This document shows positions 1 to 64,000 of a stretch of DNA of 64,000 nucleotides, piece by piece. A program made the translations under genes and the position numbers. The stretch comes from Okeania sp. SIO1I7 (lineage in GTDB: Bacteria > Cyanobacteriota > Cyanobacteriia > Cyanobacteriales > Microcoleaceae). The notes under the pieces were generated by a model, which worked only from the letters and a program-made list of their open reading frames with translations, made no database searches and was not told where the DNA came from. The stretch lies in contig JAAHGF010000008.1 in assembly GCA_010672585.1 (NCBI GenBank), positions 692,998 through 756,997 on the forward strand, read 5' to 3'. The number at the start of each line of letters is the position of its first letter. Positions within the stretch are counted from its first letter, which is position 1.

Positions 1-241
1 ATAAAGCTTTTGAAATTACCTATGACTATATATAACAGTAATTATGCTGGCAATTCCGGTCAAAAATATTATTGGGAGTTTTAGTATTTATACTTAGAAA
101 CCTTTGTACTCTTAGGGCTAACTACTGAAGTCGAATAATTGGACACGCATTAGACAAATATTAATAAATCTTGAAAATATCCTAATTATTTGCTATCATA
201 GATATATTTTTATAATAAATTGTCAAAGACTTTTTTTCATG

Positions 242-457
242 GTGTGCGTGTTCCAATGCAATCAATAATGCGGTTTTGAAGCAGACAGAGATTTTAACGC
301 TGCTATCAACTTGAAAAACTATGTGCATCAGTAGCTTGAGAACAAGAGCGAATTTAAGCCTGTGGAGAGAAGAAGGTTACAGACTGCGGTCGGTGATTCT
401 CATAGAAGCAGGAAGCTAACTCCAAAGCTCAAATCTCATTTGGGTAAGTTTGGGTAA
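242..457 (+). pseudogene. Remnant of IS200/IS605-family tnpB (C-terminal end)
   Basis: One frame reads C-VFQ-C..., then the TnpB C-terminal signature CGFEADRDFNAAINLKNY at 269-322, then a tail up to TAA at 455-457. In-frame stops at 266-268 and 332-334 and a disturbed second Cys pair show that it is dead. TnpB is the RNA-guided nuclease of IS200/IS605 elements, and this motif holds its last zinc-ribbon Cys and RuvC-III Asp. Nothing upstream within the window looks like the rest of the gene. The 3' flank could still contain an omega-RNA-like sequence, but I cannot show that. Confidence 0.6.
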
Positions 458-499
458 GTTTAGTAGAATGGTTTGTTGCAACGCACCTTATGCCACAAG

Positions 500-810
500 T
501 AGGCCTTAACGAAGTCAGAAGTTAGAAGTCAGAAGCGAGTGTGTAATTCTGAGGTCCCCTCAGAATGTAAGACACACTTCATTTCAGTCAGAAGTTAACC
601 CACCCGCGGGCCCCTCCCAGGAGGGGAGGGGAAGTAGGGGATTTGAGCTTCGCTCTAAAAACCCGATCGCCTTAAAAGGCGGGGTTGCGCGACCCATAAC
701 CCGTGGTATCCACAATTGCTTGGGGTTTTGTAGACACGAAGTGGCGTGTCGGAGACTATCCCCACGAATATTGATTCTGTCTCCAGAATTGCTGTCTCGT
801 GACTCCTTCT
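500..810. repeat. Composite intergenic repeat (AACGAAGTCAGAAG and TAGACACGAAGTGG types)
   Basis: No gene is visible here. Bases 505-690 resemble 60160-60280: both start at AACGAAGTCAGAAGTTAGAA, pass through a C/G-rich GGAGGGG block and end near CTTAAAA..GCGGGGTTGCGCGACCCA. The segment around 718-770 (GACACG-aagtgg-CGTGTC hairpin followed by ACTATCCCCA) recurs at about 9572-9616 and, degenerate, at 24745-24785. The AGTCAGA/AGTTAGA units are 7-bp tandem repeats. Confidence 0.6.
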
Positions 811-1554
811 TCAATCAATCCAAGATTTGGCCAAAACACACCATCCATCGGTATTATTACTCACAGTCCAACGGGCGTTCATCAGACTATAAGAATATTT
901 CAACATTTTACCATTTTCGGAAATGTAAGTGCCACTGGCATGATCGATCTCCCCCCAGGGATCGTTAACTACCCAATATCCTCCACCTGGAGCATTTTTG
1001 TCGTCTTCATAACCAATAACTACAATCCAGTGGCCTCCACCCGATGGGTTATTAGAAGAGCCTTTGTGAAGAATCCCACAGGGAACAGGAATGCCTTGGT
1101 TGAGGTACTCCTTGAGGGTATTATTATTTGCATTTTGAACAAAATTAGCAGTAACTCCAAAGTGTCGCAGAGTTTGAATTTGAATCCAGGAGTCAGTAGT
1201 GTCTCCTCTGTTGAAAACTTCACGAACGTAATCATCATCGCCCCTGATGACTCCAGGTCGGAGATAATTTAACAGCATCGCACAAGAAGAAGAAAAACAA
1301 GTGCGATGAGCATCGCGATAGTTGTCACCCTGAGAAAAGTAAGTGACATCTAGACTTACTCCAGCAGAGGAACGAGCAATTTTTTTAGCAGGGGGAGAAC
1401 GGTAAATTTTTACCCACTCTGCATCTTTATTGTAAAACTCATCGGGTAAAAATGAAGCGATTTTCAGGAAAGCATTACGATGGTTGGGGTTATTACTATC
1501 ATAATACTTAACAAAATCAAGTATTTTTGAGTCAGGAAATCTGGTATTATTCAT
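811..1554 (-). CDS. C39-like (papain-fold) cysteine peptidase domain protein
   Basis: This 247-aa protein carries a Peptidase_C39-like domain in its C-terminal two thirds. Visible catalytic features are Gln75 (SQGDN, oxyanion hole), Cys86 (HRTCFSSSCAMLL), His175 (GGGHWIVVIGYED) and the acidic position after it (VVNDPWG, residues 195-201). There is no signal peptide and no ABC transporter domain, so it is not a bacteriocin exporter. Stand-alone proteins of this type are usually annotated as C39 family peptidases of unknown substrate. A damaged second copy lies directly downstream in the same orientation, and a GH24 lysozyme follows, so a cell-wall or lysis role is possible but is inference. 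The start is ATG at 1554; the DNA 5' of it is conserved in the broken copy. Confidence 0.7.
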   Translation of the reverse strand: MNNTRFPDSKILDFVKYYDSNNPNHRNAFLKIASFLPDEFYNKDAEWVKIYRSPPAKKIARSSAGVSLDVTYFSQGDNYRDAHRTCFSSSCAMLLNYLRPGVIRGDDDYVREVFNRGDTTDSWIQIQTLRHFGVTANFVQNANNNTLKEYLNQGIPVPCGILHKGSSNNPSGGGHWIVVIGYEDDKNAPGGGYWVVNDPWGEIDHASGTYISENGKMLKYSYSLMNARWTVSNNTDGWCVLAKSWID

Positions 1555-1980
1555 GATTGGAATCCTTAAAAATAGTAAGGGTAGATTAGGTGCTAATGTC
1601 AGGTAAATTTATCCTGACCTTTTCTGTTCTAAGTATACTTGTTTCTCGTGATTTTTGGGTTATGCAATTTGCCCAAAAATCATTGGAACTGGACAAATTA
1701 GAAGAAGTGATTGAGCGGAAATTATTGAGATAAAACGTCATTACCCTGATGACTCCAGGTCAGAGATAATTTAACAGCATCGCACAAGAAGAAGAAAAAC
1801 AAGTGCGATGAGCATCGCGATAGTTGTCACCCTGAGAAAAGTAAGTGACATCTAGACTTACTCCAGCAGAGGAACGGGCAATTTTTTTAGTAGGGTGAGA
1901 ACGGTAAATTTTTACCCACTCTGCATCGTTATTGTAAAAGTCATCGGGCAAAGAGGAAGCGATTTTCAGCAAAGCATTAC

Positions 1981-2558
1981 CGAATAATTAATAATTAATA
2001 ATTAAGGCGTTGCTGAATTAAAGTATGAATGCGCGATTGTTTGGTTCTCGCCTTCGCCCCCGCGCATCCCCCATCGTTCAAAAGCGAAGCATCCTCTGGC
2101 TTCCCCCGATCCTGCGGGGGACGGGAGGGGGATTCCAAGGGGGACTTTTAGAGTTTTATTCCCCCCAAAATTGGGGGGCTAGGGGGGCAAAATCATACCC
2201 AGAATCAGCAACGCCTAATTAATAATTAATAATTAAATAATTCGCGCCTTGAAGCCTCCCCTTTTAAGGGGAAAAAAGCGGTCGAGGGATGGCGAGGTCC
2301 CCTCGCCATATCCAATCGACCAAGACAGCGGTCGTTTGCTTTTGCTTCGCAAAACTGGCGTAACGCAACGCTGTCGCGTTTCGCGTCAGCGGAACGGAGT
2401 TCTCTCTTCGGAGCGCACCCGTTGGGTGGGATGGCGAGGTCTTTTCGCCATATCCAATCGACTCCTGTGAAGAAATAATATTTCCTTATATTCAATTCCG
2501 TAGCGGTTAAAACCCGAGGTAATTATCAATTATCCATTATCAATTATCAATTAATGAA
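1981..2558 (+). mobile_element. TTAC-targeted non-autonomous element, copy 1 (IS200/IS605-like ends)
   Basis: The element starts CGAATAATTAATAATT just after a TTAC tetranucleotide and ends ...TTAATGAA. Comparison with the uninterrupted gene at 811-1554 fixes both borders and shows no target-site duplication. Inside are ATTAATA heptads, a CCCCTT-TT-AAGGGG hairpin near the left end, two copies of a GGCGAGGTC..CGCCATATCCAATCGAC block, and ATTATCC/ATTATCA heptads at the right end. It has no open reading frame of its own. A second element (2006-2215) is nested in the left heptad array. Insertion 3' of TTAC without duplication is the known behaviour of IS608-type Y1 transposases; the assignment is inference. 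Confidence 0.75.
2006..2215. mobile_element. MITE with GGCGTTGCTGA terminal inverted repeats, copy 1
   Basis: Perfect termini GGCGTTGCTGA...TCAGCAACGCC enclose about 190 bp rich in C and G runs (CCCCC.., TTGGGGG). It is nested in the ATTAATA array of the TTAC element, where TAATTAA flanks both ends. Two further copies lie at 30515-30780 and 31147-31294, each with a clear 8-bp target duplication. It codes for nothing convincing. A DDE-type transposase supplied in trans is the usual explanation. Confidence 0.85.
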
Positions 2559-2654
2559 GATGGTTGGAGTTATTACTATCATAATATTTAACAAAATCAA
2601 GTATTTTTGAGTCAGGAAATCTGGTATTATTTATGATTGGAATCCTTAAAAATA

Positions 2655-2757
2655 GTGAGGGTTGATAATTATATAATTACTTTAAGCCTTTAATCTCCCC
2701 CACTCCCCCACTCCCCTACTCCCAACTATACAATAACTATTCAACCGGATTCTATAT
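2655..2757. repeat. ATATAGAATCCGGTT-family element (partial)
   Basis: This holds an 8-bp-period run of CTCCCCCA/CTCCCCTA and ends AACCGGATTCTATAT. The same layout is seen at 47303-47434, where both inverted ends are present, and in reverse-like arrangement at about 42075-42191. The left terminus is not clear in this copy. It lies just downstream of the lysozyme stop codon. Confidence 0.5.
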
Positions 2758-2772
2758 GATTGGTGCATTGAC

Positions 2773-3324
2773 TCAATGTAAGGGTTTCAAGATTACTGCC
2801 ATAGGGTCAAATAATCCTAATCCAGCTAGAGATGATAATTCACTATTGCTGATGAAATTATTGCTTAAAAAAAGATTTTTTTCATCATCCCGACGGTCAA
2901 CTAAACTAGGTAGTATTGTTTTTACCCCATTAACCATAACCTGGTTCCATTTGGGAAATTCATTAGCAGCACTTTGATAATCTCCTTGATTGATTTTTTC
3001 TAGCAAAGTGCTATATTTAAATGTAGTAATTCCTACGTTATAACAGAAAGATATTAAAGCATCAAACTGGTTTTGGGCAAGAGAAACTTTAATTAATTGA
3101 TTAACTTCATCAGTAACTTTATCGATTTTATATTGAAGGAATTTTCTGGCTTGCTGTATGCTAATTTCATCTCCTTGTTTGACCTTTTTACCATCAGGAT
3201 ATTCGGTATTTCCATAACCAATACTCCATATTTCTACTGAGTTTAGATAAGCATCAAGATATAATCCTTCCCATTTTTTGATTAGATTTAGGCAGTTTTG
3301 TGATATTGTTAGTAGAACTTGCAT
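2773..3324 (-). CDS. GH24 (T4-type) lysozyme-like protein with altered catalytic residues
   Basis: This 183-aa protein has the GH24 (phage-type lysozyme) layout: Glu19 in KKWEGLYLDAY, then WSIGYGNTEY at 33-42, then the family's ISFCYNVG-like helix in the middle (here ALISFCYNVGITTF). Family members cleave peptidoglycan with an E-D-T triad. By spacing from Glu19, the Asp position is Asn28 (AYLNSVE) and the Thr position is Ser34, so the triad reads E-N-S. Activity may be lost or reduced, or the protein may only bind wall polymer. There is no signal peptide. Its neighbour in the same orientation is the C39-like peptidase and its broken copy. It could be a captured phage gene. Confidence 0.8.
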   Translation of the reverse strand: MQVLLTISQNCLNLIKKWEGLYLDAYLNSVEIWSIGYGNTEYPDGKKVKQGDEISIQQARKFLQYKIDKVTDEVNQLIKVSLAQNQFDALISFCYNVGITTFKYSTLLEKINQGDYQSAANEFPKWNQVMVNGVKTILPSLVDRRDDEKNLFLSNNFISNSELSSLAGLGLFDPMAVILKPLH

Positions 3325-3365
3325 TATTTGACTCCTGTAAAATAGTAAAAATAGATTAGTTTTGG

Positions 3366-3509
3366 GTAAGCATTTAGCTATTAGCTGTCAGCTATCAGCA
3401 ATAAGACTCAGCTTTTTTAGTAGGCTCTAATTTAGGGTTAATTAATAAGACTGTTATCTAAAACCAAAAATAATAGCTGATGGCTAATGGCTGACGGCTG
3501 AATGCTTAC
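3366..3509. mobile_element. GTAAGCATTCAGC inverted-repeat element, copy 1
   Basis: The ends GTAAGCATTTAGC...GCTGAATGCTTAC face each other over 144 bp, with CAGCTAT-type heptads next to each end and a TTAATAAGACTGTTATCTAAAACC core. The same core and end are seen alone at 56596-56670. It is non-coding. The rest of the gap up to 3954 holds no recognisable gene. Confidence 0.75.
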
Positions 3510-3954
3510 ATTGTTGGAATAGGTTAATTAGAATAGTTTGTCTCTCAACCTTGTTCCATTACAAATAATCATAGCTAAGGTTTATTTGCTCTAAAAAAAA
3601 TTTGCATTTAATTGCACATTTGATTTTGAACTACCCTCAAAAATCATTCCACAATTGTCAATGTGTATTTTTTTGCACGTTCAGGGTAGGAACATTATTT
3701 TTTGTGTCAATTAATTCACATTGTCGTATTTTGTCCAGAAATATCTTAAGATTAAGTATCAGCAAATTTCTAGAAGAAGGAAGAAGGAAAAAGTGGATGA
3801 GGGTACTGAAAAGTTGTCGCAACTCTCGACGAGACCCTAATCAATTGTAAACACTGTGTAGACAGTATGGTATTAAACCCATAAAGAAAAAGATGAATAT
3901 ATATTAGCTACTATATAGCAATCCTAAATGATTTGTAAAAAATAGAAAAATAAA

Positions 3955-4138
3955 GTAAGCATTCAGCCGTCAGCCATCAGCTATCAGCTATTGCTTTTAG
4001 TTTAGGAGAAAAGCTTTATTAATTGTCTTACGACAAAAGTTGCCTCCTTTGCCCTTAAAGTCTATTTTAGTTTAAACACTGTCCTTAAAAGAAACACTCT
4101 TGTTGCTGATAGCTGACGGCTAATAGCTGAATGCTTAC
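3955..4138. mobile_element. GTAAGCATTCAGC inverted-repeat element, copy 2
   Basis: It is 184 bp long, with ends GTAAGCATTCAGCC and AGCTGAATGCTTAC and heptad CAGCTAT/CAGCCAT runs inside. It is flanked by A/T-rich sequence (AAATAAA on the left, AAAATAAA on the right), so a target duplication cannot be judged. Bases 4139-4444 downstream contain a CCCCGCCTTTTAAGGCG palindrome and AACTTCTGACTTCTGACTTC heptads, then the promoter region of the next gene. I see no gene there. Confidence 0.75.
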
Positions 4139-4444
4139 AAAATAAATAAAAACTATGAAGCTCTTATCAAAATAACATGGGTCTAAAACCCCGCCTTTTA
4201 AGGCGCAATATTTTTGGATAGTTGCTCACGCATCCCCGTTACAAAAATAACTTCTAACTTCTGACTTCTGACTTCTGACTTCATTAACTATGTTGCCTAT
4301 TTCCTAATTCTCAGATTTTTTTTCAGAACATATTTAGGATTACTTATAGTCTGAATATTATCACTTTTCATCCCTTGACGCTGTAAAAGTCCGTAAGTTA
4401 TCTTCATATCAATAACCAGAGAGACTGAAGCTTGAATAAAAATT

Positions 4445-5740
4445 ATGAATAAAGAAATATTTGACCACATTTACTCTCATTTGCCAGAAAATGAAAAACA
4501 AATACTGCACTTGCGTTTATCAGATAAAAAATATCAACAAATTGCTCAGATAATGAATTGTGACCAATCTAATGTAGGTCGAAAATTAAAAGCGATCGCT
4601 ACTAAATTCAACTATTCAGAATCTAGTCTGGAGCGGGAAGAATATTTAGTGAAAATATTCAGCCAATATAAACCCGATCTAGTTAGTAATGAGTTACGGA
4701 ATTATTATGGTTTTCATATCACTCAAGTTGTTATTCCTGGTAGACCAGAAAAATTAGATTCTCCTTTTTATATACAACGTTATCGAATTAGACGTTGTTC
4801 TGTGGAGTCTGAATGTTACGGAGAAATAGAAAAACCAGGTTCTTTAGTAAGAATAAAAGCACCTAAAAAAATGGGTAAAACTTCTCTAATTCAACGAATA
4901 CAAGCCAAAGCTAATCAAAATAATTATATTCCTGTTTATCTGAGATTTGACACTCTGATTGAACCCCAAAATATCAGCAAGATTAATAGTTTCATCAAAG
5001 CATTCAATAAAAATATAAAAAGTCGATTTACTGATGCGCCAGAGGGAAATTCCTGGGATGATGATAATGCAAAAATATCTTGTACTCAAGAATTGAAAGC
5101 CTTGTTATTTCATTTAGAAAAAAAACTCGTTTTACTATTAGATGAAGTCGATGAAATTTTTAACTACCCAGAAATATCTAAAAACTTTTTTGCCATGTTA
5201 AGAAGTTGGTACGAAGAAAGTAATAATTTTGAAATTTGGGGAAATCTCAGAATGGTAATTGCTTATTCCACAGAATATCATGGCAAATTAGATATTTATC
5301 AATCTCCTTTTAATGTAGGTTTACCCATAGAATTAAAAGAATTTACATCAGAGCAGGTAACTCAATTAATATATTTACATCAACTTGACCCAGAAATAGT
5401 GACTCCTTTAATGTCTATGGTGGGAGGACATCCTTATCTAATCAGATTAGCATTATACAAAATGTTTCAAGATGAATTGACAATTGAAGAACTATTAAAA
5501 TATGCTCCTACTGAAAGTGGAATTTATCAAGAACATTTAAGTAGACATTTAGAAACTATGGCAGAAAAATCAAACATCAAAGCAGTTTTTCAGGAAATAT
5601 TAAAAGCTAATTCTCCAGTGCGTTTACCTAATAAAAATCGAGAAGTACATCAATTAGAAGCTATGGGATTAATTACAATTAAAGGTGATTATGCTCAACC
5701 TCGTTGTAATTTATATAGACAGTATTTTCAGGAGCGGTGA
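4445..5740 (+). CDS. AAA-like ATPase (AAA_35 type) with N-terminal HTH
   Basis: This is a 431-aa cytoplasmic protein. Residues 5-55 (PENEKQILHLRLSDKKYQQIAQIM..) resemble a sigma-70 region-4-type helix-turn-helix. A P-loop ATPase follows: Walker A in KAPKKMGKTSLIQRI (about 138-152) and Walker B LVLLLDEVDEIF (about 230). The second half contains the GHPYLIRLALY motif typical of the cyanobacterial AAA-like (AAA_35) family. These STAND-like ATPases are common in filamentous cyanobacteria and are thought to be signalling switches; substrates are unknown. A second AAA_35 protein, fused to CHASE2, lies 700 bp downstream on the same strand. The start ATG follows an A-rich leader without an obvious ribosome site. 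The downstream 70 bp are 7-bp repeats. Confidence 0.75.
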   Translation: MNKEIFDHIYSHLPENEKQILHLRLSDKKYQQIAQIMNCDQSNVGRKLKAIATKFNYSESSLEREEYLVKIFSQYKPDLVSNELRNYYGFHITQVVIPGRPEKLDSPFYIQRYRIRRCSVESECYGEIEKPGSLVRIKAPKKMGKTSLIQRIQAKANQNNYIPVYLRFDTLIEPQNISKINSFIKAFNKNIKSRFTDAPEGNSWDDDNAKISCTQELKALLFHLEKKLVLLLDEVDEIFNYPEISKNFFAMLRSWYEESNNFEIWGNLRMVIAYSTEYHGKLDIYQSPFNVGLPIELKEFTSEQVTQLIYLHQLDPEIVTPLMSMVGGHPYLIRLALYKMFQDELTIEELLKYAPTESGIYQEHLSRHLETMAEKSNIKAVFQEILKANSPVRLPNKNREVHQLEAMGLITIKGDYAQPRCNLYRQYFQER

Positions 5741-5741
5741 G

Positions 5742-5808
5742 AAGAAGGAGTCAGGAGATGGAAGAAGGAGTCAGGAGACAGGAGTCAGGAGACAGGAGAT
5801 GGAAGAAA
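5742..5808 (+). repeat. 7-bp repeat array (GGAGTCA/GGAGACA)
   Basis: Imperfect tandem 7-mers (GGAGTCA, GGAGACA, GGAAGAA) directly follow the stop codon of the AAA gene. The complementary array (CTCCTGT/CTCCTGA) occurs at about 6358-6400 on the other side of the broken S23 gene, so the two arrays form a loose inverted pair around it. Confidence 0.7.
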
Positions 5809-5862
5809 GAGTTAGAATTATGCTTTTTGGAACCTAGTTTCAAGAAGGAGTTAACAGTCAGA

Positions 5863-6136
5863 ATGAAAAGAGAACCTGCGAAAAACTTTCGAGATTTAAT
5901 AGTTTGGCAAAAAGCACATCAACTTGTTTTAGAAGTCTATCGTTTTAGCAGCAATTTCCCCAAAACAGATTTTTGAATATTGCACAAGGTTCATTAGAAG
6001 AAAAGAAGAAAGTCGGTATTACCTAATTCTAGCAAATGACCTTGAATATCAATATACTTCAAAAGTTATATTGCATCTCAAAGAAGTAAGTAAACTATTA
6101 GATTCATATATAAACGTCATTGAAAAACCCAGGTAA
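5863..6136 (+). pseudogene. Broken four-helix bundle (S23/IVP-type) gene
   Basis: It starts MKREPAKNFRDLIVWQKAHQ, the start of the small four-helix bundle family (TIGR02436, once called 23S rRNA intervening sequence proteins; roughly 115-125 aa). After FPKTD a deletion joins out of frame to FLNIAQGSLEE (TTTTTGAATATT at about 5968). A further frame change leads to ESRYYLILANDLEYQY and a normal-looking end with stop at 6134-6136. About 40 codons of the middle are missing. So both ends of the gene are present but it cannot make the normal protein. No rRNA is nearby. Confidence 0.75.
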
Positions 6137-6143
6137 TCTCTCA

Positions 6144-6345
6144 TACCAATTTGAAAAAAAATACTATAGTTAAGTGCTACTTCAATTATTAAGTAATTAA
6201 CACAGACTGAATAACTTTTTTGATAATTAGCACCCTAGTTATTGTTAATTATTCTTATGTTTAATTCCCCTCCTGGGAGGGGGAGGGGATAGGGGTGGGT
6301 TCCCCGCAATGCGAAAATGTAGCAAACATTTATAACGTTGGTATA
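6144..6345. mobile_element. ATACCAATTT-type inverted-repeat element
   Basis: It starts ATACCAATTTGAAAAAAAAT and ends in inverted form with ACGTTGGTATAAT. A CCCCTCCTGGGAGGGGGAGGGG hairpin block sits inside. Related ends occur at 16848, 28273, 37860 (inverted) and 46974-47166. There is no coding potential. The remaining gap up to 6446 is the CTCCTGT/CTCCTGA heptad array and an AT-rich promoter region for the CHASE2 gene. Confidence 0.55.
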
Positions 6346-6446
6346 ATACCTAATACCTCTTCCTCCTGTCTCCTGACTCCTGTCTCCTGACTCCTTCTTC
6401 AACTGATTCCTTCTAAAAAAACACCAATTAAATTATTTAAAAAATC

Positions 6447-8774
6447 ATGAATTATCAATCAACTGGGGGGAGTTTATCAGCAAATAATCCCACTTATGTA
6501 GTCAGAAAACAAGATGGAGAATTATCCCAAAAACTCCAAGCAGGAGAATATTGTTATGTATTTAATGCTCGTCAAATGGGTAAGTCTAGTTTGCGGGTAA
6601 GAGTGATGAAAGAATTACGCTCTCAAGGTTGTCAATGTATCCCAATTGACATGACTAGATTATGTGATTTTTCAATAGAAAAACAATCTTGGTATGAGGG
6701 GTTTTTCAGAGAAATATTTTATGGATGTGAGTTAGATAATAGTATCAATTATCAACAGTGGATAATCAGTAATCAAAATTTGACGAATCTTCAACGTTTT
6801 GCTCAGTTTATTGAAGAAATTTTATTTGTTAATTTTCCTAATCCTCAAAAGATATATATTTTTCTTGATGAAATTGATGTACTGGTAAATTGCCCTTTTA
6901 AAAATGAAATTTTAGCTTTTATTCGCTCTTGTTATAATCGTCGTGCTGAAGATGAAAAATCTGATTATCATCGTCTAATTTTTTGTTTTTTTGGGGTAGC
7001 AACTCCGGAGGATTTAATTAGAGATGGAAAACATACTCCTTTTAATATTGGTCATCCAATTGAATTAACAGAGTTAACTTTTGCAGATGGAAAAATATTA
7101 ACTCAGGGATTAGATGGAATAGTAGAAGCACCGGAAGTTGTTTTGCAAAAAGTTTTTGATTGGAGCGGAGGTCAACCTTTTTTAACTCAAAAAATTTGTC
7201 AAATTATTGTTGATTATGCAGATGATTCTGAACCAGATGTTGATAAGTTGGTAGAGGAACATATTTTAACTTATTGGGAAGAACAAGATAATCCCACTCA
7301 TTTAAAATATATGCACGATTATTTGGTCAATCATGGTCAATTTGCTCATCAATTACTGAAATTATATAAAAAAATTCTCTTGCAAGGAGAAGTTAAAGCT
7401 GATGATAGTCCAATCCAAATGGCTTTGCGTTTGTCTGGTGTAGTTATTAAAAAACAGGATAAATTGGTGATTTTTAATAAAATTTATCGGACAATTTTTA
7501 ATCTAGATTGGGTTGCGGAAAAATTAGCTTATTTAGAAAGTAATCTAGAGCCACCTCAAACTCAACCTCAAAAATTGAGAATGAGTGTAATTTTTGCTGG
7601 TTTAGCATGGGTTGGAGTTGTTAGTTTTAGAAGTTTAGGTTGGCTACAAAATTTAGAGTTAAATGAGTACGACCGCTTAATGCGATGGCGACCTCCAGAA
7701 CAGCCAGACCCTAATATTTTAATTGTTGAAGCTACGGCAAAAGATATTAATAAATATGGTATTGGTAGCGATCTAAGTGATGAAATTTTGGCTGAAGTAA
7801 TAGCTAAGTTAGAAAGTCATCAACCTACAATTATCGGTTTAGACTTTTGGCGAGAAAAACCTTTACCTTCTGAATCTGGTTATAGAAAGTTATTAAAAAT
7901 TTTGAGTAATAATCAGAAAATAGTTGCTGTTTGTAGTGCTAGTGAATATCACAACAATAAACCTGGTACTAAACCTCCTCAAGGAGTGCCAGAAAAACGT
8001 TTAGGTTTTACTGATGTTGTTATCGATTATGGTCAAGTTGATATCCTCCGTCGCCATTTAATGTTTATGGGAAAAGAAGAGAAAGACCCTTGTAAAACAA
8101 GTTATTCATTAAGTGCTAGGGTTGCTTTTAATTATTTGGAAAGTCAAGGAATTAAACTAGAGTTTACTTCAAGTAGAAGTATTAGAAATATTGAAGTTGG
8201 TGATGTTGTTTTTAAGGAGCTTGTGGAAAGACAAGGTATTTATCAAAAAGTTAATGCTGGTGGGTTTCAAGTTTTACTTAATTATAGAAATTCCGATAAA
8301 ATTGGTAAATATATTAGTGTCTCGGATGTATTGTCTGGGAATTTTGATGATTTTTTAGTGAGAGATAAAATTGTACTTATTGGTAGTACAGACCCTAATA
8401 ATGCTAGTGATAAATTTTATACTCCTTATAGTTATGTTGAAGCTGTTTCTCAGAAGAAAATGCCTGGGGTTGTTTTACAAGCGCATCAGGTTAGTCAAAT
8501 TATTAGTGCGGTTTTGGATGATAGACCTTTAATGACGTTTTGGAGTTGGTGGGTAGAGTGGTTATTGATTTTTTTTTGCTCTGGTGTGGGTGTTTTAGTG
8601 GGTTTGCGTTTTCGTCGAATTTTATTGTTTTTCTTATCTATAGGAGGAAGTATTATTATTTTATATTCAGTTAGTTTGTTTTGTTTTACTCAAGGTTTTG
8701 TGTTGCCTTTAGTGCCGTCTATTTTGGCATTTGTGATTAGTGGTATTGGTGTTTTATTGGTTAATATTCAGTAG
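6447..8774 (+). CDS. AAA-like ATPase fused to CHASE2 sensor and three membrane helices
   Basis: This is a 775-aa protein. Residues 1-370 form an AAA_35-type ATPase: Walker A NARQMGKSSLRVRV (about 41-54), Walker B IYIFLDEIDVLV (about 138-149) and the WSGGQPFLTQKICQ motif (about 238-251). A single hydrophobic helix (about 380-400) leads into a CHASE2 extracellular sensor (about 400-690: YDRLMRWRPP, IIGLDFWRE, VRDKIVLIGST). Three C-terminal membrane helices follow (about 695-775), the standard CHASE2 exit. In most CHASE2 proteins a kinase or cyclase follows these helices. Here the protein simply ends with TAG, so the AAA domain at the N-terminus is the only candidate output. It is probably a membrane receptor; the ligand is unknown. 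Confidence 0.8.
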   Translation: MNYQSTGGSLSANNPTYVVRKQDGELSQKLQAGEYCYVFNARQMGKSSLRVRVMKELRSQGCQCIPIDMTRLCDFSIEKQSWYEGFFREIFYGCELDNSINYQQWIISNQNLTNLQRFAQFIEEILFVNFPNPQKIYIFLDEIDVLVNCPFKNEILAFIRSCYNRRAEDEKSDYHRLIFCFFGVATPEDLIRDGKHTPFNIGHPIELTELTFADGKILTQGLDGIVEAPEVVLQKVFDWSGGQPFLTQKICQIIVDYADDSEPDVDKLVEEHILTYWEEQDNPTHLKYMHDYLVNHGQFAHQLLKLYKKILLQGEVKADDSPIQMALRLSGVVIKKQDKLVIFNKIYRTIFNLDWVAEKLAYLESNLEPPQTQPQKLRMSVIFAGLAWVGVVSFRSLGWLQNLELNEYDRLMRWRPPEQPDPNILIVEATAKDINKYGIGSDLSDEILAEVIAKLESHQPTIIGLDFWREKPLPSESGYRKLLKILSNNQKIVAVCSASEYHNNKPGTKPPQGVPEKRLGFTDVVIDYGQVDILRRHLMFMGKEEKDPCKTSYSLSARVAFNYLESQGIKLEFTSSRSIRNIEVGDVVFKELVERQGIYQKVNAGGFQVLLNYRNSDKIGKYISVSDVLSGNFDDFLVRDKIVLIGSTDPNNASDKFYTPYSYVEAVSQKKMPGVVLQAHQVSQIISAVLDDRPLMTFWSWWVEWLLIFFCSGVGVLVGLRFRRILLFFLSIGGSIIILYSVSLFCFTQGFVLPLVPSILAFVISGIGVLLVNIQ

Positions 8775-8832
8775 TTAATATTAGCGAGTTATATCATGTC
8801 CGCTTGAATACTTATACTTTATTGGAAGGAAC

Positions 8833-9355
8833 TTCATTAATTGATAATTGATAATGGATAATTGATAATTACCTCGGGTTTTAACCGCTACGGAATTGAA
8901 TATAAGGAAATATTATTTCTTCACAGGAGTCGATTGGATATGGCTCTGAGACCTCGCCATCCCACCCTTCGGGAAGCTGCGCTAACGACCGCTGTCTTGG
9001 TCGATTGGATATGGCGAGGGGACCTCGCCATCCCTCGACCGCTTTTTTCCCCTTAAAAGGCTATGCTTTATAAACATTTTTCTTAACATAAAACTTGACA
9101 AAGTAGACAAGTTATGTAGAAGTTTTTAACAGGTTTTTGTCAGAGAAAAAGTGTATTTAAATGTACGTTTTTTTTGATAACTTAAGTAGTTTTTCTTATC
9201 TACTATGATTCTTTATCCTTTCTCCCCTGCTCCCTACTCCCCTACTCCCCTAATTCCCACAAGGTTTTCAGGAGTTCCTGATAAGGGATAGCTTAAAAGG
9301 GTCGGCTTCAAGGCGCGAATTATTTAATTATTAATTATTAATTATTAATTATTCG
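8833..9355 (-). mobile_element. TTAC-targeted element, copy 3 (reverse orientation, with nested insertion)
   Basis: On the minus strand the element starts CGAATAATTAATAATT right after TTTAC (9356-9360 complement) and ends TTAATGAA at 8833. Its body (GGTAATTATCAATTATCC, CGGTTAAAACCCGAGG, ATATCCAATCGAC blocks, CCCCTTTTTTCCCC) matches copy 1 at 2226-2558. It is interrupted at 9061-9291 by another element with a 9-bp target duplication. It lies between the CHASE2 gene and the HAD gene. Confidence 0.8.
9061..9291. mobile_element. 231-bp element nested in the TTAC element
   Basis: It is flanked by the direct repeat CTTAAAAGG (9052-9060 and 9292-9300), which in the uninterrupted relative (2255-2270) is a single CCTTTTAAGG site. 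Ends are CTATGCTTTATAAAC and GATAAGGGATAG, weakly inverted. The interior (CTTGACAAAGTAGACAAG, AACTTAAGTAGTTTTTCTTATCTAC, CTCCCTACTCCCCTA) is matched in reverse complement by 38955-39135. It is non-coding. Confidence 0.75.
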
Positions 9356-9706
9356 GTAAAGGGCGGTTATACTGCTATGCTGAGTCGATATTTAAAATTT
9401 TAGTCAACAGGTACAAGAGAAGATTATCAATACCTGACTTCCAGGTATAATTCACTTTTATGAACAATTTTATAGTTTCAAATTAATCAAATTATGGTAA
9501 ATTTAAAAAAGTTTATTATCTTTTCTTTTCTGGGTTTAATACCCCACCGTCAACGAAGGTGTTTAAAATTGCTTGGGGTTTGTAGACACAAAGTGGCGTG
9601 TCGAAGACTATCCCCATGTGATTTTTCCCTCTGCCTTCTGCCTTATTCAAGGTCATTTGAATCAAATTATTTTTTCGAGCAAAACTATTATGGAGATGCA
9701 AAATTA

Positions 9707-10393
9707 ATGAATTTGGAAAACTTTGAAATTGTAAGTTTCGATTGTTATGGAACTCTGATTGATTGGGAAAGTGGCATAATTACAGTATTAAAAAATTTAA
9801 TTGCCAATCATCAAATTAATATTAGCCCACAACAAATTCTCGAAATGTTTGCTAAATTCGAGTCAGAAGCAGAAGCAGGAGAATATATAAAATATCGAGA
9901 AGTTCTGAAACAAGTAGTAGAAAAAATTGGTAAAGAACTAAACTTTCAACCTACAGAATCAGAATTAAATTCTCTAGCAAATTCCATCAAAAACTGGCAA
10001 CCTTTTCCAGATACAATCACAGCCTTACAAACCCTAAAACAAAAATATCGTATTGCCATAATTTCTAATATTGATGATGACTTATTTACTGATACTGCCA
10101 AACATCTCCAAATAGAATTTGATTTTGTTATTACAGCTCAACAAATTAAATCATATAAACCATCACAAAAGAACTTTAAAACGGCAATCAAAAAAATGGA
10201 AATTACACCAGAAAAGCTATTACATATTGCCCAGAGTATTTACCATGATATAGTACCAGCAAAAGCCATGGGATTATCAACAATTTGGGTAAATCGCCGA
10301 CAAGAAAAAGAAGGATTAGGCGCAACTTTACCAGCTAGTGAAAAACCAGATTTAGAAGTACCAGATTTGAAAACTTTAGTGGATTTAATTTAA
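9707..10393 (+). CDS. HAD-superfamily haloacid dehalogenase type II-like hydrolase
   Basis: This 228-aa protein has all four HAD motifs: nucleophile Asp12 in FDCYGTLIDW, the motif II Ser in AIISNIDDD, a motif III Lys in SYKPSQKNF, and motif IV HIAQSIYHDIVPAKAMG. It most resembles the class that includes 2-haloacid dehalogenase type II; the real substrate is unknown. I chose ATG 9707, preceded by GGAG about 12 bases upstream. The open frame extends to 9494, but that part is a repeat (GTTTAATACCCCACCGTC, then GTAGACACAAAGTGGCGTG) found elsewhere in the window, so it is unlikely to be coding. A ClC/USP fragment follows 21 bp after the stop codon in the same frame. Confidence 0.8.
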   Translation: MNLENFEIVSFDCYGTLIDWESGIITVLKNLIANHQINISPQQILEMFAKFESEAEAGEYIKYREVLKQVVEKIGKELNFQPTESELNSLANSIKNWQPFPDTITALQTLKQKYRIAIISNIDDDLFTDTAKHLQIEFDFVITAQQIKSYKPSQKNFKTAIKKMEITPEKLLHIAQSIYHDIVPAKAMGLSTIWVNRRQEKEGLGATLPASEKPDLEVPDLKTLVDLI

Positions 10394-10414
10394 TTTGTTA
10401 AAATTATAGTTATA

Positions 10415-10585
10415 TTGAAAAATGTTGCATTAGTAGGAAAAGGTCGTTTACTACTATTGCTAGACAATTCAGAAACAGCAATCACTTTACTACAAATTGC
10501 CATGGCGATCGCCTATGAAAAAAATTATGAAATAGAATGCTTACAAGTAATATTAGTACCATTTAATTCTTCTTATTATTTATAG
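10415..10585 (+). pseudogene. Fragment of a ClC-linked universal-stress (USP) domain gene
   Basis: A 56-residue frame reads VALVGKGRLLLLLDNSETA..., then IAYEKNYEIECLQVILVP, ending in TAG. It aligns with the first strand, helix and second strand of the first USP domain of the ClC protein encoded at 11141-13861 (GNGRLLVPLSNPSTA... RNYELECVQVVIVP). There is no good start codon and the rest of the domain is absent. It is best read as the remnant of a duplicated ClC/USP gene, possibly left when intervening DNA was lost. Confidence 0.65.
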
Positions 10586-11140
10586 GTTTCTAAGAACGGT
10601 TGCCATCAGATTAGCGACATACATGAGTCAGAATAATTTAGTTGATAGAAATTCTCATCCCATTAAGCACATTCGCACTTCCATTAATCAGGGTTGTTTC
10701 ATTAACAAGCTATTAGCTTTTCCTTAGGTCATGGGACCCTTGCCAGTATTTAGCTAGAGCGCTAAAAATCCAAGGGTTCGACGTCCCCCACGCTTATTTG
10801 AAAAAGCCCGTGGTGCGCCTTTTATCGGGGATTCAAACCCCCATTATACACCCCAGAGAAGCTGATAGCTGACCGCTGACGGCTGACTGCTATTTCAAAC
10901 GTGAAACGTATTGTGAGAGTGAGTTTAGAAGGTATGGGTTAGAGGGGGATATGAGAAAATCGAACCCCCAAACAGTTAATTCAACCTTTATGGTTGTAGT
11001 TTTTCTCTACACTTCCCACATTCCCCCGCTACCAGGTTTGATATTAACCCATAACGAAAAAGATAAAAAAGAGCCACTAAGAACTAGAATAAACACAAAA
11101 CTCTATTCCATACTGCCAAAACAACACCCTAAACTCTGTT
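10586..11140. other. Intergenic repeat DNA before the ClC gene
   Basis: No gene is visible. The stretch 10765-10830 (GCTAAAAATCC, GGTTCGACGTCCCCCAC, TTTGAAAAA) is matched in reverse complement at 59125-59185, and the GGGGATTCAAACCCCC block at about 10829-10845 recurs near 59105-59120. Heptad-like CAGCTATC/CTGACGG remnants lie at 10860-10890. The ClC promoter probably lies in 10900-11130, but I see no distinct boxes. Confidence 0.5.
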
Positions 11141-13861
11141 ATGTGGCATCAGTATATCCGACAAGAAGTTCAAATCCATCTCAAAAACTTTATTTATCCA
11201 CTGCTAAGACCAAAACGTGTAGCAGTCTTTGAAGCTTGCTTAATCGGAATCGTATCTGGATTAGCAGCAGTCATACTCAAAGAAGGTGCAGGATGGCTAG
11301 GTAGTTTGCGTATAGCTTCATCCCTCAAATATCCACCTTGGTTATTATTACCAATTTTTGGCGCCGTTGGAGGATTTGTAGCAGGTTTATTAGTACAACG
11401 TTTAGCACCAGAAACTGGAGGAAGTGGAGTACCCCAAGTCAAAGCTGCACTCGCAGGTATGCGAATTCCGTTAAACTTCCCGATCGCCATTGTTAAAATG
11501 TTCACTACCATCTTGACAGTGGGTTCTGGATTAACATTAGGGCGACAAGGCCCAACAGTGCAAATAGGTGCATCCTTAGCAGCTTGGATCAGCCGTTTAG
11601 TTCCTACTTCTCCGAGTTATCGTCGTCAGTTAATTGCCTGTGGTGCTGCTGCTGGGTTAGCTGCTGGTTTCAACGCTCCCATCGCTGGAGTCTTATTTGT
11701 AGTAGAAGACCTGATGCACGATGTTTCTGGTATCACCTTGGGACCAGCAATTATCGCTTCTTTCGTTGGTGCAGTTGTTTCCCAAATGCTAGGGGGAGAA
11801 AGTTTATACTTAGATAAGAACAGTTACTTAGATACCTCAATTACAGGATTTTTACACCCCAAAGAAATTCCTTTTTACATAATTTTGGGAATGTTAGCAG
11901 GTTTATTAGGAACAGCATTTAGTCGAGGAATTATTGCGACTTCCATATTTCAGCGCCGATTCAAATTAACATTACCTTGGCGAATAGCTATCACAGGACT
12001 AATTAGTGGTTTAATTATCGCATCTTTACCAGAATCATTTCGTAATCATACTGGTTTAAGAGAATTGCTAGGCAGTAGCGAAGCAAACTTGAAATGGAGT
12101 TTCATTGCTTTTGCCGAATACTTTATCTTGACAATATTTGCCGCCAGTTCCGGTGCCCCTGGCGGTTTTTTTGCTCCATCGTTAGTTATTGGGGCCGCCC
12201 TCGGTCAGATAGTTGGAATTTTGCAAAGTAATTTAGTCGGTATTGAACAACCAACAATTTTTGCTCTAGCAGGAATGGGTGCATTCTTTTGTGCTGTATC
12301 AAGAGCACCCATGACAGCAGTAGTAATTATTTTTGAGAAGACACAAGATTTTCGCTTAGTGTTGCCGCTAATGATTGTTTCTATTGTCGCTTTATTGATG
12401 GCAGAAAAGATAGATAAAAAGTCTCTATCCGACCTGGTTTTAGATTTCAAAGGTCTGCAACTCAAGAAGGAGAAGTCAGCAAATGATTATTTGAGCAATA
12501 TTCGTGCGGATGAAGTCATGCACACTCCCGTAGAAACTCTTGATTTTAATTTAACTTTGGATAAGGTGAAGCAGAAATTTTCTAATTCCCATCATCGAGG
12601 TTTTCCAGCGCTTGATGATAGTGGCTTGCTCGTAGGTATTGTCACTCAGACAGATTTAGCTTACACTCGCAAACGCGAACTTTCCGGAGACACCCTATTA
12701 AAAGAGTTTATGACACCTCATCCCATGACAGTTAAAACTACAGATAATCTGAGCGAGGTTTTGTATCTTTTACATCAATACAAACTTAGTCGTTTACCTG
12801 TGATGGAAGGTCGTCATCTGGTAGGAATTATCACTGATACTGATATTATCCGAATAGAATCAGAACAAATAGGTAAGACAAATCTGGGAACTCATAGTCA
12901 AGAACCTTCTTATATAGTTTATCAAACGCGATCGCCTCAAATAGGGAATGGTCGATTATTAGTACCATTAAGTAATCCTAGTACCGCTCCTGCATTATTA
13001 AAATTAGCCACTGTTATCGCTCGGCAACGTAATTATGAATTGGAATGCGTGCAAGTTGTGATTGTGCCTCGTCAAAGTTCCCCAGATGAGACTGTCGTAG
13101 ATACAACTAAGAGTCGTCGTTTATTAGCAATGGCAGAGCGCATAGCTAAGGATTTGAAAATTCCTATGCACACTCAAATTCGGGTTGGTCACGATGTTGC
13201 TGATACTATTTTGGAAATTATTAAGGAAAGACATATATCTCTAATACTGATGGGTTGGAAGGGTGACTCTTCTGCTTCTGGTCGTGTTTTTGGCAGTATT
13301 GTGGATACTCTGATCCGACAAGCTATTTGTGAAGTAATAGTAGTGAAATGGGGAGGTAGAAAGTTAAAAGAGGAAGAAATATTCAAAGATATTACTAATA
13401 CTAATGAAAGATTTGAAGCAAACTGGGATCATGTTGTTTCTGATAATATGTATTCTTTTTTGGGATGGCGACGGTGGTTAGTACCCATTCGAGATATTCC
13501 TACACAAGCAGCAGCAGTAAAGCTTTTGCCTGCCTTGGTTTCTTTGAGTGTGAAACCAGAAATTCTCTTATGTCAGGTTTTAACTAAGTCTGTTGTTAAG
13601 CCTAATATTGAGGAAATGAAACAAGCAGCAAAGATTCTTCAGCATCGCTTGGATACAGAAGTTATGGCTACTTCAGTCTGTGCTAGTTCTGTTTCAACTG
13701 CTATAGTTAATTTGGCTGATACTCATAACTGTGACGTTGTAGTTATTGGTGCTAGTAAGGAAGGATTTTTGAAACAAGCAATTAATGGCAATATTCCAGA
13801 GGCGATCGCTCGTGGTTGTGATTGTACTGTAATTCTGGTGCGGACTGCTTATAGTGAATGA
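11141..13861 (+). CDS. ClC chloride channel/transporter with CBS pair and two USP domains
   Basis: This is a 906-aa protein. Residues 20-430 are the ClC membrane domain, with the anion-path motifs GGSGVPQVK (about 85), LGRQGPTVQIG (about 133-143) and SGAPGGFFAPSLVIG (about 335-350). The position of the gating Glu in GREGP is Gln136, which favours uncoupled channel behaviour over Cl-/H+ exchange. Two CBS domains follow (about 460-580: DEVMHTPVETL and KEFMTPHPMTV), then two UspA-like domains (about 605-745 and 775-905; GWKGDSSASGRVFGS carries an ATP-loop-like motif). The CBS and USP parts probably sense adenine nucleotides and control the pore. ClC-CBS-USP fusions are typical of cyanobacteria. 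It is transcribed alone; a USP fragment upstream suggests past duplication. Confidence 0.9.
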   Translation: MWHQYIRQEVQIHLKNFIYPLLRPKRVAVFEACLIGIVSGLAAVILKEGAGWLGSLRIASSLKYPPWLLLPIFGAVGGFVAGLLVQRLAPETGGSGVPQVKAALAGMRIPLNFPIAIVKMFTTILTVGSGLTLGRQGPTVQIGASLAAWISRLVPTSPSYRRQLIACGAAAGLAAGFNAPIAGVLFVVEDLMHDVSGITLGPAIIASFVGAVVSQMLGGESLYLDKNSYLDTSITGFLHPKEIPFYIILGMLAGLLGTAFSRGIIATSIFQRRFKLTLPWRIAITGLISGLIIASLPESFRNHTGLRELLGSSEANLKWSFIAFAEYFILTIFAASSGAPGGFFAPSLVIGAALGQIVGILQSNLVGIEQPTIFALAGMGAFFCAVSRAPMTAVVIIFEKTQDFRLVLPLMIVSIVALLMAEKIDKKSLSDLVLDFKGLQLKKEKSANDYLSNIRADEVMHTPVETLDFNLTLDKVKQKFSNSHHRGFPALDDSGLLVGIVTQTDLAYTRKRELSGDTLLKEFMTPHPMTVKTTDNLSEVLYLLHQYKLSRLPVMEGRHLVGIITDTDIIRIESEQIGKTNLGTHSQEPSYIVYQTRSPQIGNGRLLVPLSNPSTAPALLKLATVIARQRNYELECVQVVIVPRQSSPDETVVDTTKSRRLLAMAERIAKDLKIPMHTQIRVGHDVADTILEIIKERHISLILMGWKGDSSASGRVFGSIVDTLIRQAICEVIVVKWGGRKLKEEEIFKDITNTNERFEANWDHVVSDNMYSFLGWRRWLVPIRDIPTQAAAVKLLPALVSLSVKPEILLCQVLTKSVVKPNIEEMKQAAKILQHRLDTEVMATSVCASSVSTAIVNLADTHNCDVVVIGASKEGFLKQAINGNIPEAIARGCDCTVILVRTAYSE

Positions 13862-13982
13862 TATACCGGGAAGAAGAAGGTGTTGATTTATTACGATTAC
13901 GAATTATAAAATTTGGCAGTTCTAGAAAATTATGGTTTTTCATGAATGTTAATGTTTAAGTCAAAATAGGAGGCTAATTTCT

Positions 13983-16754
13983 ATGACAGCATTTTCAAAA
14001 TTGCCACAGAAAACAAATGTAGCTGAAACTACAATAGAGGATGAATTTAATCCTTCACCACAACTGAAACAAAGGTGGGAGAAATGGTTTCTAGCTTTGC
14101 TAGGGGTTGTAATGGCAGTTGCGATATTTGCCATACCGATACAAACAGTCAATGCTACTCCGAATATTGAGTTCACTGACTCACAGCAAGCTTTGGGGAA
14201 TTCTTATAGCTATGGTGTGAGTTTAGCGGATGTAGATGGAGATGGTGATCTTGATGCTTTTGTTGCTAATAATTTTGAGCAACCCAATAAAGTTTGGTTA
14301 AATGATGGTAGGGGGAATTTCACTGATTCACAGCAAGCTTTGGGGAGTTCCAGAAGCATAGATGTGGGTGTAGCAGATGTGGATGGAGATGGCGATCTGG
14401 ACGCTTTTGTTGCTAATTACAATAGTCAGCATCAGCAGAATAAAGTTTGGTTAAATGATGGCAGGGGCAATTTCACTGACTCACGGCAAGCTTTGGGGAA
14501 TTCCAGCAGCTTGTATGTGAGTGTAGCAGATGTGGATGGAGATGGTGACACGGATGCTTTTGTTGCTAATGATAATCAGCCCAATAAAGTTTGGTTAAAC
14601 GATGGTAGGGGGAATTTCACTGACTCACCGCAAGCTTTGGGGCGTTCCAGAAGCTATGGTGTGAGTTTAGCGGATGTGGATGGAGATGGCGATATTGATG
14701 CTTTTGTTGCTAATAATGGTCAGCCTAACACAGTTTGGTTAAATGATGGTAGCGGTAATTTCACTGACTCACAGCAAGCTTTGGGGCGTTCCAGAAGCTA
14801 TGGTGTGAGTTTAGCGGATGTGGATGGAGATGGCGATCTGGACGCTTTTGTTGCTAATAATAGTCAGCCTAACACAGTTTGGTTAAATGATGGTAGCGGT
14901 AATTTCACTGACTCACAGCAAGCTTTGGGGCGTTCCAGAAGCTATGGTATGAGTTTAGCGGATGTGGATGGAGATGGTGATATTGATGCTTTTGTTGCTA
15001 ATAATAGTCAGCCTAACACAGTTTGGTTAAACAACCTAGACCGCTATATCAATTATCCTCCTACCAACCTTACATTGAGCAACAACACTATTGATGAAAA
15101 CATACCAGCTAACAGTGTAGTGGGAACATTCTCTACCACTGACCCTGATGATGATACCTTTACCTACCAATTAGTCAGGGGTAACGAAGATACTGATAAC
15201 TCAGCCTTCACTATAGATGGTGCACAACTCAAAATCACAAATTCACCAGACTATGAAACACAGTCTACCTACAGTATTCGAGTCCAAACTACTGACTCTG
15301 CTGGAGGAAATCTCCAGAAGGTATTTACTCTCAATATTAACGAACCTCCCACCAACCTTACACTGAGCAACAACACTATTGATGAAAACATACCAGATAA
15401 CAGTGTAGTAGGAACATTCTCTAGCACTGACACTGACGATGATACCTTTACCTACCAATTAGTCAGGGGTAACGGAGATACTGATAACTCAGCCTTTATT
15501 ATAGATGGTGAACAACTCAAAATCACAGATTCACCAGACTATGAAACACAGTCTACCTACAGTATTCGAGTCCAAACTAATGACTCTGCTGGAGGAATTT
15601 TCCAGAAGGTATTTACTCTCAATATTAACGAAACTCTCACCAACCTTACACTGAGCAACAACACTATCAACGAAAACATACCAGATAACAGTGTAGTGGG
15701 AGAATTCTCTACCACTGACACTGACGATAATACTTTTACCTACCAATTAGTCATGGGTAACGGAGATACTGATAACTCAGCCTTCACTATAGATGGAGAG
15801 CAACTCAAAATCACAGATTCACCAGACTATGAAACACAGTCTACCTACAGTATTCGAGTCCAAACTACTGACTCTGCTGGAGGAACTTTCCAGAAGGTAT
15901 TTACTCTCAATATTAACGATATTAACGAACCTCCCACCAACCTCACACTCAATAACACCAGTATCGACGAAAACGAACTAGCTAACAGTGTAGTAGGAAG
16001 ATTCTCTACCACAGACACTGAGGATAATACCTTTACCTACCAATTAGTCAGGGGTAACGGAGATACTGATAACTCAGCCTTCACTATAGATGGTGAACAA
16101 CTCAAAATCACAGATTCACCAGACTATGAAACACAGTCTACCTACAGTATTCGAGTCCAAACTACTGACTCTGCTGGAGGAACTTTCCAGAAGGTATTTA
16201 CTATCAATATTAACGATATTGTGGAAAAACAGACTTGTGAGAATACAGCACAAAACAACTTAGTAGTCAATGGCAGCTTTGAAACACCAGTAGTCCCTGG
16301 TGTTGGTTTTGAAACATCAATTGAAGGTTGGGAGCTAGTTCAAGGGCCAGTTATCGAACTTAATAGTCTATACATCACCTACCCCAACCTCACTGATGTC
16401 TACGATGGATCACAATTTGTGGATCTAGATAGTTTAGCAACTCAAGAATACGGTAAAACCATCACCAAAATTTCTCAGAAAATTCCTACCCAACCAGGGA
16501 AGACCTACAAGTTAACTTTTGCATTTACAGGTAGTGGCACTTCAACTACAGAACATAACAAACTGAATTTACGTTGGGGAGATGAATTAGTTGAAGCACT
16601 GGATAAAGTTGACGGTGAAACTACATGGGAGGTGAAGACCTACAACCTCCAAGCTAAAAGCACTGAAACTGTTCTCAGTTTTGATAATCTCAATGAAGTA
16701 GCTGATGGTTATGGTACTCATATTGATGGAGTAAGTCTTAACTTATGCCAGTAA
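13983..16754 (+). CDS. Secreted FG-GAP/cadherin-like repeat protein with C-terminal DUF642-like domain
   Basis: This is a 923-aa protein. A 45-residue cytoplasmic N-terminus is followed by a hydrophobic signal-like segment (WFLALLGVVMAVAIFAIP, about 36-54). Six FG-GAP/VCBS-type repeats of about 48 aa follow (about 60-355), each with a DVDGDGDxDAF calcium-binding loop. Four cadherin-like repeats of about 96 aa come next (PPTNLTLSNNTIDEN...DSAGG). The C-terminal 170 aa (NLVVNGSFETP...) resemble the DUF642/choice-of-anchor galactose-binding fold. It is probably a surface or extracellular adhesion protein stabilised by Ca2+. A strong ribosome site (AGGAGG) lies 8 or 9 bases before the ATG. The repeats are almost identical at DNA level, so copy number may vary between strains. 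Confidence 0.8.
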   Translation: MTAFSKLPQKTNVAETTIEDEFNPSPQLKQRWEKWFLALLGVVMAVAIFAIPIQTVNATPNIEFTDSQQALGNSYSYGVSLADVDGDGDLDAFVANNFEQPNKVWLNDGRGNFTDSQQALGSSRSIDVGVADVDGDGDLDAFVANYNSQHQQNKVWLNDGRGNFTDSRQALGNSSSLYVSVADVDGDGDTDAFVANDNQPNKVWLNDGRGNFTDSPQALGRSRSYGVSLADVDGDGDIDAFVANNGQPNTVWLNDGSGNFTDSQQALGRSRSYGVSLADVDGDGDLDAFVANNSQPNTVWLNDGSGNFTDSQQALGRSRSYGMSLADVDGDGDIDAFVANNSQPNTVWLNNLDRYINYPPTNLTLSNNTIDENIPANSVVGTFSTTDPDDDTFTYQLVRGNEDTDNSAFTIDGAQLKITNSPDYETQSTYSIRVQTTDSAGGNLQKVFTLNINEPPTNLTLSNNTIDENIPDNSVVGTFSSTDTDDDTFTYQLVRGNGDTDNSAFIIDGEQLKITDSPDYETQSTYSIRVQTNDSAGGIFQKVFTLNINETLTNLTLSNNTINENIPDNSVVGEFSTTDTDDNTFTYQLVMGNGDTDNSAFTIDGEQLKITDSPDYETQSTYSIRVQTTDSAGGTFQKVFTLNINDINEPPTNLTLNNTSIDENELANSVVGRFSTTDTEDNTFTYQLVRGNGDTDNSAFTIDGEQLKITDSPDYETQSTYSIRVQTTDSAGGTFQKVFTININDIVEKQTCENTAQNNLVVNGSFETPVVPGVGFETSIEGWELVQGPVIELNSLYITYPNLTDVYDGSQFVDLDSLATQEYGKTITKISQKIPTQPGKTYKLTFAFTGSGTSTTEHNKLNLRWGDELVEALDKVDGETTWEVKTYNLQAKSTETVLSFDNLNEVADGYGTHIDGVSLNLCQ

Positions 16755-16775
16755 TGGGATTTGGCTAAAGCTTTG

Positions 16776-16814
16776 GAGCGATCGCCTTGGGTAGATCAAA
16801 TAGGGCGATCGCTC
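16776..16814 (+). terminator. HIP1 hairpin downstream of the repeat protein
   Basis: GAGCGATCGCC and GGCGATCGCTC form an 11-bp perfect stem with a 17-base loop, followed by TGTTTTAGCAGTTTTTTAG. It stands 22 bp after the stop codon, and both arms contain GCGATCGC. A terminator role is likely but the T-run is interrupted. Confidence 0.5.
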
Positions 16815-16844
16815 TGTTTTAGCAGTTTTTTAGTAGGGCGGTTG

Positions 16845-17190
16845 TTATACCAATTTTAAAAAAGAATGTTACGAATAATAAGTGCGATAAAGAGATTTTG
16901 CAGGAAATGTCCCTTTGAAAAAAAAGAGGATTTATGACCTATATGCTGTTTGCTTGACATCCTCAGAATTCCGTTCCGATCACAAATATTGAGTTGCTTA
17001 GGACATAGAGTAATGCAGAATCGAATACTGTCCAATTTTTTTTCCACTATTGCTTCTGTTAATGCGCATTCCATCTCTTGGTCAGCATTCCTATGGCAAG
17101 GAAACCTCCCAGGGTTCCGACCGCTTGGGTCTGTCGCCACCCTGGGAGGTCGCACCGCATTTTCCCTAAGACACAAGGTACTTTAGATTG
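16845..17190. repeat. Intergenic repeat remnant with IS605-like motif
   Basis: It starts with the ATACCAATTTTAAAAAAGAATG end seen in other elements. At 16954 it has TTGACATCCTCAGAATTCC, the kind of sequence found at the 3' end of cyanobacterial IS200/IS605 elements, read on the minus strand. Bases 17107-17152 hold an inverted CCTCCCAGGG..CCCTGGGAGG pair. A minus-strand frame over 16856-17176 exists but shows no recognisable domain. I call the whole stretch a decayed insertion. The rest up to 17556 is AT-rich without signal. Confidence 0.4.
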
Positions 17191-17556
17191 GGACTTTCTT
17201 ATTTATAAATAAAAATACAAAATTTCCGAGACCACTGAGAATCTCGGTTAAATTATAAAATAGGTTGATTCTACCTTACTTGCTTGAGAACTAAGACTGT
17301 AGAAAGAAAACAGTTTAATTATTGAGATTAGTCCACTAGAAACCGTACAAAGCATTATTCTCTCAATGAGAATATAACTGAGAATTACTTTTTACTTTTA
17401 AGCATAAACATATCTCAATTTAGAGCGTTTTTTCTGTTGTTCTAGAGATACTTAATCAAATGTTTAGTCTATCTTAATTACTTCTAAACATTTATGGACA
17501 CAAACAGTTTTGTGCAACTTTCTACATATCTATTTCAAAAGTTCTCAACCGTTAAT

Positions 17557-17880
17557 TTATAGGTACTTTTCTAAAGTTTGAGCCAATGTAGTTTTAGGAA
17601 CGGCTCCAACCACCATATCAACTCTTTGGCCTCCCTTAAAAATCATCAAGGTAGGAATACTGCGAATCCCATACTGACTTGCTACATTAGGATTTTCGTC
17701 CGTATTTACTTTAACTACTTTTATTTGTCCTTCGTATTGCCCTGCAATTTCTTCAACTACAGGAGCCACCATCCGGCATGGCCCGCACCAAGGTGCCCAG
17801 AAATCTACTAAAACTGGAACATCACTTTCAAGCACTTCTTGCTTGAAACTGCTATCGGTAACTGGTGTTGCTGCTGTCAT
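17557..17880 (-). CDS. trxA: Thioredoxin
   Basis: This 107-aa protein is the normal length for a bacterial m-type thioredoxin. It has the active site WCGPC at residues 31-35 ([14 protein letters not shown]), the buried Asp in VDFWAP, and the cis-Pro loop RSIPTLMIF. It reduces disulfides in target enzymes, taking electrons from ferredoxin- or NADPH-thioredoxin reductase. It stands alone, with long spacers on both sides. The next gene upstream in the same orientation is guaB3, 1.46 kb away, so co-transcription is unlikely. Confidence 0.95.
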
Positions 17881-19030
17881 TCTTTACTAATCCTTCAATA
17901 TGAATCTTTATAGTATGGCGTAGGATTCCTGCTTCTTTCAGATTGCCTCTTGACTAGACTTAAGTTGGTACTAACGAAACCCTAGAATTTCTCCCAAATA
18001 TATCAGCCAAGCTGGCTTCACAAGCGTTTCAGACTTGGTTGCTAGTCCAAGCCACGGTCTACCTGACCGCAAAGGTATGCCTATTTACTAGGCTTAGTGC
18101 AACTCAAAATTTTTTTATACAGTTCATCAGTTGCCAGTTACGTCTGTTTTAAAACACCTTTATTATAATTTGGTATTTTTTGATTGTAACAAGTTCACTT
18201 TTCCCATAAAACACCAAATTTATTTTAGTTTAAGTGTTTTGGGAAAAACTTAAAATCAAATCCTGAAAAATATGGTAGGTTTTGATTCTACCAATGTATC
18301 TATAAAGAGTATAGTATAGACTGGTATCAAGGTTAACAAACTATCATAGAATATTCAATTAAAGCCTTCTCTAAGTACAATGTCACTTTAGTTAGTTAAG
18401 TCCACCATACAATCTTTAAAGTATTAGCTTTGTTCATACTTTCTTTTATATCTTATTCTGTGTCAAGTAGTACATATAAAAATTAAAATACAAAGTGCGG
18501 AATCTTTTTTTAAAGTTAAGTTTTTCCCTATTCTCAAAAACTCTAGATATCTATCCATAACTTTAACTTTATCAAGCTGCAAATAACTAACTAAGCAAAC
18601 AAGTAACTATAATTTATCTTTATTCTTTTGGGTTTAATACCAGACCATCTACACGGCACGGTATTGAAAATTGGTTGGGGTTTGAGTCCCAATCCACTTT
18701 TTCTTCCTTCTTCCTTCTTCCTTCTTCAAGTGTACAGTACTTGATTTGGACGATAAATGTGATAAACAATTAAGCAATTAACTTCAGTAGCTTACGCTGA
18801 ATCTGTGATACTCTAATCATTAAAATCAAAAAAATTTTATCCGATCGAGCCTTAAGTGGCCATAAGGAACCGCCCAAACTAAAAAAAGCTCGGGCGGAGT
18901 GTGGTGTGAGGAGTGAACGGAAACATGCATCTCCGCTATTTCTATTGTGGCATTTCTTTTCAGATAATTCCAGGGTAATTTGTAAATTTCAAAACTATTT
19001 CACAAATTTTGTCAAGGGTATAAGATATCT
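17881..19030. other. Long gene-free spacer with decayed repeats
   Basis: No supported gene. It contains the GGTTTAATACC repeat type at 18630-18690, TTCTTCC heptads at 18703-18726, and a hairpin at 18867-18896 (CCGCCC...GGGCGG with an A-rich loop). The segment 18008-18085 (AAGCGTTTCAGACTTGGTTGC, CACGGTCTACCTGACCGC) looks like non-coding insertion-sequence flank. The trxA promoter must lie near 17881-18000; I see no clear boxes. Confidence 0.4.
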
Positions 19031-19330
19031 TAATTGACATCCTCTCCGCGCTCAAGCGACAGAGATTCCTACTGAGCCTTAGCTATTTAGGGGGTTGACG
19101 TTTTGCTGGTTCAGAGTTTCCGCTAACATTGGATGCTGCTAACTAATGCGTTAGTCTTACGCTTTTCTCCGCGTCCGCGCACGAGCTTCGGTTAGCGTAG
19201 CATTCCCATAGGAAAGCTCCTCCGGAGGAGGCGCAGCCCCCGGCAACTAATAATATTATAACATAATTTATTCAACCAAAAACGATCTAAAAGTCGCTCT
19301 ACAAGGGCGAGGTTTAAGACCCAATTTTCC
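19031..19330 (-). mobile_element. Internally deleted IS200/IS605 remnant
   Basis: TTGACATCCTCTCCGCGCTC at 19038 is the complement of a typical IS200/IS605 right end (GGAT-GTCAA after a hairpin). The other side has CTACAAGGGCGAGGTTTAAG near 19299-19318. In between are short inverted GC-rich blocks (CTCCTCCGGAGGAGGCGCAG, CGAGCTTCGGTTAGCG) and no reading frame. It lies directly behind the guaB3 stop codon. The call rests on end motifs only. Confidence 0.4.
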
Positions 19331-19341
19331 GGTCAGTAAAT

Positions 19342-20505
19342 CTACTTACCCATACCTAATTGTTGGGCTTTTTGATAAACTTTACCCTCAGTCAACAATG
19401 AAGGAGCAATAACTACCTCAACCTGCTGCATTTCTTTCAAATCTTTAGCTCCTAAAGTGGCCATACTCGTTTTAAGAGCGCCCAATAAATTATGTGTACC
19501 ATCGTCCAATAGTGCTGGACCACGCAGAATTTGCTTGATAGTGCCAGTAGTACCTACCCTGATCCGAGTGCCTCGTGGCAAAACGGGACTAGGAGTAGCC
19601 ATACCCCAATGATAGTCACGTCCAGGTGCTTCCGAAGCCCTAGCTATAGGCGAACCAATCATCACCCCATCAGCGCCACAAGCAATACATTTACAAATAT
19701 CTCCGCCAGTAATCAAGCCTCCGTCCGCAATAACTGGGACATAATTCCCAGTTTCTTGGTAATAATCATTTCGTGCTGCTGCACAGTCAGCTACAGCAGT
19801 AGCTTGGGGAACTCCTACACCTAAAACACCACGAGATGTACAGGCAGCACCAGGGCCAATACCTACTAGAACCCCTGCAGCCCCTACTTTCATTAAATTT
19901 AAGGCTACTTCATAAGTAACACAGTTACCTAAAACCACAGGTATAGGCATTTCTTGACAAAGCTTAAACAAATCGAGGTTTTCCACTGACTCTGGTGAAA
20001 GAAATGCAGTGGAAACAACTGTTGCCTGGACAAAAAATAAGTCTGCACCAGCATCAGCGACTACTTTTCCATATTTGAGTGCTCCCGCAGGTGTTAAGCT
20101 TACTGCTGCAATGCCACCTTGGCTTTTTATTTCCTTAATTCTCTGAGAAATTAATTCTGGTTGAATTGGAACTGCATAAAGTTCTTGCATTAAACCCACA
20201 AATTCATCTTTACCCACAGAGCTAATTTTTTCTAATATTGGCACTGGGTCAGGATAGCGAGTTTGAATACCTTCTAAGTTGAGGACTCCCATTGCTCCTA
20301 ACTCAGATAATAGAACAGCCATTTTGACATCAATCACTCCATCCATTGCACTAGCAATAATGGGAATTTCTCTTTCAATGCCACCAATGCTCCATCTAGT
20401 GTCTGCTAAACTTGGATCGAGTGTCCGTCCCCCAGGAACTAGGGCAATTTCATCAATTCCGTAAGCTCTGCGAGCTGTTTTTCCACGTCCAATAAATATA
20501 TCCAC
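19342..20505 (-). CDS. guaB3: GuaB3-type IMP dehydrogenase
   Basis: This 387-aa TIM-barrel protein has the IMPDH active-site loop GIGPGAACTSRGV (Cys in ACTSR), the phosphate loop CGADGVMIGSPIA and the flap region DYHWGMATPSP. It lacks the CBS (Bateman) insert of ordinary GuaB, and its N-terminus (GRGKTARRAYGIDEIALVPG) is that of the GuaB3 class found in cyanobacteria and actinobacteria. It should oxidise IMP to XMP with NAD+ on the way to GMP. Its length is normal for the class. It is transcribed alone; the 450 bp upstream contain two small mobile elements. Confidence 0.9.
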   Translation of the reverse strand: MDIFIGRGKTARRAYGIDEIALVPGGRTLDPSLADTRWSIGGIEREIPIIASAMDGVIDVKMAVLLSELGAMGVLNLEGIQTRYPDPVPILEKISSVGKDEFVGLMQELYAVPIQPELISQRIKEIKSQGGIAAVSLTPAGALKYGKVVADAGADLFFVQATVVSTAFLSPESVENLDLFKLCQEMPIPVVLGNCVTYEVALNLMKVGAAGVLVGIGPGAACTSRGVLGVGVPQATAVADCAAARNDYYQETGNYVPVIADGGLITGGDICKCIACGADGVMIGSPIARASEAPGRDYHWGMATPSPVLPRGTRIRVGTTGTIKQILRGPALLDDGTHNLLGALKTSMATLGAKDLKEMQQVEVVIAPSLLTEGKVYQKAQQLGMGK

Positions 20506-20711
20506 TACTTTTCTATTCCCAAGACCATTTTAGTTAGGGTATCAAATTCAGAGGAGTATTGGTCGTTAAGCTAAAAGTCTAAATATTTAAGACAAACGCG
20601 AAAAATTTTGCTTGGTACACAGTATGTTGATAATTGACGATTTACCGAATTTTCAACATGAAAAAAGCCTAAACTCACCTAAAATCAAACCAAGTCAACT
20701 CAAAAATAATT

Positions 20712-20800
20712 AGGACTTACGCAGATACGCTATATATAGCGCTCAAAACTATTGTCCAACAGTTGCTTTACTCTATAAATAGTGCCTTTGCGTAAGTCCT
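20712..20800. mobile_element. AGGACTTACGCA inverted-repeat element (89 bp)
   Basis: The termini AGGACTTACGCA...TGCGTAAGTCCT are perfect inverted repeats. Inside are GCTATATATAGCGCT and ACTATTGTCCAACAGT palindromes. The four tandem units at 54497-55135 each contain a reverse-complement relative. Longer relatives with the same ends lie at 30995-31109, 42203-42315 and 56665-56799. Confidence 0.8.
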
Positions 20801-20863
20801 GATAATATTACTAATTTTTGCAACTAGACACTAGGTGTTCTGTAGCTGTAAATTTTGATGGTT

Positions 20864-20912
20864 TGTTGACATCCTCCCGACGCTGACCTGACGGTACAGC
20901 GCGGGATTCCTA
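20864..20912 (-). other. IS200/IS605 right-end hairpin remnant
   Basis: TTGACATCCTCCCGACGCTG followed by CAGCGCGGGATTCC folds as a hairpin (CCCG-CGCTG / CAGCG-CGGG). On the minus strand it reads GGAATCCCGCG...GGGAGGATGTCAA, the usual 3' terminus of cyanobacterial tnpB elements. No tnpA or tnpB is attached. It sits 50 bp before the phzF start and could affect its leader. Confidence 0.5.
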
Positions 20913-20960
20913 TCCATCAATAAATTCGATCAAATTTCAACCTAAAAGTAACAAAATACT

Positions 20961-21833
20961 ATGAATTTTTACATTGTAGATGTATTTGCTGAAACTAAAT
21001 ATGCTGGTAATCAACTGGCTGTGTTTAAAGGTTCTGAAGTTGAGAATCTTTCTGATAATGAAATGTTGCAAATTGCTAGAGAGATGAATTATTCAGAAAC
21101 TACTTTTATTTTATCTTCAAAGCAACGAAATGACGGTTATGATGTGCGGATATTTACTCCTACTAAAGAATTGCCTTTTGCTGGTCATCCAACATTAGGT
21201 ACTGCGTATATTATTCAACGAGAAATCATTAAAAATTCGGTTGAAAAAGTGATTTTAAATCTGGCTGTAGGACAAATCACTGTTAGTTGGGAAGGTGAAG
21301 TTTTATGGATGGGTCAAAATGTGCCTACTTTTGCTGAAAAATATCAAATTGAATTTTTAGCAGAGGTATTAAATTTAGAGGTGGGTGATATAGATATGAG
21401 GTTTCCTATTCAGGAAGTTTCGACAGGGATGCCTTTTATTATTGTGCCTTTGAAAAGTCTCAAGGCATTGAAGAAAGCTAAAGTAAATTTGGATAAATAT
21501 TATCAGTTTATTCAGATAGCAAAAGTGACAGAGATTTTAATATTTTGCCCAGAGACATACAATAGTATTAATAATTTAAGTGTGAGAATGTTTGCACCAT
21601 ATTTAGGAATTACTGAAGACCCGGCAACGGGCAGTGCTAATGGTTGTTTGGCAGGATATTTAGCCGAGTATAATTATTTTGGTGAGGCAAAAATTAATAT
21701 TAGGGTAGAACAGGGATATGAAATTAATCGACCTTCTTTATTATTGTTACAAGCAGAGAAAAAAGTAGAGGGAATAGAAGTATTTGTTGGTGGTAAAGTT
21801 ATCATGGTCGCTCAAGGAAAATTTGTTGCTTAA
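20961..21833 (+). CDS. PhzF-family isomerase/epimerase-like protein
   Basis: This is a 290-aa protein of normal PhzF length with a two-lobed fold. Visible family motifs are the N-terminal YIVDVFAETKYAGNQLAV, the catalytic Glu46 in MNYSETTFI, LPFAGHPTLGTAY (about 76-88), and the second-lobe EDPATGSANGCLAGYL (about 219-234). PhzF itself isomerises a dihydro-hydroxyanthranilate in phenazine synthesis. Most cyanobacterial members have no phenazine genes nearby and an unknown substrate, as here. It is transcribed alone, and a 7-bp repeat array starts a few bases after its stop codon. Confidence 0.85.
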   Translation: MNFYIVDVFAETKYAGNQLAVFKGSEVENLSDNEMLQIAREMNYSETTFILSSKQRNDGYDVRIFTPTKELPFAGHPTLGTAYIIQREIIKNSVEKVILNLAVGQITVSWEGEVLWMGQNVPTFAEKYQIEFLAEVLNLEVGDIDMRFPIQEVSTGMPFIIVPLKSLKALKKAKVNLDKYYQFIQIAKVTEILIFCPETYNSINNLSVRMFAPYLGITEDPATGSANGCLAGYLAEYNYFGEAKINIRVEQGYEINRPSLLLLQAEKKVEGIEVFVGGKVIMVAQGKFVA

Positions 21834-22340
21834 ATCAGGAAGAAGGAAGAAGAAAGAAGGAAGAAGGAAGAAGGAAGAAGGAAGAAGGAAAAAGTGGATG
21901 GGGACTTAAATAGTAACAAGCTTGTCAACACCCTATAGACGGCGGGGTATTCAACCATTTCTCAAAAATTTTTCTACATTTTATTAAGCTTGCAAGTAGG
22001 GGAGTAGGGGAGTAGGGAGTAGGGAGCAGAAAAATGCTTTTTGGTATAACTCCTAATTCCCAGAAAAAGGCTATTAATACACAATTTTTTTTTGAATTTT
22101 GGTAATAATTCAGCGGTCAGCTATCAACTATCAGCTATTAGTTATCAGTTATTAACTTATTATCGCATCGAAAGAGGGATTAGTCTCCAAAGAGAATTAA
22201 AAGTTACGTTTGCTTTCGCATTCCGCACCGAAAGAAAAAGGTTATCAGCTAATCTTAGTAGTTGTTTGAATATATTCAAAAGCTGTTTGCGTAGCATTCC
22301 GTAGGAAATGCTTACGAATTTTGTATAATCTTACTTCAGC
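21834..22340. repeat. 7-bp arrays and mixed intergenic repeats
   Basis: Bases 21838-21892 are GGAAGAA tandem 7-mers. Bases 21995-22030 are GGGGAGTA-type 8-mers. Bases 22110-22160 are CAGCTAT/CAGTTAT 7-mers of the GTAAGCATTCAGC element type, whose other end (GTAGCATTCCGTAGGAAATGCTTACG) lies at 22288-22317. No gene can be supported. Confidence 0.6.
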
Positions 22341-23294
22341 TTAAGTGGTAACTAACCAAGAATTACTATTAATTTTTTCACGAATTTCTATCGCTTGTTG
22401 ATGATAATTCTTAGCTTGCATTTCTTGCCCTATATTTTGGTAAACTTTTTCGATTAAATCAAGAGTTTTTACTAAATCTTTACCATATTCAGCAAAAATA
22501 CTTCTGCGAAATCCATCTTTTTCTTTCTGTTCATAAGTTGCCTTTTTGTGAGGATATATATGGCTAGAATGATGATTTTTTTCTACTTTAGGAATATTAT
22601 TTACTGTTAGTGCTAACCGATCTAGAGAATCTTCCCATAGCTTTTGCCTAATCTCTAAAGCAAGTTCTAAAAAGGCTTTAGCTTGACGAGGTCTACTGAT
22701 GAGAAAATATGCTTCTCCCATATTATGTAGTGCAATTGATTCGTTGATTTGGATTGTCAATTTATCATTTTTTGCCGATTGAGCAAGCTTTTGGAAAATA
22801 TTTAAAGATTTGCGAGAATACTCTAGGGATTGAGCGGATAATTCAGTTAAATTATAAATCGTGCTAATGTGATTAATTGTTTTGCCGATACCTACTATAT
22901 CTTTGAGTTTACTAAATGTTATTAGAGCTTGTGAATAACACTTCAAAGCAGAAGTATATTCTTTTAAAAGATAATAAATTTCTCCTTTTTCATTATATAT
23001 GGTGGCAATTTTTGCTTTGTTTCCTATTTTTTTTGCTAATTCTAAGGCTAGTTCTAGATATTTAAGAGCATTGGCATATTCTCCTATTTTACAGTGAACT
23101 AATCCAATCCTATAGACAATATTGAGCCTTTGTTCCTGGTTATTAATTAATCTAGTAATTTCTAAAGCTCTTTGAAAAATTTTTAATGCAGTTTCTAGTT
23201 GACCTATACTATAGAAGCGATCGCCTGTTTGAGATAGATGTTTTAATTCATTTTGATGGCTAGGATAAGATTTCATAGTATTGCTCCCTGTCAT
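22341..23294 (-). CDS. TPR-repeat protein (tandem paralogue 1)
   Basis: This 317-aa protein consists of tetratricopeptide-type helical repeats: about five in residues 17-200 (YSIGQLETALKIFQRALEI, GEYANALKYLELALELAKKI, KEYTSALKCYSQALITF), then a linker and a last repeat. It shares an N-terminal KHLSQTGDR motif and overall layout with the gene immediately upstream. There is no signal peptide or enzyme domain, so it is probably a cytoplasmic scaffold with unknown partners. An 18-bp tandem duplication around the start (CAGGGAACAATGCTATGA / CAGGGAGCAATACTATGA) gives two possible starts, at 23294 and 23276, each with its own ribosome site. Confidence 0.7.
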   Translation of the reverse strand: MTGSNTMKSYPSHQNELKHLSQTGDRFYSIGQLETALKIFQRALEITRLINNQEQRLNIVYRIGLVHCKIGEYANALKYLELALELAKKIGNKAKIATIYNEKGEIYYLLKEYTSALKCYSQALITFSKLKDIVGIGKTINHISTIYNLTELSAQSLEYSRKSLNIFQKLAQSAKNDKLTIQINESIALHNMGEAYFLISRPRQAKAFLELALEIRQKLWEDSLDRLALTVNNIPKVEKNHHSSHIYPHKKATYEQKEKDGFRRSIFAEYGKDLVKTLDLIEKVYQNIGQEMQAKNYHQQAIEIREKINSNSWLVTT

Positions 23295-23458
23295 AGCATT
23301 GTTCCCTGATTAAAGTTAATTTTTTGATCGATGCACTGTTTAATTATAAAGTAGTTACCCTACTACTATATAAATATTTGGAAAAAAATAACTACTTATG
23401 AACTACATTTTATGAAAATTTTATGAAAAATATTGCCTACTAATCTGATAAGTTATTT

Positions 23459-24430
23459 TCACGCATAATGACAAGAAAATCTTAAATAAAAGGGCAAAAT
23501 ATAGGTATTGTAAATTACATATTTTTCTCCACAAGTTTCCCAAATTTCAAGTTTTTGTTGGCGATACTTCTCTGCTTTTTGCAGTTGACCTATGTGGCGA
23601 TAAACTTTCTCGATTAAATTCATAGTATTGGCTAAGTCTGCTCCATGTTGGCAGATAATACTTTGACTCAAGCAAATTTTTTCTTGTTGAAGCAGTTGGT
23701 TTGTTTGAGATGATTTTTTACTGTTAGGATAATTATTGTGGAGAATATTTTTATCTAAAGAATCTGGAGTTTGACTAAATTTATTCAAAGTTACTTTGCA
23801 AATTTTCTGACGAATAGCTACAGTAAGTTCTAGAATTTCTTTTGCTTGGGTATATCGACCCATCCACAAGTAAGCTTCTCCTATATTAGAAAGAGCTGTA
23901 GCAATGTTAATTTGGCAAGCTAATTTATCTAATTCTGATTTTCTTTCAAGTTTATGGAAAATTTCTAGAGATTTTTGACAACAGTTAAGAGTTTTTTCAA
24001 ATAACCCTAGTAAATTGTATATTTCCCCTAAATGATTAAGAATTATACCAATGCCTAATAAATTAGAAAAATATTGGGCAATTTCTAAAGCTTGAGCATA
24101 GTATCTTAAGGCAGATGTATATTCTATAGATAAACAATATGTTTCGCCAATATCATTCAAAATCATTACAACTAGATTTTGGTCGCCAATTTCTTGAGCA
24201 AGTTGTAAGGCTAAATTGAGATATTTTAAAGCACAATCATATTTTTCCAGACCACGATAAACTAATCCAATGCGGTTTAAAATATTTATTTGTTGCTCAG
24301 ATGTGAGGACAATTTTTAATGCTTCCTGAAAAGTATTTAATGCAATTTCAAATTGTCCCAGATCGAATAAGCGATCGCCTGTTTGAGATAGTTGTTTTAG
24401 TTTTGTGGAATGGATAGCAGTGGACCCCAT
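23459..24430 (-). CDS. TPR-repeat protein (tandem paralogue 2)
   Basis: This 323-aa TPR protein is paralogous to its downstream neighbour (LKQLSQTGDRLFDLGQFEIALNTF...). TPR units are visible at about residues 16-50, 58-90, 98-130, 138-172 and 184-215, followed by a charged linker and a final helical repeat near 270-300. A good ribosome site (GGAGGAACTACTT-ATG) precedes the start. The pair is separated by 164 bp. The C-terminal 20 residues (YNTYILPFYLRFSCHYA) do not match the paralogue and may be a changed end. Function is unknown; TPR pairs of this kind are frequent in Trichodesmium-like genomes. Confidence 0.7.
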   Translation of the reverse strand: MGSTAIHSTKLKQLSQTGDRLFDLGQFEIALNTFQEALKIVLTSEQQINILNRIGLVYRGLEKYDCALKYLNLALQLAQEIGDQNLVVMILNDIGETYCLSIEYTSALRYYAQALEIAQYFSNLLGIGIILNHLGEIYNLLGLFEKTLNCCQKSLEIFHKLERKSELDKLACQINIATALSNIGEAYLWMGRYTQAKEILELTVAIRQKICKVTLNKFSQTPDSLDKNILHNNYPNSKKSSQTNQLLQQEKICLSQSIICQHGADLANTMNLIEKVYRHIGQLQKAEKYRQQKLEIWETCGEKYVIYNTYILPFYLRFSCHYA

Positions 24431-24499
24431 AAGTAGTTCCTCCAGAAGAGTGCTGTAATTTTCCGGTTGTAAACTACTCTATTTCTCAAATTTGGCAGG

Positions 24500-24856
24500 T
24501 TATGCATACATTCACGCAAGTCAAAAGTCAAAAGTTAAAAGTCAAAAGTTAGATTCGATCAGCTCAAAACACGGAAGTTATAAGTCAAAAGTTAAAAGTT
24601 AAAAATTATAAGTTAAAAGTTATAAGTTATAAGTCAATTGAGCATTATTGTTGCAAAATTGGATAATGCCAAACCGATAAAAATTATCTTTTCTTTTGCG
24701 GGTTCAATACCCCACCGTCTAAACGGTGCTTAAAATTGTTTGGGGTTTGTAGACACTAATGTGGTCAGTTGTTGACTATCCATCAGCAATTGTCCCTTCT
24801 GCCTTCTGCCTTCTGCCTTCTGCCTTCTGTCTTCTGCCTTCTTCCTTCTTCCTTCT
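24500..24856. repeat. 7-bp arrays plus GTAGACAC repeat
   Basis: Bases 24517-24640 are loose AGTCAAA/AGTTAAA/AGTTATA 7-mers. Bases 24690-24785 carry the GGTTCAATACCCCACCGTC..GTAGACACTAATGTGG repeat also found at 9535-9616. Bases 24793-24855 are CTTCTGC then CTTCTTC 7-mers that end at the stop codon of the DUF1822 gene. No gene is seen. Confidence 0.65.
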
Positions 24857-26254
24857 TTAAGGATTAAATTCAAAAGGGGGAAAAGTTTCCTGATTTTCTG
24901 GTGTCAAATAAACTGTAGCAATAAACTTCTCATTCCAACTTCCTACAACATTAGTAAATATATAAAAATCATCCTCATTGGAATTTAATTTCTGCTCAAC
25001 TAGAATTCCCTTTGCATCACTGACCCGTAATTTTATTTTTTCCGGTAAACCTATCCCTGTCGGTGTACTTAATATTAATAGCAGCATCCATTCTAATGTT
25101 GAATCTGAGACTAAAGACCAAGTTAAAGCATACAATCTTAAAGGAATTCCAGCTAATAATAAATCGTGATAAGCAACCCTCGCATGAGGAGGAATATATA
25201 CACCATTTTTGGTCAACTCTCTGATAATTCCAGCAATTTCTTCTGTAGGACAAGATATTCCTCTCATGGGAGATAGTGCCGATAATTCTGGTAATAAAAC
25301 CCAGGATAATTCATTGGCAAAATCATCTAATTCATTCTTTAACCAACGCCCCACATTAATTGTTGGTTCAGTCAAGAGATTAAGTAAATCTGGTAAATAT
25401 TTACTCAGGTTACTTAAAGAGTTTTCTGAATTTTCTGTAATTTCTACTAAATTATTTGGAATACTCCCCTGCTCTGTTTCTATTTGTAATTGCCAATTAT
25501 ATATCCAATTTAATAACTCCAAATTAGTGAGGATAGTTTTTCCCTGTTCCCAGTTAAAAAATTCCCATAAATTTTGTGCGGATAGCTGAGGTAATAATTT
25601 TGTTAATTCAGCTTTAGCTACAGCTAAATTATTTGACTTAGTTTGTACCTCTGGCAAGGAAATTCCTGCTACATCCAAACAACGAAGATAAAGTAATAAA
25701 TTATCTATTTCTGTATCAAACCAACTCCAGGGAATTTGATAATCCCAATCTTCATCTGGCATTAGATTAAGCTGTGTTTTATTGCGTATTAAATCTGCAT
25801 AAGAAATAAAACTATTAATCACAACTGTTTCTAACTCTTCTTGTACTTCTACTACTACATATAAATGATGGGCGAACTCTGGTAAATCTACTACTGCTCT
25901 AGGTAGACTAACTTCTTCATCTATAAAACTACCTTGAGTAATTAGACAAACTTTAAACTGATTAATATTCAGATTACAAACGGCTGGAATTGAGTTAGAA
26001 AGAACTGGATTAAAAATAGAAGCATCAGCAAAATTAACTGTTAAATTATCTGTGCCTCGTTCTTCTAACCATTGTTCAAATCCAAACAAAGCTAACCCAT
26101 TCAAATATGTTTGCCATTGTCGCAATTCGTTAGGGATTTGATTGCTAATTTTGATTGCTTGCTCAACTTTATCTGATGATAAATGAATAGATTCTGTAGC
26201 AATACCTTGAAAATCTAGCAAGTCTTCTAATTTATTAGTTAGTTCATTCTTCAT
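24857..26254 (-). CDS. DUF1822 family protein
   Basis: This 465-aa protein has the pattern of the cyanobacterial DUF1822 family: a conserved N-terminal domain (NQIPNELRQWQTYLNGLALFGFEQWLEERG), a beta-rich middle (VVDLPEFAHHLYVVVEVQEELE..) and a C-terminal beta domain (LRLYALTWSL, LLLILSTPTGIGLP, FIATVYLTPENQETFPPFEF). There is no signal peptide. Family function is unknown. As I recall from other cyanobacteria it tends to sit beside a sigma-like gene and CHAT or TPR proteins, as it does here: the gene upstream encodes a sigma-like HTH protein, and a TPR-CHAT gene lies 5 kb further on. The stop codon directly borders a CTTCTTC array. Confidence 0.75.
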   Translation of the reverse strand: MKNELTNKLEDLLDFQGIATESIHLSSDKVEQAIKISNQIPNELRQWQTYLNGLALFGFEQWLEERGTDNLTVNFADASIFNPVLSNSIPAVCNLNINQFKVCLITQGSFIDEEVSLPRAVVDLPEFAHHLYVVVEVQEELETVVINSFISYADLIRNKTQLNLMPDEDWDYQIPWSWFDTEIDNLLLYLRCLDVAGISLPEVQTKSNNLAVAKAELTKLLPQLSAQNLWEFFNWEQGKTILTNLELLNWIYNWQLQIETEQGSIPNNLVEITENSENSLSNLSKYLPDLLNLLTEPTINVGRWLKNELDDFANELSWVLLPELSALSPMRGISCPTEEIAGIIRELTKNGVYIPPHARVAYHDLLLAGIPLRLYALTWSLVSDSTLEWMLLLILSTPTGIGLPEKIKLRVSDAKGILVEQKLNSNEDDFYIFTNVVGSWNEKFIATVYLTPENQETFPPFEFNP

Positions 26255-26309
26255 TTTAAGTTTTCCTTGATAATAAGCTTTATATTTTATTTTGCGAGTT
26301 TAATACCCC

Positions 26310-26482
26310 ACCTTCATTTCAGTTATCAGTTATCAGTTATCAGTTATCAGTACCTTTTTTTATCTCCTTAAAAGAGGAGGCGTAACTACTCAATTTTTCG
26401 GTCAATGGGTGCGTTGAAAAATGTTTAGGGTTTTAATTAGAGGTAATTATCCATTATCCATTATCCATTATCCATTAATGAA
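26310..26482. repeat. TCAGTTA heptads and right end of a TTAC-type element
   Basis: TCAGTTA 7-mers run at 26319-26350. Bases 26436-26482 (GAGGTAATTATCCATTATCC...TTAATGAA) are the right end of the TTAC element family. At 26390-26402 ATTTTTCGGTCAA looks like the inverted left end of another member. So this spacer between DUF1822 and the sigma-like gene probably holds two partial copies. Confidence 0.6.
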
Positions 26483-26514
26483 CCTTCTGCCTTCTTCAAG
26501 ATAAATTACAATAA

Positions 26515-27915
26515 CTAAATCCGGTCTAGATGATGACAAACTCTTTGAGCAAATAAATTTTCTTGAGGACTAGATTGAGACTTATAACTGTCTGATTCTA
26601 CTTCTTGAAATACTCTATTTATTTGTTCATCTAGAGCAATTTCTATTTTTTTGTCTATAGTTTTTAGATGTTGTGGGTCTGCATAATCTTGAGCAATATC
26701 TAAAATTCGACCGCGCAAACTAATTAATAATTCCTGTCTAATATCAGCCCGAAAAGATTTTAATTTTAGTAATCGAGTTACTTGATATTGTGCTTTTAAA
26801 CCCACATTTTGAGCAATTTCTGTCATTGATTTTCCCTGACAATGATATAGATGCAACGCTTGGAGAAATTGTTCCAATTTTTGGTTTTTTCTTCTCTTTA
26901 GTAATTGCATCCAAGTATCAGTCACTTTAGCTATAGCATCATCTAAACTTAAAAGAAATTGCTTTCTATAATTGCTTAAAAATTCATTTTGTTCATCTAT
27001 AGTATCAGCTTCTTGAACAAGAGAAATCTGATTATCTAAAGATTTCTGGTTAGAAGTATCTAATGGTATTGTCGGTAGAGAACCACTTCTCACAGAAATT
27101 CGATATTCTCGTACTTGAGAAGCCAGGTCTTGCAATTTAGTAAATACTTGCTTTGGAGAAATATTTTTACCAGTTTTAGTTTTGATTAATTGAGCAATTT
27201 GTTCTAATTGTTCTGTGGTTGGTGGTAAGCATTTTCTCCCTGCTCTTGACAAACTTTTTTGGCGACGTTGCGCCCGATAAATAGCATGATAACTTGATAA
27301 AAGATCGATACTTTCCCGAATTTCAAAAGCAGTAAAATGATAAAAGACGGAGAAGATTTTCTCTAGTTGTTTGGGAGGAGTATCATTCAGAATTGCCCAA
27401 TCACTAATTAAATAGACTCCACATTCTAGTAAGAAACTATTAAGTTCAGGATGCTGTTTAACTTTTCTAGTTGTCCAGCTAGCTAAATTGCTTTGATTTG
27501 GGTTAAAACTTTGGAGAATTTCTTGGGCAAAAGAACAAGAAGAAGTTTTATTTTTTTGACTAGAAATTCTGCCATCATCGGTCAAAACATAAGGAAATAA
27601 ATTTTGGCTAGTAAAGCCATAATTTTTACCAAAATTAGTGGCTAATTGTTGACAAACTCGGTCAATTTGCCAAGAGATAAAACAGAGAAGACAGCGTTCT
27701 GCTAATAAAGAATCTCTCTCTAGATTAGTATCTGAATTATCTTGCACCCATGCTAAAAGTTGACGCTGAATATTAATGTCCGAAATTTCACTATCTGTTA
27801 CATACTCTGGAAAATTTAAGGTAAAAAATTGTTTTGCCTCTGTAATTTCCAGGATTTGACGAGACCCAGAACTATTAATTTTAATCTGTTTCCAGTATTT
27901 AGAAGCAGTACTCAT
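26515..27915 (-). CDS. Sigma-factor-like HTH protein
   Basis: This is a 466-aa soluble protein with no signal peptide. The C-terminal third (LEQFLQALHLYHCQGKSMTEIAQNVGLKAQYQVTRLLKL, about 350-390) is a helix-turn-helix like sigma-70 region 4. The N-terminal part is helical (RQLLAWVQDN...RCLLCFISWQIDRVCQQLA) and could correspond to a degenerate sigma region 2. Proteins of this type in cyanobacteria are often labelled sigma-70-family or hypothetical; real sigma activity is unproven. It is followed on the same strand by DUF1822, 260 bp away. A role as dedicated regulator of the DUF1822/TPR/CHAT neighbourhood is inference. Confidence 0.55.
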   Translation of the reverse strand: MSTASKYWKQIKINSSGSRQILEITEAKQFFTLNFPEYVTDSEISDINIQRQLLAWVQDNSDTNLERDSLLAERCLLCFISWQIDRVCQQLATNFGKNYGFTSQNLFPYVLTDDGRISSQKNKTSSCSFAQEILQSFNPNQSNLASWTTRKVKQHPELNSFLLECGVYLISDWAILNDTPPKQLEKIFSVFYHFTAFEIRESIDLLSSYHAIYRAQRRQKSLSRAGRKCLPPTTEQLEQIAQLIKTKTGKNISPKQVFTKLQDLASQVREYRISVRSGSLPTIPLDTSNQKSLDNQISLVQEADTIDEQNEFLSNYRKQFLLSLDDAIAKVTDTWMQLLKRRKNQKLEQFLQALHLYHCQGKSMTEIAQNVGLKAQYQVTRLLKLKSFRADIRQELLISLRGRILDIAQDYADPQHLKTIDKKIEIALDEQINRVFQEVESDSYKSQSSPQENLFAQRVCHHLDRI

Positions 27916-28199
27916 TCACTTTTAGATTTGAGATTAATAAAAATGGACAATTATCCAGATATATTAGCTTATAGCAGAAGAAATAAGGAAGAAGGAAAAG
28001 TATTACGTTGTCTTAGTTTTAAACTCTCGATCTTTCCTAACCTTTGCTTCGACTGCTATAAAACATTAAGCCGTAAGATATTCAATCCACAATGCTGATT
28101 ATTGTTAATTGTATAATCTTTTTCCTGGTCAAAAGTTGGCTTTAATATCAGGGTAGTTATCCCGTCAATTAGAACATATTTCTATATTCCTAGAGGTTA

Positions 28200-28689
28200 T
28201 GCAATATTTGTGGAAGGAAGAAGGAAGAGGAAAGAGGGAAGAGGGAAATGCTTTGTTCGCTGTTGTCTGTTATACCATTTCTCAAAAAGAATGCTATACT
28301 TATGCAAAACTTCAATGATTAAGTAATTAGTAGGATTTAATAACGTTTTGAGCGATTATTAGCTAGTAGGAGAGAATAGGGAACAGGGAATAGGTAGGGA
28401 CGTTGTATGCAACGTCCCTACAGATTAGTTCGTTCATGGGTTGTTCGGAAACAAGTAATGAAAGGGTGTTTATAATTCATTTCTTGATTACAGTTCGCCC
28501 AAATATCTTACAGCGTTTTTCAAATTGATGAACCACATCTTCGTAAGCAAAACCTTGTAGGGAGGTTCTATGGAACGTCTCTACTGTGGTCTACCCAATG
28601 AAAACCGCTGTAATTCATAGTTTGATTCACCAACGCCGATTTTTCTTTACTTCTTTCTTCCCTCTTCCCTCTTCCTTCTTCCTTCTTCC
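28200..28689. repeat. Repeat-filled spacer (palindrome and TTACAGCG element)
   Basis: Bases 28213-28250 are GGAAGAA/GGGAAGA arrays. Bases 28270-28370 resemble the ATACCAATTT element. Bases 28394-28421 are a near-perfect palindrome (GTAGGGACGTTG-TATGCAACGTCCCTAC), repeated with its AGATTAG flank at 50157-50184. Bases 28508-28614 are a TTACAGCG..CGCTGTAA inverted-repeat element carrying a second GTAGGGA..TCTCTAC hairpin; relatives lie at 41903-42011, 50387-50496 and 52849-52958. Bases 28650-28687 are CTTCTTC heptads. No gene. Confidence 0.65.
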
Positions 28690-30333
28690 CTAAACTATAA
28701 CTTGATTAGGATTAGCTGTATCGGTAATTATAAATTCCACTTGGTCAGGACTTAAAAAAGGATTAGCACTCAAAACTAAAGCAGCTACACCAGCAACATG
28801 AGGCGCCGCCATTGATGTACCACTTAGATTTCCCAAATCATTATTAGGAAAAGTTGAATAAATATTTTCTCCAGGAGCAACAACATAATTTAGTGTTGTT
28901 GACCCAGCACGGTTAGAAAAGTCACTAATTCTACCTGTAATATCTGTTGACCCAACTGCAATTCCCCATTGTTGTAGATTATTAGCTGGATATTCAGGAA
29001 AACTACTACCCTCATTACCTGCTGACATAACTACCACAACTCCTCTTTCTGTTGCGTAACGGATGGCATCATCTACTACAGGAGAATAAAAATCTCTCCC
29101 AAAGCTCATATTGATTACATGGGCACCATTATTAACTGCATAGTAAATACCAGCAGCAGCATCATTAGGTAGAATTGTCTCAAAATTTCCTACTTTAACA
29201 GGCATAATTTTAGCATTAGGAGCAATTCCTGTAATTCCTACGCCATTTTGTTGAGCGGCGATCGTACCTGCAATATGAGTACCGTGACCAAAAAAGTCCA
29301 TCGGGTCATTATCATTATTGATAATATCCCATCCCCTAACATCATCTACATATCCATTACCATCGTCATCAAAACCATTGTTAGGAATTTCATTGATGTT
29401 ACTCCAGATATTACCTGCTAAATCAAAGTGATTGTAGTCTACCCCACTATCTATCACTGCTACTACAATACCTTGCCCGGTATAACCTTGACTCCAGACT
29501 TCGGGAGCATTAATTGCTTCGACATCCCAATTATTAAAATCAAAAACTTCAGGAAAGGGAGTTGGTGCATTAATAGTTTGAGCAACTGCTGCACTTGCAT
29601 CAACTAAACCATATCCATAGATACTATTATAACCACCTGAATTAAATGAAGATCCAGAATTAAATGAAGGTGTTGCTGACAGACTCAGATTATAATTTGT
29701 ATCTCCACTGTATTGACTTACTTTAACGTAATAAGTACCAGGGTCTAAATTAGACACATTAATTTCTTCGGAAGCGCTACCAGAAGCAATGGAATAATCA
29801 ATTATTTCTTCAAAACCATCGTTATTTTTGTCTTCGAGCAAGTCTACATCAGCATCTGCACTCAAACCAGATAAAAATAAGTTAAAGTCACTGGTTGTAT
29901 TCAAACGGAAACGATAATAGTCTACGGAGTCGAAGTCACCTACAAAATCATTCCAAGTTTGATTGGTATTCAAAACCCCAATATCGCGAGCGCTTATCAA
30001 GGTGTCATCTGACTGTGGGAATGGGTTGATTTGACTTGCTATTCTCTGAGAGTCAATTAATTCACCAGTTAGTATATCTGTTCCGGAATGGTTTTCGATA
30101 ACTTCAGTTTGAGATTCTGGGTAAGGAGTAATATTACTGTTGATGTGTGGGGGGAAGTTTATTTCATCTGTAGCAATTTTATCTGTTAAGATATTATTAA
30201 CAGATAAAATTTCTTCTTCATAACTTTCATAACTATTTAATTGTTTGGGTTCGGGTATGATAGAAATGTTATTCACATCAATAACTGGAAGAAGATTATC
30301 GGTAGAATTTTCAGGATAGTTTGAAGGAAACAT
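28690..30333 (-). CDS. Subtilisin-family (S8) serine protease with N-terminal PPC domain
   Basis: From ATG 30333 the protein has 547 residues. A pre-peptidase C-terminal (PPC) type beta domain comes first (NQTWNDFVGDFDSVDYYRFRL...), then the S8 catalytic domain with all three residues: Asp in VVAVIDSGVDYNH (near 29450), His in GHGTHIAGTIAA (near 29270) and Ser in GTSMAAPHVAGVAAL (near 28810). DDDGNGYVDD-type acidic loops suggest Ca2+ binding. No clear signal peptide is visible from this start. The frame is open to 30474, but those 47 codons are mostly the translation of a GGGAATA repeat array (PYSLFPI units), so I prefer the shorter start. It lies between the sigma-like gene and the TPR-CHAT gene on the same strand. 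Confidence 0.85.
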   Translation of the reverse strand: MFPSNYPENSTDNLLPVIDVNNISIIPEPKQLNSYESYEEEILSVNNILTDKIATDEINFPPHINSNITPYPESQTEVIENHSGTDILTGELIDSQRIASQINPFPQSDDTLISARDIGVLNTNQTWNDFVGDFDSVDYYRFRLNTTSDFNLFLSGLSADADVDLLEDKNNDGFEEIIDYSIASGSASEEINVSNLDPGTYYVKVSQYSGDTNYNLSLSATPSFNSGSSFNSGGYNSIYGYGLVDASAAVAQTINAPTPFPEVFDFNNWDVEAINAPEVWSQGYTGQGIVVAVIDSGVDYNHFDLAGNIWSNINEIPNNGFDDDGNGYVDDVRGWDIINNDNDPMDFFGHGTHIAGTIAAQQNGVGITGIAPNAKIMPVKVGNFETILPNDAAAGIYYAVNNGAHVINMSFGRDFYSPVVDDAIRYATERGVVVVMSAGNEGSSFPEYPANNLQQWGIAVGSTDITGRISDFSNRAGSTTLNYVVAPGENIYSTFPNNDLGNLSGTSMAAPHVAGVAALVLSANPFLSPDQVEFIITDTANPNQVIV

Positions 30334-30378
30334 AGTTTTTTTGGGGTAGATAGTACAAATATTTTTATGTCTATAGCA

Positions 30379-30434
30379 GGGAATAGGGAATAGGGAATAG
30401 GGAATAGGGAATAGGGAATAGGGAATAGGGAATA
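30379..30434. repeat. GGGAATA x 8 tandem array
   Basis: Eight perfect copies of the 7-mer GGGAATA lie just upstream of the subtilisin start. Because 7 is not a multiple of 3, changes in copy number would shift any frame that used the upstream ATG. Confidence 0.9.
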
Positions 30435-30514
30435 GGGGAAAAACATTTTCCTGTCTGAGGTTCATCATCAGCAAGTCCTCAGCAACTTGTTACTTTGAGA
30501 TATAAAAGTCGCCA

Positions 30515-30780
30515 GGCGTTGCTGAATTGAAGTATGAATGCGCGATTGTTTGGCTCTAATCAAGCCCCCGCGCATCCCCCATCGTTCAAAAGCGAAGCAT
30601 CCTCTGGCTTCCCATCCTTCAAATGCGCAGCATCCTCTGGCTTTCCCCCTTCCCAAGGGGGACGGGAGGGGGATTTCCAAGGGGGACGGGAGGGGGATTC
30701 CAAGGGGGACTTTTAGAGTTTTATTCCCCCCAAAATTGGGGGGTAGGGGGGCTTGCATCATACCCAGAATCAGCAACGCC
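30515..30780. mobile_element. GGCGTTGCTGA MITE, copy 2, with 8-bp target duplication
   Basis: It is 266 bp with perfect ends GGCGTTGCTGA/TCAGCAACGCC. AGTCGCCA flanks it on both sides (30507-30514 and 30781-30788). The interior repeats a GGGGGACGGGAGGGGGATTC unit. The flanking sequence, with the element removed, is itself repeated at 31118-31450, giving an internal reference. Confidence 0.9.
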
Positions 30781-30994
30781 AGTCGCCATTACTGTATTTG
30801 ACTTATGAAATAGCTCAAACAGCAGAATATTACTAATCAAGCTTTTTTCTTATTCCTTCTTCTCTCTTTCTTCTTCTATTATATAAAAGGAAACCTCAAC
30901 CTCTTTCGCATCAACATATATCTGATTGATTAGAGGTTATGCACAAAAAAAACTCGGTTAATTTCAGTAACCGGGTTTCTAATTTTATAGATAT

Positions 30995-31109
30995 TAGTAC
31001 TTACGCATTACAACGTATTTTAGTCATTGCGATCGACAGGGTTTGCGGAGCATTCAGGGACGGAAAGCAATCTCAAATCCTACTTTTTCCTACCTCATGG
31101 GTAAGTCCT
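30995..31109. mobile_element. Longer relative of the AGGACTTACGCA element
   Basis: It starts GTACTTACGCATTAC and ends TGGGTAAGTCCT in inverted form, with a different, non-coding interior (TTTGCGGAGCATTC). A weaker inverted pair, AACTCGGTTA..TAACCGGGTT, lies just before it at 30951-30975. Confidence 0.55.
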
Positions 31110-31146
31110 GAGAAATAAAAGTCGTCATTACTGCATTTGACTTATG

Positions 31147-31294
31147 GGCGTTGCTGAATTGAAGTATGAATGTGTGATTGTTTGGTTCTGGTAAGCCCCC
31201 TAAATCCCCCAAAATTGGGGGACTTTTAGAGCTTTATTCCCCCCAAAATTGGCTTGCTCGGGGGGCTTGCATCATACCCAGAATCAGCAACGCC
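31147..31294. mobile_element. GGCGTTGCTGA MITE, copy 3, with 8-bp target duplication
   Basis: It is 148 bp with the same perfect ends as copies 1 and 2. GACTTATG flanks it on both sides (31139-31146 and 31295-31302). The homologous, uninserted sequence at about 30798-30810 reads TTGACTTATGAAATAG with a single GACTTATG, which proves the duplication. Confidence 0.9.
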
Positions 31295-31328
31295 GACTTA
31301 TGAAATAGCTCAAACAGCAGGATATTAC

Positions 31329-31425
31329 CGAATAATTAATAATTAATAATTAATAATTAATAATTAAATAATTCGCGCCTTGAAGCCTCCCCTTTTAAGG
31401 TAATTATCCATTATCCATTAATGAA
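31329..31425 (+). mobile_element. TTAC-targeted element, copy 2 (97-bp minimal form)
   Basis: It follows GATATTAC and runs CGAATAATTAATAATT... through CGCGCCTTGAAGCCTCC, then directly to the right end GGTAATTATCCATTATCC..TTAATGAA. The homologous empty site at about 30824-30840 reads AATATTACTAATCAAGC, so the borders are exact and no bases are duplicated. It keeps only the two ends of the longer copies. Confidence 0.85.
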
Positions 31426-31556
31426 TAATCAAGCTTTTTCTTCTTTATTCCCTCCTGACTCCTGACTTCCCCTCCCCTCCACGGTCGGGGTAGGGGTTAG
31501 GGGTGGGTTGACTCCTAAGTAATTAAGATTAATACCGTACACTAATTCAACAATGC

Positions 31557-34463
31557 CTAAAATCCATTTCCCATCAAGATAAATGATGACCAATAGTAAG
31601 GATTATTTGCTTCTTTATCCTTTCCAGTAATCATATTTATTTGGGCTTCCCGCAATGCTTCTGTTTTACTTTTTCCTTCTTGTAAAACTGTGTAAAAAGT
31701 ATTCATTAATTGAGCTGAATCATCATTCACTCGCCACAAGGAGGTAACTATTGCTTCAACTCCAGCATTTTGCATTTGATAACCAAAACCGACTATTTCT
31801 TCTCCATTACCTATTTGTCCGCCAATGTTAGTTTCGGAAGCACTTAATACGACTAAATCTACATCCGGTAATGACCAACTTTCCATATCGCGCAGAGTTA
31901 CCCGATCGCCGTCTCCAAATAATATAAAAGAGTCTTCTGGTTTCCCATTTCCTGTTTCTCCATTTAATAAGACAACGGGGGTGTCTAAATGTACAATATT
32001 GTAGTCATTAAAACTACTAATTGTTGTTTCAGAACTAAATTCACTGTTGACAAGTTTACGAGAACCAGGAATTGTTTCTGCTAAATTTTCGACTAATTTG
32101 ACTGTTGTTGGTGTTAATTCAACTTGGCGAGTTCCTACCTGAACTTGATAATTACCTTCGGTTAAAGCTGCTGCTAATACACGGGGTTGATTCTTAGGTT
32201 GAGTCTCAAAATTGGTTAGACTAGCTGCAATTATATTATTCACACCAAAACTTTCTACTAACCATTTTTCTCCGTCATAAAGTGCTGCTAAAGGAAGATA
32301 ATGTAGTTGATTATCTGGTGCATAAAGAATAGTATTAGCATTTGCTTTAATTAATTCATTTTCTATTGGTTTGATTAACCAATTATAGAGTTTTTCCGCA
32401 GAATCTTTGACATCTCCAACCGGAGTCAAAATTGTTTGCCGAAACTCAGCGATCGCCCCTTCAATTTCTTCTGCTTTTACTTCTACGGTTTTGTGTATTG
32501 GGTCGCCTTCTGCTTTGATTAATACTAATTCTAATTTATCTGCCAATATTAACGGATAAAATAGCACTGTTCCAGGTAATTTTTGTAATTTTGCTTGCAA
32601 ATTCTTAAATTCTGGAAAATCTTCTTTTAAATTATTTTTGTCAATCTCCCGTTCTAAAATATCTGTTGTTTCTTCAGTCAGGATTTGTTCTTCAGCAGCT
32701 AATAGTTTAACTCCGGTTGCTGTTGCTTCATTCCCCTTAATATTCCCTAGATAATTATCTAATTCTTGAATTTTCAACAAATCTAATACTTGTTGAGCTT
32801 CCACAATACGTTCTTGTTGTAATAGTAAACCTGCTAAATTTCGATAAATTTCTTCAGGCTTTTCTAAAAAACTTTTCTGGCTTTCCTGACTCCGCATATC
32901 TTCATTCAAATTAACAGCTTGCTTGTAAAAAACCACTGCTAATTCTGGTTTTTCCTGAGTTGCTAATATTGTGCCTAACTGCTCATAAATTTTACCCTCT
33001 TTAACGGTTTTTTCACTCTCTTTATATATTGCTAATGCTTGCTCTAAATTTTCTAAAGCTTGGGGATATTGTCTGAGCTGAAATAAAGAATCTCCTATTC
33101 CTTGATAAGCCACAGCAACAGCATTTTTATCTTCTTTATCTGGTAAATTATTCAAAGCAAGTTTATGATAATTCAGAGCAATAGAATAATCGCCAGAACT
33201 ATAATAAGCTTCACCCAAAGCATTCAAATTGGCAGCAATAATCGACTTTTCCCCTACTTCTTTATTCATAGGCAAAGCCTTTAGTAAAACTTGCTTGGCT
33301 TTATCATTTTCACCCAAACGGTTATAAACTTTCCCTAAACCAAGAGTTGCTTTACCTTCACCCGCCTTATCTTCTGCTTCCTGATAAAAAGCTAAACTTT
33401 GTTCATAAATTGATTGTGCTTTAGCATCTTCTCCTATCTCATAATAAGCATCACCCAAATAATCCAAAGCCTCTAATTGAGCAGTTTTATCTTCCGCAAC
33501 TTTAGCAGCTTCCAACCCTTTTTCATAAACCTCTAATGCTTGAACATCATCCCCTTGCTTTTCATAAAGTTTCCCCATAAAACCATAAATTCGCCCCACA
33601 CTTCTTTGGTCGCCAATACTTTCTAACATCGCCACAGCTTGCCGAAAATATTTCAGAGCTTCAGAATCTTCACCCTTTTCCCGATAGACAAAACCTATAT
33701 TATTTAATAACCGACCAACTCCAGCATTATCATTAATTTCCCTACGCACAGTTAAAGCTTTTTGATATGTTTCCAAAGCTTTGTCATAATTACCCATCCG
33801 AAAGTAAACCACTCCCATATTGTTGAGAGTACGTCCTCTATTTCGGCGATCGCCCACTTCTTCACGAATAGTCAGCGCTTGTTCATAAAATTCAAGTGCT
33901 TGGTCAAGTTGTCCCTGACTGGCCTTAACTGCAGCAATATTATGCAATGACTCTCCTTCATTAGGACGGTCATTCACTGCTTGAGAAATATCTAAAGCTT
34001 CTTGATGTAGATTTAACGCTTGGGAAAATTCCCTCTGTCGTTGATAGGTAAAACCAATAAGGTTCAGAGTTTCCGATATCCCTGGGCGGTCATTTATTTT
34101 TCGGCGAATAGTTAAAGCTTGTTGCAAAACATCTAAAGCTTGTGCATATTCCCTTTGGTTAACATAAACATCCCCCATATTATTCAGGGTTTGGGCAATT
34201 CCGGCCTGGTCTCCCAGCTCCTTACGAATGGCTAAAACTTTTTCATAGCTTTCGAGTGCCTCATCAAATTTTCCTGTCCGAAATTGTTCCAGACCTGTTC
34301 CAAATAACTTATCTGCTTCAGCCTTGGAGGCAGAAGATTCTGGCGAACTTTCTACTTCGGGAGTTTGGGCCAAGACATTCGAGATATTTGTGATGGTCGG
34401 TACTGGAAAAAGAATAATAGCGATCGCGCTCAAGTAACTAAGGTAGAGATAGGAATTCTTCAC
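31557..34463 (-). CDS. Secreted TPR-CHAT protein with substituted catalytic His and Cys
   Basis: This is a 968-aa protein. A signal peptide is visible at 1-33 (LSAIAIILFPVPTITNISNVLAQ). About twelve TPR units fill residues 50-560 (GKFDEALESYEKVLAIRKEL and similar). A CHAT (caspase-HetF-associated TPR) domain fills the last 350. CHAT peptidases use a His in HxxTH and a Cys in LSACET. Here the motifs read HLDTP (Pro829 at the His position) and LSASET (Ser876 at the Cys position), so it should not be proteolytic. The fold motifs are intact (TSLWRVNDDSAQLMNTFY, NPYYWSSFILMGNG). It starts with GTG after an AGGAGG site. A scaffold or pseudo-enzyme role outside the cytoplasm is inference. Confidence 0.85.
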   Translation of the reverse strand: MKNSYLYLSYLSAIAIILFPVPTITNISNVLAQTPEVESSPESSASKAEADKLFGTGLEQFRTGKFDEALESYEKVLAIRKELGDQAGIAQTLNNMGDVYVNQREYAQALDVLQQALTIRRKINDRPGISETLNLIGFTYQRQREFSQALNLHQEALDISQAVNDRPNEGESLHNIAAVKASQGQLDQALEFYEQALTIREEVGDRRNRGRTLNNMGVVYFRMGNYDKALETYQKALTVRREINDNAGVGRLLNNIGFVYREKGEDSEALKYFRQAVAMLESIGDQRSVGRIYGFMGKLYEKQGDDVQALEVYEKGLEAAKVAEDKTAQLEALDYLGDAYYEIGEDAKAQSIYEQSLAFYQEAEDKAGEGKATLGLGKVYNRLGENDKAKQVLLKALPMNKEVGEKSIIAANLNALGEAYYSSGDYSIALNYHKLALNNLPDKEDKNAVAVAYQGIGDSLFQLRQYPQALENLEQALAIYKESEKTVKEGKIYEQLGTILATQEKPELAVVFYKQAVNLNEDMRSQESQKSFLEKPEEIYRNLAGLLLQQERIVEAQQVLDLLKIQELDNYLGNIKGNEATATGVKLLAAEEQILTEETTDILEREIDKNNLKEDFPEFKNLQAKLQKLPGTVLFYPLILADKLELVLIKAEGDPIHKTVEVKAEEIEGAIAEFRQTILTPVGDVKDSAEKLYNWLIKPIENELIKANANTILYAPDNQLHYLPLAALYDGEKWLVESFGVNNIIAASLTNFETQPKNQPRVLAAALTEGNYQVQVGTRQVELTPTTVKLVENLAETIPGSRKLVNSEFSSETTISSFNDYNIVHLDTPVVLLNGETGNGKPEDSFILFGDGDRVTLRDMESWSLPDVDLVVLSASETNIGGQIGNGEEIVGFGYQMQNAGVEAIVTSLWRVNDDSAQLMNTFYTVLQEGKSKTEALREAQINMITGKDKEANNPYYWSSFILMGNGF

Positions 34464-34955
34464 TGTAGGAGTCCTCCTAATTTACGGCAAGTGATAGATT
34501 TTGGATAGAACTGTAACTTTAAAGACCATATAATCTGAATCTGGCCATTTAACATTATGGGTCTTACCCTATATTCTCTTAAAAGATATTTTGTACTATT
34601 TTGTCTCTCTCAGATTCTAGTTATTAGAAATTTTTGTGTATTAGGGAGTTGATTTCGGATGAGTAGGACTTATACTACTTTTAATCAAAAAATTTCAGTG
34701 TAAAATAAGAACCAATAAATTATAGAAATACATGAAATGATAGATTTATTTGCCTTTATATCCTTTTTTTTCAAAAAAATCATTCTGACAGTTGCATTTT
34801 TACACTACCAATAAATTTCGCTGGAAAATAGGAAATAATTTTGATTAGTATTAGAATACTGTACTCAAAAATCATCTACAATATTTTCTTATACATTTAT
34901 ATTCTATAGCTTTCAATTTTGATTTCCCTAATTCTTTATTCAATTGGTATTAAAA
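34464..34955. other. Divergent promoter region
   Basis: This AT-rich spacer separates the minus-strand TPR-CHAT gene from the plus-strand PatA-like pair. I see no repeat element, RNA or open frame in it, which is unusual in this window. It should hold promoters for both sides, but no boxes are convincing by eye. Confidence 0.4.
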
Positions 34956-36158
34956 ATGAACAGTAATGAAAATCGGAAAAATAAACTTTTTAATTTGTTG
35001 CTCAATGAGCTTCCCGATCAATTTACAGGGAAGTTAGAAGTCAAAGGTTCTCAGAAAAGTTGGATGATCTTCTTTTGTGTTGGTCGTTTGGTTTGGGCTG
35101 CTGGTGGCGAACATCCTAACCGCAGGTTTCATCGGATTTGGAATCAATTTTGCCCGAATATTTCTCTGGCTAATATGAAGTTACGAGAACAGAACGATCT
35201 TAATTATTATTACTATCATCTGCTCTCTATTTTATATAGAAAAAAAGTCTCAAGTGTCAGGCTACTTAAAACAGTTGTCATTGAGAATATCAAAGAAGTT
35301 TTGTTTGATATTTTACTACAGCAATCACAAGAGCTATTAGCTTATAATCTATCTCCAAAAGGATTGGAAAAATCCTTAATTTTAATGTCTGCAATTATTC
35401 CTCCTGAAGCTATAATTCCTACTCTTCATAAATCATTTTCAGCATGGCAGCAGTCTAATTTAACTGAATATTCTCCTAATTTAGTTCCTGAGATTATCAA
35501 ACAAAAATTGTTACAACAAATAGCTAAACCTAACTATTATAAAGCAATCACAAAATTAGTCGATGGTCAAAGAACTCTCCGAGAAATAGCTATTTTGATG
35601 CATAAAGATTTGCGTCAATTAACTTTATTTTTAATGCCTTATGTGCGTAATGAATTAATTATTCTTAAATCAGTTCCAGATAAAGAACGTATTGAAGGAA
35701 GTCCAGGATTACAGCCCGATATTAATCAAAAGAAAGCTCCAACTAAAGTCCGAAAATTAATTGTTTGTGTCGATGATAGTAAACAAATTTGTTATATGTT
35801 AGAGAGAATTCTTAAGAGTGCAGATTATAGATTTATCGGAGTTCAAGATTCTATTAAAGCATTACCAATAATTATTGAAAATAAGCCCGATCTAATTTTT
35901 TTAGACTTAATGATGCCAATTGCCAATGGTTATGAAATTTGCACTCAATTGCGAAGAGTACCCATTTTTGAGAATACACCTATAATTATCATCACCGGAA
36001 ATGATGGAGTAGTCGATAGGGTTCGTGCTAAAATGGTAGGAGCCACAGGATATATAACCAAGCCTCTTGAACCGAAAAAAATATTGGCAGTAGTAAAACG
36101 ATATTTACACAATTATCCTCCTAAGTCACCAGAAAAACCAGACCAAACAAGCTTATAA
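34956..36158 (+). CDS. PatA-like response regulator (DUF4388 + REC), paralogue 1
   Basis: The protein has 400 residues from ATG 34956. A DUF4388-type domain comes first (LLNELPDQFTGKLEVKGSQKSWMIFF..GRLVWA), then a helical PatA-like middle (LVDGQRTLREIAILM), then a receiver domain at about 270-390. The receiver keeps the acidic pair (CVDDSK), the phospho-Asp (DLIFLDLMMP), Thr (IIITGN) and Lys (YITKPLEP). This is the layout of PatA/PixG/PilG-type regulators, which act in heterocyst patterning or pilus-based phototaxis in cyanobacteria. No kinase or chemotaxis genes are next to it. A TTG 12 bases upstream is a less likely start. Confidence 0.8.
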   Translation: MNSNENRKNKLFNLLLNELPDQFTGKLEVKGSQKSWMIFFCVGRLVWAAGGEHPNRRFHRIWNQFCPNISLANMKLREQNDLNYYYYHLLSILYRKKVSSVRLLKTVVIENIKEVLFDILLQQSQELLAYNLSPKGLEKSLILMSAIIPPEAIIPTLHKSFSAWQQSNLTEYSPNLVPEIIKQKLLQQIAKPNYYKAITKLVDGQRTLREIAILMHKDLRQLTLFLMPYVRNELIILKSVPDKERIEGSPGLQPDINQKKAPTKVRKLIVCVDDSKQICYMLERILKSADYRFIGVQDSIKALPIIIENKPDLIFLDLMMPIANGYEICTQLRRVPIFENTPIIIITGNDGVVDRVRAKMVGATGYITKPLEPKKILAVVKRYLHNYPPKSPEKPDQTSL

Positions 36159-36461
36159 GTTATTTGCAATTGTTTAGCTAGAACAAAATTTAACCCTCAT
36201 AATAGTATTAATCTAAAACTGACTTTGAGGCTAATCTCACTTGATAATCAGCTTTTGGTAGCAACGAACGAAGGAATAGAAGTTTCAGTTTAGCCAAAAC
36301 TAATATTATTTTAATTCACCACTACATTTACAAAACTTTTAGTATTTTATTGTTATAAAGTTAAAAATATCTTAAATACCAGTATCGAAAAATTATACGT
36401 AAGTATACTATGTTTTATAAGAAAAAATATCCGTTACAAATATTACTATTTTAGACAACTT
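36159..36461. other. Spacer between the two PatA-like genes
   Basis: These 303 bp are AT-rich, with no open frame, tandem repeat or inverted-repeat element that I can see. The spacing suggests a separate promoter for the second gene. Confidence 0.35.
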
Positions 36462-37697
36462 ATGTTATCCACTGCAAATATTAATAATCCGAGTCTCACT
36501 AATCAACTGAGCGCTATTAGTAGCAAGCAATTTACAGGTAGTTTGAATGTAGTAGCTAGCTCCATAGATAAGTGGAGTCTTTACTTTTTTAGAGGTCGTA
36601 TAGTTTGGGGTGATAGTGGACAATATTCTCGAAGACAATTACGACAACATATCATACGTTACCAAATTAAAATTAATCCGATAAATTTAGACTGCTTCCA
36701 AATTAATAATAATCATAATTGCTGGATTTATCAATTATTGTGTAGCTTACTGCAAGAACAACAAATTACGAGAGAACAGTTTGACAAGATTGTTAAATCA
36801 ATAATTTTAGAAGTATTATTTGATATATTACAACAGGAAAATCAGAGACAAATAAGTTATAAAATTGAACCAAATATTGAGCAAAATATCCTGAATTGGC
36901 CAAGAGCTTTAATTGATACGAAAAGCATTCTTAAAAAAGCAGTAAAAAATTGGCGTAATTGGAGTAATTCAGGGTTAAAAAATTTATCTCCTAACTTTGG
37001 GATAGTTTTATCTCAACCAGAACAATTCCAAAAACAAATATCACCCACTCTCTATACTAAATTAGGAAAATTAATCAACAGTAAACGTAGTTTAAGAGAT
37101 ATCGCGAGTAAAATAAAATCAGACCAGTTTCGTCTAGCCAAATTTCTCTTGCCTCATATTCAAAAAGGATTAATTAAGCTAACAAAACTACCAGATATTC
37201 CCGTAATGTTTCCCCACTTACAAAAAACCAATCTACAGTTATATAAACAAACAGAACTTCACCAAGAGAAAAGAAGTCAACCTTTAATTGCCTGTATAGA
37301 TGATAGTCTAATAGTTTGCCATCAAATGAAACAAATTGTGACTGCTAATAGTTTTGATTTTGTCGGAATTAACAGCTCACTCAAAGCAATAATAACCTTG
37401 ATAGAAAGAAAACCCGATCTGATTTTTTTAGACTTAATCATGCCCATAGCAAATGGTTATGAAATTTGTGCCCAGATTCGTCGTATTTCAACATTAAAAG
37501 AAACACCAGTAATAATTTTAACAAGCAGTAATCGATTAATAGATAGAGTTCGAGCAACAATGGTAGGATGTTCAGATTATCTCGTTAAACCAATTAGAGA
37601 AAAACAAGTTCTAGAAATAGTTAATAAATATGTAACTTCTAGTTCTTACTTACCTCAAAAACCTATGTCTGACACCCTAGCTCTACAGTTTTCTTAA
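36462..37697 (+). CDS. PatA-like response regulator (DUF4388 + REC), paralogue 2
   Basis: This 411-aa protein has the same architecture as the gene before it: a DUF4388 N-terminus (LSAISSKQFTGSLNVVASSIDKWSLYFFRGRIVW), a middle with LINSKRSLRDIASKI, and a C-terminal receiver domain with CIDDSLIVC, phospho-acceptor DLIFLDLIMP, Thr in VIILTSS and Lys in YLVKPIRE. It is clearly a tandem duplicate, but diverged enough (different N-terminus, a shift in linker) to have its own role. It is expected to be phosphorylated by a histidine kinase encoded elsewhere. There is no DNA-binding domain, so output is probably by protein contact. Confidence 0.8.
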   Translation: MLSTANINNPSLTNQLSAISSKQFTGSLNVVASSIDKWSLYFFRGRIVWGDSGQYSRRQLRQHIIRYQIKINPINLDCFQINNNHNCWIYQLLCSLLQEQQITREQFDKIVKSIILEVLFDILQQENQRQISYKIEPNIEQNILNWPRALIDTKSILKKAVKNWRNWSNSGLKNLSPNFGIVLSQPEQFQKQISPTLYTKLGKLINSKRSLRDIASKIKSDQFRLAKFLLPHIQKGLIKLTKLPDIPVMFPHLQKTNLQLYKQTELHQEKRSQPLIACIDDSLIVCHQMKQIVTANSFDFVGINSSLKAIITLIERKPDLIFLDLIMPIANGYEICAQIRRISTLKETPVIILTSSNRLIDRVRATMVGCSDYLVKPIREKQVLEIVNKYVTSSSYLPQKPMSDTLALQFS

Positions 37698-38195
37698 TAA
37701 CAAAACAATATGAGAAGTCAGTCCTCAGGAGTCAGAAGTCGTATGGGAATGACTTTAATACCATTTTTTAGAGCGTAATTTATCTTTTTTCTCAAATAGA
37801 CATCTCCTGTAAAATATTTTTATGGCTCTTACTATTCGTAACATTCTTTTTTCAAATTGGTATAAGACAACTTCAACAATTAATAATTAGGGTTTGCGCT
37901 TCACTAGTCTTATGGGTAAGGGTAGGAGACAGGAGACAGGAGACAACCCACCCCTCGCCCCTCCCCCTCCCAACCCACCCCTCGCCCCTCCCCCTCCCAG
38001 GAGGGGAGGGGGAGACAGGATAAATGGGAATTATAGAGGAGGTAGGAGGAAGAATAATCAAGGGATTATTCTGCACAACTCTTACTTAAAATGCGCTCTT
38101 TTTTGAACCATTACGACCATTAAGCTTGGACTTTTTTTAACTAAAAAATGCGCTCAACCTTTATATGTCAATGCTTTTAGATTTAATCAGCAAAC
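37698..38195. repeat. Mixed repeats downstream of the PatA-like pair
   Basis: Bases 37765-37863 are an inverted relative of the ATACCAATTT element (ends ...TTCAAATTGGTATAA). Bases 37921-38017 hold AGGAGAC heptads and a CCCACCCCTCGCCCCTCCCC tandem, the C-rich block seen elsewhere as GGGAGGGGGAGGGGCGAGG. No gene is convincing; short frames here are repeat translations. Confidence 0.55.
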
Positions 38196-38318
38196 CCTAA
38201 TTAATAATTAATAATAATTAATTATTAATTATTAATTATTAATTATTAATTAACAATTACCTCTGCTTGAAAAGAAGAGGATTGATGCGGTAGGGAAAAT
38301 TTTTTCTCTCCTTTATCG
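38196..38318 (-). mobile_element. TTAC-targeted element, copy 4 (subfamily B)
   Basis: On the minus strand it starts CGATAAAGGAGAG right after CTTAC (38319-38323 complement), passes CGCATCAATCCTC and CAGAGGTAATT, and ends in ATTAATT-type heptads. The interior matches the copy at 59937-60050 (GAGTCAATCCTATCC, GAGAGGTAATT). The exact right end is uncertain. TTCTTCC heptads follow at 38326-38370, just before the 2H phosphoesterase gene. Confidence 0.6.
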
Positions 38319-38409
38319 GTAAGATTCTTCCTTCTTCCTTCTTCCTTCTTCCTTCTTCCTTCTTCCTTCTGCTGTATACTCAAAAATCATCAATTTAATC
38401 TATAATCTG

Positions 38410-38946
38410 ATGCTACGAGAATTTATCGTATATGCTTGCCCAGTAGGTGAACTAAATAATCAACTAGAAGAATATTTCACCACTACTCGTGCAGAATGTA
38501 GTGAAAATGCTGCACATAAATATATGCCCCACTGTACCTTAACAGGTTTTTTTCACGACCAATTAACCGCAGTTCCAATATATATTCAAGCTTTAGATAC
38601 TGCCTTAAAAAATGCTCGTCATAACAGCCCATCCCCACCTATAGTTGTTGTAAATATGGAATTAAAAACAGACTTTCATTATCTCCAATTAAAATCAATT
38701 TGGCTAGAAAAATTAATTGCTAACTTTGCTAATCTTGCTAATTCAACAACTCGTACCGATGAATTACGCCTCAAAAATAATTTACATCTCAGTTTAGCCT
38801 ACAAATTTCCATCAGAACAACAACAAACACTAGCAAAAATAGCAAAAAAAATTATCAATTCCCAAGCAGAGGTATTATGGGAATTACGATTTTATGAACG
38901 TTACCCCAATAACTCTTGGACTTGTCATCAATCTTGGAAACTCTAG
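38410..38946 (+). CDS. 2H phosphoesterase-like protein
   Basis: This 178-aa protein carries the two HxT/S signatures of the 2H phosphoesterase superfamily: His41-Cys-Thr43 in KYMPHCTLTGFF and His126-Leu-Ser128 in NNLHLSLAYKF. Superfamily members hydrolyse cyclic phosphates or 2'-5' bonds in RNA or nucleotides. The spacing (85 residues between the motifs) and length fit a stand-alone enzyme of the cyclic phosphodiesterase kind. The real substrate is unknown. It is flanked by repeats on both sides and transcribed alone. The ATG at 38410 follows AT-rich DNA without a strong ribosome site. Confidence 0.75.
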   Translation: MLREFIVYACPVGELNNQLEEYFTTTRAECSENAAHKYMPHCTLTGFFHDQLTAVPIYIQALDTALKNARHNSPSPPIVVVNMELKTDFHYLQLKSIWLEKLIANFANLANSTTRTDELRLKNNLHLSLAYKFPSEQQQTLAKIAKKIINSQAEVLWELRFYERYPNNSWTCHQSWKL

Positions 38947-38954
38947 TCAAAAAA

Positions 38955-39135
38955 GCAAGGAGTAGGGGAGTAGGGAGCAGGGGAGAAGGGAGAAAGAATC
39001 ATAGTAGATAGGAAAAACTACTTAAGTTGTCAAAATAAATGCACTTTTCTATACATTTTTTCTCCCGAAAAAGTCGATTCAATACTTATGTATAATTCGT
39101 CTATTTTGTCAAGCTTTATGTTAAGAAAGATGTGG
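38955..39135. repeat. Reverse-complement copy of the 231-bp element
   Basis: Its reverse complement (TTTCTTAACATAAAGCTTG, AACTTAAGTAGTTTTTCC, TATCTACTATGATTCTTT, CTCCCTACTCCCCTACTCC) matches 9070-9250 along nearly its whole length. Its ends in this copy are not clear. It lies between the 2H phosphoesterase and EamA genes. Confidence 0.7.
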
Positions 39136-39163
39136 GTAGATCATAACCATTTTAGGGAAAGGT

Positions 39164-39202
39164 AATTATCCATTATCCATTATCCATTATCCATTAATGA
39201 AA
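39164..39202 (+). mobile_element. Right end of a TTAC-type element overlapping a start codon
   Basis: GGTAATT followed by ATTATCC heptads and the terminal CCATTAATGAA is identical to the right ends at 31401-31425 and 26441-26482. The ATG of the EamA gene (39197-39199) lies inside this terminus. No left end is visible nearby. Confidence 0.7.
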
Positions 39203-40234
39203 AATATCTCCAACCTTTGGCAAAAAATTCCCGGACAAATTTACTTATTATTAGCAATCATTATTTTCGGTGCTTCTAACGCAATTACAAAACAATTAAC
39301 AGAAATTGGTGCCGAAAAATTCCCTGGAGAAAACCCCATTTCATTTTGTAATGTTTTATTTGTAGGAAATATCTGCGCCCTATTAATTTTAATTATTATC
39401 TATAGAAAACAGCTAAATCTACGCTACTTTCAACAATTTTCAAGTCAAGATTGGGCAAGTATGTTAGCCGTTGCATTCCTAGCTGGTGCTCTATCTCCTG
39501 CTGCCTCATTTGAAGCACTTTCTCGCACAATGGTTAACAATGTAATATTAATCGGACGTATTGAACCTCCCTTAACTTTAGCCCTAGCTATTTTTTTGCT
39601 AGGAGAAAAAGTTAATCGGTGGAAAATTACTGGAGCAATTATTTCATTTGCCGGAGTTATTTTAATTATAGTTTTGCAAAGTCTTGGGCAAAACTCAGTT
39701 GATTCTACAAATATGATATCTATCAATTCAGGAGAAATTTTAGCAGCAATTGGAGCAGTCGCTGCGGCAATTTCTAATACTATTAGCAAAGCGCGTCTTC
39801 ATCGAATTCCCGTAGGATTTTTTAATATTATTCGTAATGGTTTTGGAGGTTTTATCTTCTTTCTTGCCGCCATATATTTTTATGGAAGTGGTCATTTCAT
39901 GGAACTATTATCGCCTTTTTTATGGCAATGGATGTTAGTTTATAGTGCTGTTATTGTAGTAATAGGTCAGATCCTGTGGTTAAAAGGATTAAGTAAAACC
40001 AGCAGTTCTGATGCTTCTATTGCCAGTGCATTTAATCCCATTGCTGGAGTCATAGCAGCCTATTTAATTTTAGGAGAAAAACCCATTGCTGCTCACTATA
40101 TCGGGGGAGCTATTATTTTAGTTGGAATGATATTGAGCCAAGTCGGGAATAGAAACGAAACTGCTATTAATCAACTTGCTCAAAAGGTTCATCCTCAGCA
40201 AAGAGAAACAGGCTTAGGATTTAAAGGTTTTTAA
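39197..40234 (+). CDS. EamA/DMT-family membrane transporter
   Basis: This 345-aa protein has ten hydrophobic segments in two EamA halves. The first half runs from QIYLLLAIIIFGASNAITKQL to ITGAIISFAGVILIIVL. The second runs from GEILAAIGAVAAAISNTISKA to YIGGAIILVGMILSQVG, with the EamA-type LILGEKP motif near the end. DMT transporters of this type export amino acids or other small metabolites; the substrate cannot be told. The start codon is contained in the conserved right terminus of a repeat element (TTAATGAA), so element insertion may have replaced the original 5' end or leader. The next downstream ATGs lie well inside the first helix, so the upstream one is the best choice. Confidence 0.8.
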   Translation: MKNISNLWQKIPGQIYLLLAIIIFGASNAITKQLTEIGAEKFPGENPISFCNVLFVGNICALLILIIIYRKQLNLRYFQQFSSQDWASMLAVAFLAGALSPAASFEALSRTMVNNVILIGRIEPPLTLALAIFLLGEKVNRWKITGAIISFAGVILIIVLQSLGQNSVDSTNMISINSGEILAAIGAVAAAISNTISKARLHRIPVGFFNIIRNGFGGFIFFLAAIYFYGSGHFMELLSPFLWQWMLVYSAVIVVIGQILWLKGLSKTSSSDASIASAFNPIAGVIAAYLILGEKPIAAHYIGGAIILVGMILSQVGNRNETAINQLAQKVHPQQRETGLGFKGF

Positions 40235-40334
40235 CTACTATAGCAATCAGAAATAATTCATACAGCGGTTTTCATCTCGGACGTTGCTGATGCGTGGGAA
40301 TAATTTGTATTTTTTGACAGTTGCTAAACTATTG

Positions 40335-40485
40335 ATATCATGTCCGGTAACATCGGTATTGTATAGAGAAGGTAAGGAAGACCGAAGTTGGAAGAAGGAA
40401 GAAGCTTTAAGAGAAGGAAAAACCTTATATGGCACTAGATATTTCCCCAACTTTATACACGCTCCGATACCAACAGACATGATAT
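40335..40485. mobile_element. ATATCATGTCCG inverted-repeat element, unit 1 (151 bp)
   Basis: Ends ATATCATGTCCGGTAACATCGG and its inverted counterpart (CCGATACCAACAGACATGATAT) enclose a purine-rich interior. A second unit of the same length starts 25 bp downstream. No target duplication is visible. Single copies of the end occur at 8793 and 44907. Confidence 0.8.
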
Positions 40486-40510
40486 GAATGACAAATATTT
40501 GAGATTCTTC

Positions 40511-40661
40511 ATATCATGTCCGGTAACATCGGTATTGTATAGCAAAGGTAGGCAACAGCTCCGGAAAGCAACAGGTAGGAAGGCTTAAGAGCAAGAAAAA
40601 AACTTAAATTTCCAGATATTCACCCTTGGATTTACACAAACGATACCAACGGACATGATAT
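40511..40661. mobile_element. ATATCATGTCCG inverted-repeat element, unit 2 (151 bp)
   Basis: It has exactly the same length and ends as unit 1 (ATATCATGTCCGGTAACATC ... GATACCAACGGACATGATAT), but its interior has diverged, so conservation is strongest in the ends. It is non-coding. Confidence 0.8.
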
Positions 40662-40815
40662 CAGAGGGGACAAACAAGGCAAAAGAAAAAAAAGAGAAAA
40701 CTTGGTGGCAGGAAGAAGAAAAAGAGCGTGAATAGCCAGCGTGTTGAGCCATCAGAGTCTTCTGTTTATTATTAAGTTTCAGCTTTGTTAATCATGGATT
40801 TCATCTATGAATGAG

Positions 40816-40930
40816 TCTCCAGATTTAAATGATATAGAACATGACTTTGGTGCATTAAAGAACATAAAGAATGTACGAAGGAAAAGATAAATCCATTGAT
40901 GATATCATTCGAGATTATTGTAAATCTTAG
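40816..40930 (+). pseudogene. IS630-family transposase C-terminal fragment
   Basis: The frame SPDLNDIEHDFGALKNIKNVRRK matches the DDE-motif end of IS630 transposases (SPDLNPIEHxFGxLK). A frameshift then leads to DKSIDDIIRDYCKS and a stop at 40930. Only the last 40 or so codons remain. The DNA upstream to 40680 may be part of the same decayed element but shows no further motif. Confidence 0.65.
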
Positions 40931-41077
40931 TGTCCCAGTCTTATTCAGAATGACTATAATTTTTTGATAGTGGTGCATTCTTGTGGCAGATGCAAAACTC
41001 AATTACTAATAGTTTAGCTAGTAATTCTATTAATCATTATTACCAACGATACACCACTACCACTTAATTACTAGAAG

Positions 41078-41596
41078 TTAGCCAATGGGAACTAAATCGA
41101 CTTCATCTGCACCATCAGTTTCACCTTGACCAGATGTAATTTGTTCTCCATTAACTTCAACAGCTAAATTTGTACCGTCTAAGTTAACATTATAGTCAGT
41201 AGCATCAGCAGTATATCCTACACTAGCAACCATTTGCCTACCTGCATCAGTGTATTGGAAACCCATCAATTGATTTTTTTCTTTCTCATTATCGTAAGAC
41301 CATATTACCATATATTGTTGGTCTTGATATTCAAATACTTTAGGTGGACGAGTAGGAACATAACGACCAGGAGCGCCAAAACTAGCGTCGAGGAAAGGTT
41401 GTACTGACTCAGGTTCCACAGTGGCAAAAGCAATATCATCAGCTTCTAGCTCTACTTCTGCGTCTTCAGTTATTTCTGGATCGGGTTCTTCTTGATCGCG
41501 GTTCTGGAAATAATCTACAGCTTTTTTTACACCATACCCAGTAGCTGCTACACCAGCAACACCAGCGACTATTTTAGCAATATTACCAAAGTTCAT
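41078..41596 (-). CDS. Small hypothetical protein with N-terminal glycine-rich membrane segment
   Basis: This is a 172-aa protein that I cannot assign. The N-terminus IAKIVAGVAGVAATGYGVKKAV is a single membrane or amphipathic helix. A very acidic stretch (DQEEPDPEITEDAEVELEADD, about 33-54) follows, then a beta-rich domain (FEYQDQQYMVIWSYDNEKE, MGFQYTDAGRQMVASVGYT). The reading frame is well supported: TAGGAG ribosome site 6 bases before the ATG and normal codon usage. Neighbours (IS630 remnant, petH on the same strand 0.8 kb upstream) say little. It could be a thylakoid-associated or envelope protein; no function is claimed. Confidence 0.65.
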   Translation of the reverse strand: MNFGNIAKIVAGVAGVAATGYGVKKAVDYFQNRDQEEPDPEITEDAEVELEADDIAFATVEPESVQPFLDASFGAPGRYVPTRPPKVFEYQDQQYMVIWSYDNEKEKNQLMGFQYTDAGRQMVASVGYTADATDYNVNLDGTNLAVEVNGEQITSGQGETDGADEVDLVPIG

Positions 41597-41759
41597 TTTG
41601 TTCTCCTAAATTATGATTTTGGATTAATTAAATTTGACATTATGTGCTACCAACCTATATATGGAAAAATATCCAGGAAATGTTCATCCTTATATCCCAA
41701 TCTGCTAGTAACCCAACCAACTTGATACTAGCAGAATTTGTTTCTCACGAACAATTACT

Positions 41760-42323
41760 AAGTTATACAGTATATGTTTATAGCATTACGCAAATAGGTT
41801 AGAGCAATTATAAACACTCAAACTCAGTCAGGGATTACTTCTGACTTCTGACTTCTGACTTCTGACTTGCGCGTAGCGCCATATCATTCTATCCACACTT
41901 GACAGCGGTTTTCCTACACGGTAGACCACAGTAGGGACATTCCATGGAACGTCCCTACAAGGTTTGATGTGTGAGGATGTGGTTCATCAAGAGTGAAAAG
42001 TGCTGTAATATTAAATCTCCCCATCTCCCCCTCCTGGGAACGGCGGGGGTGGGTCCATCCCCCCATCCCCCTATCATATTGAATAGTTATTGTATAGTTG
42101 GCAGTAGAGGAGTGGGGGAGTGGGGGAGATTAAAGGTTTGAAGTAATTTAAGAAATTATCAACATAACTATATAACCGGATTCTATATCACTAGATCAGG
42201 ACTTACGCACGGACCCTAAATAGATTGAGGACGCCATTGGGAGCTTGGCGGAACGCCAATGCAATTCGCCCCTACAGATGGCGTTTTCAAGGGAGTTGCA
42301 TTGGTAAGTCCTGTATATAAACC
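41760..42323. repeat. Three different small elements downstream of petH
   Basis: Bases 41838-41870 are CTTCTGA heptads. Bases 41903-42011 are a TTACAGCG-type element (GACAGCGGTTTTCC...AAAAGTGCTGTAA) with a GTAGGGACATTCCATGGAAC hairpin. Bases 42075-42191 are an ATATAGAATCCGGTT-type element with the GTGGGGGA array. Bases 42203-42315 are an AGGACTTACGCA-type element with a GGAACGCCAATGC interior. No gene is present. Confidence 0.6.
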
Positions 42324-42357
42324 AAAAAGGGAGAGGCTAATTCTATAGCTCCCCCTC
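42324..42357 (-). terminator. Likely rho-independent terminator of petH
   Basis: On the minus strand GAGGGGGAGCTATAGAATTAGC-CTCTCCC (written in two parts) folds into a GC-rich stem and is followed by TTTTTTGG. It lies about 75 bp after the petH stop codon. Confidence 0.6.
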
Positions 42358-42432
42358 AGCGATCGAAAATGAATTGATGATTAACTTACTATTATAGCAT
42401 AACTGCTGAATTTTGATGAATGCACACCAATA

Positions 42433-44720
<2,288 letters not shown>

Positions 44721-44887
44721 AGGGCCATTGAGTTGTTTAGGCGATCGCCTAAATCATTGGTGGCCAATAACCTCTAGCCAGAGATTGTTTTGAACTTTCT
44801 AGGGAATTGAGTTGTTTAGGCGATCGCCTAAATCATTGGCGACCAATAATCTCTAGCCAGAGATTGTTTCAAACTTTCTAGGGAATT
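44721..44887. repeat. Two tandem 79-bp units, each with three palindromes
   Basis: Units start at 44721 and 44801 and run AGGG..ATTGAGTTGTTTAGG. Each holds AGGCGATCGCCT (HIP1 palindrome), ATTGG-TGG-CCAAT (or ATTGGCGACCAAT) and AATCTCT-AGCC-AGAGATT. A third AGGGAATT begins at 44880. Differences between units keep the palindromes largely paired (for example AACCTCT against AATCTCT). It lies 75 bp downstream of the first kinase gene stop. Confidence 0.85.
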
Positions 44888-44959
44888 CATACATGGTAAT
44901 TGATATTATATCATGTCCGGATAATTAGTGATAAAAAATCTTCTTCCTTCTTCCTTCTG

Positions 44960-46927
44960 CTAAGGCATCTCCCAAATTTTGATAGTTTTGTCATCGCTAC
45001 CACTAACAATAGTCTTTCCATCGGGACTGATCGCGACAGAATAAACATCATCACTATGACCAGTCAGGGTGGCCTTGAGAGTTTCCGTCTTGAAATCCCA
45101 AATTTTGATAGTTCTATCATCACTAGCACTAACAATAGTCTGTCCGTCAGGGGTGAAGGTGACGGAGTTAACATCGTCTTTATGACCAATGAGGGTAGCT
45201 ATGAGAGTCCCTGTAGCTAAATCCCAGATTTTGATAGTTTTGTCGCTACTACCACTAACAACTCTCTTCCCGTTGGAACTGATAGCAACAGATAAAATCC
45301 GAGCACTATGACCAGTAAAAGTGCCTTTGATAGCTCCTGTGGCTAAGTCCCAAACTTTGATGGTTTTGTCATCACTGCCACTAACAATAGTCTTACCGTC
45401 GGGACTGATGGCAAGAGACAAAATCCTAGCGTCATGACCAGTCAAAGTAGCTTTGAGAGTTCCTGTAGCTAAATCCCAGACTTTGATAGTCTTGTCAAGG
45501 CTAGCACTAATAACTGTCTTGCCGTCAGGACTGAAAGCGACAGAAACAACTGGGTCGGTATGACCAGTAAAGGTAGCTTTGAGAGTTCCTGTGGCTACAT
45601 CCCAGACTTTTATACTGTTGTCATAATCACCACTAATAACAGTTTTTCCTTCGGGACTAATAGCTACAGAATCAACAGAGTCACTATCTGTTAGGATAAC
45701 TTTAAGGCTGCCCGTTGTCAAATCCCAGACTTTGATAGTTCTGTCTTTGCTACCACTAACAATAGTCTGCCCATCTGAGCTGATAGCAATGCAGTCATCA
45801 GGACATATTCCCTCTGAATGACCAGTTATGGTTTTAAATTCAGCAAGAGGTGAAGGCGAGGCAGTGGAAGAAAGTTGAAGATGTATGTCTGGTTTTTTCG
45901 GAATATTATAAACAATTGTAGAAGTAAAAATAGCACCTAAAGCAATACCTAAACCTATTTTTACCCAAGTTTTATTAGGAGTTGGTAAAGGTTCTGGCAT
46001 TAATGATGGTAAAGCAGAAGTAACAGGAATAGTTGACTGATTATTCTGTATTAAAACTGTTTCTTTCTGTGATGTCGAATACTGTAACGGATAGTTAACA
46101 TCATTATTACCAATATTGCTTAATTCGCCGATCGCTTGTTCTACATTTTGATAGCGATCTTTCCAATAATCAGACACCATTTTATCGATAACTCGAACCA
46201 AAGTTTCACTAACATTAACTTGGTTTTTCCAGATAATTTCACCAGTGGAGTTGTCTTCTCGTAAATTACTAACCGGAATTCCAGTTAATGCTTCAATACC
46301 CATAATTCCCACAGCATAAATATCACTACAAAACTTAGGTTTTCCTGCCGCCTGTTCGCTGGGCATATATCCCAGAGTCCCCACTGCTACTGTTGCAGTT
46401 GTATGACCTGTACTTGTTACTGTTAATTCATTAATTTCTTTGACAGCACCAAAATCTATTAATACAATTTTTCCATCAGATTTTCTCCTCATAATATTCT
46501 GAGGTTTTAAGTCACGATGAATTACATTTTGTTGATGTACATACTTTAAAACTTCTAAAATTTCAATGAATAGTTGAACGATCTTATTTTCACCAATTTT
46601 TTTCCCAGAATAAATCTCTTTTGTTAAATCATCTCCTTCAATCAATTCTTGAACCAGATAAAATTGTCCACCCTCTTCAAAATATGCAAATAAGGTAGGA
46701 ATTTGATTGTTTTCTCCTAGACGTTGTAATGTTTTGGCCTCTTTTTCAAATAAAATTTTAGCAACTTGAAAAACTTGTGGTCTCGCGTCAGATGGAGCCA
46801 ATTGTTTAACAACACATTGAGAATGATTGGGAAGGTCTAAATCTACTGCTAAATAAGTATTTCCAAAACCACCCTTGCCTAATTCTGATATGATTTTATA
46901 GCGATTTTTAAGTATTTTTTCAGCCAT
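44960..46927 (-). CDS. Ser/Thr kinase with C-terminal WD40 propeller (kinase 1)
   Basis: This is a 655-aa protein. A Hanks-type kinase domain fills residues 9-270: glycine loop GKGGFGNTY (17-25), ATP-binding Lys41 (CVVKQL), catalytic loop HRDLKPQN, DFGAVKE, and the activation segment ending VGTLGYMPSEQ. A membrane helix (VKIGLGIALGAIFTSTIVY, about 322-341) follows, then seven WD40 repeats at about 366-655 (DGKTIVSGSDDKTIKVWDL). This is the cyanobacterial kinase-WD40 type, predicted to have an inside kinase and an outside propeller. It is the most downstream of four related kinases on the minus strand between 45 and 57 kb. Catalytic residues are all present. Confidence 0.9.
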   Translation of the reverse strand: MAEKILKNRYKIISELGKGGFGNTYLAVDLDLPNHSQCVVKQLAPSDARPQVFQVAKILFEKEAKTLQRLGENNQIPTLFAYFEEGGQFYLVQELIEGDDLTKEIYSGKKIGENKIVQLFIEILEVLKYVHQQNVIHRDLKPQNIMRRKSDGKIVLIDFGAVKEINELTVTSTGHTTATVAVGTLGYMPSEQAAGKPKFCSDIYAVGIMGIEALTGIPVSNLREDNSTGEIIWKNQVNVSETLVRVIDKMVSDYWKDRYQNVEQAIGELSNIGNNDVNYPLQYSTSQKETVLIQNNQSTIPVTSALPSLMPEPLPTPNKTWVKIGLGIALGAIFTSTIVYNIPKKPDIHLQLSSTASPSPLAEFKTITGHSEGICPDDCIAISSDGQTIVSGSKDRTIKVWDLTTGSLKVILTDSDSVDSVAISPEGKTVISGDYDNSIKVWDVATGTLKATFTGHTDPVVSVAFSPDGKTVISASLDKTIKVWDLATGTLKATLTGHDARILSLAISPDGKTIVSGSDDKTIKVWDLATGAIKGTFTGHSARILSVAISSNGKRVVSGSSDKTIKIWDLATGTLIATLIGHKDDVNSVTFTPDGQTIVSASDDRTIKIWDFKTETLKATLTGHSDDVYSVAISPDGKTIVSGSDDKTIKIWEMP

Positions 46928-46973
46928 TGTTTTTTTGAGAAAGTTTTTTATTATTAATTATCCGGGCATATTA

Positions 46974-47166
46974 TACCAATTTTAAAAATAATGTTACGAA
47001 TAATAAGGGTGATAAAAAGACTTTTTAATAGATGTATATTTGATTAAAAATATGATTTATTTGCTAATAAATGGCAGATCATACATTCATTATGACTCCT
47101 GACTCCTGATCCCTGATTGTCAAAAAACACCCTAGCTATTTGTAGTAAAAATTTATGAAATTGGTA
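46974..47166. mobile_element. ATACCAATTT inverted-repeat element
   Basis: It runs from ATACCAATTTTAAAAATAATG to TATGAAATTGGTAT, perfectly inverted over ATACCAATTT. GACTCCTGACTCC heptads lie inside. It is non-coding and sits in the leader of kinase 1. Confidence 0.75.
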
Positions 47167-47302
47167 TTACTTACTAATTTTAACATTAAAAAAAGCTTCC
47201 TGGAATTGACTTCGGTGCATGTTATATCAAATCCGTTTTATTGAACATAAAAAAATTCTCCAATCGTATAACTACGCTCATCTTTGTAATTCTCTCTCCT
47301 CC

Positions 47303-47434
47303 TGATATAGAATCCGGTTATATAATATATGTTTATAATTTCTTAAATTACTTCAATATTTAATCTCCCCTACTCCCCTACTCCCCTACTCCCAACCCCC
47401 AAATATATGATCAGTCTTCAACCGGATTTGATAT
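47303..47434. mobile_element. ATATAGAATCCGGTT inverted-repeat element
   Basis: Ends are ATATAGAATCCGGTTATAT and CAACCGGATTTGATAT. The interior has the CTCCCCTA 8-bp array. Other members are at 2655-2757 and about 42075-42191. The rest of the spacer to 47748 is GC-rich repeat (GGGAGGGGGAGGGGCGAGG) and another single end (ACTGGATTTGATATT at 47717). No gene. Confidence 0.7.
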
Positions 47435-47748
47435 GAATCCTGACTTGGTCGTTCCCCTCCACGGTCGCAGGGCTAATTCATTGCCTGGGGAGAATATTAA
47501 TATGAAGTACATTTAATTGTGCAAATATACAAATATCTCCATCTCCCATCTCCCCATATCCCCCAAATTCCCCTCCTGGGAGGGGGAGGGGCGAGGGGTG
47601 GGTCCCCATCTCCCCATCAATTTTTCGCTCGCGTGACAATAAATAGACCCTGCTCCACCGGAGGGGCCCGCTGGTGGGTTGACTCCTCCTGACTTAACCA
47701 TTCTATGGCTGTTTAACTGGATTTGATATTGCATCAATATTCTACCTA

Positions 47749-49758
47749 CTAAGGCGCCGACCAAACTTTAATAGTTTTGTCATCGCTACCACTAACAATA
47801 GTTTGTCCGTCGGAACTGATGGCAATAGAAGTCACTACCCATGTATGACCAGTGAGAGTATTTTTGAGACTACCCGTTGCTAAATCCCAAATTTTGATAG
47901 TTGTGTCCTCGCTACCACTAACAATAGTCTGGTCATCGGGACTAATAGCTACAGACCAAACTTCGTTGCTATGAGCAGTGAGAGTATTTTTGAGACTGCC
48001 CATTGCCAAATCCCAGATTTTGATAGTCCCGTCCGCACTACCACTGACAACAGTCTGTCCATCGGGACTGATAGCTATAGAAAAAACGCGATCGCTATGA
48101 CCATCGAGAGTACTGATAAGACTACCCGTTACCAAATCCCAGATTTTGATACTGCCATCACCACCACCACTGACAATAATCTGTTTCTCAGAGCTGATGG
48201 CGACAGAATAAACTGCTTTGCTATGACCTGTGAGAGTAGTTTTCCGGCTTTCTGTAGCCAAATCCCAAATTTTGATAGTGCCATCAGCGCTACCACTAAT
48301 AACAGTTTGTCCGTCGCGACTGATGGCAATAGAATAAACTGCTTTGCTATGAGCAGTGAGAGTATTTTTGAGACTACCATTTACCAAATCCCAGATGTTG
48401 ATAGTTCCGTCAGCACCACCACTAATAACAGTCTGTCCATCAGGGGTAATAGCGACAGCAAAAATCTTATCACTCTGAGCAGCAAGGGTTGCTTGGAGAC
48501 TACCATTTACCCAATCCCAAATTTTGATAGTTTTGTCCCAGCTACCGCTAACAACAGTCCGTCCGTCGGGACTAATGGCAACGGTACGAATCCAGTTGTT
48601 ATGACCGCTGAGGGTACGAACTTCAGAAATATTAGTGGCGTCGGAAATGAGGTTGGGAGTTGAAGTTTTAACTGATGCTCCTTGATTTTGACTATTTCTA
48701 GTAGGTGAGGATGAGGATGTTTCCTGTTCACTATGAATATTATTAATAATAATAGAAGCAATAATAATACTGAAGGCAATACCAATACCTACACCTATTT
48801 TGACTAAATTTTTAGCAGAAGTTGATGAGGAGGAAGTGGGAGAAACAGTATTTTTTGGCTGAGTATTATGCTGATTACTATTTATTACAACTGTATGTTG
48901 CTGTGATATTTCTTGTGGCGATTGGTAATTGAGATTATTATTAATATCAGATAATTCAACTATCACTTCATCAATACTTTGATAACGATTTTTCCAATAA
49001 TCTGACACCATTTTATCTAGAATTAAAACTAATTTATCGCTAACATTAACATGATGTTTCCAGACAATTTCACCTGTTGACTGGTCTTTAACTAATCTAT
49101 TTGCTTGTATTCCAGTTAATGCTTCAATACCCATCATTCCCACAGCATAAATATCACTACAAAATCTAGGCTGACCTGCTGCTTGTTCGCTAGGCATATA
49201 TCCAGGAGTTCCTACTGCTATTGTCATAGTTGTATGACCCCCAGTTGTAATTGCTAATCCCTTAATTTCTTTGACTGCCCCAAAATCGATTAACACAATT
49301 TTTTCATCAGATTTTCTCCGCATAATATTTTGCAGTTTTAAGTCACGATGAATCACATTTTGCTGGTGTACATACTTTAAAACTTCCAAGATTTCTGTTA
49401 ATAGTTGAATAGTCTGATTTTCACTAAAACTTTTCCCTGGATAAATTTCCTTTGTTAAATCATTTCCTTCTATGAATTCTTGAACTAAATAAAATTGTCC
49501 ACCCTCTTCAAAGTAGGCAAATAATCTGGGAATTTGATTGTGTTCCCCGAGACGTTGTAATGTTATTGCTTCTTTTTCAAATAAAGTTTTAGCAACTTGA
49601 AAAACTTGTGGTCGTGGGTCAGATGGGGCTAGTTGTTTTACCACACATTGAGGATGATTGGGAAGGTCTAAATCTAGTGCTAAATAAGTAGTACCGAAAC
49701 CACCTTTGCCTAACTCTGAGATAATTTTATAGCGATGTCTAAGTATTTTGCTAGTCAT
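47749..49758 (-). CDS. Ser/Thr kinase with C-terminal WD40 propeller (kinase 2)
   Basis: This 669-aa protein is built like kinase 1: kinase domain at residues 9-275 (GKGGFGTTY, CVVKQL, HRDLKLQN, DFGAVKE), membrane helix at about 325-350 (GVGIGIAFSIIIASIIIN) after a Ser-rich linker, then seven WD40 repeats from about 382 to the end. The Pro of the usual HRDLKPQN loop is Leu, which is not catalytic. WD40 repeats differ mostly in the SGSADGT/SGGADGT loops, so this propeller may see a different ligand or partner from kinase 1. Its leader is homologous to that of kinase 3, which shows segmental duplication. Confidence 0.9.
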   Translation of the reverse strand: MTSKILRHRYKIISELGKGGFGTTYLALDLDLPNHPQCVVKQLAPSDPRPQVFQVAKTLFEKEAITLQRLGEHNQIPRLFAYFEEGGQFYLVQEFIEGNDLTKEIYPGKSFSENQTIQLLTEILEVLKYVHQQNVIHRDLKLQNIMRRKSDEKIVLIDFGAVKEIKGLAITTGGHTTMTIAVGTPGYMPSEQAAGQPRFCSDIYAVGMMGIEALTGIQANRLVKDQSTGEIVWKHHVNVSDKLVLILDKMVSDYWKNRYQSIDEVIVELSDINNNLNYQSPQEISQQHTVVINSNQHNTQPKNTVSPTSSSSTSAKNLVKIGVGIGIAFSIIIASIIINNIHSEQETSSSSPTRNSQNQGASVKTSTPNLISDATNISEVRTLSGHNNWIRTVAISPDGRTVVSGSWDKTIKIWDWVNGSLQATLAAQSDKIFAVAITPDGQTVISGGADGTINIWDLVNGSLKNTLTAHSKAVYSIAISRDGQTVISGSADGTIKIWDLATESRKTTLTGHSKAVYSVAISSEKQIIVSGGGDGSIKIWDLVTGSLISTLDGHSDRVFSIAISPDGQTVVSGSADGTIKIWDLAMGSLKNTLTAHSNEVWSVAISPDDQTIVSGSEDTTIKIWDLATGSLKNTLTGHTWVVTSIAISSDGQTIVSGSDDKTIKVWSAP

Positions 49759-49823
49759 TATTTTTTTTGAGGAATTTATAGCTTTTTTTAGGAGTCAGGA
49801 GTTAGAAAATAGTTAGAGTAGTT

Positions 49824-50110
49824 GTAAGCATTCAGCGGTCAGCTATCAGCTATCAGCTTAATTATCTTTAACGCAAGTTAGTCGTTATTGTACTTCAATT
49901 TTATGGGTTAAAAATGTAGTCCAAGTCAAACAAATGCTTGCTTAATTATATCTATGGAAAAAAAATTAATTAAATCAATTCAATATATTAAATCAACAAT
50001 TTCATCTCTTTATTTCCTATTCCCTGAATTCTGCAATAAGTCTATTCATTAAAAAGCTGAGAGCTGTTTGCGGAGCATTCCGTAGGAAACGCTAATAGCT
50101 GAATGCTTAC
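49824..50110. mobile_element. GTAAGCATTCAGC element, copy 3, with 8-bp target duplication
   Basis: It is 287 bp with ends GTAAGCATTCAGC and GCTGAATGCTTAC, flanked by GAGTAGTT on both sides (49816-49823 and 50111-50118). The homologous leader of kinase 3 (52831-52850) reads GTTAGAGTAGTTTAATC with one GAGTAGTT and no element: a natural empty site. The interior holds CAGCTATC heptads and TTTGCGGAGCATTCCG, and no frame. Confidence 0.9.
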
Positions 50111-50156
50111 GAGTAGTTTAATCTTTTAAATATTATACCTCTCTGGAAAAGAGGGA

Positions 50157-50184
50157 GTAGGGACGTTGCATGCAACGTCCCTAC
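50157..50184. repeat. 28-bp perfect palindrome GTAGGGACGTTGCA/TGCAACGTCCCTAC
   Basis: The same palindrome with one difference, and with the same AGATTAG right flank, occurs at 28394-28421. Looser versions lie inside the TTACAGCG elements at 28550 and 41930. It may be an element end or a hairpin in RNA. Confidence 0.8.
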
Positions 50185-50386
50185 AGATTAGGAAGTAGAG
50201 GGAAATAATTGATGACTTATGCACAATAATTGATTTTATTTTTGATTATCGGAGATATCTATTGTCAAGGCGATTTATTAATCAAAGTAATCTTTTGGCT
50301 ATAATCTTTATGGGTCAATTTAATCTTTGAGCTTTTTTGCTAGGCAATATAGCTACTCTAGGCTGCACCAATATAATCTTGGACAC

Positions 50387-50496
50387 TTACAGCAGATTCC
50401 ACTTTTGTGAGGTATATTACATCGCGGGCAAGATGCCCGCACTACAAAAATTAACAATTAAATCTTTGTACTTCTTATGCGATGAATCTGCTGTAA
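50387..50496. mobile_element. TTACAGC inverted-repeat element
   Basis: Ends TTACAGCAGATTC and GAATCTGCTGTAA enclose a GCGGGCAAGATGCCCGC hairpin. Relatives are at 28508-28614, 41903-42011 and 52849-52958. It lies upstream of the antitoxin-like pair and is non-coding. Confidence 0.75.
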
Positions 50497-50631
50497 TTTT
50501 ATAGTTAGTAATTGGGATTTACTCATAATTGCTTTCTTGAAAAAACGATTACTTTAAATTATAGTATAGTAATAGTCAAATTTAACTAATTTATTAAACG
50601 TAAGCATTCAGCTTACTAAACAAATAAATAT

Positions 50632-50832
50632 ATGGTAACTAATATTAATATTGACGAAAAACTCCTTGAGGAAGCCCTAGTTTTGAGCGACTATTCCACA
50701 GGAAATCTATTGATAGAAGCAGCTTTGCGTGAATATATTCAACGTCGTCAACAATTGAAAGTATTAGAATTATTTGGTACTATCGACTATGAAGAAAATT
50801 ATGATTATAAGCAACAAAGACAAAAAATATGA
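50632..50832 (+). CDS. VapB-type antitoxin
   Basis: This is a 66-aa protein starting MVTNINIDEKLLEEALVLS, a ribbon-helix-helix DNA-binding region, followed by EAALREYIQRRQQLKVLELFGTIDYEENYDYKQQR. The C-terminal part is typical of VapB proteins whose partner VapC (PIN RNase) gene overlaps their stop codon. Here the overlapping gene is not a PIN protein but another antitoxin-like ORF, so the toxin is missing. The promoter probably lies just upstream, where a single GTAAGCATTCAGC end (50600-50613) is found. It may be a solitary antitoxin or a remnant. Confidence 0.75.
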   Translation: MVTNINIDEKLLEEALVLSDYSTGNLLIEAALREYIQRRQQLKVLELFGTIDYEENYDYKQQRQKI

Positions 50833-51062
50833 GCATGATATCTTTTCAGGAAATTATAGATTCTATTGAAAAACTTTCTATTGATGGGCAAGATTATTTG
50901 TTTGAGCTAATCAAAAAAAGAAGAATTGAAAATCGACGTTTGGAAATTGCTAATAATGCTCAAGCTACTTTAGAATGTTTCAAACAAGGAACAGCAAAAA
51001 CAGGAAGTGTTGATGATTTGATTGCCGATTTATTAGATGAGCGATTTTGTAGGTTGGGTTGA
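50829..51062 (+). CDS. Second antitoxin-like small protein, translationally coupled
   Basis: This 77-aa helical protein overlaps the VapB gene by ATGA. The sequence ISFQEIIDSIEKLSIDGQDYLFELIKKRRIE..EIANNAQATLECFKQGTAKTGSVDDLIADLLDE resembles the small cyanobacterial proteins usually found just before RelE/ParE-like toxin genes. Its last residues (RFCRLG) are encoded by an inserted hairpin repeat (GTAGGTTGGGTTGAGG, from about 51050) that also occurs at 63670, so the original end and any toxin gene behind it may have been lost. Function as antitoxin is inference. Confidence 0.55.
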   Translation: MSMISFQEIIDSIEKLSIDGQDYLFELIKKRRIENRRLEIANNAQATLECFKQGTAKTGSVDDLIADLLDERFCRLG

Positions 51063-51110
51063 GGAACGTTAGCGGAGCTTATCCGTTAGGATAAACCCAA
51101 CACAGACTGA
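51048..51110. repeat. GTAGGTTGGGTT/AACCCAAC hairpin repeat
   Basis: GTAGGTTGGGTTGAGGAACG and GGATAAACCCAAC form an imperfect hairpin. Related copies: 63669-63725, and shorter ones with a GCTTCGCTTAACCCAACC arm at 51247-51275 and 53004-53032. This copy supplies the end of the preceding gene. Confidence 0.7.
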
Positions 51111-51355
51111 CAACAAATTTCTGGTTTATGAAATACAGTATCATTATCTTTTCAAATAGTTTTTGAACTGTTGAATAAAGGATTCATTCTTGTTTGTCGG
51201 ATGTACTGGAATTAGTGAGCTTTATAGGAAATAGGCTGTATAATTGTTGGGTTCGCTTCGCTTAACCCAACCTACTGTAACTATAGTATTTTTACCAAAT
51301 CAATTAATTTTAATTAAACAAAACCTTGCCCTTAAAAGGGGTGTTTAAACAAAAT

Positions 51356-52768
51356 TTATTGATTGTTGCATTGAGCTAACCTATCCATCAGAAAAGCATA
51401 CTTAGCAGTTGCTGAAGATGTTCTTTTACGATGGGGAGCGGGAAGATGACCTTTTGGTGAATTTAAACTAAAGACTAGCTCATCATATTCTAACCACCTC
51501 CCGTTTTTGTACCATCCAACAGCTCTGCCAAAACGTTCATAAAATTCCTGTTGAAAACTTCCTAGCTTATTTCCTGTTTCCAAATAGATTGGTTTTTGTA
51601 CACTAAAACCAAAATTTGCGTTAGAATATACCATCTAAAGTCTGTCTATTTTTTTGAAGTCTGAACAAGGAAAGTTATATATTGAATTACGTTCTAACCA
51701 TCCTTCTGATTTTCGGTTTGCAACTTGAAGCATTATATTTTCTGTTTCCTGATCTGCTTCTTTCCACTTTTGTTCTCCAAGCAGCTTTTCTAGATTAAAA
51801 TAGTTTGCGTGTAATTTGTTGGAAGTAGGTGTTCCTGAAAAAGGTTCTTTTTGCATACGCATAATATTAGAAATAACTACCGAAGCAAGAACAAAACTGT
51901 AAGTAACACCAATTCCTAAGACTATTTTAACCCAACTGCGGCAGGAAGGTAAAGGTGGGGTAAATGGTGGTAAAGCAGTTATTACTTCATCAACAGTTTT
52001 ATAACGATTTCTCCAATCATACAACACCATTTTATCCAGAACACGAGCAAATTTTTCACTCACATTAACTTGATTTTTCCAGATAATTTCACCTGTTGAA
52101 CGATCTGTAGGAAATTGATTTACATGAACTCCAGTTAATGCTTCAATAGCCATAATTCCCACAGCATAAATATCACTGCAAAACTTAGGTTGACCTGCTG
52201 CTTGTTCCATAGGCATATATCCAGGAGTTCCTACTGCTATTGTTATAGTTGTTTGACCTCCTCTAATAACAGTTAATCCTTTAATTTCTTTCACTGCCCC
52301 AAAGTCAATTAAAACTATTTTTCCATCAGATTTTCTCCGCATAATATTCTGAGGTTTCAAGTCACGATGAATTACATTTTGCTGATGCACATACTTTAAA
52401 ACTGACAAAATTTCAGTTAATAATTGAACAGTTTGATTTTCTGTAAATCTACTCCGAGAATAAATCTCTTTTGTTAAGTCATATCCCTCAATAAATTCTT
52501 GAACTAAATAAAATTGCCCACCCTCTTCAAAGTAGGCAAATAACTGAGGAATTTGCTCGTGTTTTCCCAGACGATGTAATATTTTTGCTTCCTTATCAAA
52601 TAAATTTTTAGCAACTTGAAAAACTTGGGGACGTGGGTCTGAAGGAGTTAGTTGTTTAACCACACATTGAGGATGATTAGGAAGGTCTAAATCTACTGCT
52701 AAATAAGTAGTTCCGAAACCACCCTTTCCTAACTCAGAGATAATTTTATAACGATGCCTAAGTATCAT
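51356..52768 (-). pseudogene. Ser/Thr kinase with GUN4 domain, split by an in-frame TAG (kinase 3)
   Basis: The first part (52768-51638, 377 aa) is a complete kinase domain (GKGGFGTTY, HRDLKPQN, DFGAVKE), a membrane helix (WVKIVLGIGVTYSFVLASVVI) and the start of a GUN4 domain (LLGEQKWKEADQETENIML...CSDFKKIDRL). TAG at 51635-51637 follows. The same frame then continues without a gap as MVYSNANFGFSVQKPIY...GWYKNGRWLEYDELVFSL..KGHLP to 51356, the rest of GUN4. In the family this position is Trp (IDRLW), and TGG to TAG is one base. So it is either a recent nonsense mutation or read through. Without readthrough the kinase is intact but lacks its porphyrin-binding-type sensor. Total coding length (470 codons) equals that of kinase 4. 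Confidence 0.85.
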
Positions 52769-52848
52769 GTTAGTAATTATTTATTTGAGAAAATTATAGC
52801 TTTTTTTTAGGAGTTAGGAATTAGAAAATAGTTAGAGTAGTTTAATCT

Positions 52849-52958
52849 TTTACAGCATATTTCGGGCAAATGAGGTACAGGGTAAATGATGAAAATATTG
52901 TAGTGCGGGTATCTTGCCCACGATGGGTGTACCTCATAACAACAGAAAGCGCTGTAAA
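52849..52958. mobile_element. TTTACAGC inverted-repeat element in the kinase 3 leader
   Basis: Ends TTTACAGCATATT and AAAGCGCTGTAAA are inverted. The interior has AATGAGGTACAGGG..GTGTACCTCATA, itself inverted, and GGGTATCTTGCCCACG. The homologous leader of kinase 2 lacks it. Confidence 0.7.
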
Positions 52959-53045
52959 TATTTTCAAGCTTACAACAAATACATACAATAGGGTATATAA
53001 TTGTTGGGTTGCGCTTCGCTTAACCCAACCTACTAGCCACTTTTT

Positions 53046-54455
53046 TTAGGAGTCAGGAAGAGGTTTAAAGTCATACCTATTCCCAATCTTCAAAACTTTC
53101 ACTAATTGAATATCACCATCATAGTCACCAGTGTCTGAAAATTTAACTGCTTTGAACGCTCCAGGTGTAGAAAACCCTGATGATAACTCCTCCCGAACAC
53201 CTTCACGAGTTGGTTGAATTTGCTTTTCAATTGCTTTCCCCAGAGCTTGAGTTGCATCATACGCAGTAATTGTTCGCCAATTCACACTTGAAGTTCCCCA
53301 AAGTTTTTGAGAGCGTTTGGGAAAATCTGAACCTGTTTCATTTGCTTCAATATCCCATGCTATAGCTACAACCATTTTTACAGCACTATCTCGACCTTTC
53401 TCAAGAGTCTTTGCAGAGTAAACAGCATCCCCACCTAATACTGGTAAATTTCCTTGATTAACCTGAACGATTTCCAGAGCTTGATCTAAATAACCTGAGC
53501 TGGGAGCTAACATCAACACATTTGCTGAATCTTTTGCCCTATTCAGAACTGCAGTTGCTTTCTCACGCCAATCTTCAGGATTTTTTGACCATGTAGATAG
53601 ATCGCAATCTGGGTCTTCTCTCAGAACAATATTCCTTCTCCCTAACTCAGAGGTAAATTCTTGACTTAGTGATTTACTGTAGTTGCTATCTGAGTTATAA
53701 AACACTACTGCTTTTACTGAGCTGAACTTATCCTGAGCATATTTTGCTAATGCTTCTGCAGCCGCTCGATCGCTTGGTACGGTACGAAAAAAATAAGGAC
53801 TGTAATTTGTTAGCTCAACAGACGTACTAACAGGAGAAATAGATACAAGTTGGGAATCCTTGTAAATATCGGCTGTTCCCAGGGAAGTGCCACTTGAGTA
53901 ATGACCAACTACTCCTAGAATTTCCTTTCTCTTTGTTAACTCTCTGGCAACTTCTTCCGCAATTTTTGTGCCGTTATTAAAGTCATTATCATCATCATCA
54001 GCAATTGCTATTTTCAACATTCCTTCAGCACCCGATCTAGAAAAATTCCAATCATACTGAGCATGAGCAACTCCACGCAAAATTTCCAGAGACTTATTCA
54101 AACTACTACTAATTGGCATAGATACAGCAATAACATGGTAAGGTTTTTTATTTTTTTCAACTTCTAGGTTATTCAGAAAAATTCGTGCTTCTGGATCGTT
54201 AGGTTTTGATTCCAAGTAATTAGTTAAAGTTCTAAATGCCTGATCGTAATTCCTATTAGCAATTGAATTAATTCCTCTTTCTCTTTCAGGTCTAACTTCT
54301 TCTGGATTTGCTAAGGATTTCTCTCCAAATGTAATACGCTCTGAAATACTGTCACCATTAGGTTTAGAAGAATTGAAAACACAAGAAACCACAATAAAGA
54401 CGATGAAACTAAGGAGTATCAGTCTTTGTAGTTTAACTCGTAATATTTTGTTCAT
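53046..54455 (-). CDS. Periplasmic-binding-protein-like lipoprotein (Leu/Ile/Val-binding type)
   Basis: This is a 469-aa protein. A lipoprotein signal with lipobox-type VVSC is seen at 23-26 (LLSFIVFIVVSCVFNSS). A short TPR-like segment (GINSIANRNYDQAFRTLTNYLESKPND) follows. A type-1 periplasmic-binding fold fills residues 107-465 (VIAVSMPISSS, GVVGHYSSGTSLGTADIY, LVSISPVSTSVELTNYSPYFFRTVPSD, AVVFYNSDSNYSKSL, TAYDATQALGKAIE). Such domains bind branched-chain amino acids or amides. No ABC permease is nearby. It sits between two GUN4 kinases on the same strand, and in cyanobacteria similar domains are found next to or fused with Hanks kinases, so it may feed ligand information to them (inference). 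Confidence 0.8.
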   Translation of the reverse strand: MNKILRVKLQRLILLSFIVFIVVSCVFNSSKPNGDSISERITFGEKSLANPEEVRPERERGINSIANRNYDQAFRTLTNYLESKPNDPEARIFLNNLEVEKNKKPYHVIAVSMPISSSLNKSLEILRGVAHAQYDWNFSRSGAEGMLKIAIADDDDNDFNNGTKIAEEVARELTKRKEILGVVGHYSSGTSLGTADIYKDSQLVSISPVSTSVELTNYSPYFFRTVPSDRAAAEALAKYAQDKFSSVKAVVFYNSDSNYSKSLSQEFTSELGRRNIVLREDPDCDLSTWSKNPEDWREKATAVLNRAKDSANVLMLAPSSGYLDQALEIVQVNQGNLPVLGGDAVYSAKTLEKGRDSAVKMVVAIAWDIEANETGSDFPKRSQKLWGTSSVNWRTITAYDATQALGKAIEKQIQPTREGVREELSSGFSTPGAFKAVKFSDTGDYDGDIQLVKVLKIGNRYDFKPLPDS

Positions 54456-54496
54456 GAATAAAAATAATAAAAATTGGCGTTGGTAAATTAGTGTAT

Positions 54497-55135
54497 CAGG
54501 ACTTAGGCAAAGGCACTATTTATAGAGTGCAAGTACTATTGGACAATAGTTATCAACGCTATATATAGCTTATTTGCGTAATTCCTATGTATGATATTAA
54601 TCTTAATTACTTAGGAGTCAACCCACCCCTACTGCGACCGTGGAGGGGAAAAAAGAAGAAGAAATCAGAATACAGGACTTAGGCAAAGGCACTATTTATA
54701 GAGTGCAAGTACTATTGGACAATAGTTATCAACGCTATATATAGCTTATTTGCGTAATTCCTATGTATGATATTAATCTTAATTACTTAGGAGTCAACCC
54801 ACCCCTACTGCGACCGTGGAGGGGAAAAAAGAAGAAGAAATCAGAATACAGGACTTAGGCAAAGGCACTATTTATAGAGTGCAAGTACTGTTGGACAATA
54901 GTTATGAACGCTATATATAGCTTATTTGCGTAATTCCTATGTATGATATTAATCTTAATTACTTAGGAGTCAACCCACCTCTAACCCCTCCCAGGAGGGG
55001 AAAAAAGAAGAAGAAATCAGAATACAGGACTTAGGCAAAGGCACTATTTATAGAGTGCAAGTACTATTGGACAATAGTTATGAACGCTATATATAGCTTA
55101 TTTGCGTAATTCCTATGTATGATATTAATCTTAAT
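54497..55135. repeat. 3.6 tandem copies of a 176-bp unit
   Basis: Units begin CAGGACTTAGGCAAAGGC at 54497, 54673, 54849 and 55025. Each carries a reverse-complement relative of the 89-bp AGGACTTACGCA element (TATTTATAGAG, GGACAATAGTTAT, GCTATATATAGC), a TATGATATTAATCTTAATTAC segment, and a CCACCCCTACTGCGACCGTGG part. The third unit has a different C-rich part (CACCTCTAACCCCTCCCAGG). The fourth stops after CTTAATT. The leading ends have lost TIR symmetry (TTAGG for TTACG). Confidence 0.9.
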
Positions 55136-55179
55136 TTAGATAAAAAAAGAACTGGAAAAAGTCTTTAAACCTCCTTTTG

Positions 55180-56601
55180 TCATAATTGACACTGGGCAGC
55201 GCGAGTAAGAATTAAGGCAAAATTTTCACCGTCGGTACTGAGGTGTCCCTTTGGAGCATCTATTGTAAACTGAAGTTCGTTATCTGAGAGGTAACCATTG
55301 TCATCCTTATCTGTTCCCGTTTTCCATCCTACGGCGATCGCGAACCGCCGCCAAGCTCGAACATCATCTCGAAAAGCTTCTAGGGTATCCCCATTCTCAT
55401 CAATTACTTGAAGTTGAGCAGTGTAGCCAAATTTGCCCTTCGATCTTTGTGTCCAAATTTGATTAATTCGCTGCAAATCTGGGCAAGAAAATTGCTCTGC
55501 TTCTGACACAGATATGTAAGAATAATCCCCATCTTGATCGCCAACTTGGTTGATTAATTGCCAATTCTGTCGATCTGCCTTCTGCCATTGCCCTTTTTCT
55601 GCCAAAGCATCTAAACTATTGTACATTGCCTCCACATCTTTCCCCTGTCCCGCTTCTATGACTCCTTTTGAGAAGATAGAAGCAACAGCCACCAAAGCAA
55701 CACTAACCAAAGCAACAATACCAGCAGCAATTCCTAAAGGTTTATAAGAAAGTGGGCGTTTACCAATATTCCTTAATTTGCCAATTACTTCATCAACAGT
55801 TTGATAACGATTTTTCCAATATTCAGCAACCATTTTATCTAGAATTCGACCTAAATCATCACTCACATTAACTTGATCTTTCCAGATAATTTCACCAGTG
55901 GATGGGTTTTCAGTAAACTGATTTACCCGCATTCCAGTTAATACTTCAATACCGATCATTCCCACAGCATAAATATCGCTACAAAATTTAGGTTTACCTG
56001 CTGCTTGTTCGCTAGGCATATATCCAGTAGTTCCCACTGCTATTGTTGTAGTTGTAAGACCTTCACTTGTCACTGTTAATCCTTTAATTTCTTTGACTGC
56101 CCCAAAATCTATTAATACAATTTTGCCATCAGATTTTCTCCGCATAATATTTTGCAGTTTTAAGTCACGATGAATTACGTTTTGCTGATGTACATATTTT
56201 AAAACCTCTAAGATTTCAATTAATAGTTTAATGGTCTCATTTTCTGTAAATATTCTTTGAGAATAAATCTCTTTTGCTAAGTCATTTCCTTCAATAAATT
56301 CTTGTACTAAATAAAATTGTCCGCCCTCTTCAAAATAGTCAAAAAAACCAGGTATTTGATTATGTTCACCAAGGTTTTGTAAGGCTTTTACTTCTTTTTT
56401 AAATAATTTTTTAGCCACTTGAAAAACTTTCGGTCGCTGGTCTGAAGGAGTTAGTTGTTTAACAACACATTGACGATGATTAGGATGGTCTATATCCGTA
56501 GCTAAATAAGTAGTTCCAAAACTACCCTTTCCTAACTCAGAGATAATTTGATAACGATGCCTAAGTATTCTGTTAGTCATTATTTTTAAGTTTGTAAGCA
56601 T
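55180..56601 (-). CDS. Ser/Thr kinase with divergent GUN4-like domain (kinase 4)
   Basis: This is a 473-aa protein. A kinase domain fills residues 15-285 (GKGSFGTTY, CVVKQL, HRDLKLQN, DFGAVKE, YMPSEQ). A membrane helix (LGIAAGIVALVSVALVAVASIF, about 291-312) follows, then a GUN4-like domain (MYNSLDALAEKGQWQKADRQNWQLI.. SCPDLQRINQIWTQRSKGKFGYTAQ.. VGWKTGTDKDDNGYL.. APKGHL). GUN4 binds Mg-porphyrins and stimulates Mg-chelatase. Fused to a kinase outside the membrane helix, it could sense tetrapyrroles (inference). An EF-hand-like DKDDNGYLSDNE stretch sits in the GUN4 part. The start could also be MTNRILRHRY eight codons later, which matches the other kinases better. Confidence 0.85.
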   Translation of the reverse strand: MLTNLKIMTNRILRHRYQIISELGKGSFGTTYLATDIDHPNHRQCVVKQLTPSDQRPKVFQVAKKLFKKEVKALQNLGEHNQIPGFFDYFEEGGQFYLVQEFIEGNDLAKEIYSQRIFTENETIKLLIEILEVLKYVHQQNVIHRDLKLQNIMRRKSDGKIVLIDFGAVKEIKGLTVTSEGLTTTTIAVGTTGYMPSEQAAGKPKFCSDIYAVGMIGIEVLTGMRVNQFTENPSTGEIIWKDQVNVSDDLGRILDKMVAEYWKNRYQTVDEVIGKLRNIGKRPLSYKPLGIAAGIVALVSVALVAVASIFSKGVIEAGQGKDVEAMYNSLDALAEKGQWQKADRQNWQLINQVGDQDGDYSYISVSEAEQFSCPDLQRINQIWTQRSKGKFGYTAQLQVIDENGDTLEAFRDDVRAWRRFAIAVGWKTGTDKDDNGYLSDNELQFTIDAPKGHLSTDGENFALILTRAAQCQL

Positions 56602-56800
56602 TCAGCTGTCAGCTATCGGCTATCAGCTATTGTTTCTGGTTTTAGATAACAGTTTTATTAACAGAAGTTATGCACGGACATAAATAAAGTGAGAGTGCCA
56701 TTCGGAGCTTTGCGGAGCGCAAATGCCAAAAGCTTGCGCATAACTATCGTTAACGCCCCTACATATGGCGTTTTCAAGATGAATCTGCGTAAGTCCTGTT
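56596..56800. repeat. Element ends upstream of kinase 4
   Basis: A single GTAAGCATTCAGCTGTCAGC end with its core (TTAGATAACAGTTTTATTAA) spans 56594-56665. It is followed by a longer AGGACTTACGCA-type element (AAGTTATGCACGG to CTGCGTAAGTCCT, 56665-56799) with internal AATGCCAAAAGCTTGCGC. No gene. The rest up to 57085 includes a TATGGGCGAATG..ATTCGCCCCTAC hairpin at 56921-56945 and the aas promoter region. Confidence 0.6.
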
Positions 56801-57085
56801 AATCTTTTACAACAGTTTCTATAGGCTAACTTTCGTTCACTTAACAATATTAAAATCGGAAATTTTGATAATTTAAGAAAGCATACATATCAATAATATC
56901 AAATGAATTAATATCTCCTGTATGGGCGAATGTTATTCGCCCCTACTTAATAAAAGCCTCATACTCTGCCAAGATAAGAGAAAATCAGTACCAGGGGTAA
57001 GTTGGTAAACTGTCCCTAAAATTAGTAAAATTGCCCAAAATTCTCACATACTAGATTTATAACCAATAGTTTTAGGAAGCAGATA

Positions 57086-59050
57086 ATGACCACATCTATA
57101 CAATCTCCCGACTCCTGGCAAATGAGCGATCGCGAACGTGCCAATCTCCAAAAAGTCACTCTCTACAACTCTGTTCAATCTCTCTCCGAAATATGGCCAC
57201 TGGCTGCCAAACATTATAATCAGACCATCGCCCTCCATGACCCTCATGCCAAACCAGAAGTCAAATTTACTTATGCAGAATTAAACGAACAGATTCAAAA
57301 ATTTGCTGCCGGTCTACAATCATTGGGAGTTGTCCCTACAGAAAATGACACATCAATACCTCCAAGAGTGGCCTTATTTGCTGACAATAGCCCTCGATGG
57401 ATGATTGCCGACCAAGGTATTATTGCTGCAGGGGCAGCAGATGTTGTGAGAAGTGGGACTGCGGATATCGAAGAATTGGCTTATATTCTTCAACATAGTG
57501 GCAGTGTGAGTTTGGTCGTGGAAAATTTGGCCTTGTTGAAAAAATTGAGCGATCGCCTACAAGACTTACCCATACATTTGATTATTCTGCTGTCTGAAGA
57601 AGACCCAAATCCTGAGGAAAGTCTACCTGTAGTTAAATTTTCTCAAGTCATTGCTACAGGAGAAGACCGCCCCCTGAAACCCACTAAGCAAAACCTGGAA
57701 ACTCTTGCTACTTTGCTCTACACTTCTGGCACAACTGGCAAACCCAAAGGTGTCATGCTGACCCATGGCAACCTGCTCTATCAAATTAATGTTCTCGGGG
57801 CACTTATTCAACCCAATCCAGGAGAATGTACCCTAAATATCTTACCTACTTGGCATACTTTTGGTAGAACAGGAGAATATTTTTTCCTCTCCCAAGGTTG
57901 TACCCAAATTTATACTAATAAACGTTCTCTCAAAAAAGACTTCCAACAATATAAACCCCACTATGTCACCAGTGTGCCTAGAGTTTGGGAATTAATATAT
58001 GAAGGGGTACAAAAACAACTCAGAGAACAACCAGCCAATAAACAAAAGTTAGCTCAATTTTTCTTAGGCGTAAGTCAACGTTATATTGAAGCTAGGCGTG
58101 TCAGTCAAGGATTAGTTTTGCAACTTGACCCACCATCTCAGTCTCAGAAATTGCTGGCTACTTTACAAAGTTGGGTATTATTACCTCTTCATCGTCTGGG
58201 AGAAAAAATCATTTATCAAAAAATCCGCCAAGCTACTGGTGGTCGCCTGAAATTTGCCATAAGTGGGGGCGGTTCTCTAGCGATGCACTTAGAAAACTTC
58301 TTTGAAATAGTCGGTATAGGCTTATTGGTAGGATATGGTTTAACCGAAACTTCTCCAGTTTTGACTGTTCGACACCATTGGAACAATCTCCGGGGGTCTG
58401 CTGGTAAACCCATTCCAGCTACTGAGATTAAAGTGGTAGATCCAGAAACTAACAAAACTCTGACAGTTGGTAATAAAGGTGTGGTTTGGGCACGAGGGCC
58501 ACAAATTATGAATGGTTATTATCAAAATCCCGAAGCTACTGAGAAAGTGATTGACTCCGAAGGTTGGTTTAATACTGGGGATATAGGTTGGATAACCCCA
58601 GAAAATGATTTGGTATTAACTGGTCGGGCAAAAGATACAATTGTTCTGACTAATGGGGAAAATATTGAACCTCAGCCCATTGAAGATGCTTGTGCCCGCA
58701 GTCAATATATTGACCAAATTATGCTAGTGGGGCAAGACCAGAAATTTTTGGGTGCTTTAGTCGTGCCTAATATTGAAGCAGTGGAACAATGGGCTATTCA
58801 ACTCAATCCTTCAGAATCTCAACCACAGATTGATTGGGAAAGTCAGACCATTCAAGAATTGTTCCGCCAGGAATTGAATCGGGAGGTAAAAAATCGCCCC
58901 GGATATCGGCCCGATGACCGTATTGGACCTTTTCGCTTGATTCTGGAACCGTTTACGGTAGAAAATGGCATGACAACCCAAACGATGAAGATCAAACGTC
59001 CCATTGTCACGGACCATTACCGCGATATGATTAACAAGATGTTTGATTGA
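57086..59050 (+). CDS. aas: Long-chain acyl-ACP/acyl-CoA synthetase
   Basis: This 654-aa protein is an AMP-forming adenylating enzyme. Motifs: P-loop-like YTSGTTGKPKGVMLTHGNL (about 212-230), LPTWHTFGRTGEYFF, GYGLTETSPVL (about 421-431), NTGDIGW and GRAKDTIVLTNGENIEPQPIE. Its N-terminus and length match the cyanobacterial acyl-ACP synthetase (slr1609-type), which reactivates free fatty acids released from membranes using ATP. Whether acyl-ACP or acyl-CoA is the product cannot be read from sequence. A ribosome site AGGAAG lies about 10 bases before the ATG. It is transcribed toward ylqD and pdhC but separated from them by repeats. Confidence 0.9.
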   Translation: MTTSIQSPDSWQMSDRERANLQKVTLYNSVQSLSEIWPLAAKHYNQTIALHDPHAKPEVKFTYAELNEQIQKFAAGLQSLGVVPTENDTSIPPRVALFADNSPRWMIADQGIIAAGAADVVRSGTADIEELAYILQHSGSVSLVVENLALLKKLSDRLQDLPIHLIILLSEEDPNPEESLPVVKFSQVIATGEDRPLKPTKQNLETLATLLYTSGTTGKPKGVMLTHGNLLYQINVLGALIQPNPGECTLNILPTWHTFGRTGEYFFLSQGCTQIYTNKRSLKKDFQQYKPHYVTSVPRVWELIYEGVQKQLREQPANKQKLAQFFLGVSQRYIEARRVSQGLVLQLDPPSQSQKLLATLQSWVLLPLHRLGEKIIYQKIRQATGGRLKFAISGGGSLAMHLENFFEIVGIGLLVGYGLTETSPVLTVRHHWNNLRGSAGKPIPATEIKVVDPETNKTLTVGNKGVVWARGPQIMNGYYQNPEATEKVIDSEGWFNTGDIGWITPENDLVLTGRAKDTIVLTNGENIEPQPIEDACARSQYIDQIMLVGQDQKFLGALVVPNIEAVEQWAIQLNPSESQPQIDWESQTIQELFRQELNREVKNRPGYRPDDRIGPFRLILEPFTVENGMTTQTMKIKRPIVTDHYRDMINKMFD

Positions 59051-59454
59051 AATAGCAGTCAGCACTTCAGCGGTCAGCGGTCAGCTCTCAAGGTGTATGA
59101 TGGGGAATTCAAACCCCCAGAATACTCACACCACTAATTTTTCAAATATAGTGGGGGACGCCGAACCTGCCGATTTTAGCTGTTAACGCAGTTCCTCTGT
59201 AAGAGGCTAGCTGAAGAGCTGATAGCTTGTTAATATAGCAACCGCCTTGGCGGTTAGGACTTATGCGGATGATGAACCTCAGACAGGGAAATGTTTTCCT
59301 CACTATCCCAAGTTTCATGTTCCTTGTTCCCTGCTATATTGGGGATTTTAGATTTTGGATTGAGTATCATCCAGATTTTCTGCAATCTTAAAGTCTAAAA
59401 TCAATATTCTCGCCTTTATGTACAAACAAAAATAAACTGACAAGAACAACTTTT
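59051..59454. other. Spacer with reverse copy of the 10.8-kb repeat
   Basis: Bases 59100-59190 (GGGGAATTCAAACCCCC, TTTTTCAAATATAGTGGGGGACGCCGAACC) correspond in part in reverse complement to 10765-10845. CAGCGGTC heptads lie at 59066-59090. I see no gene. Confidence 0.45.
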
Positions 59455-59904
59455 ATGGAGTATTCTCAAACACAATTACTTTTAAAGCGAGCGATTAACG
59501 TTAGAGTAGTCGTTACCCCACGCTGGAAAGAAGAAGCCCAACAACAACTACAAACCCAAATTAATAATTTAGATAGCCAATTACAACAGATTGAAATACA
59601 AGGGCAAAAGGCAATTGCTGAAATTAGAAAGCAAAGTGTACAGCCTCCAGGTCCTCAAGTACAACAGCAAATTAATAATATACAAGCACAGATCAGCCAA
59701 AAGAAAAATGAGTTTGTAGAGCAGAAAAATCAAGCTTTACAACAATTACAACAAGTACAAACTTTGGAATTAGAGCAAGAAGTTAGTCAAGGTCAAATTG
59801 AAAGTGTATTTACTGCAGATGTAGGAGATAATTTGATCAAGAAAATGCAAGTAGAAGTTCTCCTGCGTGATGGGGTAATTGAAGAAGTGCGAGGTGAGGT
59901 TTAG
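59455..59904 (+). CDS. YlqD-family coiled-coil protein
   Basis: This 149-aa protein is dominated by a long coiled coil (residues 25-115) very rich in Gln (EEAQQQLQTQINNLDSQLQQ). It is framed by beta strands at the start (LLLKRAINVRVVVTP) and at the end (FTADVGDNLIKKMQVEVLLRDGVIEEVRG). This is the pattern of YlqD proteins in Firmicutes and cyanobacteria, function unknown. In several cyanobacteria, as I recall, it is found near the PDH E2 gene, as here (490 bp upstream of it). The ATG follows GGAG-poor AT-rich sequence. Confidence is fair because the layout at both ends fits. Confidence 0.7.
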   Translation: MEYSQTQLLLKRAINVRVVVTPRWKEEAQQQLQTQINNLDSQLQQIEIQGQKAIAEIRKQSVQPPGPQVQQQINNIQAQISQKKNEFVEQKNQALQQLQQVQTLELEQEVSQGQIESVFTADVGDNLIKKMQVEVLLRDGVIEEVRGEV

Positions 59905-59936
59905 AGGGAAAAAAAAGAAGGTTTGAAGAATTTAGA

Positions 59937-60050
59937 ATTTAGAATTTAGAATTTAGAATTACCTCTCCTTTAAAACGGATAGGATTGACTCAAAGGAAAT
60001 TTTTTCTTTTGATCCCCTTAAAAGGGGAGGCTTTATACCACAATTTTTCG
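59937..60050 (-). mobile_element. TTAC-targeted element, copy 5 (subfamily B)
   Basis: On the minus strand it starts CGAAAAATTGTGGTATAAAG immediately after TTAC (complement of 60051-60054), contains the CCTCCCCTTTTAAGGGG hairpin, then GAGTCAATCC and GAGAGGTAATT, and ends in AATTCTA heptads. The interior matches 38196-38318. The exact right end is uncertain. Confidence 0.65.
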
Positions 60051-60159
60051 GTAAGGTGTTAGGTAGTAGGTAGTGGACTCAGCAAAAAAGAGGGTCTCAA
60101 GCCTCCCCTAAATAAACTTCAGTATTTCAAGCCTCTGGCTTTAGCCGGAGGTACTGTTA

Positions 60160-60393
60160 ACGAAGTCAGAAGTTAGAAGTCAGAAGTTAACCCACCCCTG
60201 CCCCTACCAGGAGGGGAAGTAGGGGATTTGAGCTTCGCTCCAAAAATATTTCGCCTTAAAAAGCGGGGTTGCGCGACCCAATTATTTTGACAACTGATAA
60301 CTGATAACTGATAACTGATCAGAATTCCCTTCTGCCTCCTTACCTCTGCCTTTCCTGATAATTGATCGACAAAAAAAACAACGGAAAATTAAC
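60160..60393. repeat. AACGAAGTCAGAAG composite repeat before pdhC
   Basis: Bases 60163-60280 match 505-690 in order: heptads, a CCCCTACCAGGAGGGG hairpin, GATTTGAGCTTCGCTC and AAGCGGGGTTGCGCGACCCA. TGATAAC 7-mers follow at 60293-60320. The pdhC promoter or leader must lie within or just after this repeat. Confidence 0.6.
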
Positions 60394-61692
60394 ATGATTA
60401 ACGAAGTATTCATGCCTGCCCTTAGTTCCACTATGACCGAGGGTAAAATAGTTTCTTGGCAAAAATCCACTGGTGATTGGGTGGAAAAAGGGGAAACAGT
60501 AGTAGTGGTTGAATCAGATAAAGCAGATATGGATGTAGAATCCTTTTTCTCTGGATATCTGGCCAATATAATTGTAGAAGCTGGAGATGTGGCAGCCGTA
60601 GGATCTACGATCGCTTTATTGGCTGAAACAGAGGCCGAAATTGAAACAGCTAAACAGCAAGGAGGTGCTACAGCCAAGCAAGAAACTGCTCCCGCTGCTT
60701 CTACTGCTGCAAGCGCTGTTGCTACAGCTCCCACTTCTGTCACAACAGAAACAAAAGAGAACAACGGTCGGCGTAATGGAAGGATTATTGCTTCCCCTCG
60801 TGCCCGGAAGTTGGCCAAAAAATTGAAGGTAGATTTAAGTACTCTCAAAGGAACTGGGCCTCATGGTCGCATTGTGGCAGAAGATGTAGAAATGGCGACA
60901 GGTAGTGCTCCAACTTCAGTTGCTGCACCTGTGAAGACCGCGACTCCCGTTATTCCTACTCAACCATCTATTCCTACTGCTCCACCTCCACCATCTGCAC
61001 CTCCAACTCCTGTGACTCCTGGGCAAGTTGTGAAGATGAATACTCTGCAAAATGCAGTGGTGCGAAATATGATGGTCAGTTTATCTGTGCCTACTTTCCA
61101 TGTTGGTTACACGATCGCTACAGATAACTTAGATGCGTTGTACAAACAGATTAAGTCTAAGGGTGTGACGATGAGTGCGATGTTAGCAAAAGCCATAGCA
61201 ATGACTTTGCAACAACATCCTTTGCTCAATGCTGCTTATGTGGAAGGGGGTATTCAGTATCCTTCTGGGATTAATATTGCAGTGGCAGTGGCAATGCCTG
61301 ATGGCGGTTTGATTACACCAGTCTTGCAAAATGCTGACAAAATGGATATTTATTCTTTATCTCGCACTTGGAAAGGTTTAGTAGATAAGGCGCGGGCAAA
61401 GCAGTTGCAACCAGATGAATATAGCACTGGTACCTTTACTTTATCTAATTTAGGAATGTTTGGAGTAAATCAGTTTGATGCTATTTTGCCACCTGGTCAG
61501 GGTTCAATTTTGGCGATCGGTGCATCTCAACCCCAGGTAGTAGCAACTGCTGACGGGATGATTGGAGTTAAGCGACAAATGCAGGTGAATATTACTTGCG
61601 ACCATAGAATAATTTATGGTGCTGACGCTGCTGCTTTCTTGCAAGATTTAGCAAAGTTGATTGAAACTAACCCCCAGTCTTTGACTATGTAA
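60394..61692 (+). CDS. pdhC: Dihydrolipoamide acetyltransferase (E2 of pyruvate dehydrogenase)
   Basis: This is a 432-aa protein. An N-terminal lipoyl domain carries lipoyl-Lys43 (ESDKADMDVE). An Ala/Pro/Thr-rich linker follows (about 85-130), then a peripheral subunit-binding domain (IIASPRARKLAKKLKVDLSTLKGTGPHGRI, about 130-165), a second Pro-rich linker, and the catalytic domain (about 205-432) with the active-site motif TCDHRIIYGADAAAF. That motif has Tyr-Gly where many bacterial E2s have Asp-Gly, a trait of cyanobacterial and plastid enzymes. It makes acetyl-CoA in the pyruvate dehydrogenase complex. E1 and E3 genes are not in this window. The gene symbol odhB is also used. Confidence 0.95.
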   Translation: MINEVFMPALSSTMTEGKIVSWQKSTGDWVEKGETVVVVESDKADMDVESFFSGYLANIIVEAGDVAAVGSTIALLAETEAEIETAKQQGGATAKQETAPAASTAASAVATAPTSVTTETKENNGRRNGRIIASPRARKLAKKLKVDLSTLKGTGPHGRIVAEDVEMATGSAPTSVAAPVKTATPVIPTQPSIPTAPPPPSAPPTPVTPGQVVKMNTLQNAVVRNMMVSLSVPTFHVGYTIATDNLDALYKQIKSKGVTMSAMLAKAIAMTLQQHPLLNAAYVEGGIQYPSGINIAVAVAMPDGGLITPVLQNADKMDIYSLSRTWKGLVDKARAKQLQPDEYSTGTFTLSNLGMFGVNQFDAILPPGQGSILAIGASQPQVVATADGMIGVKRQMQVNITCDHRIIYGADAAAFLQDLAKLIETNPQSLTM

Positions 61693-61773
61693 GCGAGTAA
61701 TGAGATGCTGGTGGCATTGAGTTTTATGCCATCAGTTATAGAACTCATTTGGTATCTTTGTCAGCGACCCGAG

Positions 61774-61943
<170 letters not shown>

Positions 61944-62804
61944 TTAGGGTGGTGCTTCTGGGCTGAGAATAACAACATATTCCCCGCGATCGCTCTGCTG
62001 AATAACGACAACGGGAGGACGAGCATTTGATGGTTCATCTTTTGACAAAGAAGGGAATATATAATATTGACCGTCCGTATCAAACAGCAGTCGCCAGATC
62101 ACTTGGGGAAAGTCAGAGTCGGTTTTGTTATTGTAATCTCGTAGTAGTAACTGCTCATATAATTCTATATCTCCGATAATACGAAAATTGCTACTACTAG
62201 GGTCCTCTGTCAATCTTTCTTTATCAACTTTTCTGCCTAATGGTAGTTTGTTTTCTGGAGTTATTAAAGTCACTACTGGCAAGAATGATGTGTCGCTACG
62301 GGAGTCTCGTATCGCATCAAGATTTCCTTGAGTTTGAGCGATAAAAAATAGGGTTGTTAATAACCAGAAGGTTACGACTATTTCATCAATTAAAGGTTTG
62401 TCATATTTTTGATAGTTGATTTGTTGAAAATAAAGAAATGATTGAAGATAACGGGTTATTTTAGGGCGTTTAGTTTTTAAGCTCTATTTCAATAATTTTA
62501 AACGCCATTTATTGAGAATTTTATCTAATTTTTGGGTGAAAAATTTAATCAGATGGAAAATATTTGGAACGATAATCAAAGAAGCGATCGCTATTCCTAT
62601 AGTACGAAAAAAAGTTGAAAAATCTCCGCTATATATGTTGCCGAAAAATACCTGTATTGGCACAATTAAAAATGATTCAAAAGGTAAATCTAGAGTGGTT
62701 ACTTCCAGTTGAAAATAAGCAAAATAAGCCCAACGATAAATCCAACCTGTGAAATACAAGCCTACTCCTAATACAGTTAATAAACTAGCAATTCTACCAA
62801 ACAT
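61944..62804 (-). pseudogene. Membrane protein gene split by an in-frame TAG
   Basis: From ATG 62804 the frame encodes 106 aa with at least three hydrophobic segments (IASLLTVLGVGLYFTGWIY, FESFLIVPIQVFFGNIY, TIGIAIASLIIVPNIFHLI), then TAG at 62484-62486. The same frame continues for 180 codons with no further stop: SLKTKRPKITRYLQSFLYFQ, another hydrophobic segment (VVTFWLLTTLFFIAQTQG), and a soluble domain to 61944 (FRIIGDIELYEQLLLRDYN, GQYYIFPSLSK, GEYVVILSPEAPP). The continuity argues that this was one protein of about 286 aa. A start inside the second part would be TTG 62282. The family is not recognised. The gene is probably a fresh pseudogene, or the codon is read through. Confidence 0.65.
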
Positions 62805-62877
62805 TTTCTATAAATTATGATTTTTTTATAATTTTATGTTAACAACTTTACCTTGATTGACGAAATGTTTTTGAAGC

Positions 62878-62993
62878 CTTGCTCAAACCCCCTACTTCCC
62901 CTCCCCTCCTGGGAGGGGTTAGGGGTGGGTTGGGAGGGGGAGGGGCGAGGGGTGGGTTAACTTCTGACTTCTAACTTCTGACTTCATTAAAGC
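62878..62993. repeat. Inverted copy of the AACGAAGTCAGAAG composite repeat
   Basis: Its reverse complement starts AATGAAGTCAGAAGTTAGAA and passes through GTTAACCCACCCCTCGCCCC and CCCTCCCAACCC to the same GGGAAGTAGGGG block seen at 505-690 and 60163-60280. Confidence 0.65.
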
Positions 62994-63066
62994 TATCTCC
63001 GGAAAATTTCACTAACACAGTGGTTAAACATATTAGTAGTAATTAATATTTATATCCGGTATAACT

Positions 63067-63654
63067 ATGAAGATAACTCAAATTACAATTATTTTTCTGT
63101 TAGCTTGTCTGACAGTAGTGGTAGGAGAGATAAAACAGGCGATCGCTAACCCTAACCTACTTGTGACAACTGAAACTGAAAAAGCAAAACCTATTCCAGT
63201 CTCATTACCTGTTATTGCTGTAGTGAAACTAAAAGATGGCGATCGCCGAACTGGTGCAGTAGTAGGTGTTAATTCTCAGCATATAACGATAAAAAGAGGT
63301 CAAAGTAGTGGGAAAGAAAATATTACTAATGTGACCCGAATTAATTTTAATGATTGGAAAGGTTTTTGGTGGCCAACTTCTGATGGGATAATAGTCATGC
63401 GTGGGGATGAAGTGGAAAAAACAGGGAATATCCGACGTTTTGAGGTGGGAGTGGATGGGTTGGTATGGGAAAATGCAGAGAAGAATGCTATTGAGATTAA
63501 ACCAGAAAGTGTGATTCGGGTAGATGATAAAGAGGGTGTACCGAGAAGTATGTGGAACATTATTAATAGTCGCTATGTTGTGAGTGAGATGGAGTTTGAA
63601 CCGGAGCGACAAATCTGGATTATTACTGCTAGATTACAGTCAAAAAAAGAATAG
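63067..63654 (+). CDS. Secreted hypothetical protein
   Basis: This 195-aa protein has a clear signal peptide (MKITQITIIFLLACLTVVVGEIKQAIAN, cleavage near 28). The mature part is a beta-rich domain (VIAVVKLKDGDRRTGAVVGVNSQHITI, RRFEVGVDGLVWENAEKNAIEIKPESVIRVDD) that looks like repeated short beta units of an SH3/LSm-like kind, but I do not recognise the family. There is no lipobox. Codon use and the SKKE end look normal. It is transcribed alone; the hairpin repeat GTAGGTTGGGTT follows 15 bp after the stop codon. Confidence 0.6.
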   Translation: MKITQITIIFLLACLTVVVGEIKQAIANPNLLVTTETEKAKPIPVSLPVIAVVKLKDGDRRTGAVVGVNSQHITIKRGQSSGKENITNVTRINFNDWKGFWWPTSDGIIVMRGDEVEKTGNIRRFEVGVDGLVWENAEKNAIEIKPESVIRVDDKEGVPRSMWNIINSRYVVSEMEFEPERQIWIITARLQSKKE

Positions 63655-63668
63655 TATTTAGTAGTATT

Positions 63669-63725
63669 TAGTAGGTTGGGTTGAGGAACCGTTAGCGCCA
63701 GCTTATCCGTAGGATAAACCCAACA
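63669..63725. repeat. GTAGGTTGGGTT/AACCCAAC hairpin repeat, second long copy
   Basis: AGTAGGTTGGGTTGAGGAACC and GGATAAACCCAAC frame GTTAGCGCCAGCTTATCC. It is closely similar to 51048-51110. It lies after the secreted hypothetical gene and before a short ATTAATT heptad run (63737-63768). Confidence 0.7.
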
Positions 63726-63775
63726 AAAATTGATATAATTATTAATTGTTAATTATTAATTATTAATTGTTGAAC

Positions 63776-64000
63776 ATGAGCATTATTATTTCTGATGAAA
63801 TTTTGTGTACGACTAGAATGACAGAATCTGAGATGAAACTGGAAATAGCTGTTATGCTTTTCCAAAAAGAAAAACTAACTTTAGGTCAAGCTAGTCGGTT
63901 TGCTGACATGAATAGAATTGCTTTTCAGCATTTATTAGCTAGTCGTCAAATTCCGGTTCATTATGATGTAAAAGACTTGGAAAAAGACATTGAAAACTTG
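63776..64000 (+). CDS. UPF0175-family protein (3' end outside the window)
   Basis: The 75 codons visible start MSIIISDEILCTTRMTESEMKLEIAVMLFQKEKLTLGQASRFADMNRIAFQHLLASRQIPVHYD. This is the UPF0175 pattern: a short strand, then a predicted helix-turn-helix with LTLGQASxxADMxRxxFxxLL. Family members of about 85-95 aa usually precede a PIN-domain (DUF3368) gene and are predicted antitoxins. The gene is cut by the window edge, so its partner cannot be seen. The ATG follows an ATTAATT/TTAATTG heptad run, without a clear ribosome site. Confidence 0.75.
   Translation, partial: MSIIISDEILCTTRMTESEMKLEIAVMLFQKEKLTLGQASRFADMNRIAFQHLLASRQIPVHYDVKDLEKDIENL

Follow-up and report, generated by a model that had tools for sequence, protein, structure and literature searches.

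The window, that is, the whole 64-kb stretch of DNA analysed, contains small gene-less elements that, judged by their sequences, are very probably non-autonomous derivatives of IS608-type IS605 transposons, similar to the palindrome-associated transposable elements (PATEs). They belong to two large families of the surrounding genome, A and B, and the exact left end TTACCGAATAATT occurs 412 times in its 9.48 Mb, compared with 0 occurrences of a reversed-pattern control; these left ends have no strand preference (211 forward, 201 reverse, relative to the strand of the contig and not of replication). The mechanism itself is already known; the scale, the re-aimed target sites and the seven-base steps are unusual.

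Family A combines a left TTAC site and AAAG-like guides with a right TGAA site and CAAT; in family B the left site and guide are often TGAC/CAAG, also TTAC/AAAG or TCAC/GAAG, and the right site is TGAC in 29 of 43 cases. TTAATGAA, proposed in the first-pass annotation as the right end, is the commonest but not the sole one: it accounts for 75 of 184 parsed right ends, alongside TTGTTGAA (20), TTATTGAA (14) and TTAATCAA (2), the rest being other or mis-parsed.

Elements of families A and B and associated features in the 64-kb window (carets mark junctions)
Feature	Position	Strand	Remarks
Family A copy 1981	1981..2558	+	preceded by TTAC (1977-1980); right end TTAATGAA
Parts of copy 1981	left hairpin ~2255-2272; right heptads ~2519-2550	+	left heptads also present
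Different small element (GGCGTTGCTGA...TCAGCAACGCC)	2006..2215	+	nested within copy 1981
Uninterrupted counterpart of copy 1981	1472..1483	+	GCATTAC^GATGG; similar stretch nearby
Family A copy 9355	8833..9355	-	preceded by TTAC (9359-9356); right end TTAATGAA
Family B copy	26313..26400	-	preceded by TGAC (26404-26401); right end with TAACTGA-type heptads, its limit apparently reading TGAA
Family A right end (GAGGTAATTATCC...TTAATGAA)	26440..26482	+	no left end recognised
Family A copy 31329	31329..31425	+	97 bp; directly 3' of TTAC; left hairpin fused to right linker
Uninterrupted counterpart of copy 31329	30827..30838	+	ATATTAC^TAATC
Family A copy 38318	38196..38318	-	preceded by TTAC (38322-38319); right end fused with another repeat and therefore drawn as uncertain
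Family A right end (AAAGGTAATTATCC...TTAATGAA)	39150..39201	+	no left end recognised
Family A copy 60050	59923..60050	-	preceded by TTAC (60054-60051); both hairpins; heptads TTCTAAA; end TTCTTCAA

Three of the five family A copies in the window (9355, 31329 and 38318) are damaged or interrupted, and other small elements sit inside copies 1981 and 9355. The left hairpin of copy 9355 is split by its nested insert, from which the same copy in an orthologous position (L281) is free; in copy 38318 the 5' half of the left hairpin is missing, and the site of this copy is filled in L282, L285 and L287. Two earlier statements about individual copies had to be revised. The end of copy 60050 had been placed at 59937, 14 bases short of the true end at 59923 (TTCTTCAA^ACCTTC), which is set there because of the uninterrupted sites in genomes G002 and G003; these sites read TAAT and TATC, not TTAC. 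Copy 31329 had been regarded as a 97-bp minimal form of the family; of the 63 matches listed (40 of 772 candidates scored) a single one is full-length, and this form is probably an internal deletion joining left hairpin to right linker.

In the window sequence all five copies begin directly after TTAC, as the first-pass annotation had stated, and both of the uninterrupted counterparts that it had pointed out are present. Absence of target duplication, also claimed there, is confirmed by these counterparts and by exact empty sites in same-genus genomes: the site of copy 1981 is empty at exactly that junction in four of four such genomes, and G003 and G004 are likewise empty at the site of copy 31329, with two uninterrupted versions of its repeat in G002. 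Some of the empty sites compared lie in other copies of a repeat. Filled/empty pairs were found for right ends TTAATGAA, TTGTTGAA or TTAATCAA. Among 230 loci fetched without TTAC in the search pattern, TTAC precedes 37 of 40 CGAATAATTA[AG] starts (the other three follow GTAC, TTAT and AATC); in the window, roughly 0.45% of the positions on each strand are TTAC. To insert 3' of a constant short target without duplicating it is a feature of IS608-type elements.

Another such feature is a hairpin just inside each end, both formed by the same strand. At the left end, 85.4% of cells are paired, compared with 51.5-63.1% when the hairpin is slid, in the 59 distinct sequences (of 81) that make up the commonest loop class, and the third pair of the stem is C-G in 35 of these and T-A in 18. 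The right hairpin was read by eye in intact copies and is weak in several subtypes; of 138 TGAA right ends, 115 have CAAT upstream of the foot of the right stem, and CAAG is present in 15 of 32 family B right ends, which decides little. A TCAA right site is combined with a CAAT guide in L036 and copy 60050, which counts against guide pairing. Folding of whole elements gives z = -2.6 and -1.2, which is weak evidence. The earlier view that terminal inverted repeats are absent needs qualification, as left heptads AATAATT and right heptads AATTATT are reverse complements in many copies and form an imperfect inverted terminus.

Guide tetranucleotides match the cleavage sites of the left ends, and target and guide co-vary as predicted by guide pairing, with many exceptions. 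In a 92-row table, cleavage base 2 covaries with guide base 1 (mutual information 0.338) and this varying pair is Watson-Crick in 56 rows and non-Watson-Crick in 36; neither the mutual information nor the Watson-Crick count was equalled in any of 2000 permutations, tests that overstate independence because the copies are related. The 92 rows were kept by pattern out of 166, and a few of them look like chance matches; the 74 dropped rows include chance matches, eight left ends with TTAT/AAAA that come from IS605 elements of other genera and fit the rule, and copy L255 (GCAC/GAAG), which agrees with it at the varying pair. At 168 TTAC left ends the guides include AAAG (58), GAAG (53, with T.G at the varying pair), TGCG (11) and TTAG (7).

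These features suggest the following course of transposition. Single-stranded element DNA would fold one hairpin near each end, and a guide of four bases on the 5' side of each hairpin would pair with the cleavage site; the left site, TTAC, would stay in the target, and the right site, usually TGAA, would belong to the element. A TnpA of the Y1 (HUH) type, acting in trans, would then cut after both sites and join the ends into a circle, which would insert 3' of the next TTAC, so that no duplication would arise and excision could seal cleanly. We infer the part played by TnpA, the circular step and the identity of the moving enzyme. The proposal of the first-pass annotation that a non-autonomous family is moved by an IS608-type Y1 enzyme is supported by TTAC insertion without duplication, by IS608-like guides and hairpins and by IS605 relatives in the same genus.

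Among these relatives, L192 and L189 (both TTAC, AAAG) and L219 (TGAC, CAAG) have similar left ends adjoining tnpA, although a full insertion sequence with matching ends and tnpA, for which a search had been suggested, was not found in the window's own genome: no tnpA locus there has the element's left end beside tnpA by the patterns searched, and the L192-type TnpA clade was not found there, the best match being 43% identical. L192 TnpA itself matches ISHp608 TnpA (2a6m) with an E value of 5.7e-17. The right end of L192 is putative, and the exact cleavage sites of these relatives are likewise deduced. L005 was considered as an autonomous copy and rejected: an element abuts the 3' end of its tnpA, but tnpA lies outside the element, and L198 and L202 are orthologous sites. 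The elements that flank L005 and L217 were inserted separately or lie at a distance.

Three other readings were weighed. The absence of copies 1981 and 31329 from the relatives compared implies movement after the split, which required an enzyme in this lineage, and full-domain Y1 proteins of another clade (L001, L002, L003 and L004) are encoded in the window's genome, where the L192 clade was not found. That a resident IS605-type TnpA of this kind acts in trans, instead of a lost or unassembled L192-type enzyme, nevertheless seems unlikely, as the flanks of L001-L004 lack the element's ends, by eye and by pattern, and those of L192, L189 and L219 have them; besides, an insertion sequence bordered by repeats may be missing from the draft assembly because it consists of 109 contigs. 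A REP-associated tyrosine transposase (TnpAREP) mobilising REP-like repeats might be sought behind two Y1 matches in longer, diverged frames, L006 (255 aa, 68.4 bits) and L007 (210 aa, 35.1 bits). REPs carry a GTAG tag, which is not among the guides tallied, and L192 TnpA scores 126.6 bits with the NCBIfam IS200/IS605 family transposase model (cut-off 55) but 26.1 with the REP model (cut-off 80), a cut-off reached by none of the L192, L189 and L169 enzymes; the REP reading is highly improbable. Draft genomes, nested repeats and those empty sites that lie in other repeat copies could suggest immobile elements, spread by recombination between repeats or produced by assembly; this is contradicted by independently assembled genomes, whose orthologous places are exact empty sites, leaving it an extremely small chance.

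The linkers that connect hairpin or guide with the cleavage site lengthen and shorten by whole heptads, steps that are seen in family A, where 115 of 143 right-end linkers ending at TGAA have lengths divisible by 7; for right ends of family B, steps of seven in length were dropped as evidence, being imposed by the search pattern. This periodicity may reflect a functional spacing rule. Even so, the heptads are rather likely to be passive, products of polymerase slippage in linkers that are AT-rich and not policed by selection, without a role in transposition: many heptad arrays in the window lie outside these elements, heptad runs vary among the orthologous copies L005, L198 and L202, and MacGregor 2015, citing Mrazek 2007, relays a proposal that 7 nt corresponds to a polymerase contact (PMC4679880, in the part available). 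TAACTGA arrays of the window's genome resemble right-end linkers in 10 of 10 sampled, and look like transposon ends; in other cyanobacteria, 2 of 77 sampled arrays bear the element's end and 75 lack it, and many heptad arrays of the window are of other kinds. The idea that cyanobacterial heptad arrays arose generally from such elements was accordingly rejected.

A broader reading can be offered tentatively, as a possibility on the doubtful side: that in nature the genus's single-strand transposons were re-aimed by joint change of guide and target (TTAC/AAAG, TGAC/CAAG, TCAC/GAAG, and TTAT/AAAA in related IS605), that their linkers are true spacers working only in multiples of seven, and that their spread also seeded the genome's heptad repeat families. 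With several hundred ends of single-strand transposons, this one genome is a natural data set that shows directly how guides and targets pair, which mismatches are tolerated and how long the linkers are; one class of heptad repeat, TAACTGA in the window's genome, becomes likely transposon ends, and the elements could serve directly in tests of naturally re-aimed TnpA systems.

In comparison with known systems, the elements described here share with IS608 (ISHp608) insertion 3' of TTAC, a guide 5' of the hairpin base and the AAAG left guide (58 of 168 TTAC left ends). Unlike IS608, for which the available part of the published account gives CL TTAC, GL AAAG, CR TCAA and GR GAAT (PMC5934647), they are gene-less, have long heptad linkers and a right site that is mostly TGAA/CAAT instead of TCAA/GAAT, and include sister copies that use TGAC/CAAG and TCAC/GAAG. 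L192-type IS605 elements have a similar left end but carry divergent tnpA and tnpB, in the IS605 layout, and short linkers without heptads. The TAACTGA heptamer repeats, for which a regulatory role has been proposed and, according to the portion available, 'no mechanism is evident' for transfer (MacGregor 2015, PMC4679880), have the same heptad as the family B right-end linkers; the difference is that the arrays of the window's genome look like transposon ends, compared with the 2 of 77 sampled elsewhere. The PATEs of Haloquadratum are described in the available part of their account as IS605-related, without transposase, with near-terminal palindromes and without target duplication, one strain having 177 of them and another 194 (PMC3119063). 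The present elements are very probably IS605-related as well, too short for a transposase, palindromic near their termini and free of duplication, yet they have an imperfect inverted terminus formed by heptads, reach 412 exact left ends in one genome, and combine heptad-stepped linkers with guide-target covariation, neither of which is mentioned in that part of the PATE account.

The five gene-less copies that the first-pass annotation had listed in the window, named by their start (1981, 9355, 31329, 38318 and 60050), begin directly 3' of TTAC, as it had stated, each starting CGA(A/T), and the two uninterrupted counterparts that it had claimed within the same stretch are both there. In a sample of 230 loci collected without any TTAC pattern, 37 of 40 CGAATAATTA(A/G) starts are likewise preceded by TTAC, the exceptions being GTAC, TTAT and AATC (one each). 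Comparison of filled with empty sites gave 33 rows from 215 left ends; target duplication is absent from every pair, bearing out the claim that insertion duplicates no base. In 13 rows, drawn from eight copies, TTAC is the end of the compared sequence itself, some of these sites being within other copies of a repeat, and for seven of the copies (L020, L024, L027, L036, L078, L150 and window copy 1981) the right junction fits an exact empty site in at least one row; that of the eighth, L140, does not align. These seven have TTAATGAA or TTGTTGAA as their right end, or TTAATCAA in the case of L036. The other 20 rows have different endings, mostly other repeats or registers.

Within the genus, the site of copy 1981 is empty in all four genomes compared, with both flanks directly joined. 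Copy 31329 has an empty site in both G003 and G004, and G002 carries two uninterrupted versions of the repeat. Copy 60050 is missing from G002 and G003, whose sequences there are TAAT and TATC in place of TTAC; at this site the remaining two relatives are too divergent to judge. G002 also carries copy 9355, whose right flank was not found in the fetched stretches of the other three genomes, and copy 38318 is present at loci L282, L285 and L287. The left hairpin of copy 9355 holds an insert, CTATCC...GCATAG, flanked on both sides by CCTTTTAAG and missing in the ortholog L281; separately, one copy of a small inverted-repeat element is nested within element 1981 (Table).

A typical copy of the TTAC-targeting family (family A) reads TTAC, CGAATAATT, optional heptads, a box, a guide (the tetranucleotide expected under the IS608 scheme to pair with the cleavage site), CC and the left hairpin, followed by a variable-length body, CAAT, a right hairpin ending GAGG, TAAT, heptads and TGAA. 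One loop class takes in 59 of 81 distinct left guide-hairpin strings; their five stem pairs are Watson-Crick or G.T in 85.4% of cases, a share that drops to 51.5-63.1% when the partner is slid. C-G is the third pair 35 times and T-A 18 times. Of 138 TGAA right ends, 115 have CAAT upstream of the right stem foot; although TCAA occurs in the right heptads of many copies, validated ends are mostly TGAA. Folding of the whole element as single-stranded DNA is weak evidence, since a composed copy-like sequence reaches a z of -2.6 and copy 60050 one of -1.2, with 25 of 200 shuffles folding equally well.

Linker lengths at both ends go mostly in steps of seven. In family A, 115 of 143 right ends have a multiple of 7 bases between the right stem (GG) and TGAA, most commonly 21, 28, 35 or 42. 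Left linkers measure 16 bases or exceed that length by roughly whole heptads: GAAG left ends have a length of 4 modulo 7 in 51 of 53, and AAAG left ends a length of 16 in 24, then mainly 31, 38/39 and 45. The heptad sequence varies among copies (AATTATT, ATTATCC, TATCAAT, TTCTAAA), and heptad number varies between orthologous copies. At L005, L061, L067, L068 and L198, another repeat (GGG/GGC start, internal TTGC, end near AGCAAGCCCTAATTA) lies within family A TAATTA heptads, as if it targeted them. Many places in the window carry further heptad arrays (AAGAAGG, AGGAGTC, GAAGTCA, AGGGAAT, CCTTCTG), at which no element ends were seen by eye; period seven is dominant. Right ends of the sister family (family B) carry TAACTGA heptads; its seven-base steps, imposed by the construction of the search, were dropped as evidence.

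Guides vary together with targets, with many exceptions. The 168 family A left ends that follow TTAC have the guides AAAG (58), GAAG (53), TGCG (11), TTAG (7) and others. In 30 family B loci read by eye, the target/guide combinations are TGAC/CAAG in seven, TTAC/AAAG in six, TCAC/GAAG in L264 and GCAC/GAAG in L255; five exceptions, all TGAC, have GAAG (L261), ATAG (L257), TTAG (L259), CCAG (L276) or CAAC (L258), and in ten loci no left end could be read where one was expected. Across 92 filtered left ends, cleavage base 2 and guide base 1 share more mutual information (0.338) than any other of the 16 position pairs and are Watson-Crick in 56, both values being reached in 0 of 2000 permutations, although kinship among copies makes such tests overstate independence. 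Cleavage base 4 and guide base 4 are C-G in 73 of 92, too little variation for a test (the number of Watson-Crick rows is equalled in 58 of 2000 permutations); outside the filter, eight left ends of IS605 elements from other genera, with cleavage sites placed by position rather than by empty sites, have TTAT/AAAA, which fits pairing at base 4.

The left end TTACCGAATAATT has 412 exact pattern matches in the window's genome (9.48 Mb in 109 contigs), 211 forward and 201 reverse; the reversed pattern has none. It is present in 16 of 29 genomes searched, the window's own included, with 348, 339, 171 and 375 matches in four other genomes of the genus, 135 in G016, 61 in G011 and 0-3 in the remainder; among the matches listed, most named records are from Okeania, with Hydrocoleum, a Microcoleaceae and one Crocosphaera record besides, and the host is accordingly regarded as Okeania-like. 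As a similarity query, the 97-base copy has at least 63 matches (best 40 of 772 candidates scored), and family B has at least 46 in the window's genome (best 40 of 778).

The IS608-type mover proposed in the first-pass annotation agrees with TTAC insertion without duplication, and the full insertion sequence with matching ends was not found in the same genome: with the patterns searched, none of its ten Y1 matches has the element's left end beside tnpA. Relatives supply such ends. In L192 (G003), tnpA and tnpB are open and divergent, the left end, TTAC followed by CAGAAAATTGGGTTTAAAGCCTCCCCC, adjoins the 3' end of tnpA, and the right end may be read as GAAT, hairpin and TCAA. In G001, L189 has an open tnpA, a broken tnpB and TTAC followed by CGGAAAATTGGGTTTAAAGCC, and L219 has a tnpA fragment at a contig edge (91% identical to L192 TnpA over 66 residues) and TGAC followed by CGAAAAAGCGGGTCTCAAGCC; L169, from another genus of the family (G008), has TGAC, its guide being read differently. 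Enzymes 80-91% identical to L192 TnpA thus adjoin both TTAC/AAAG and TGAC/CAAG ends, which resemble families A and B. L192 TnpA is a member of the IS200/IS605 transposase model, matches ISHp608 TnpA structures by sequence and has matches at E 1e-20 in 74 of 148 genomes of the order; the best in the window's own genome is only 43% identical. Elsewhere, an L206 left end closely trailed by sequence like the tnpB 3' end is perhaps a core-deleted IS605 element, and a TGAC-flanked sequence in the window has the look of a left end from a decayed one.

Table. Locations of individual features
Feature	Location	Strand	Sequence
Small inverted-repeat element	window 2006-2215		GGCGTTGCTGAATT...ATCAGCAACGCC
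Small inverted-repeat element	window 30515-30780		GGCGTTGCTGAATT...ATCAGCAACGCC
Small inverted-repeat element	window 31147-31294		GGCGTTGCTGAATT...ATCAGCAACGCC
Copy 9355	window 8833-9355		
TGAC-flanked sequence	window ~19331	minus	TGAC, then CGGAAAATTGGGTCTTAAACCTCGCCC
Left end trailed by tnpB-like sequence	L206 1034-1200		

TAACTGA direct repeats have been reported in Beggiatoaceae, cyanobacteria and Bacteroidetes by a study that saw no evident mechanism of transfer (MacGregor 2015, PMC4679880). Of 292 cyanobacterial genomes sampled, 30 contain three-unit arrays. In the window's genome, ten arrays from a single contig, picked in the order listed (two near-identical neighbours, two shared with the family B set), directly precede AATGAC (7), AATTAC, AATGGC and AATCAG (1 each), mostly with the family B hairpin foot ahead. 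Among 67 arrays of at least two units, from loci collected for other purposes, 32 have a TGAC end, one TTAC, nine a looser form and 11 no looked-for feature. In other genomes AATGAC directly follows just 2 of 77 arrays (L295, L369; two of the 77 are the same place), so that the link between arrays and element ends, which holds in the window's genome, is rare in the others sampled, and a general origin of TAACTGA repeats from these elements was rejected.

Most likely, these gene-less derivatives are moved in trans by single-strand transposition of the IS608 type. Positions, lack of duplication, left hairpins, covariation and steps are direct observations; the enzyme, a circle and any role of the heptads are inferred. 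The literature search, from which subscription papers were largely absent, returned IS608 retargeting work, PATEs (palindrome-associated transposable elements, observed in some cyanobacteria according to PMC4853749) and REP studies; the titles and opening lines of abstracts listed give no description of heptad-stepped IS605-derived elements or of such families in Okeania. Gene-less IS605-derived elements and guide pairing are already known; their combination, the scale and the natural re-aiming are, as far as we have seen, new.
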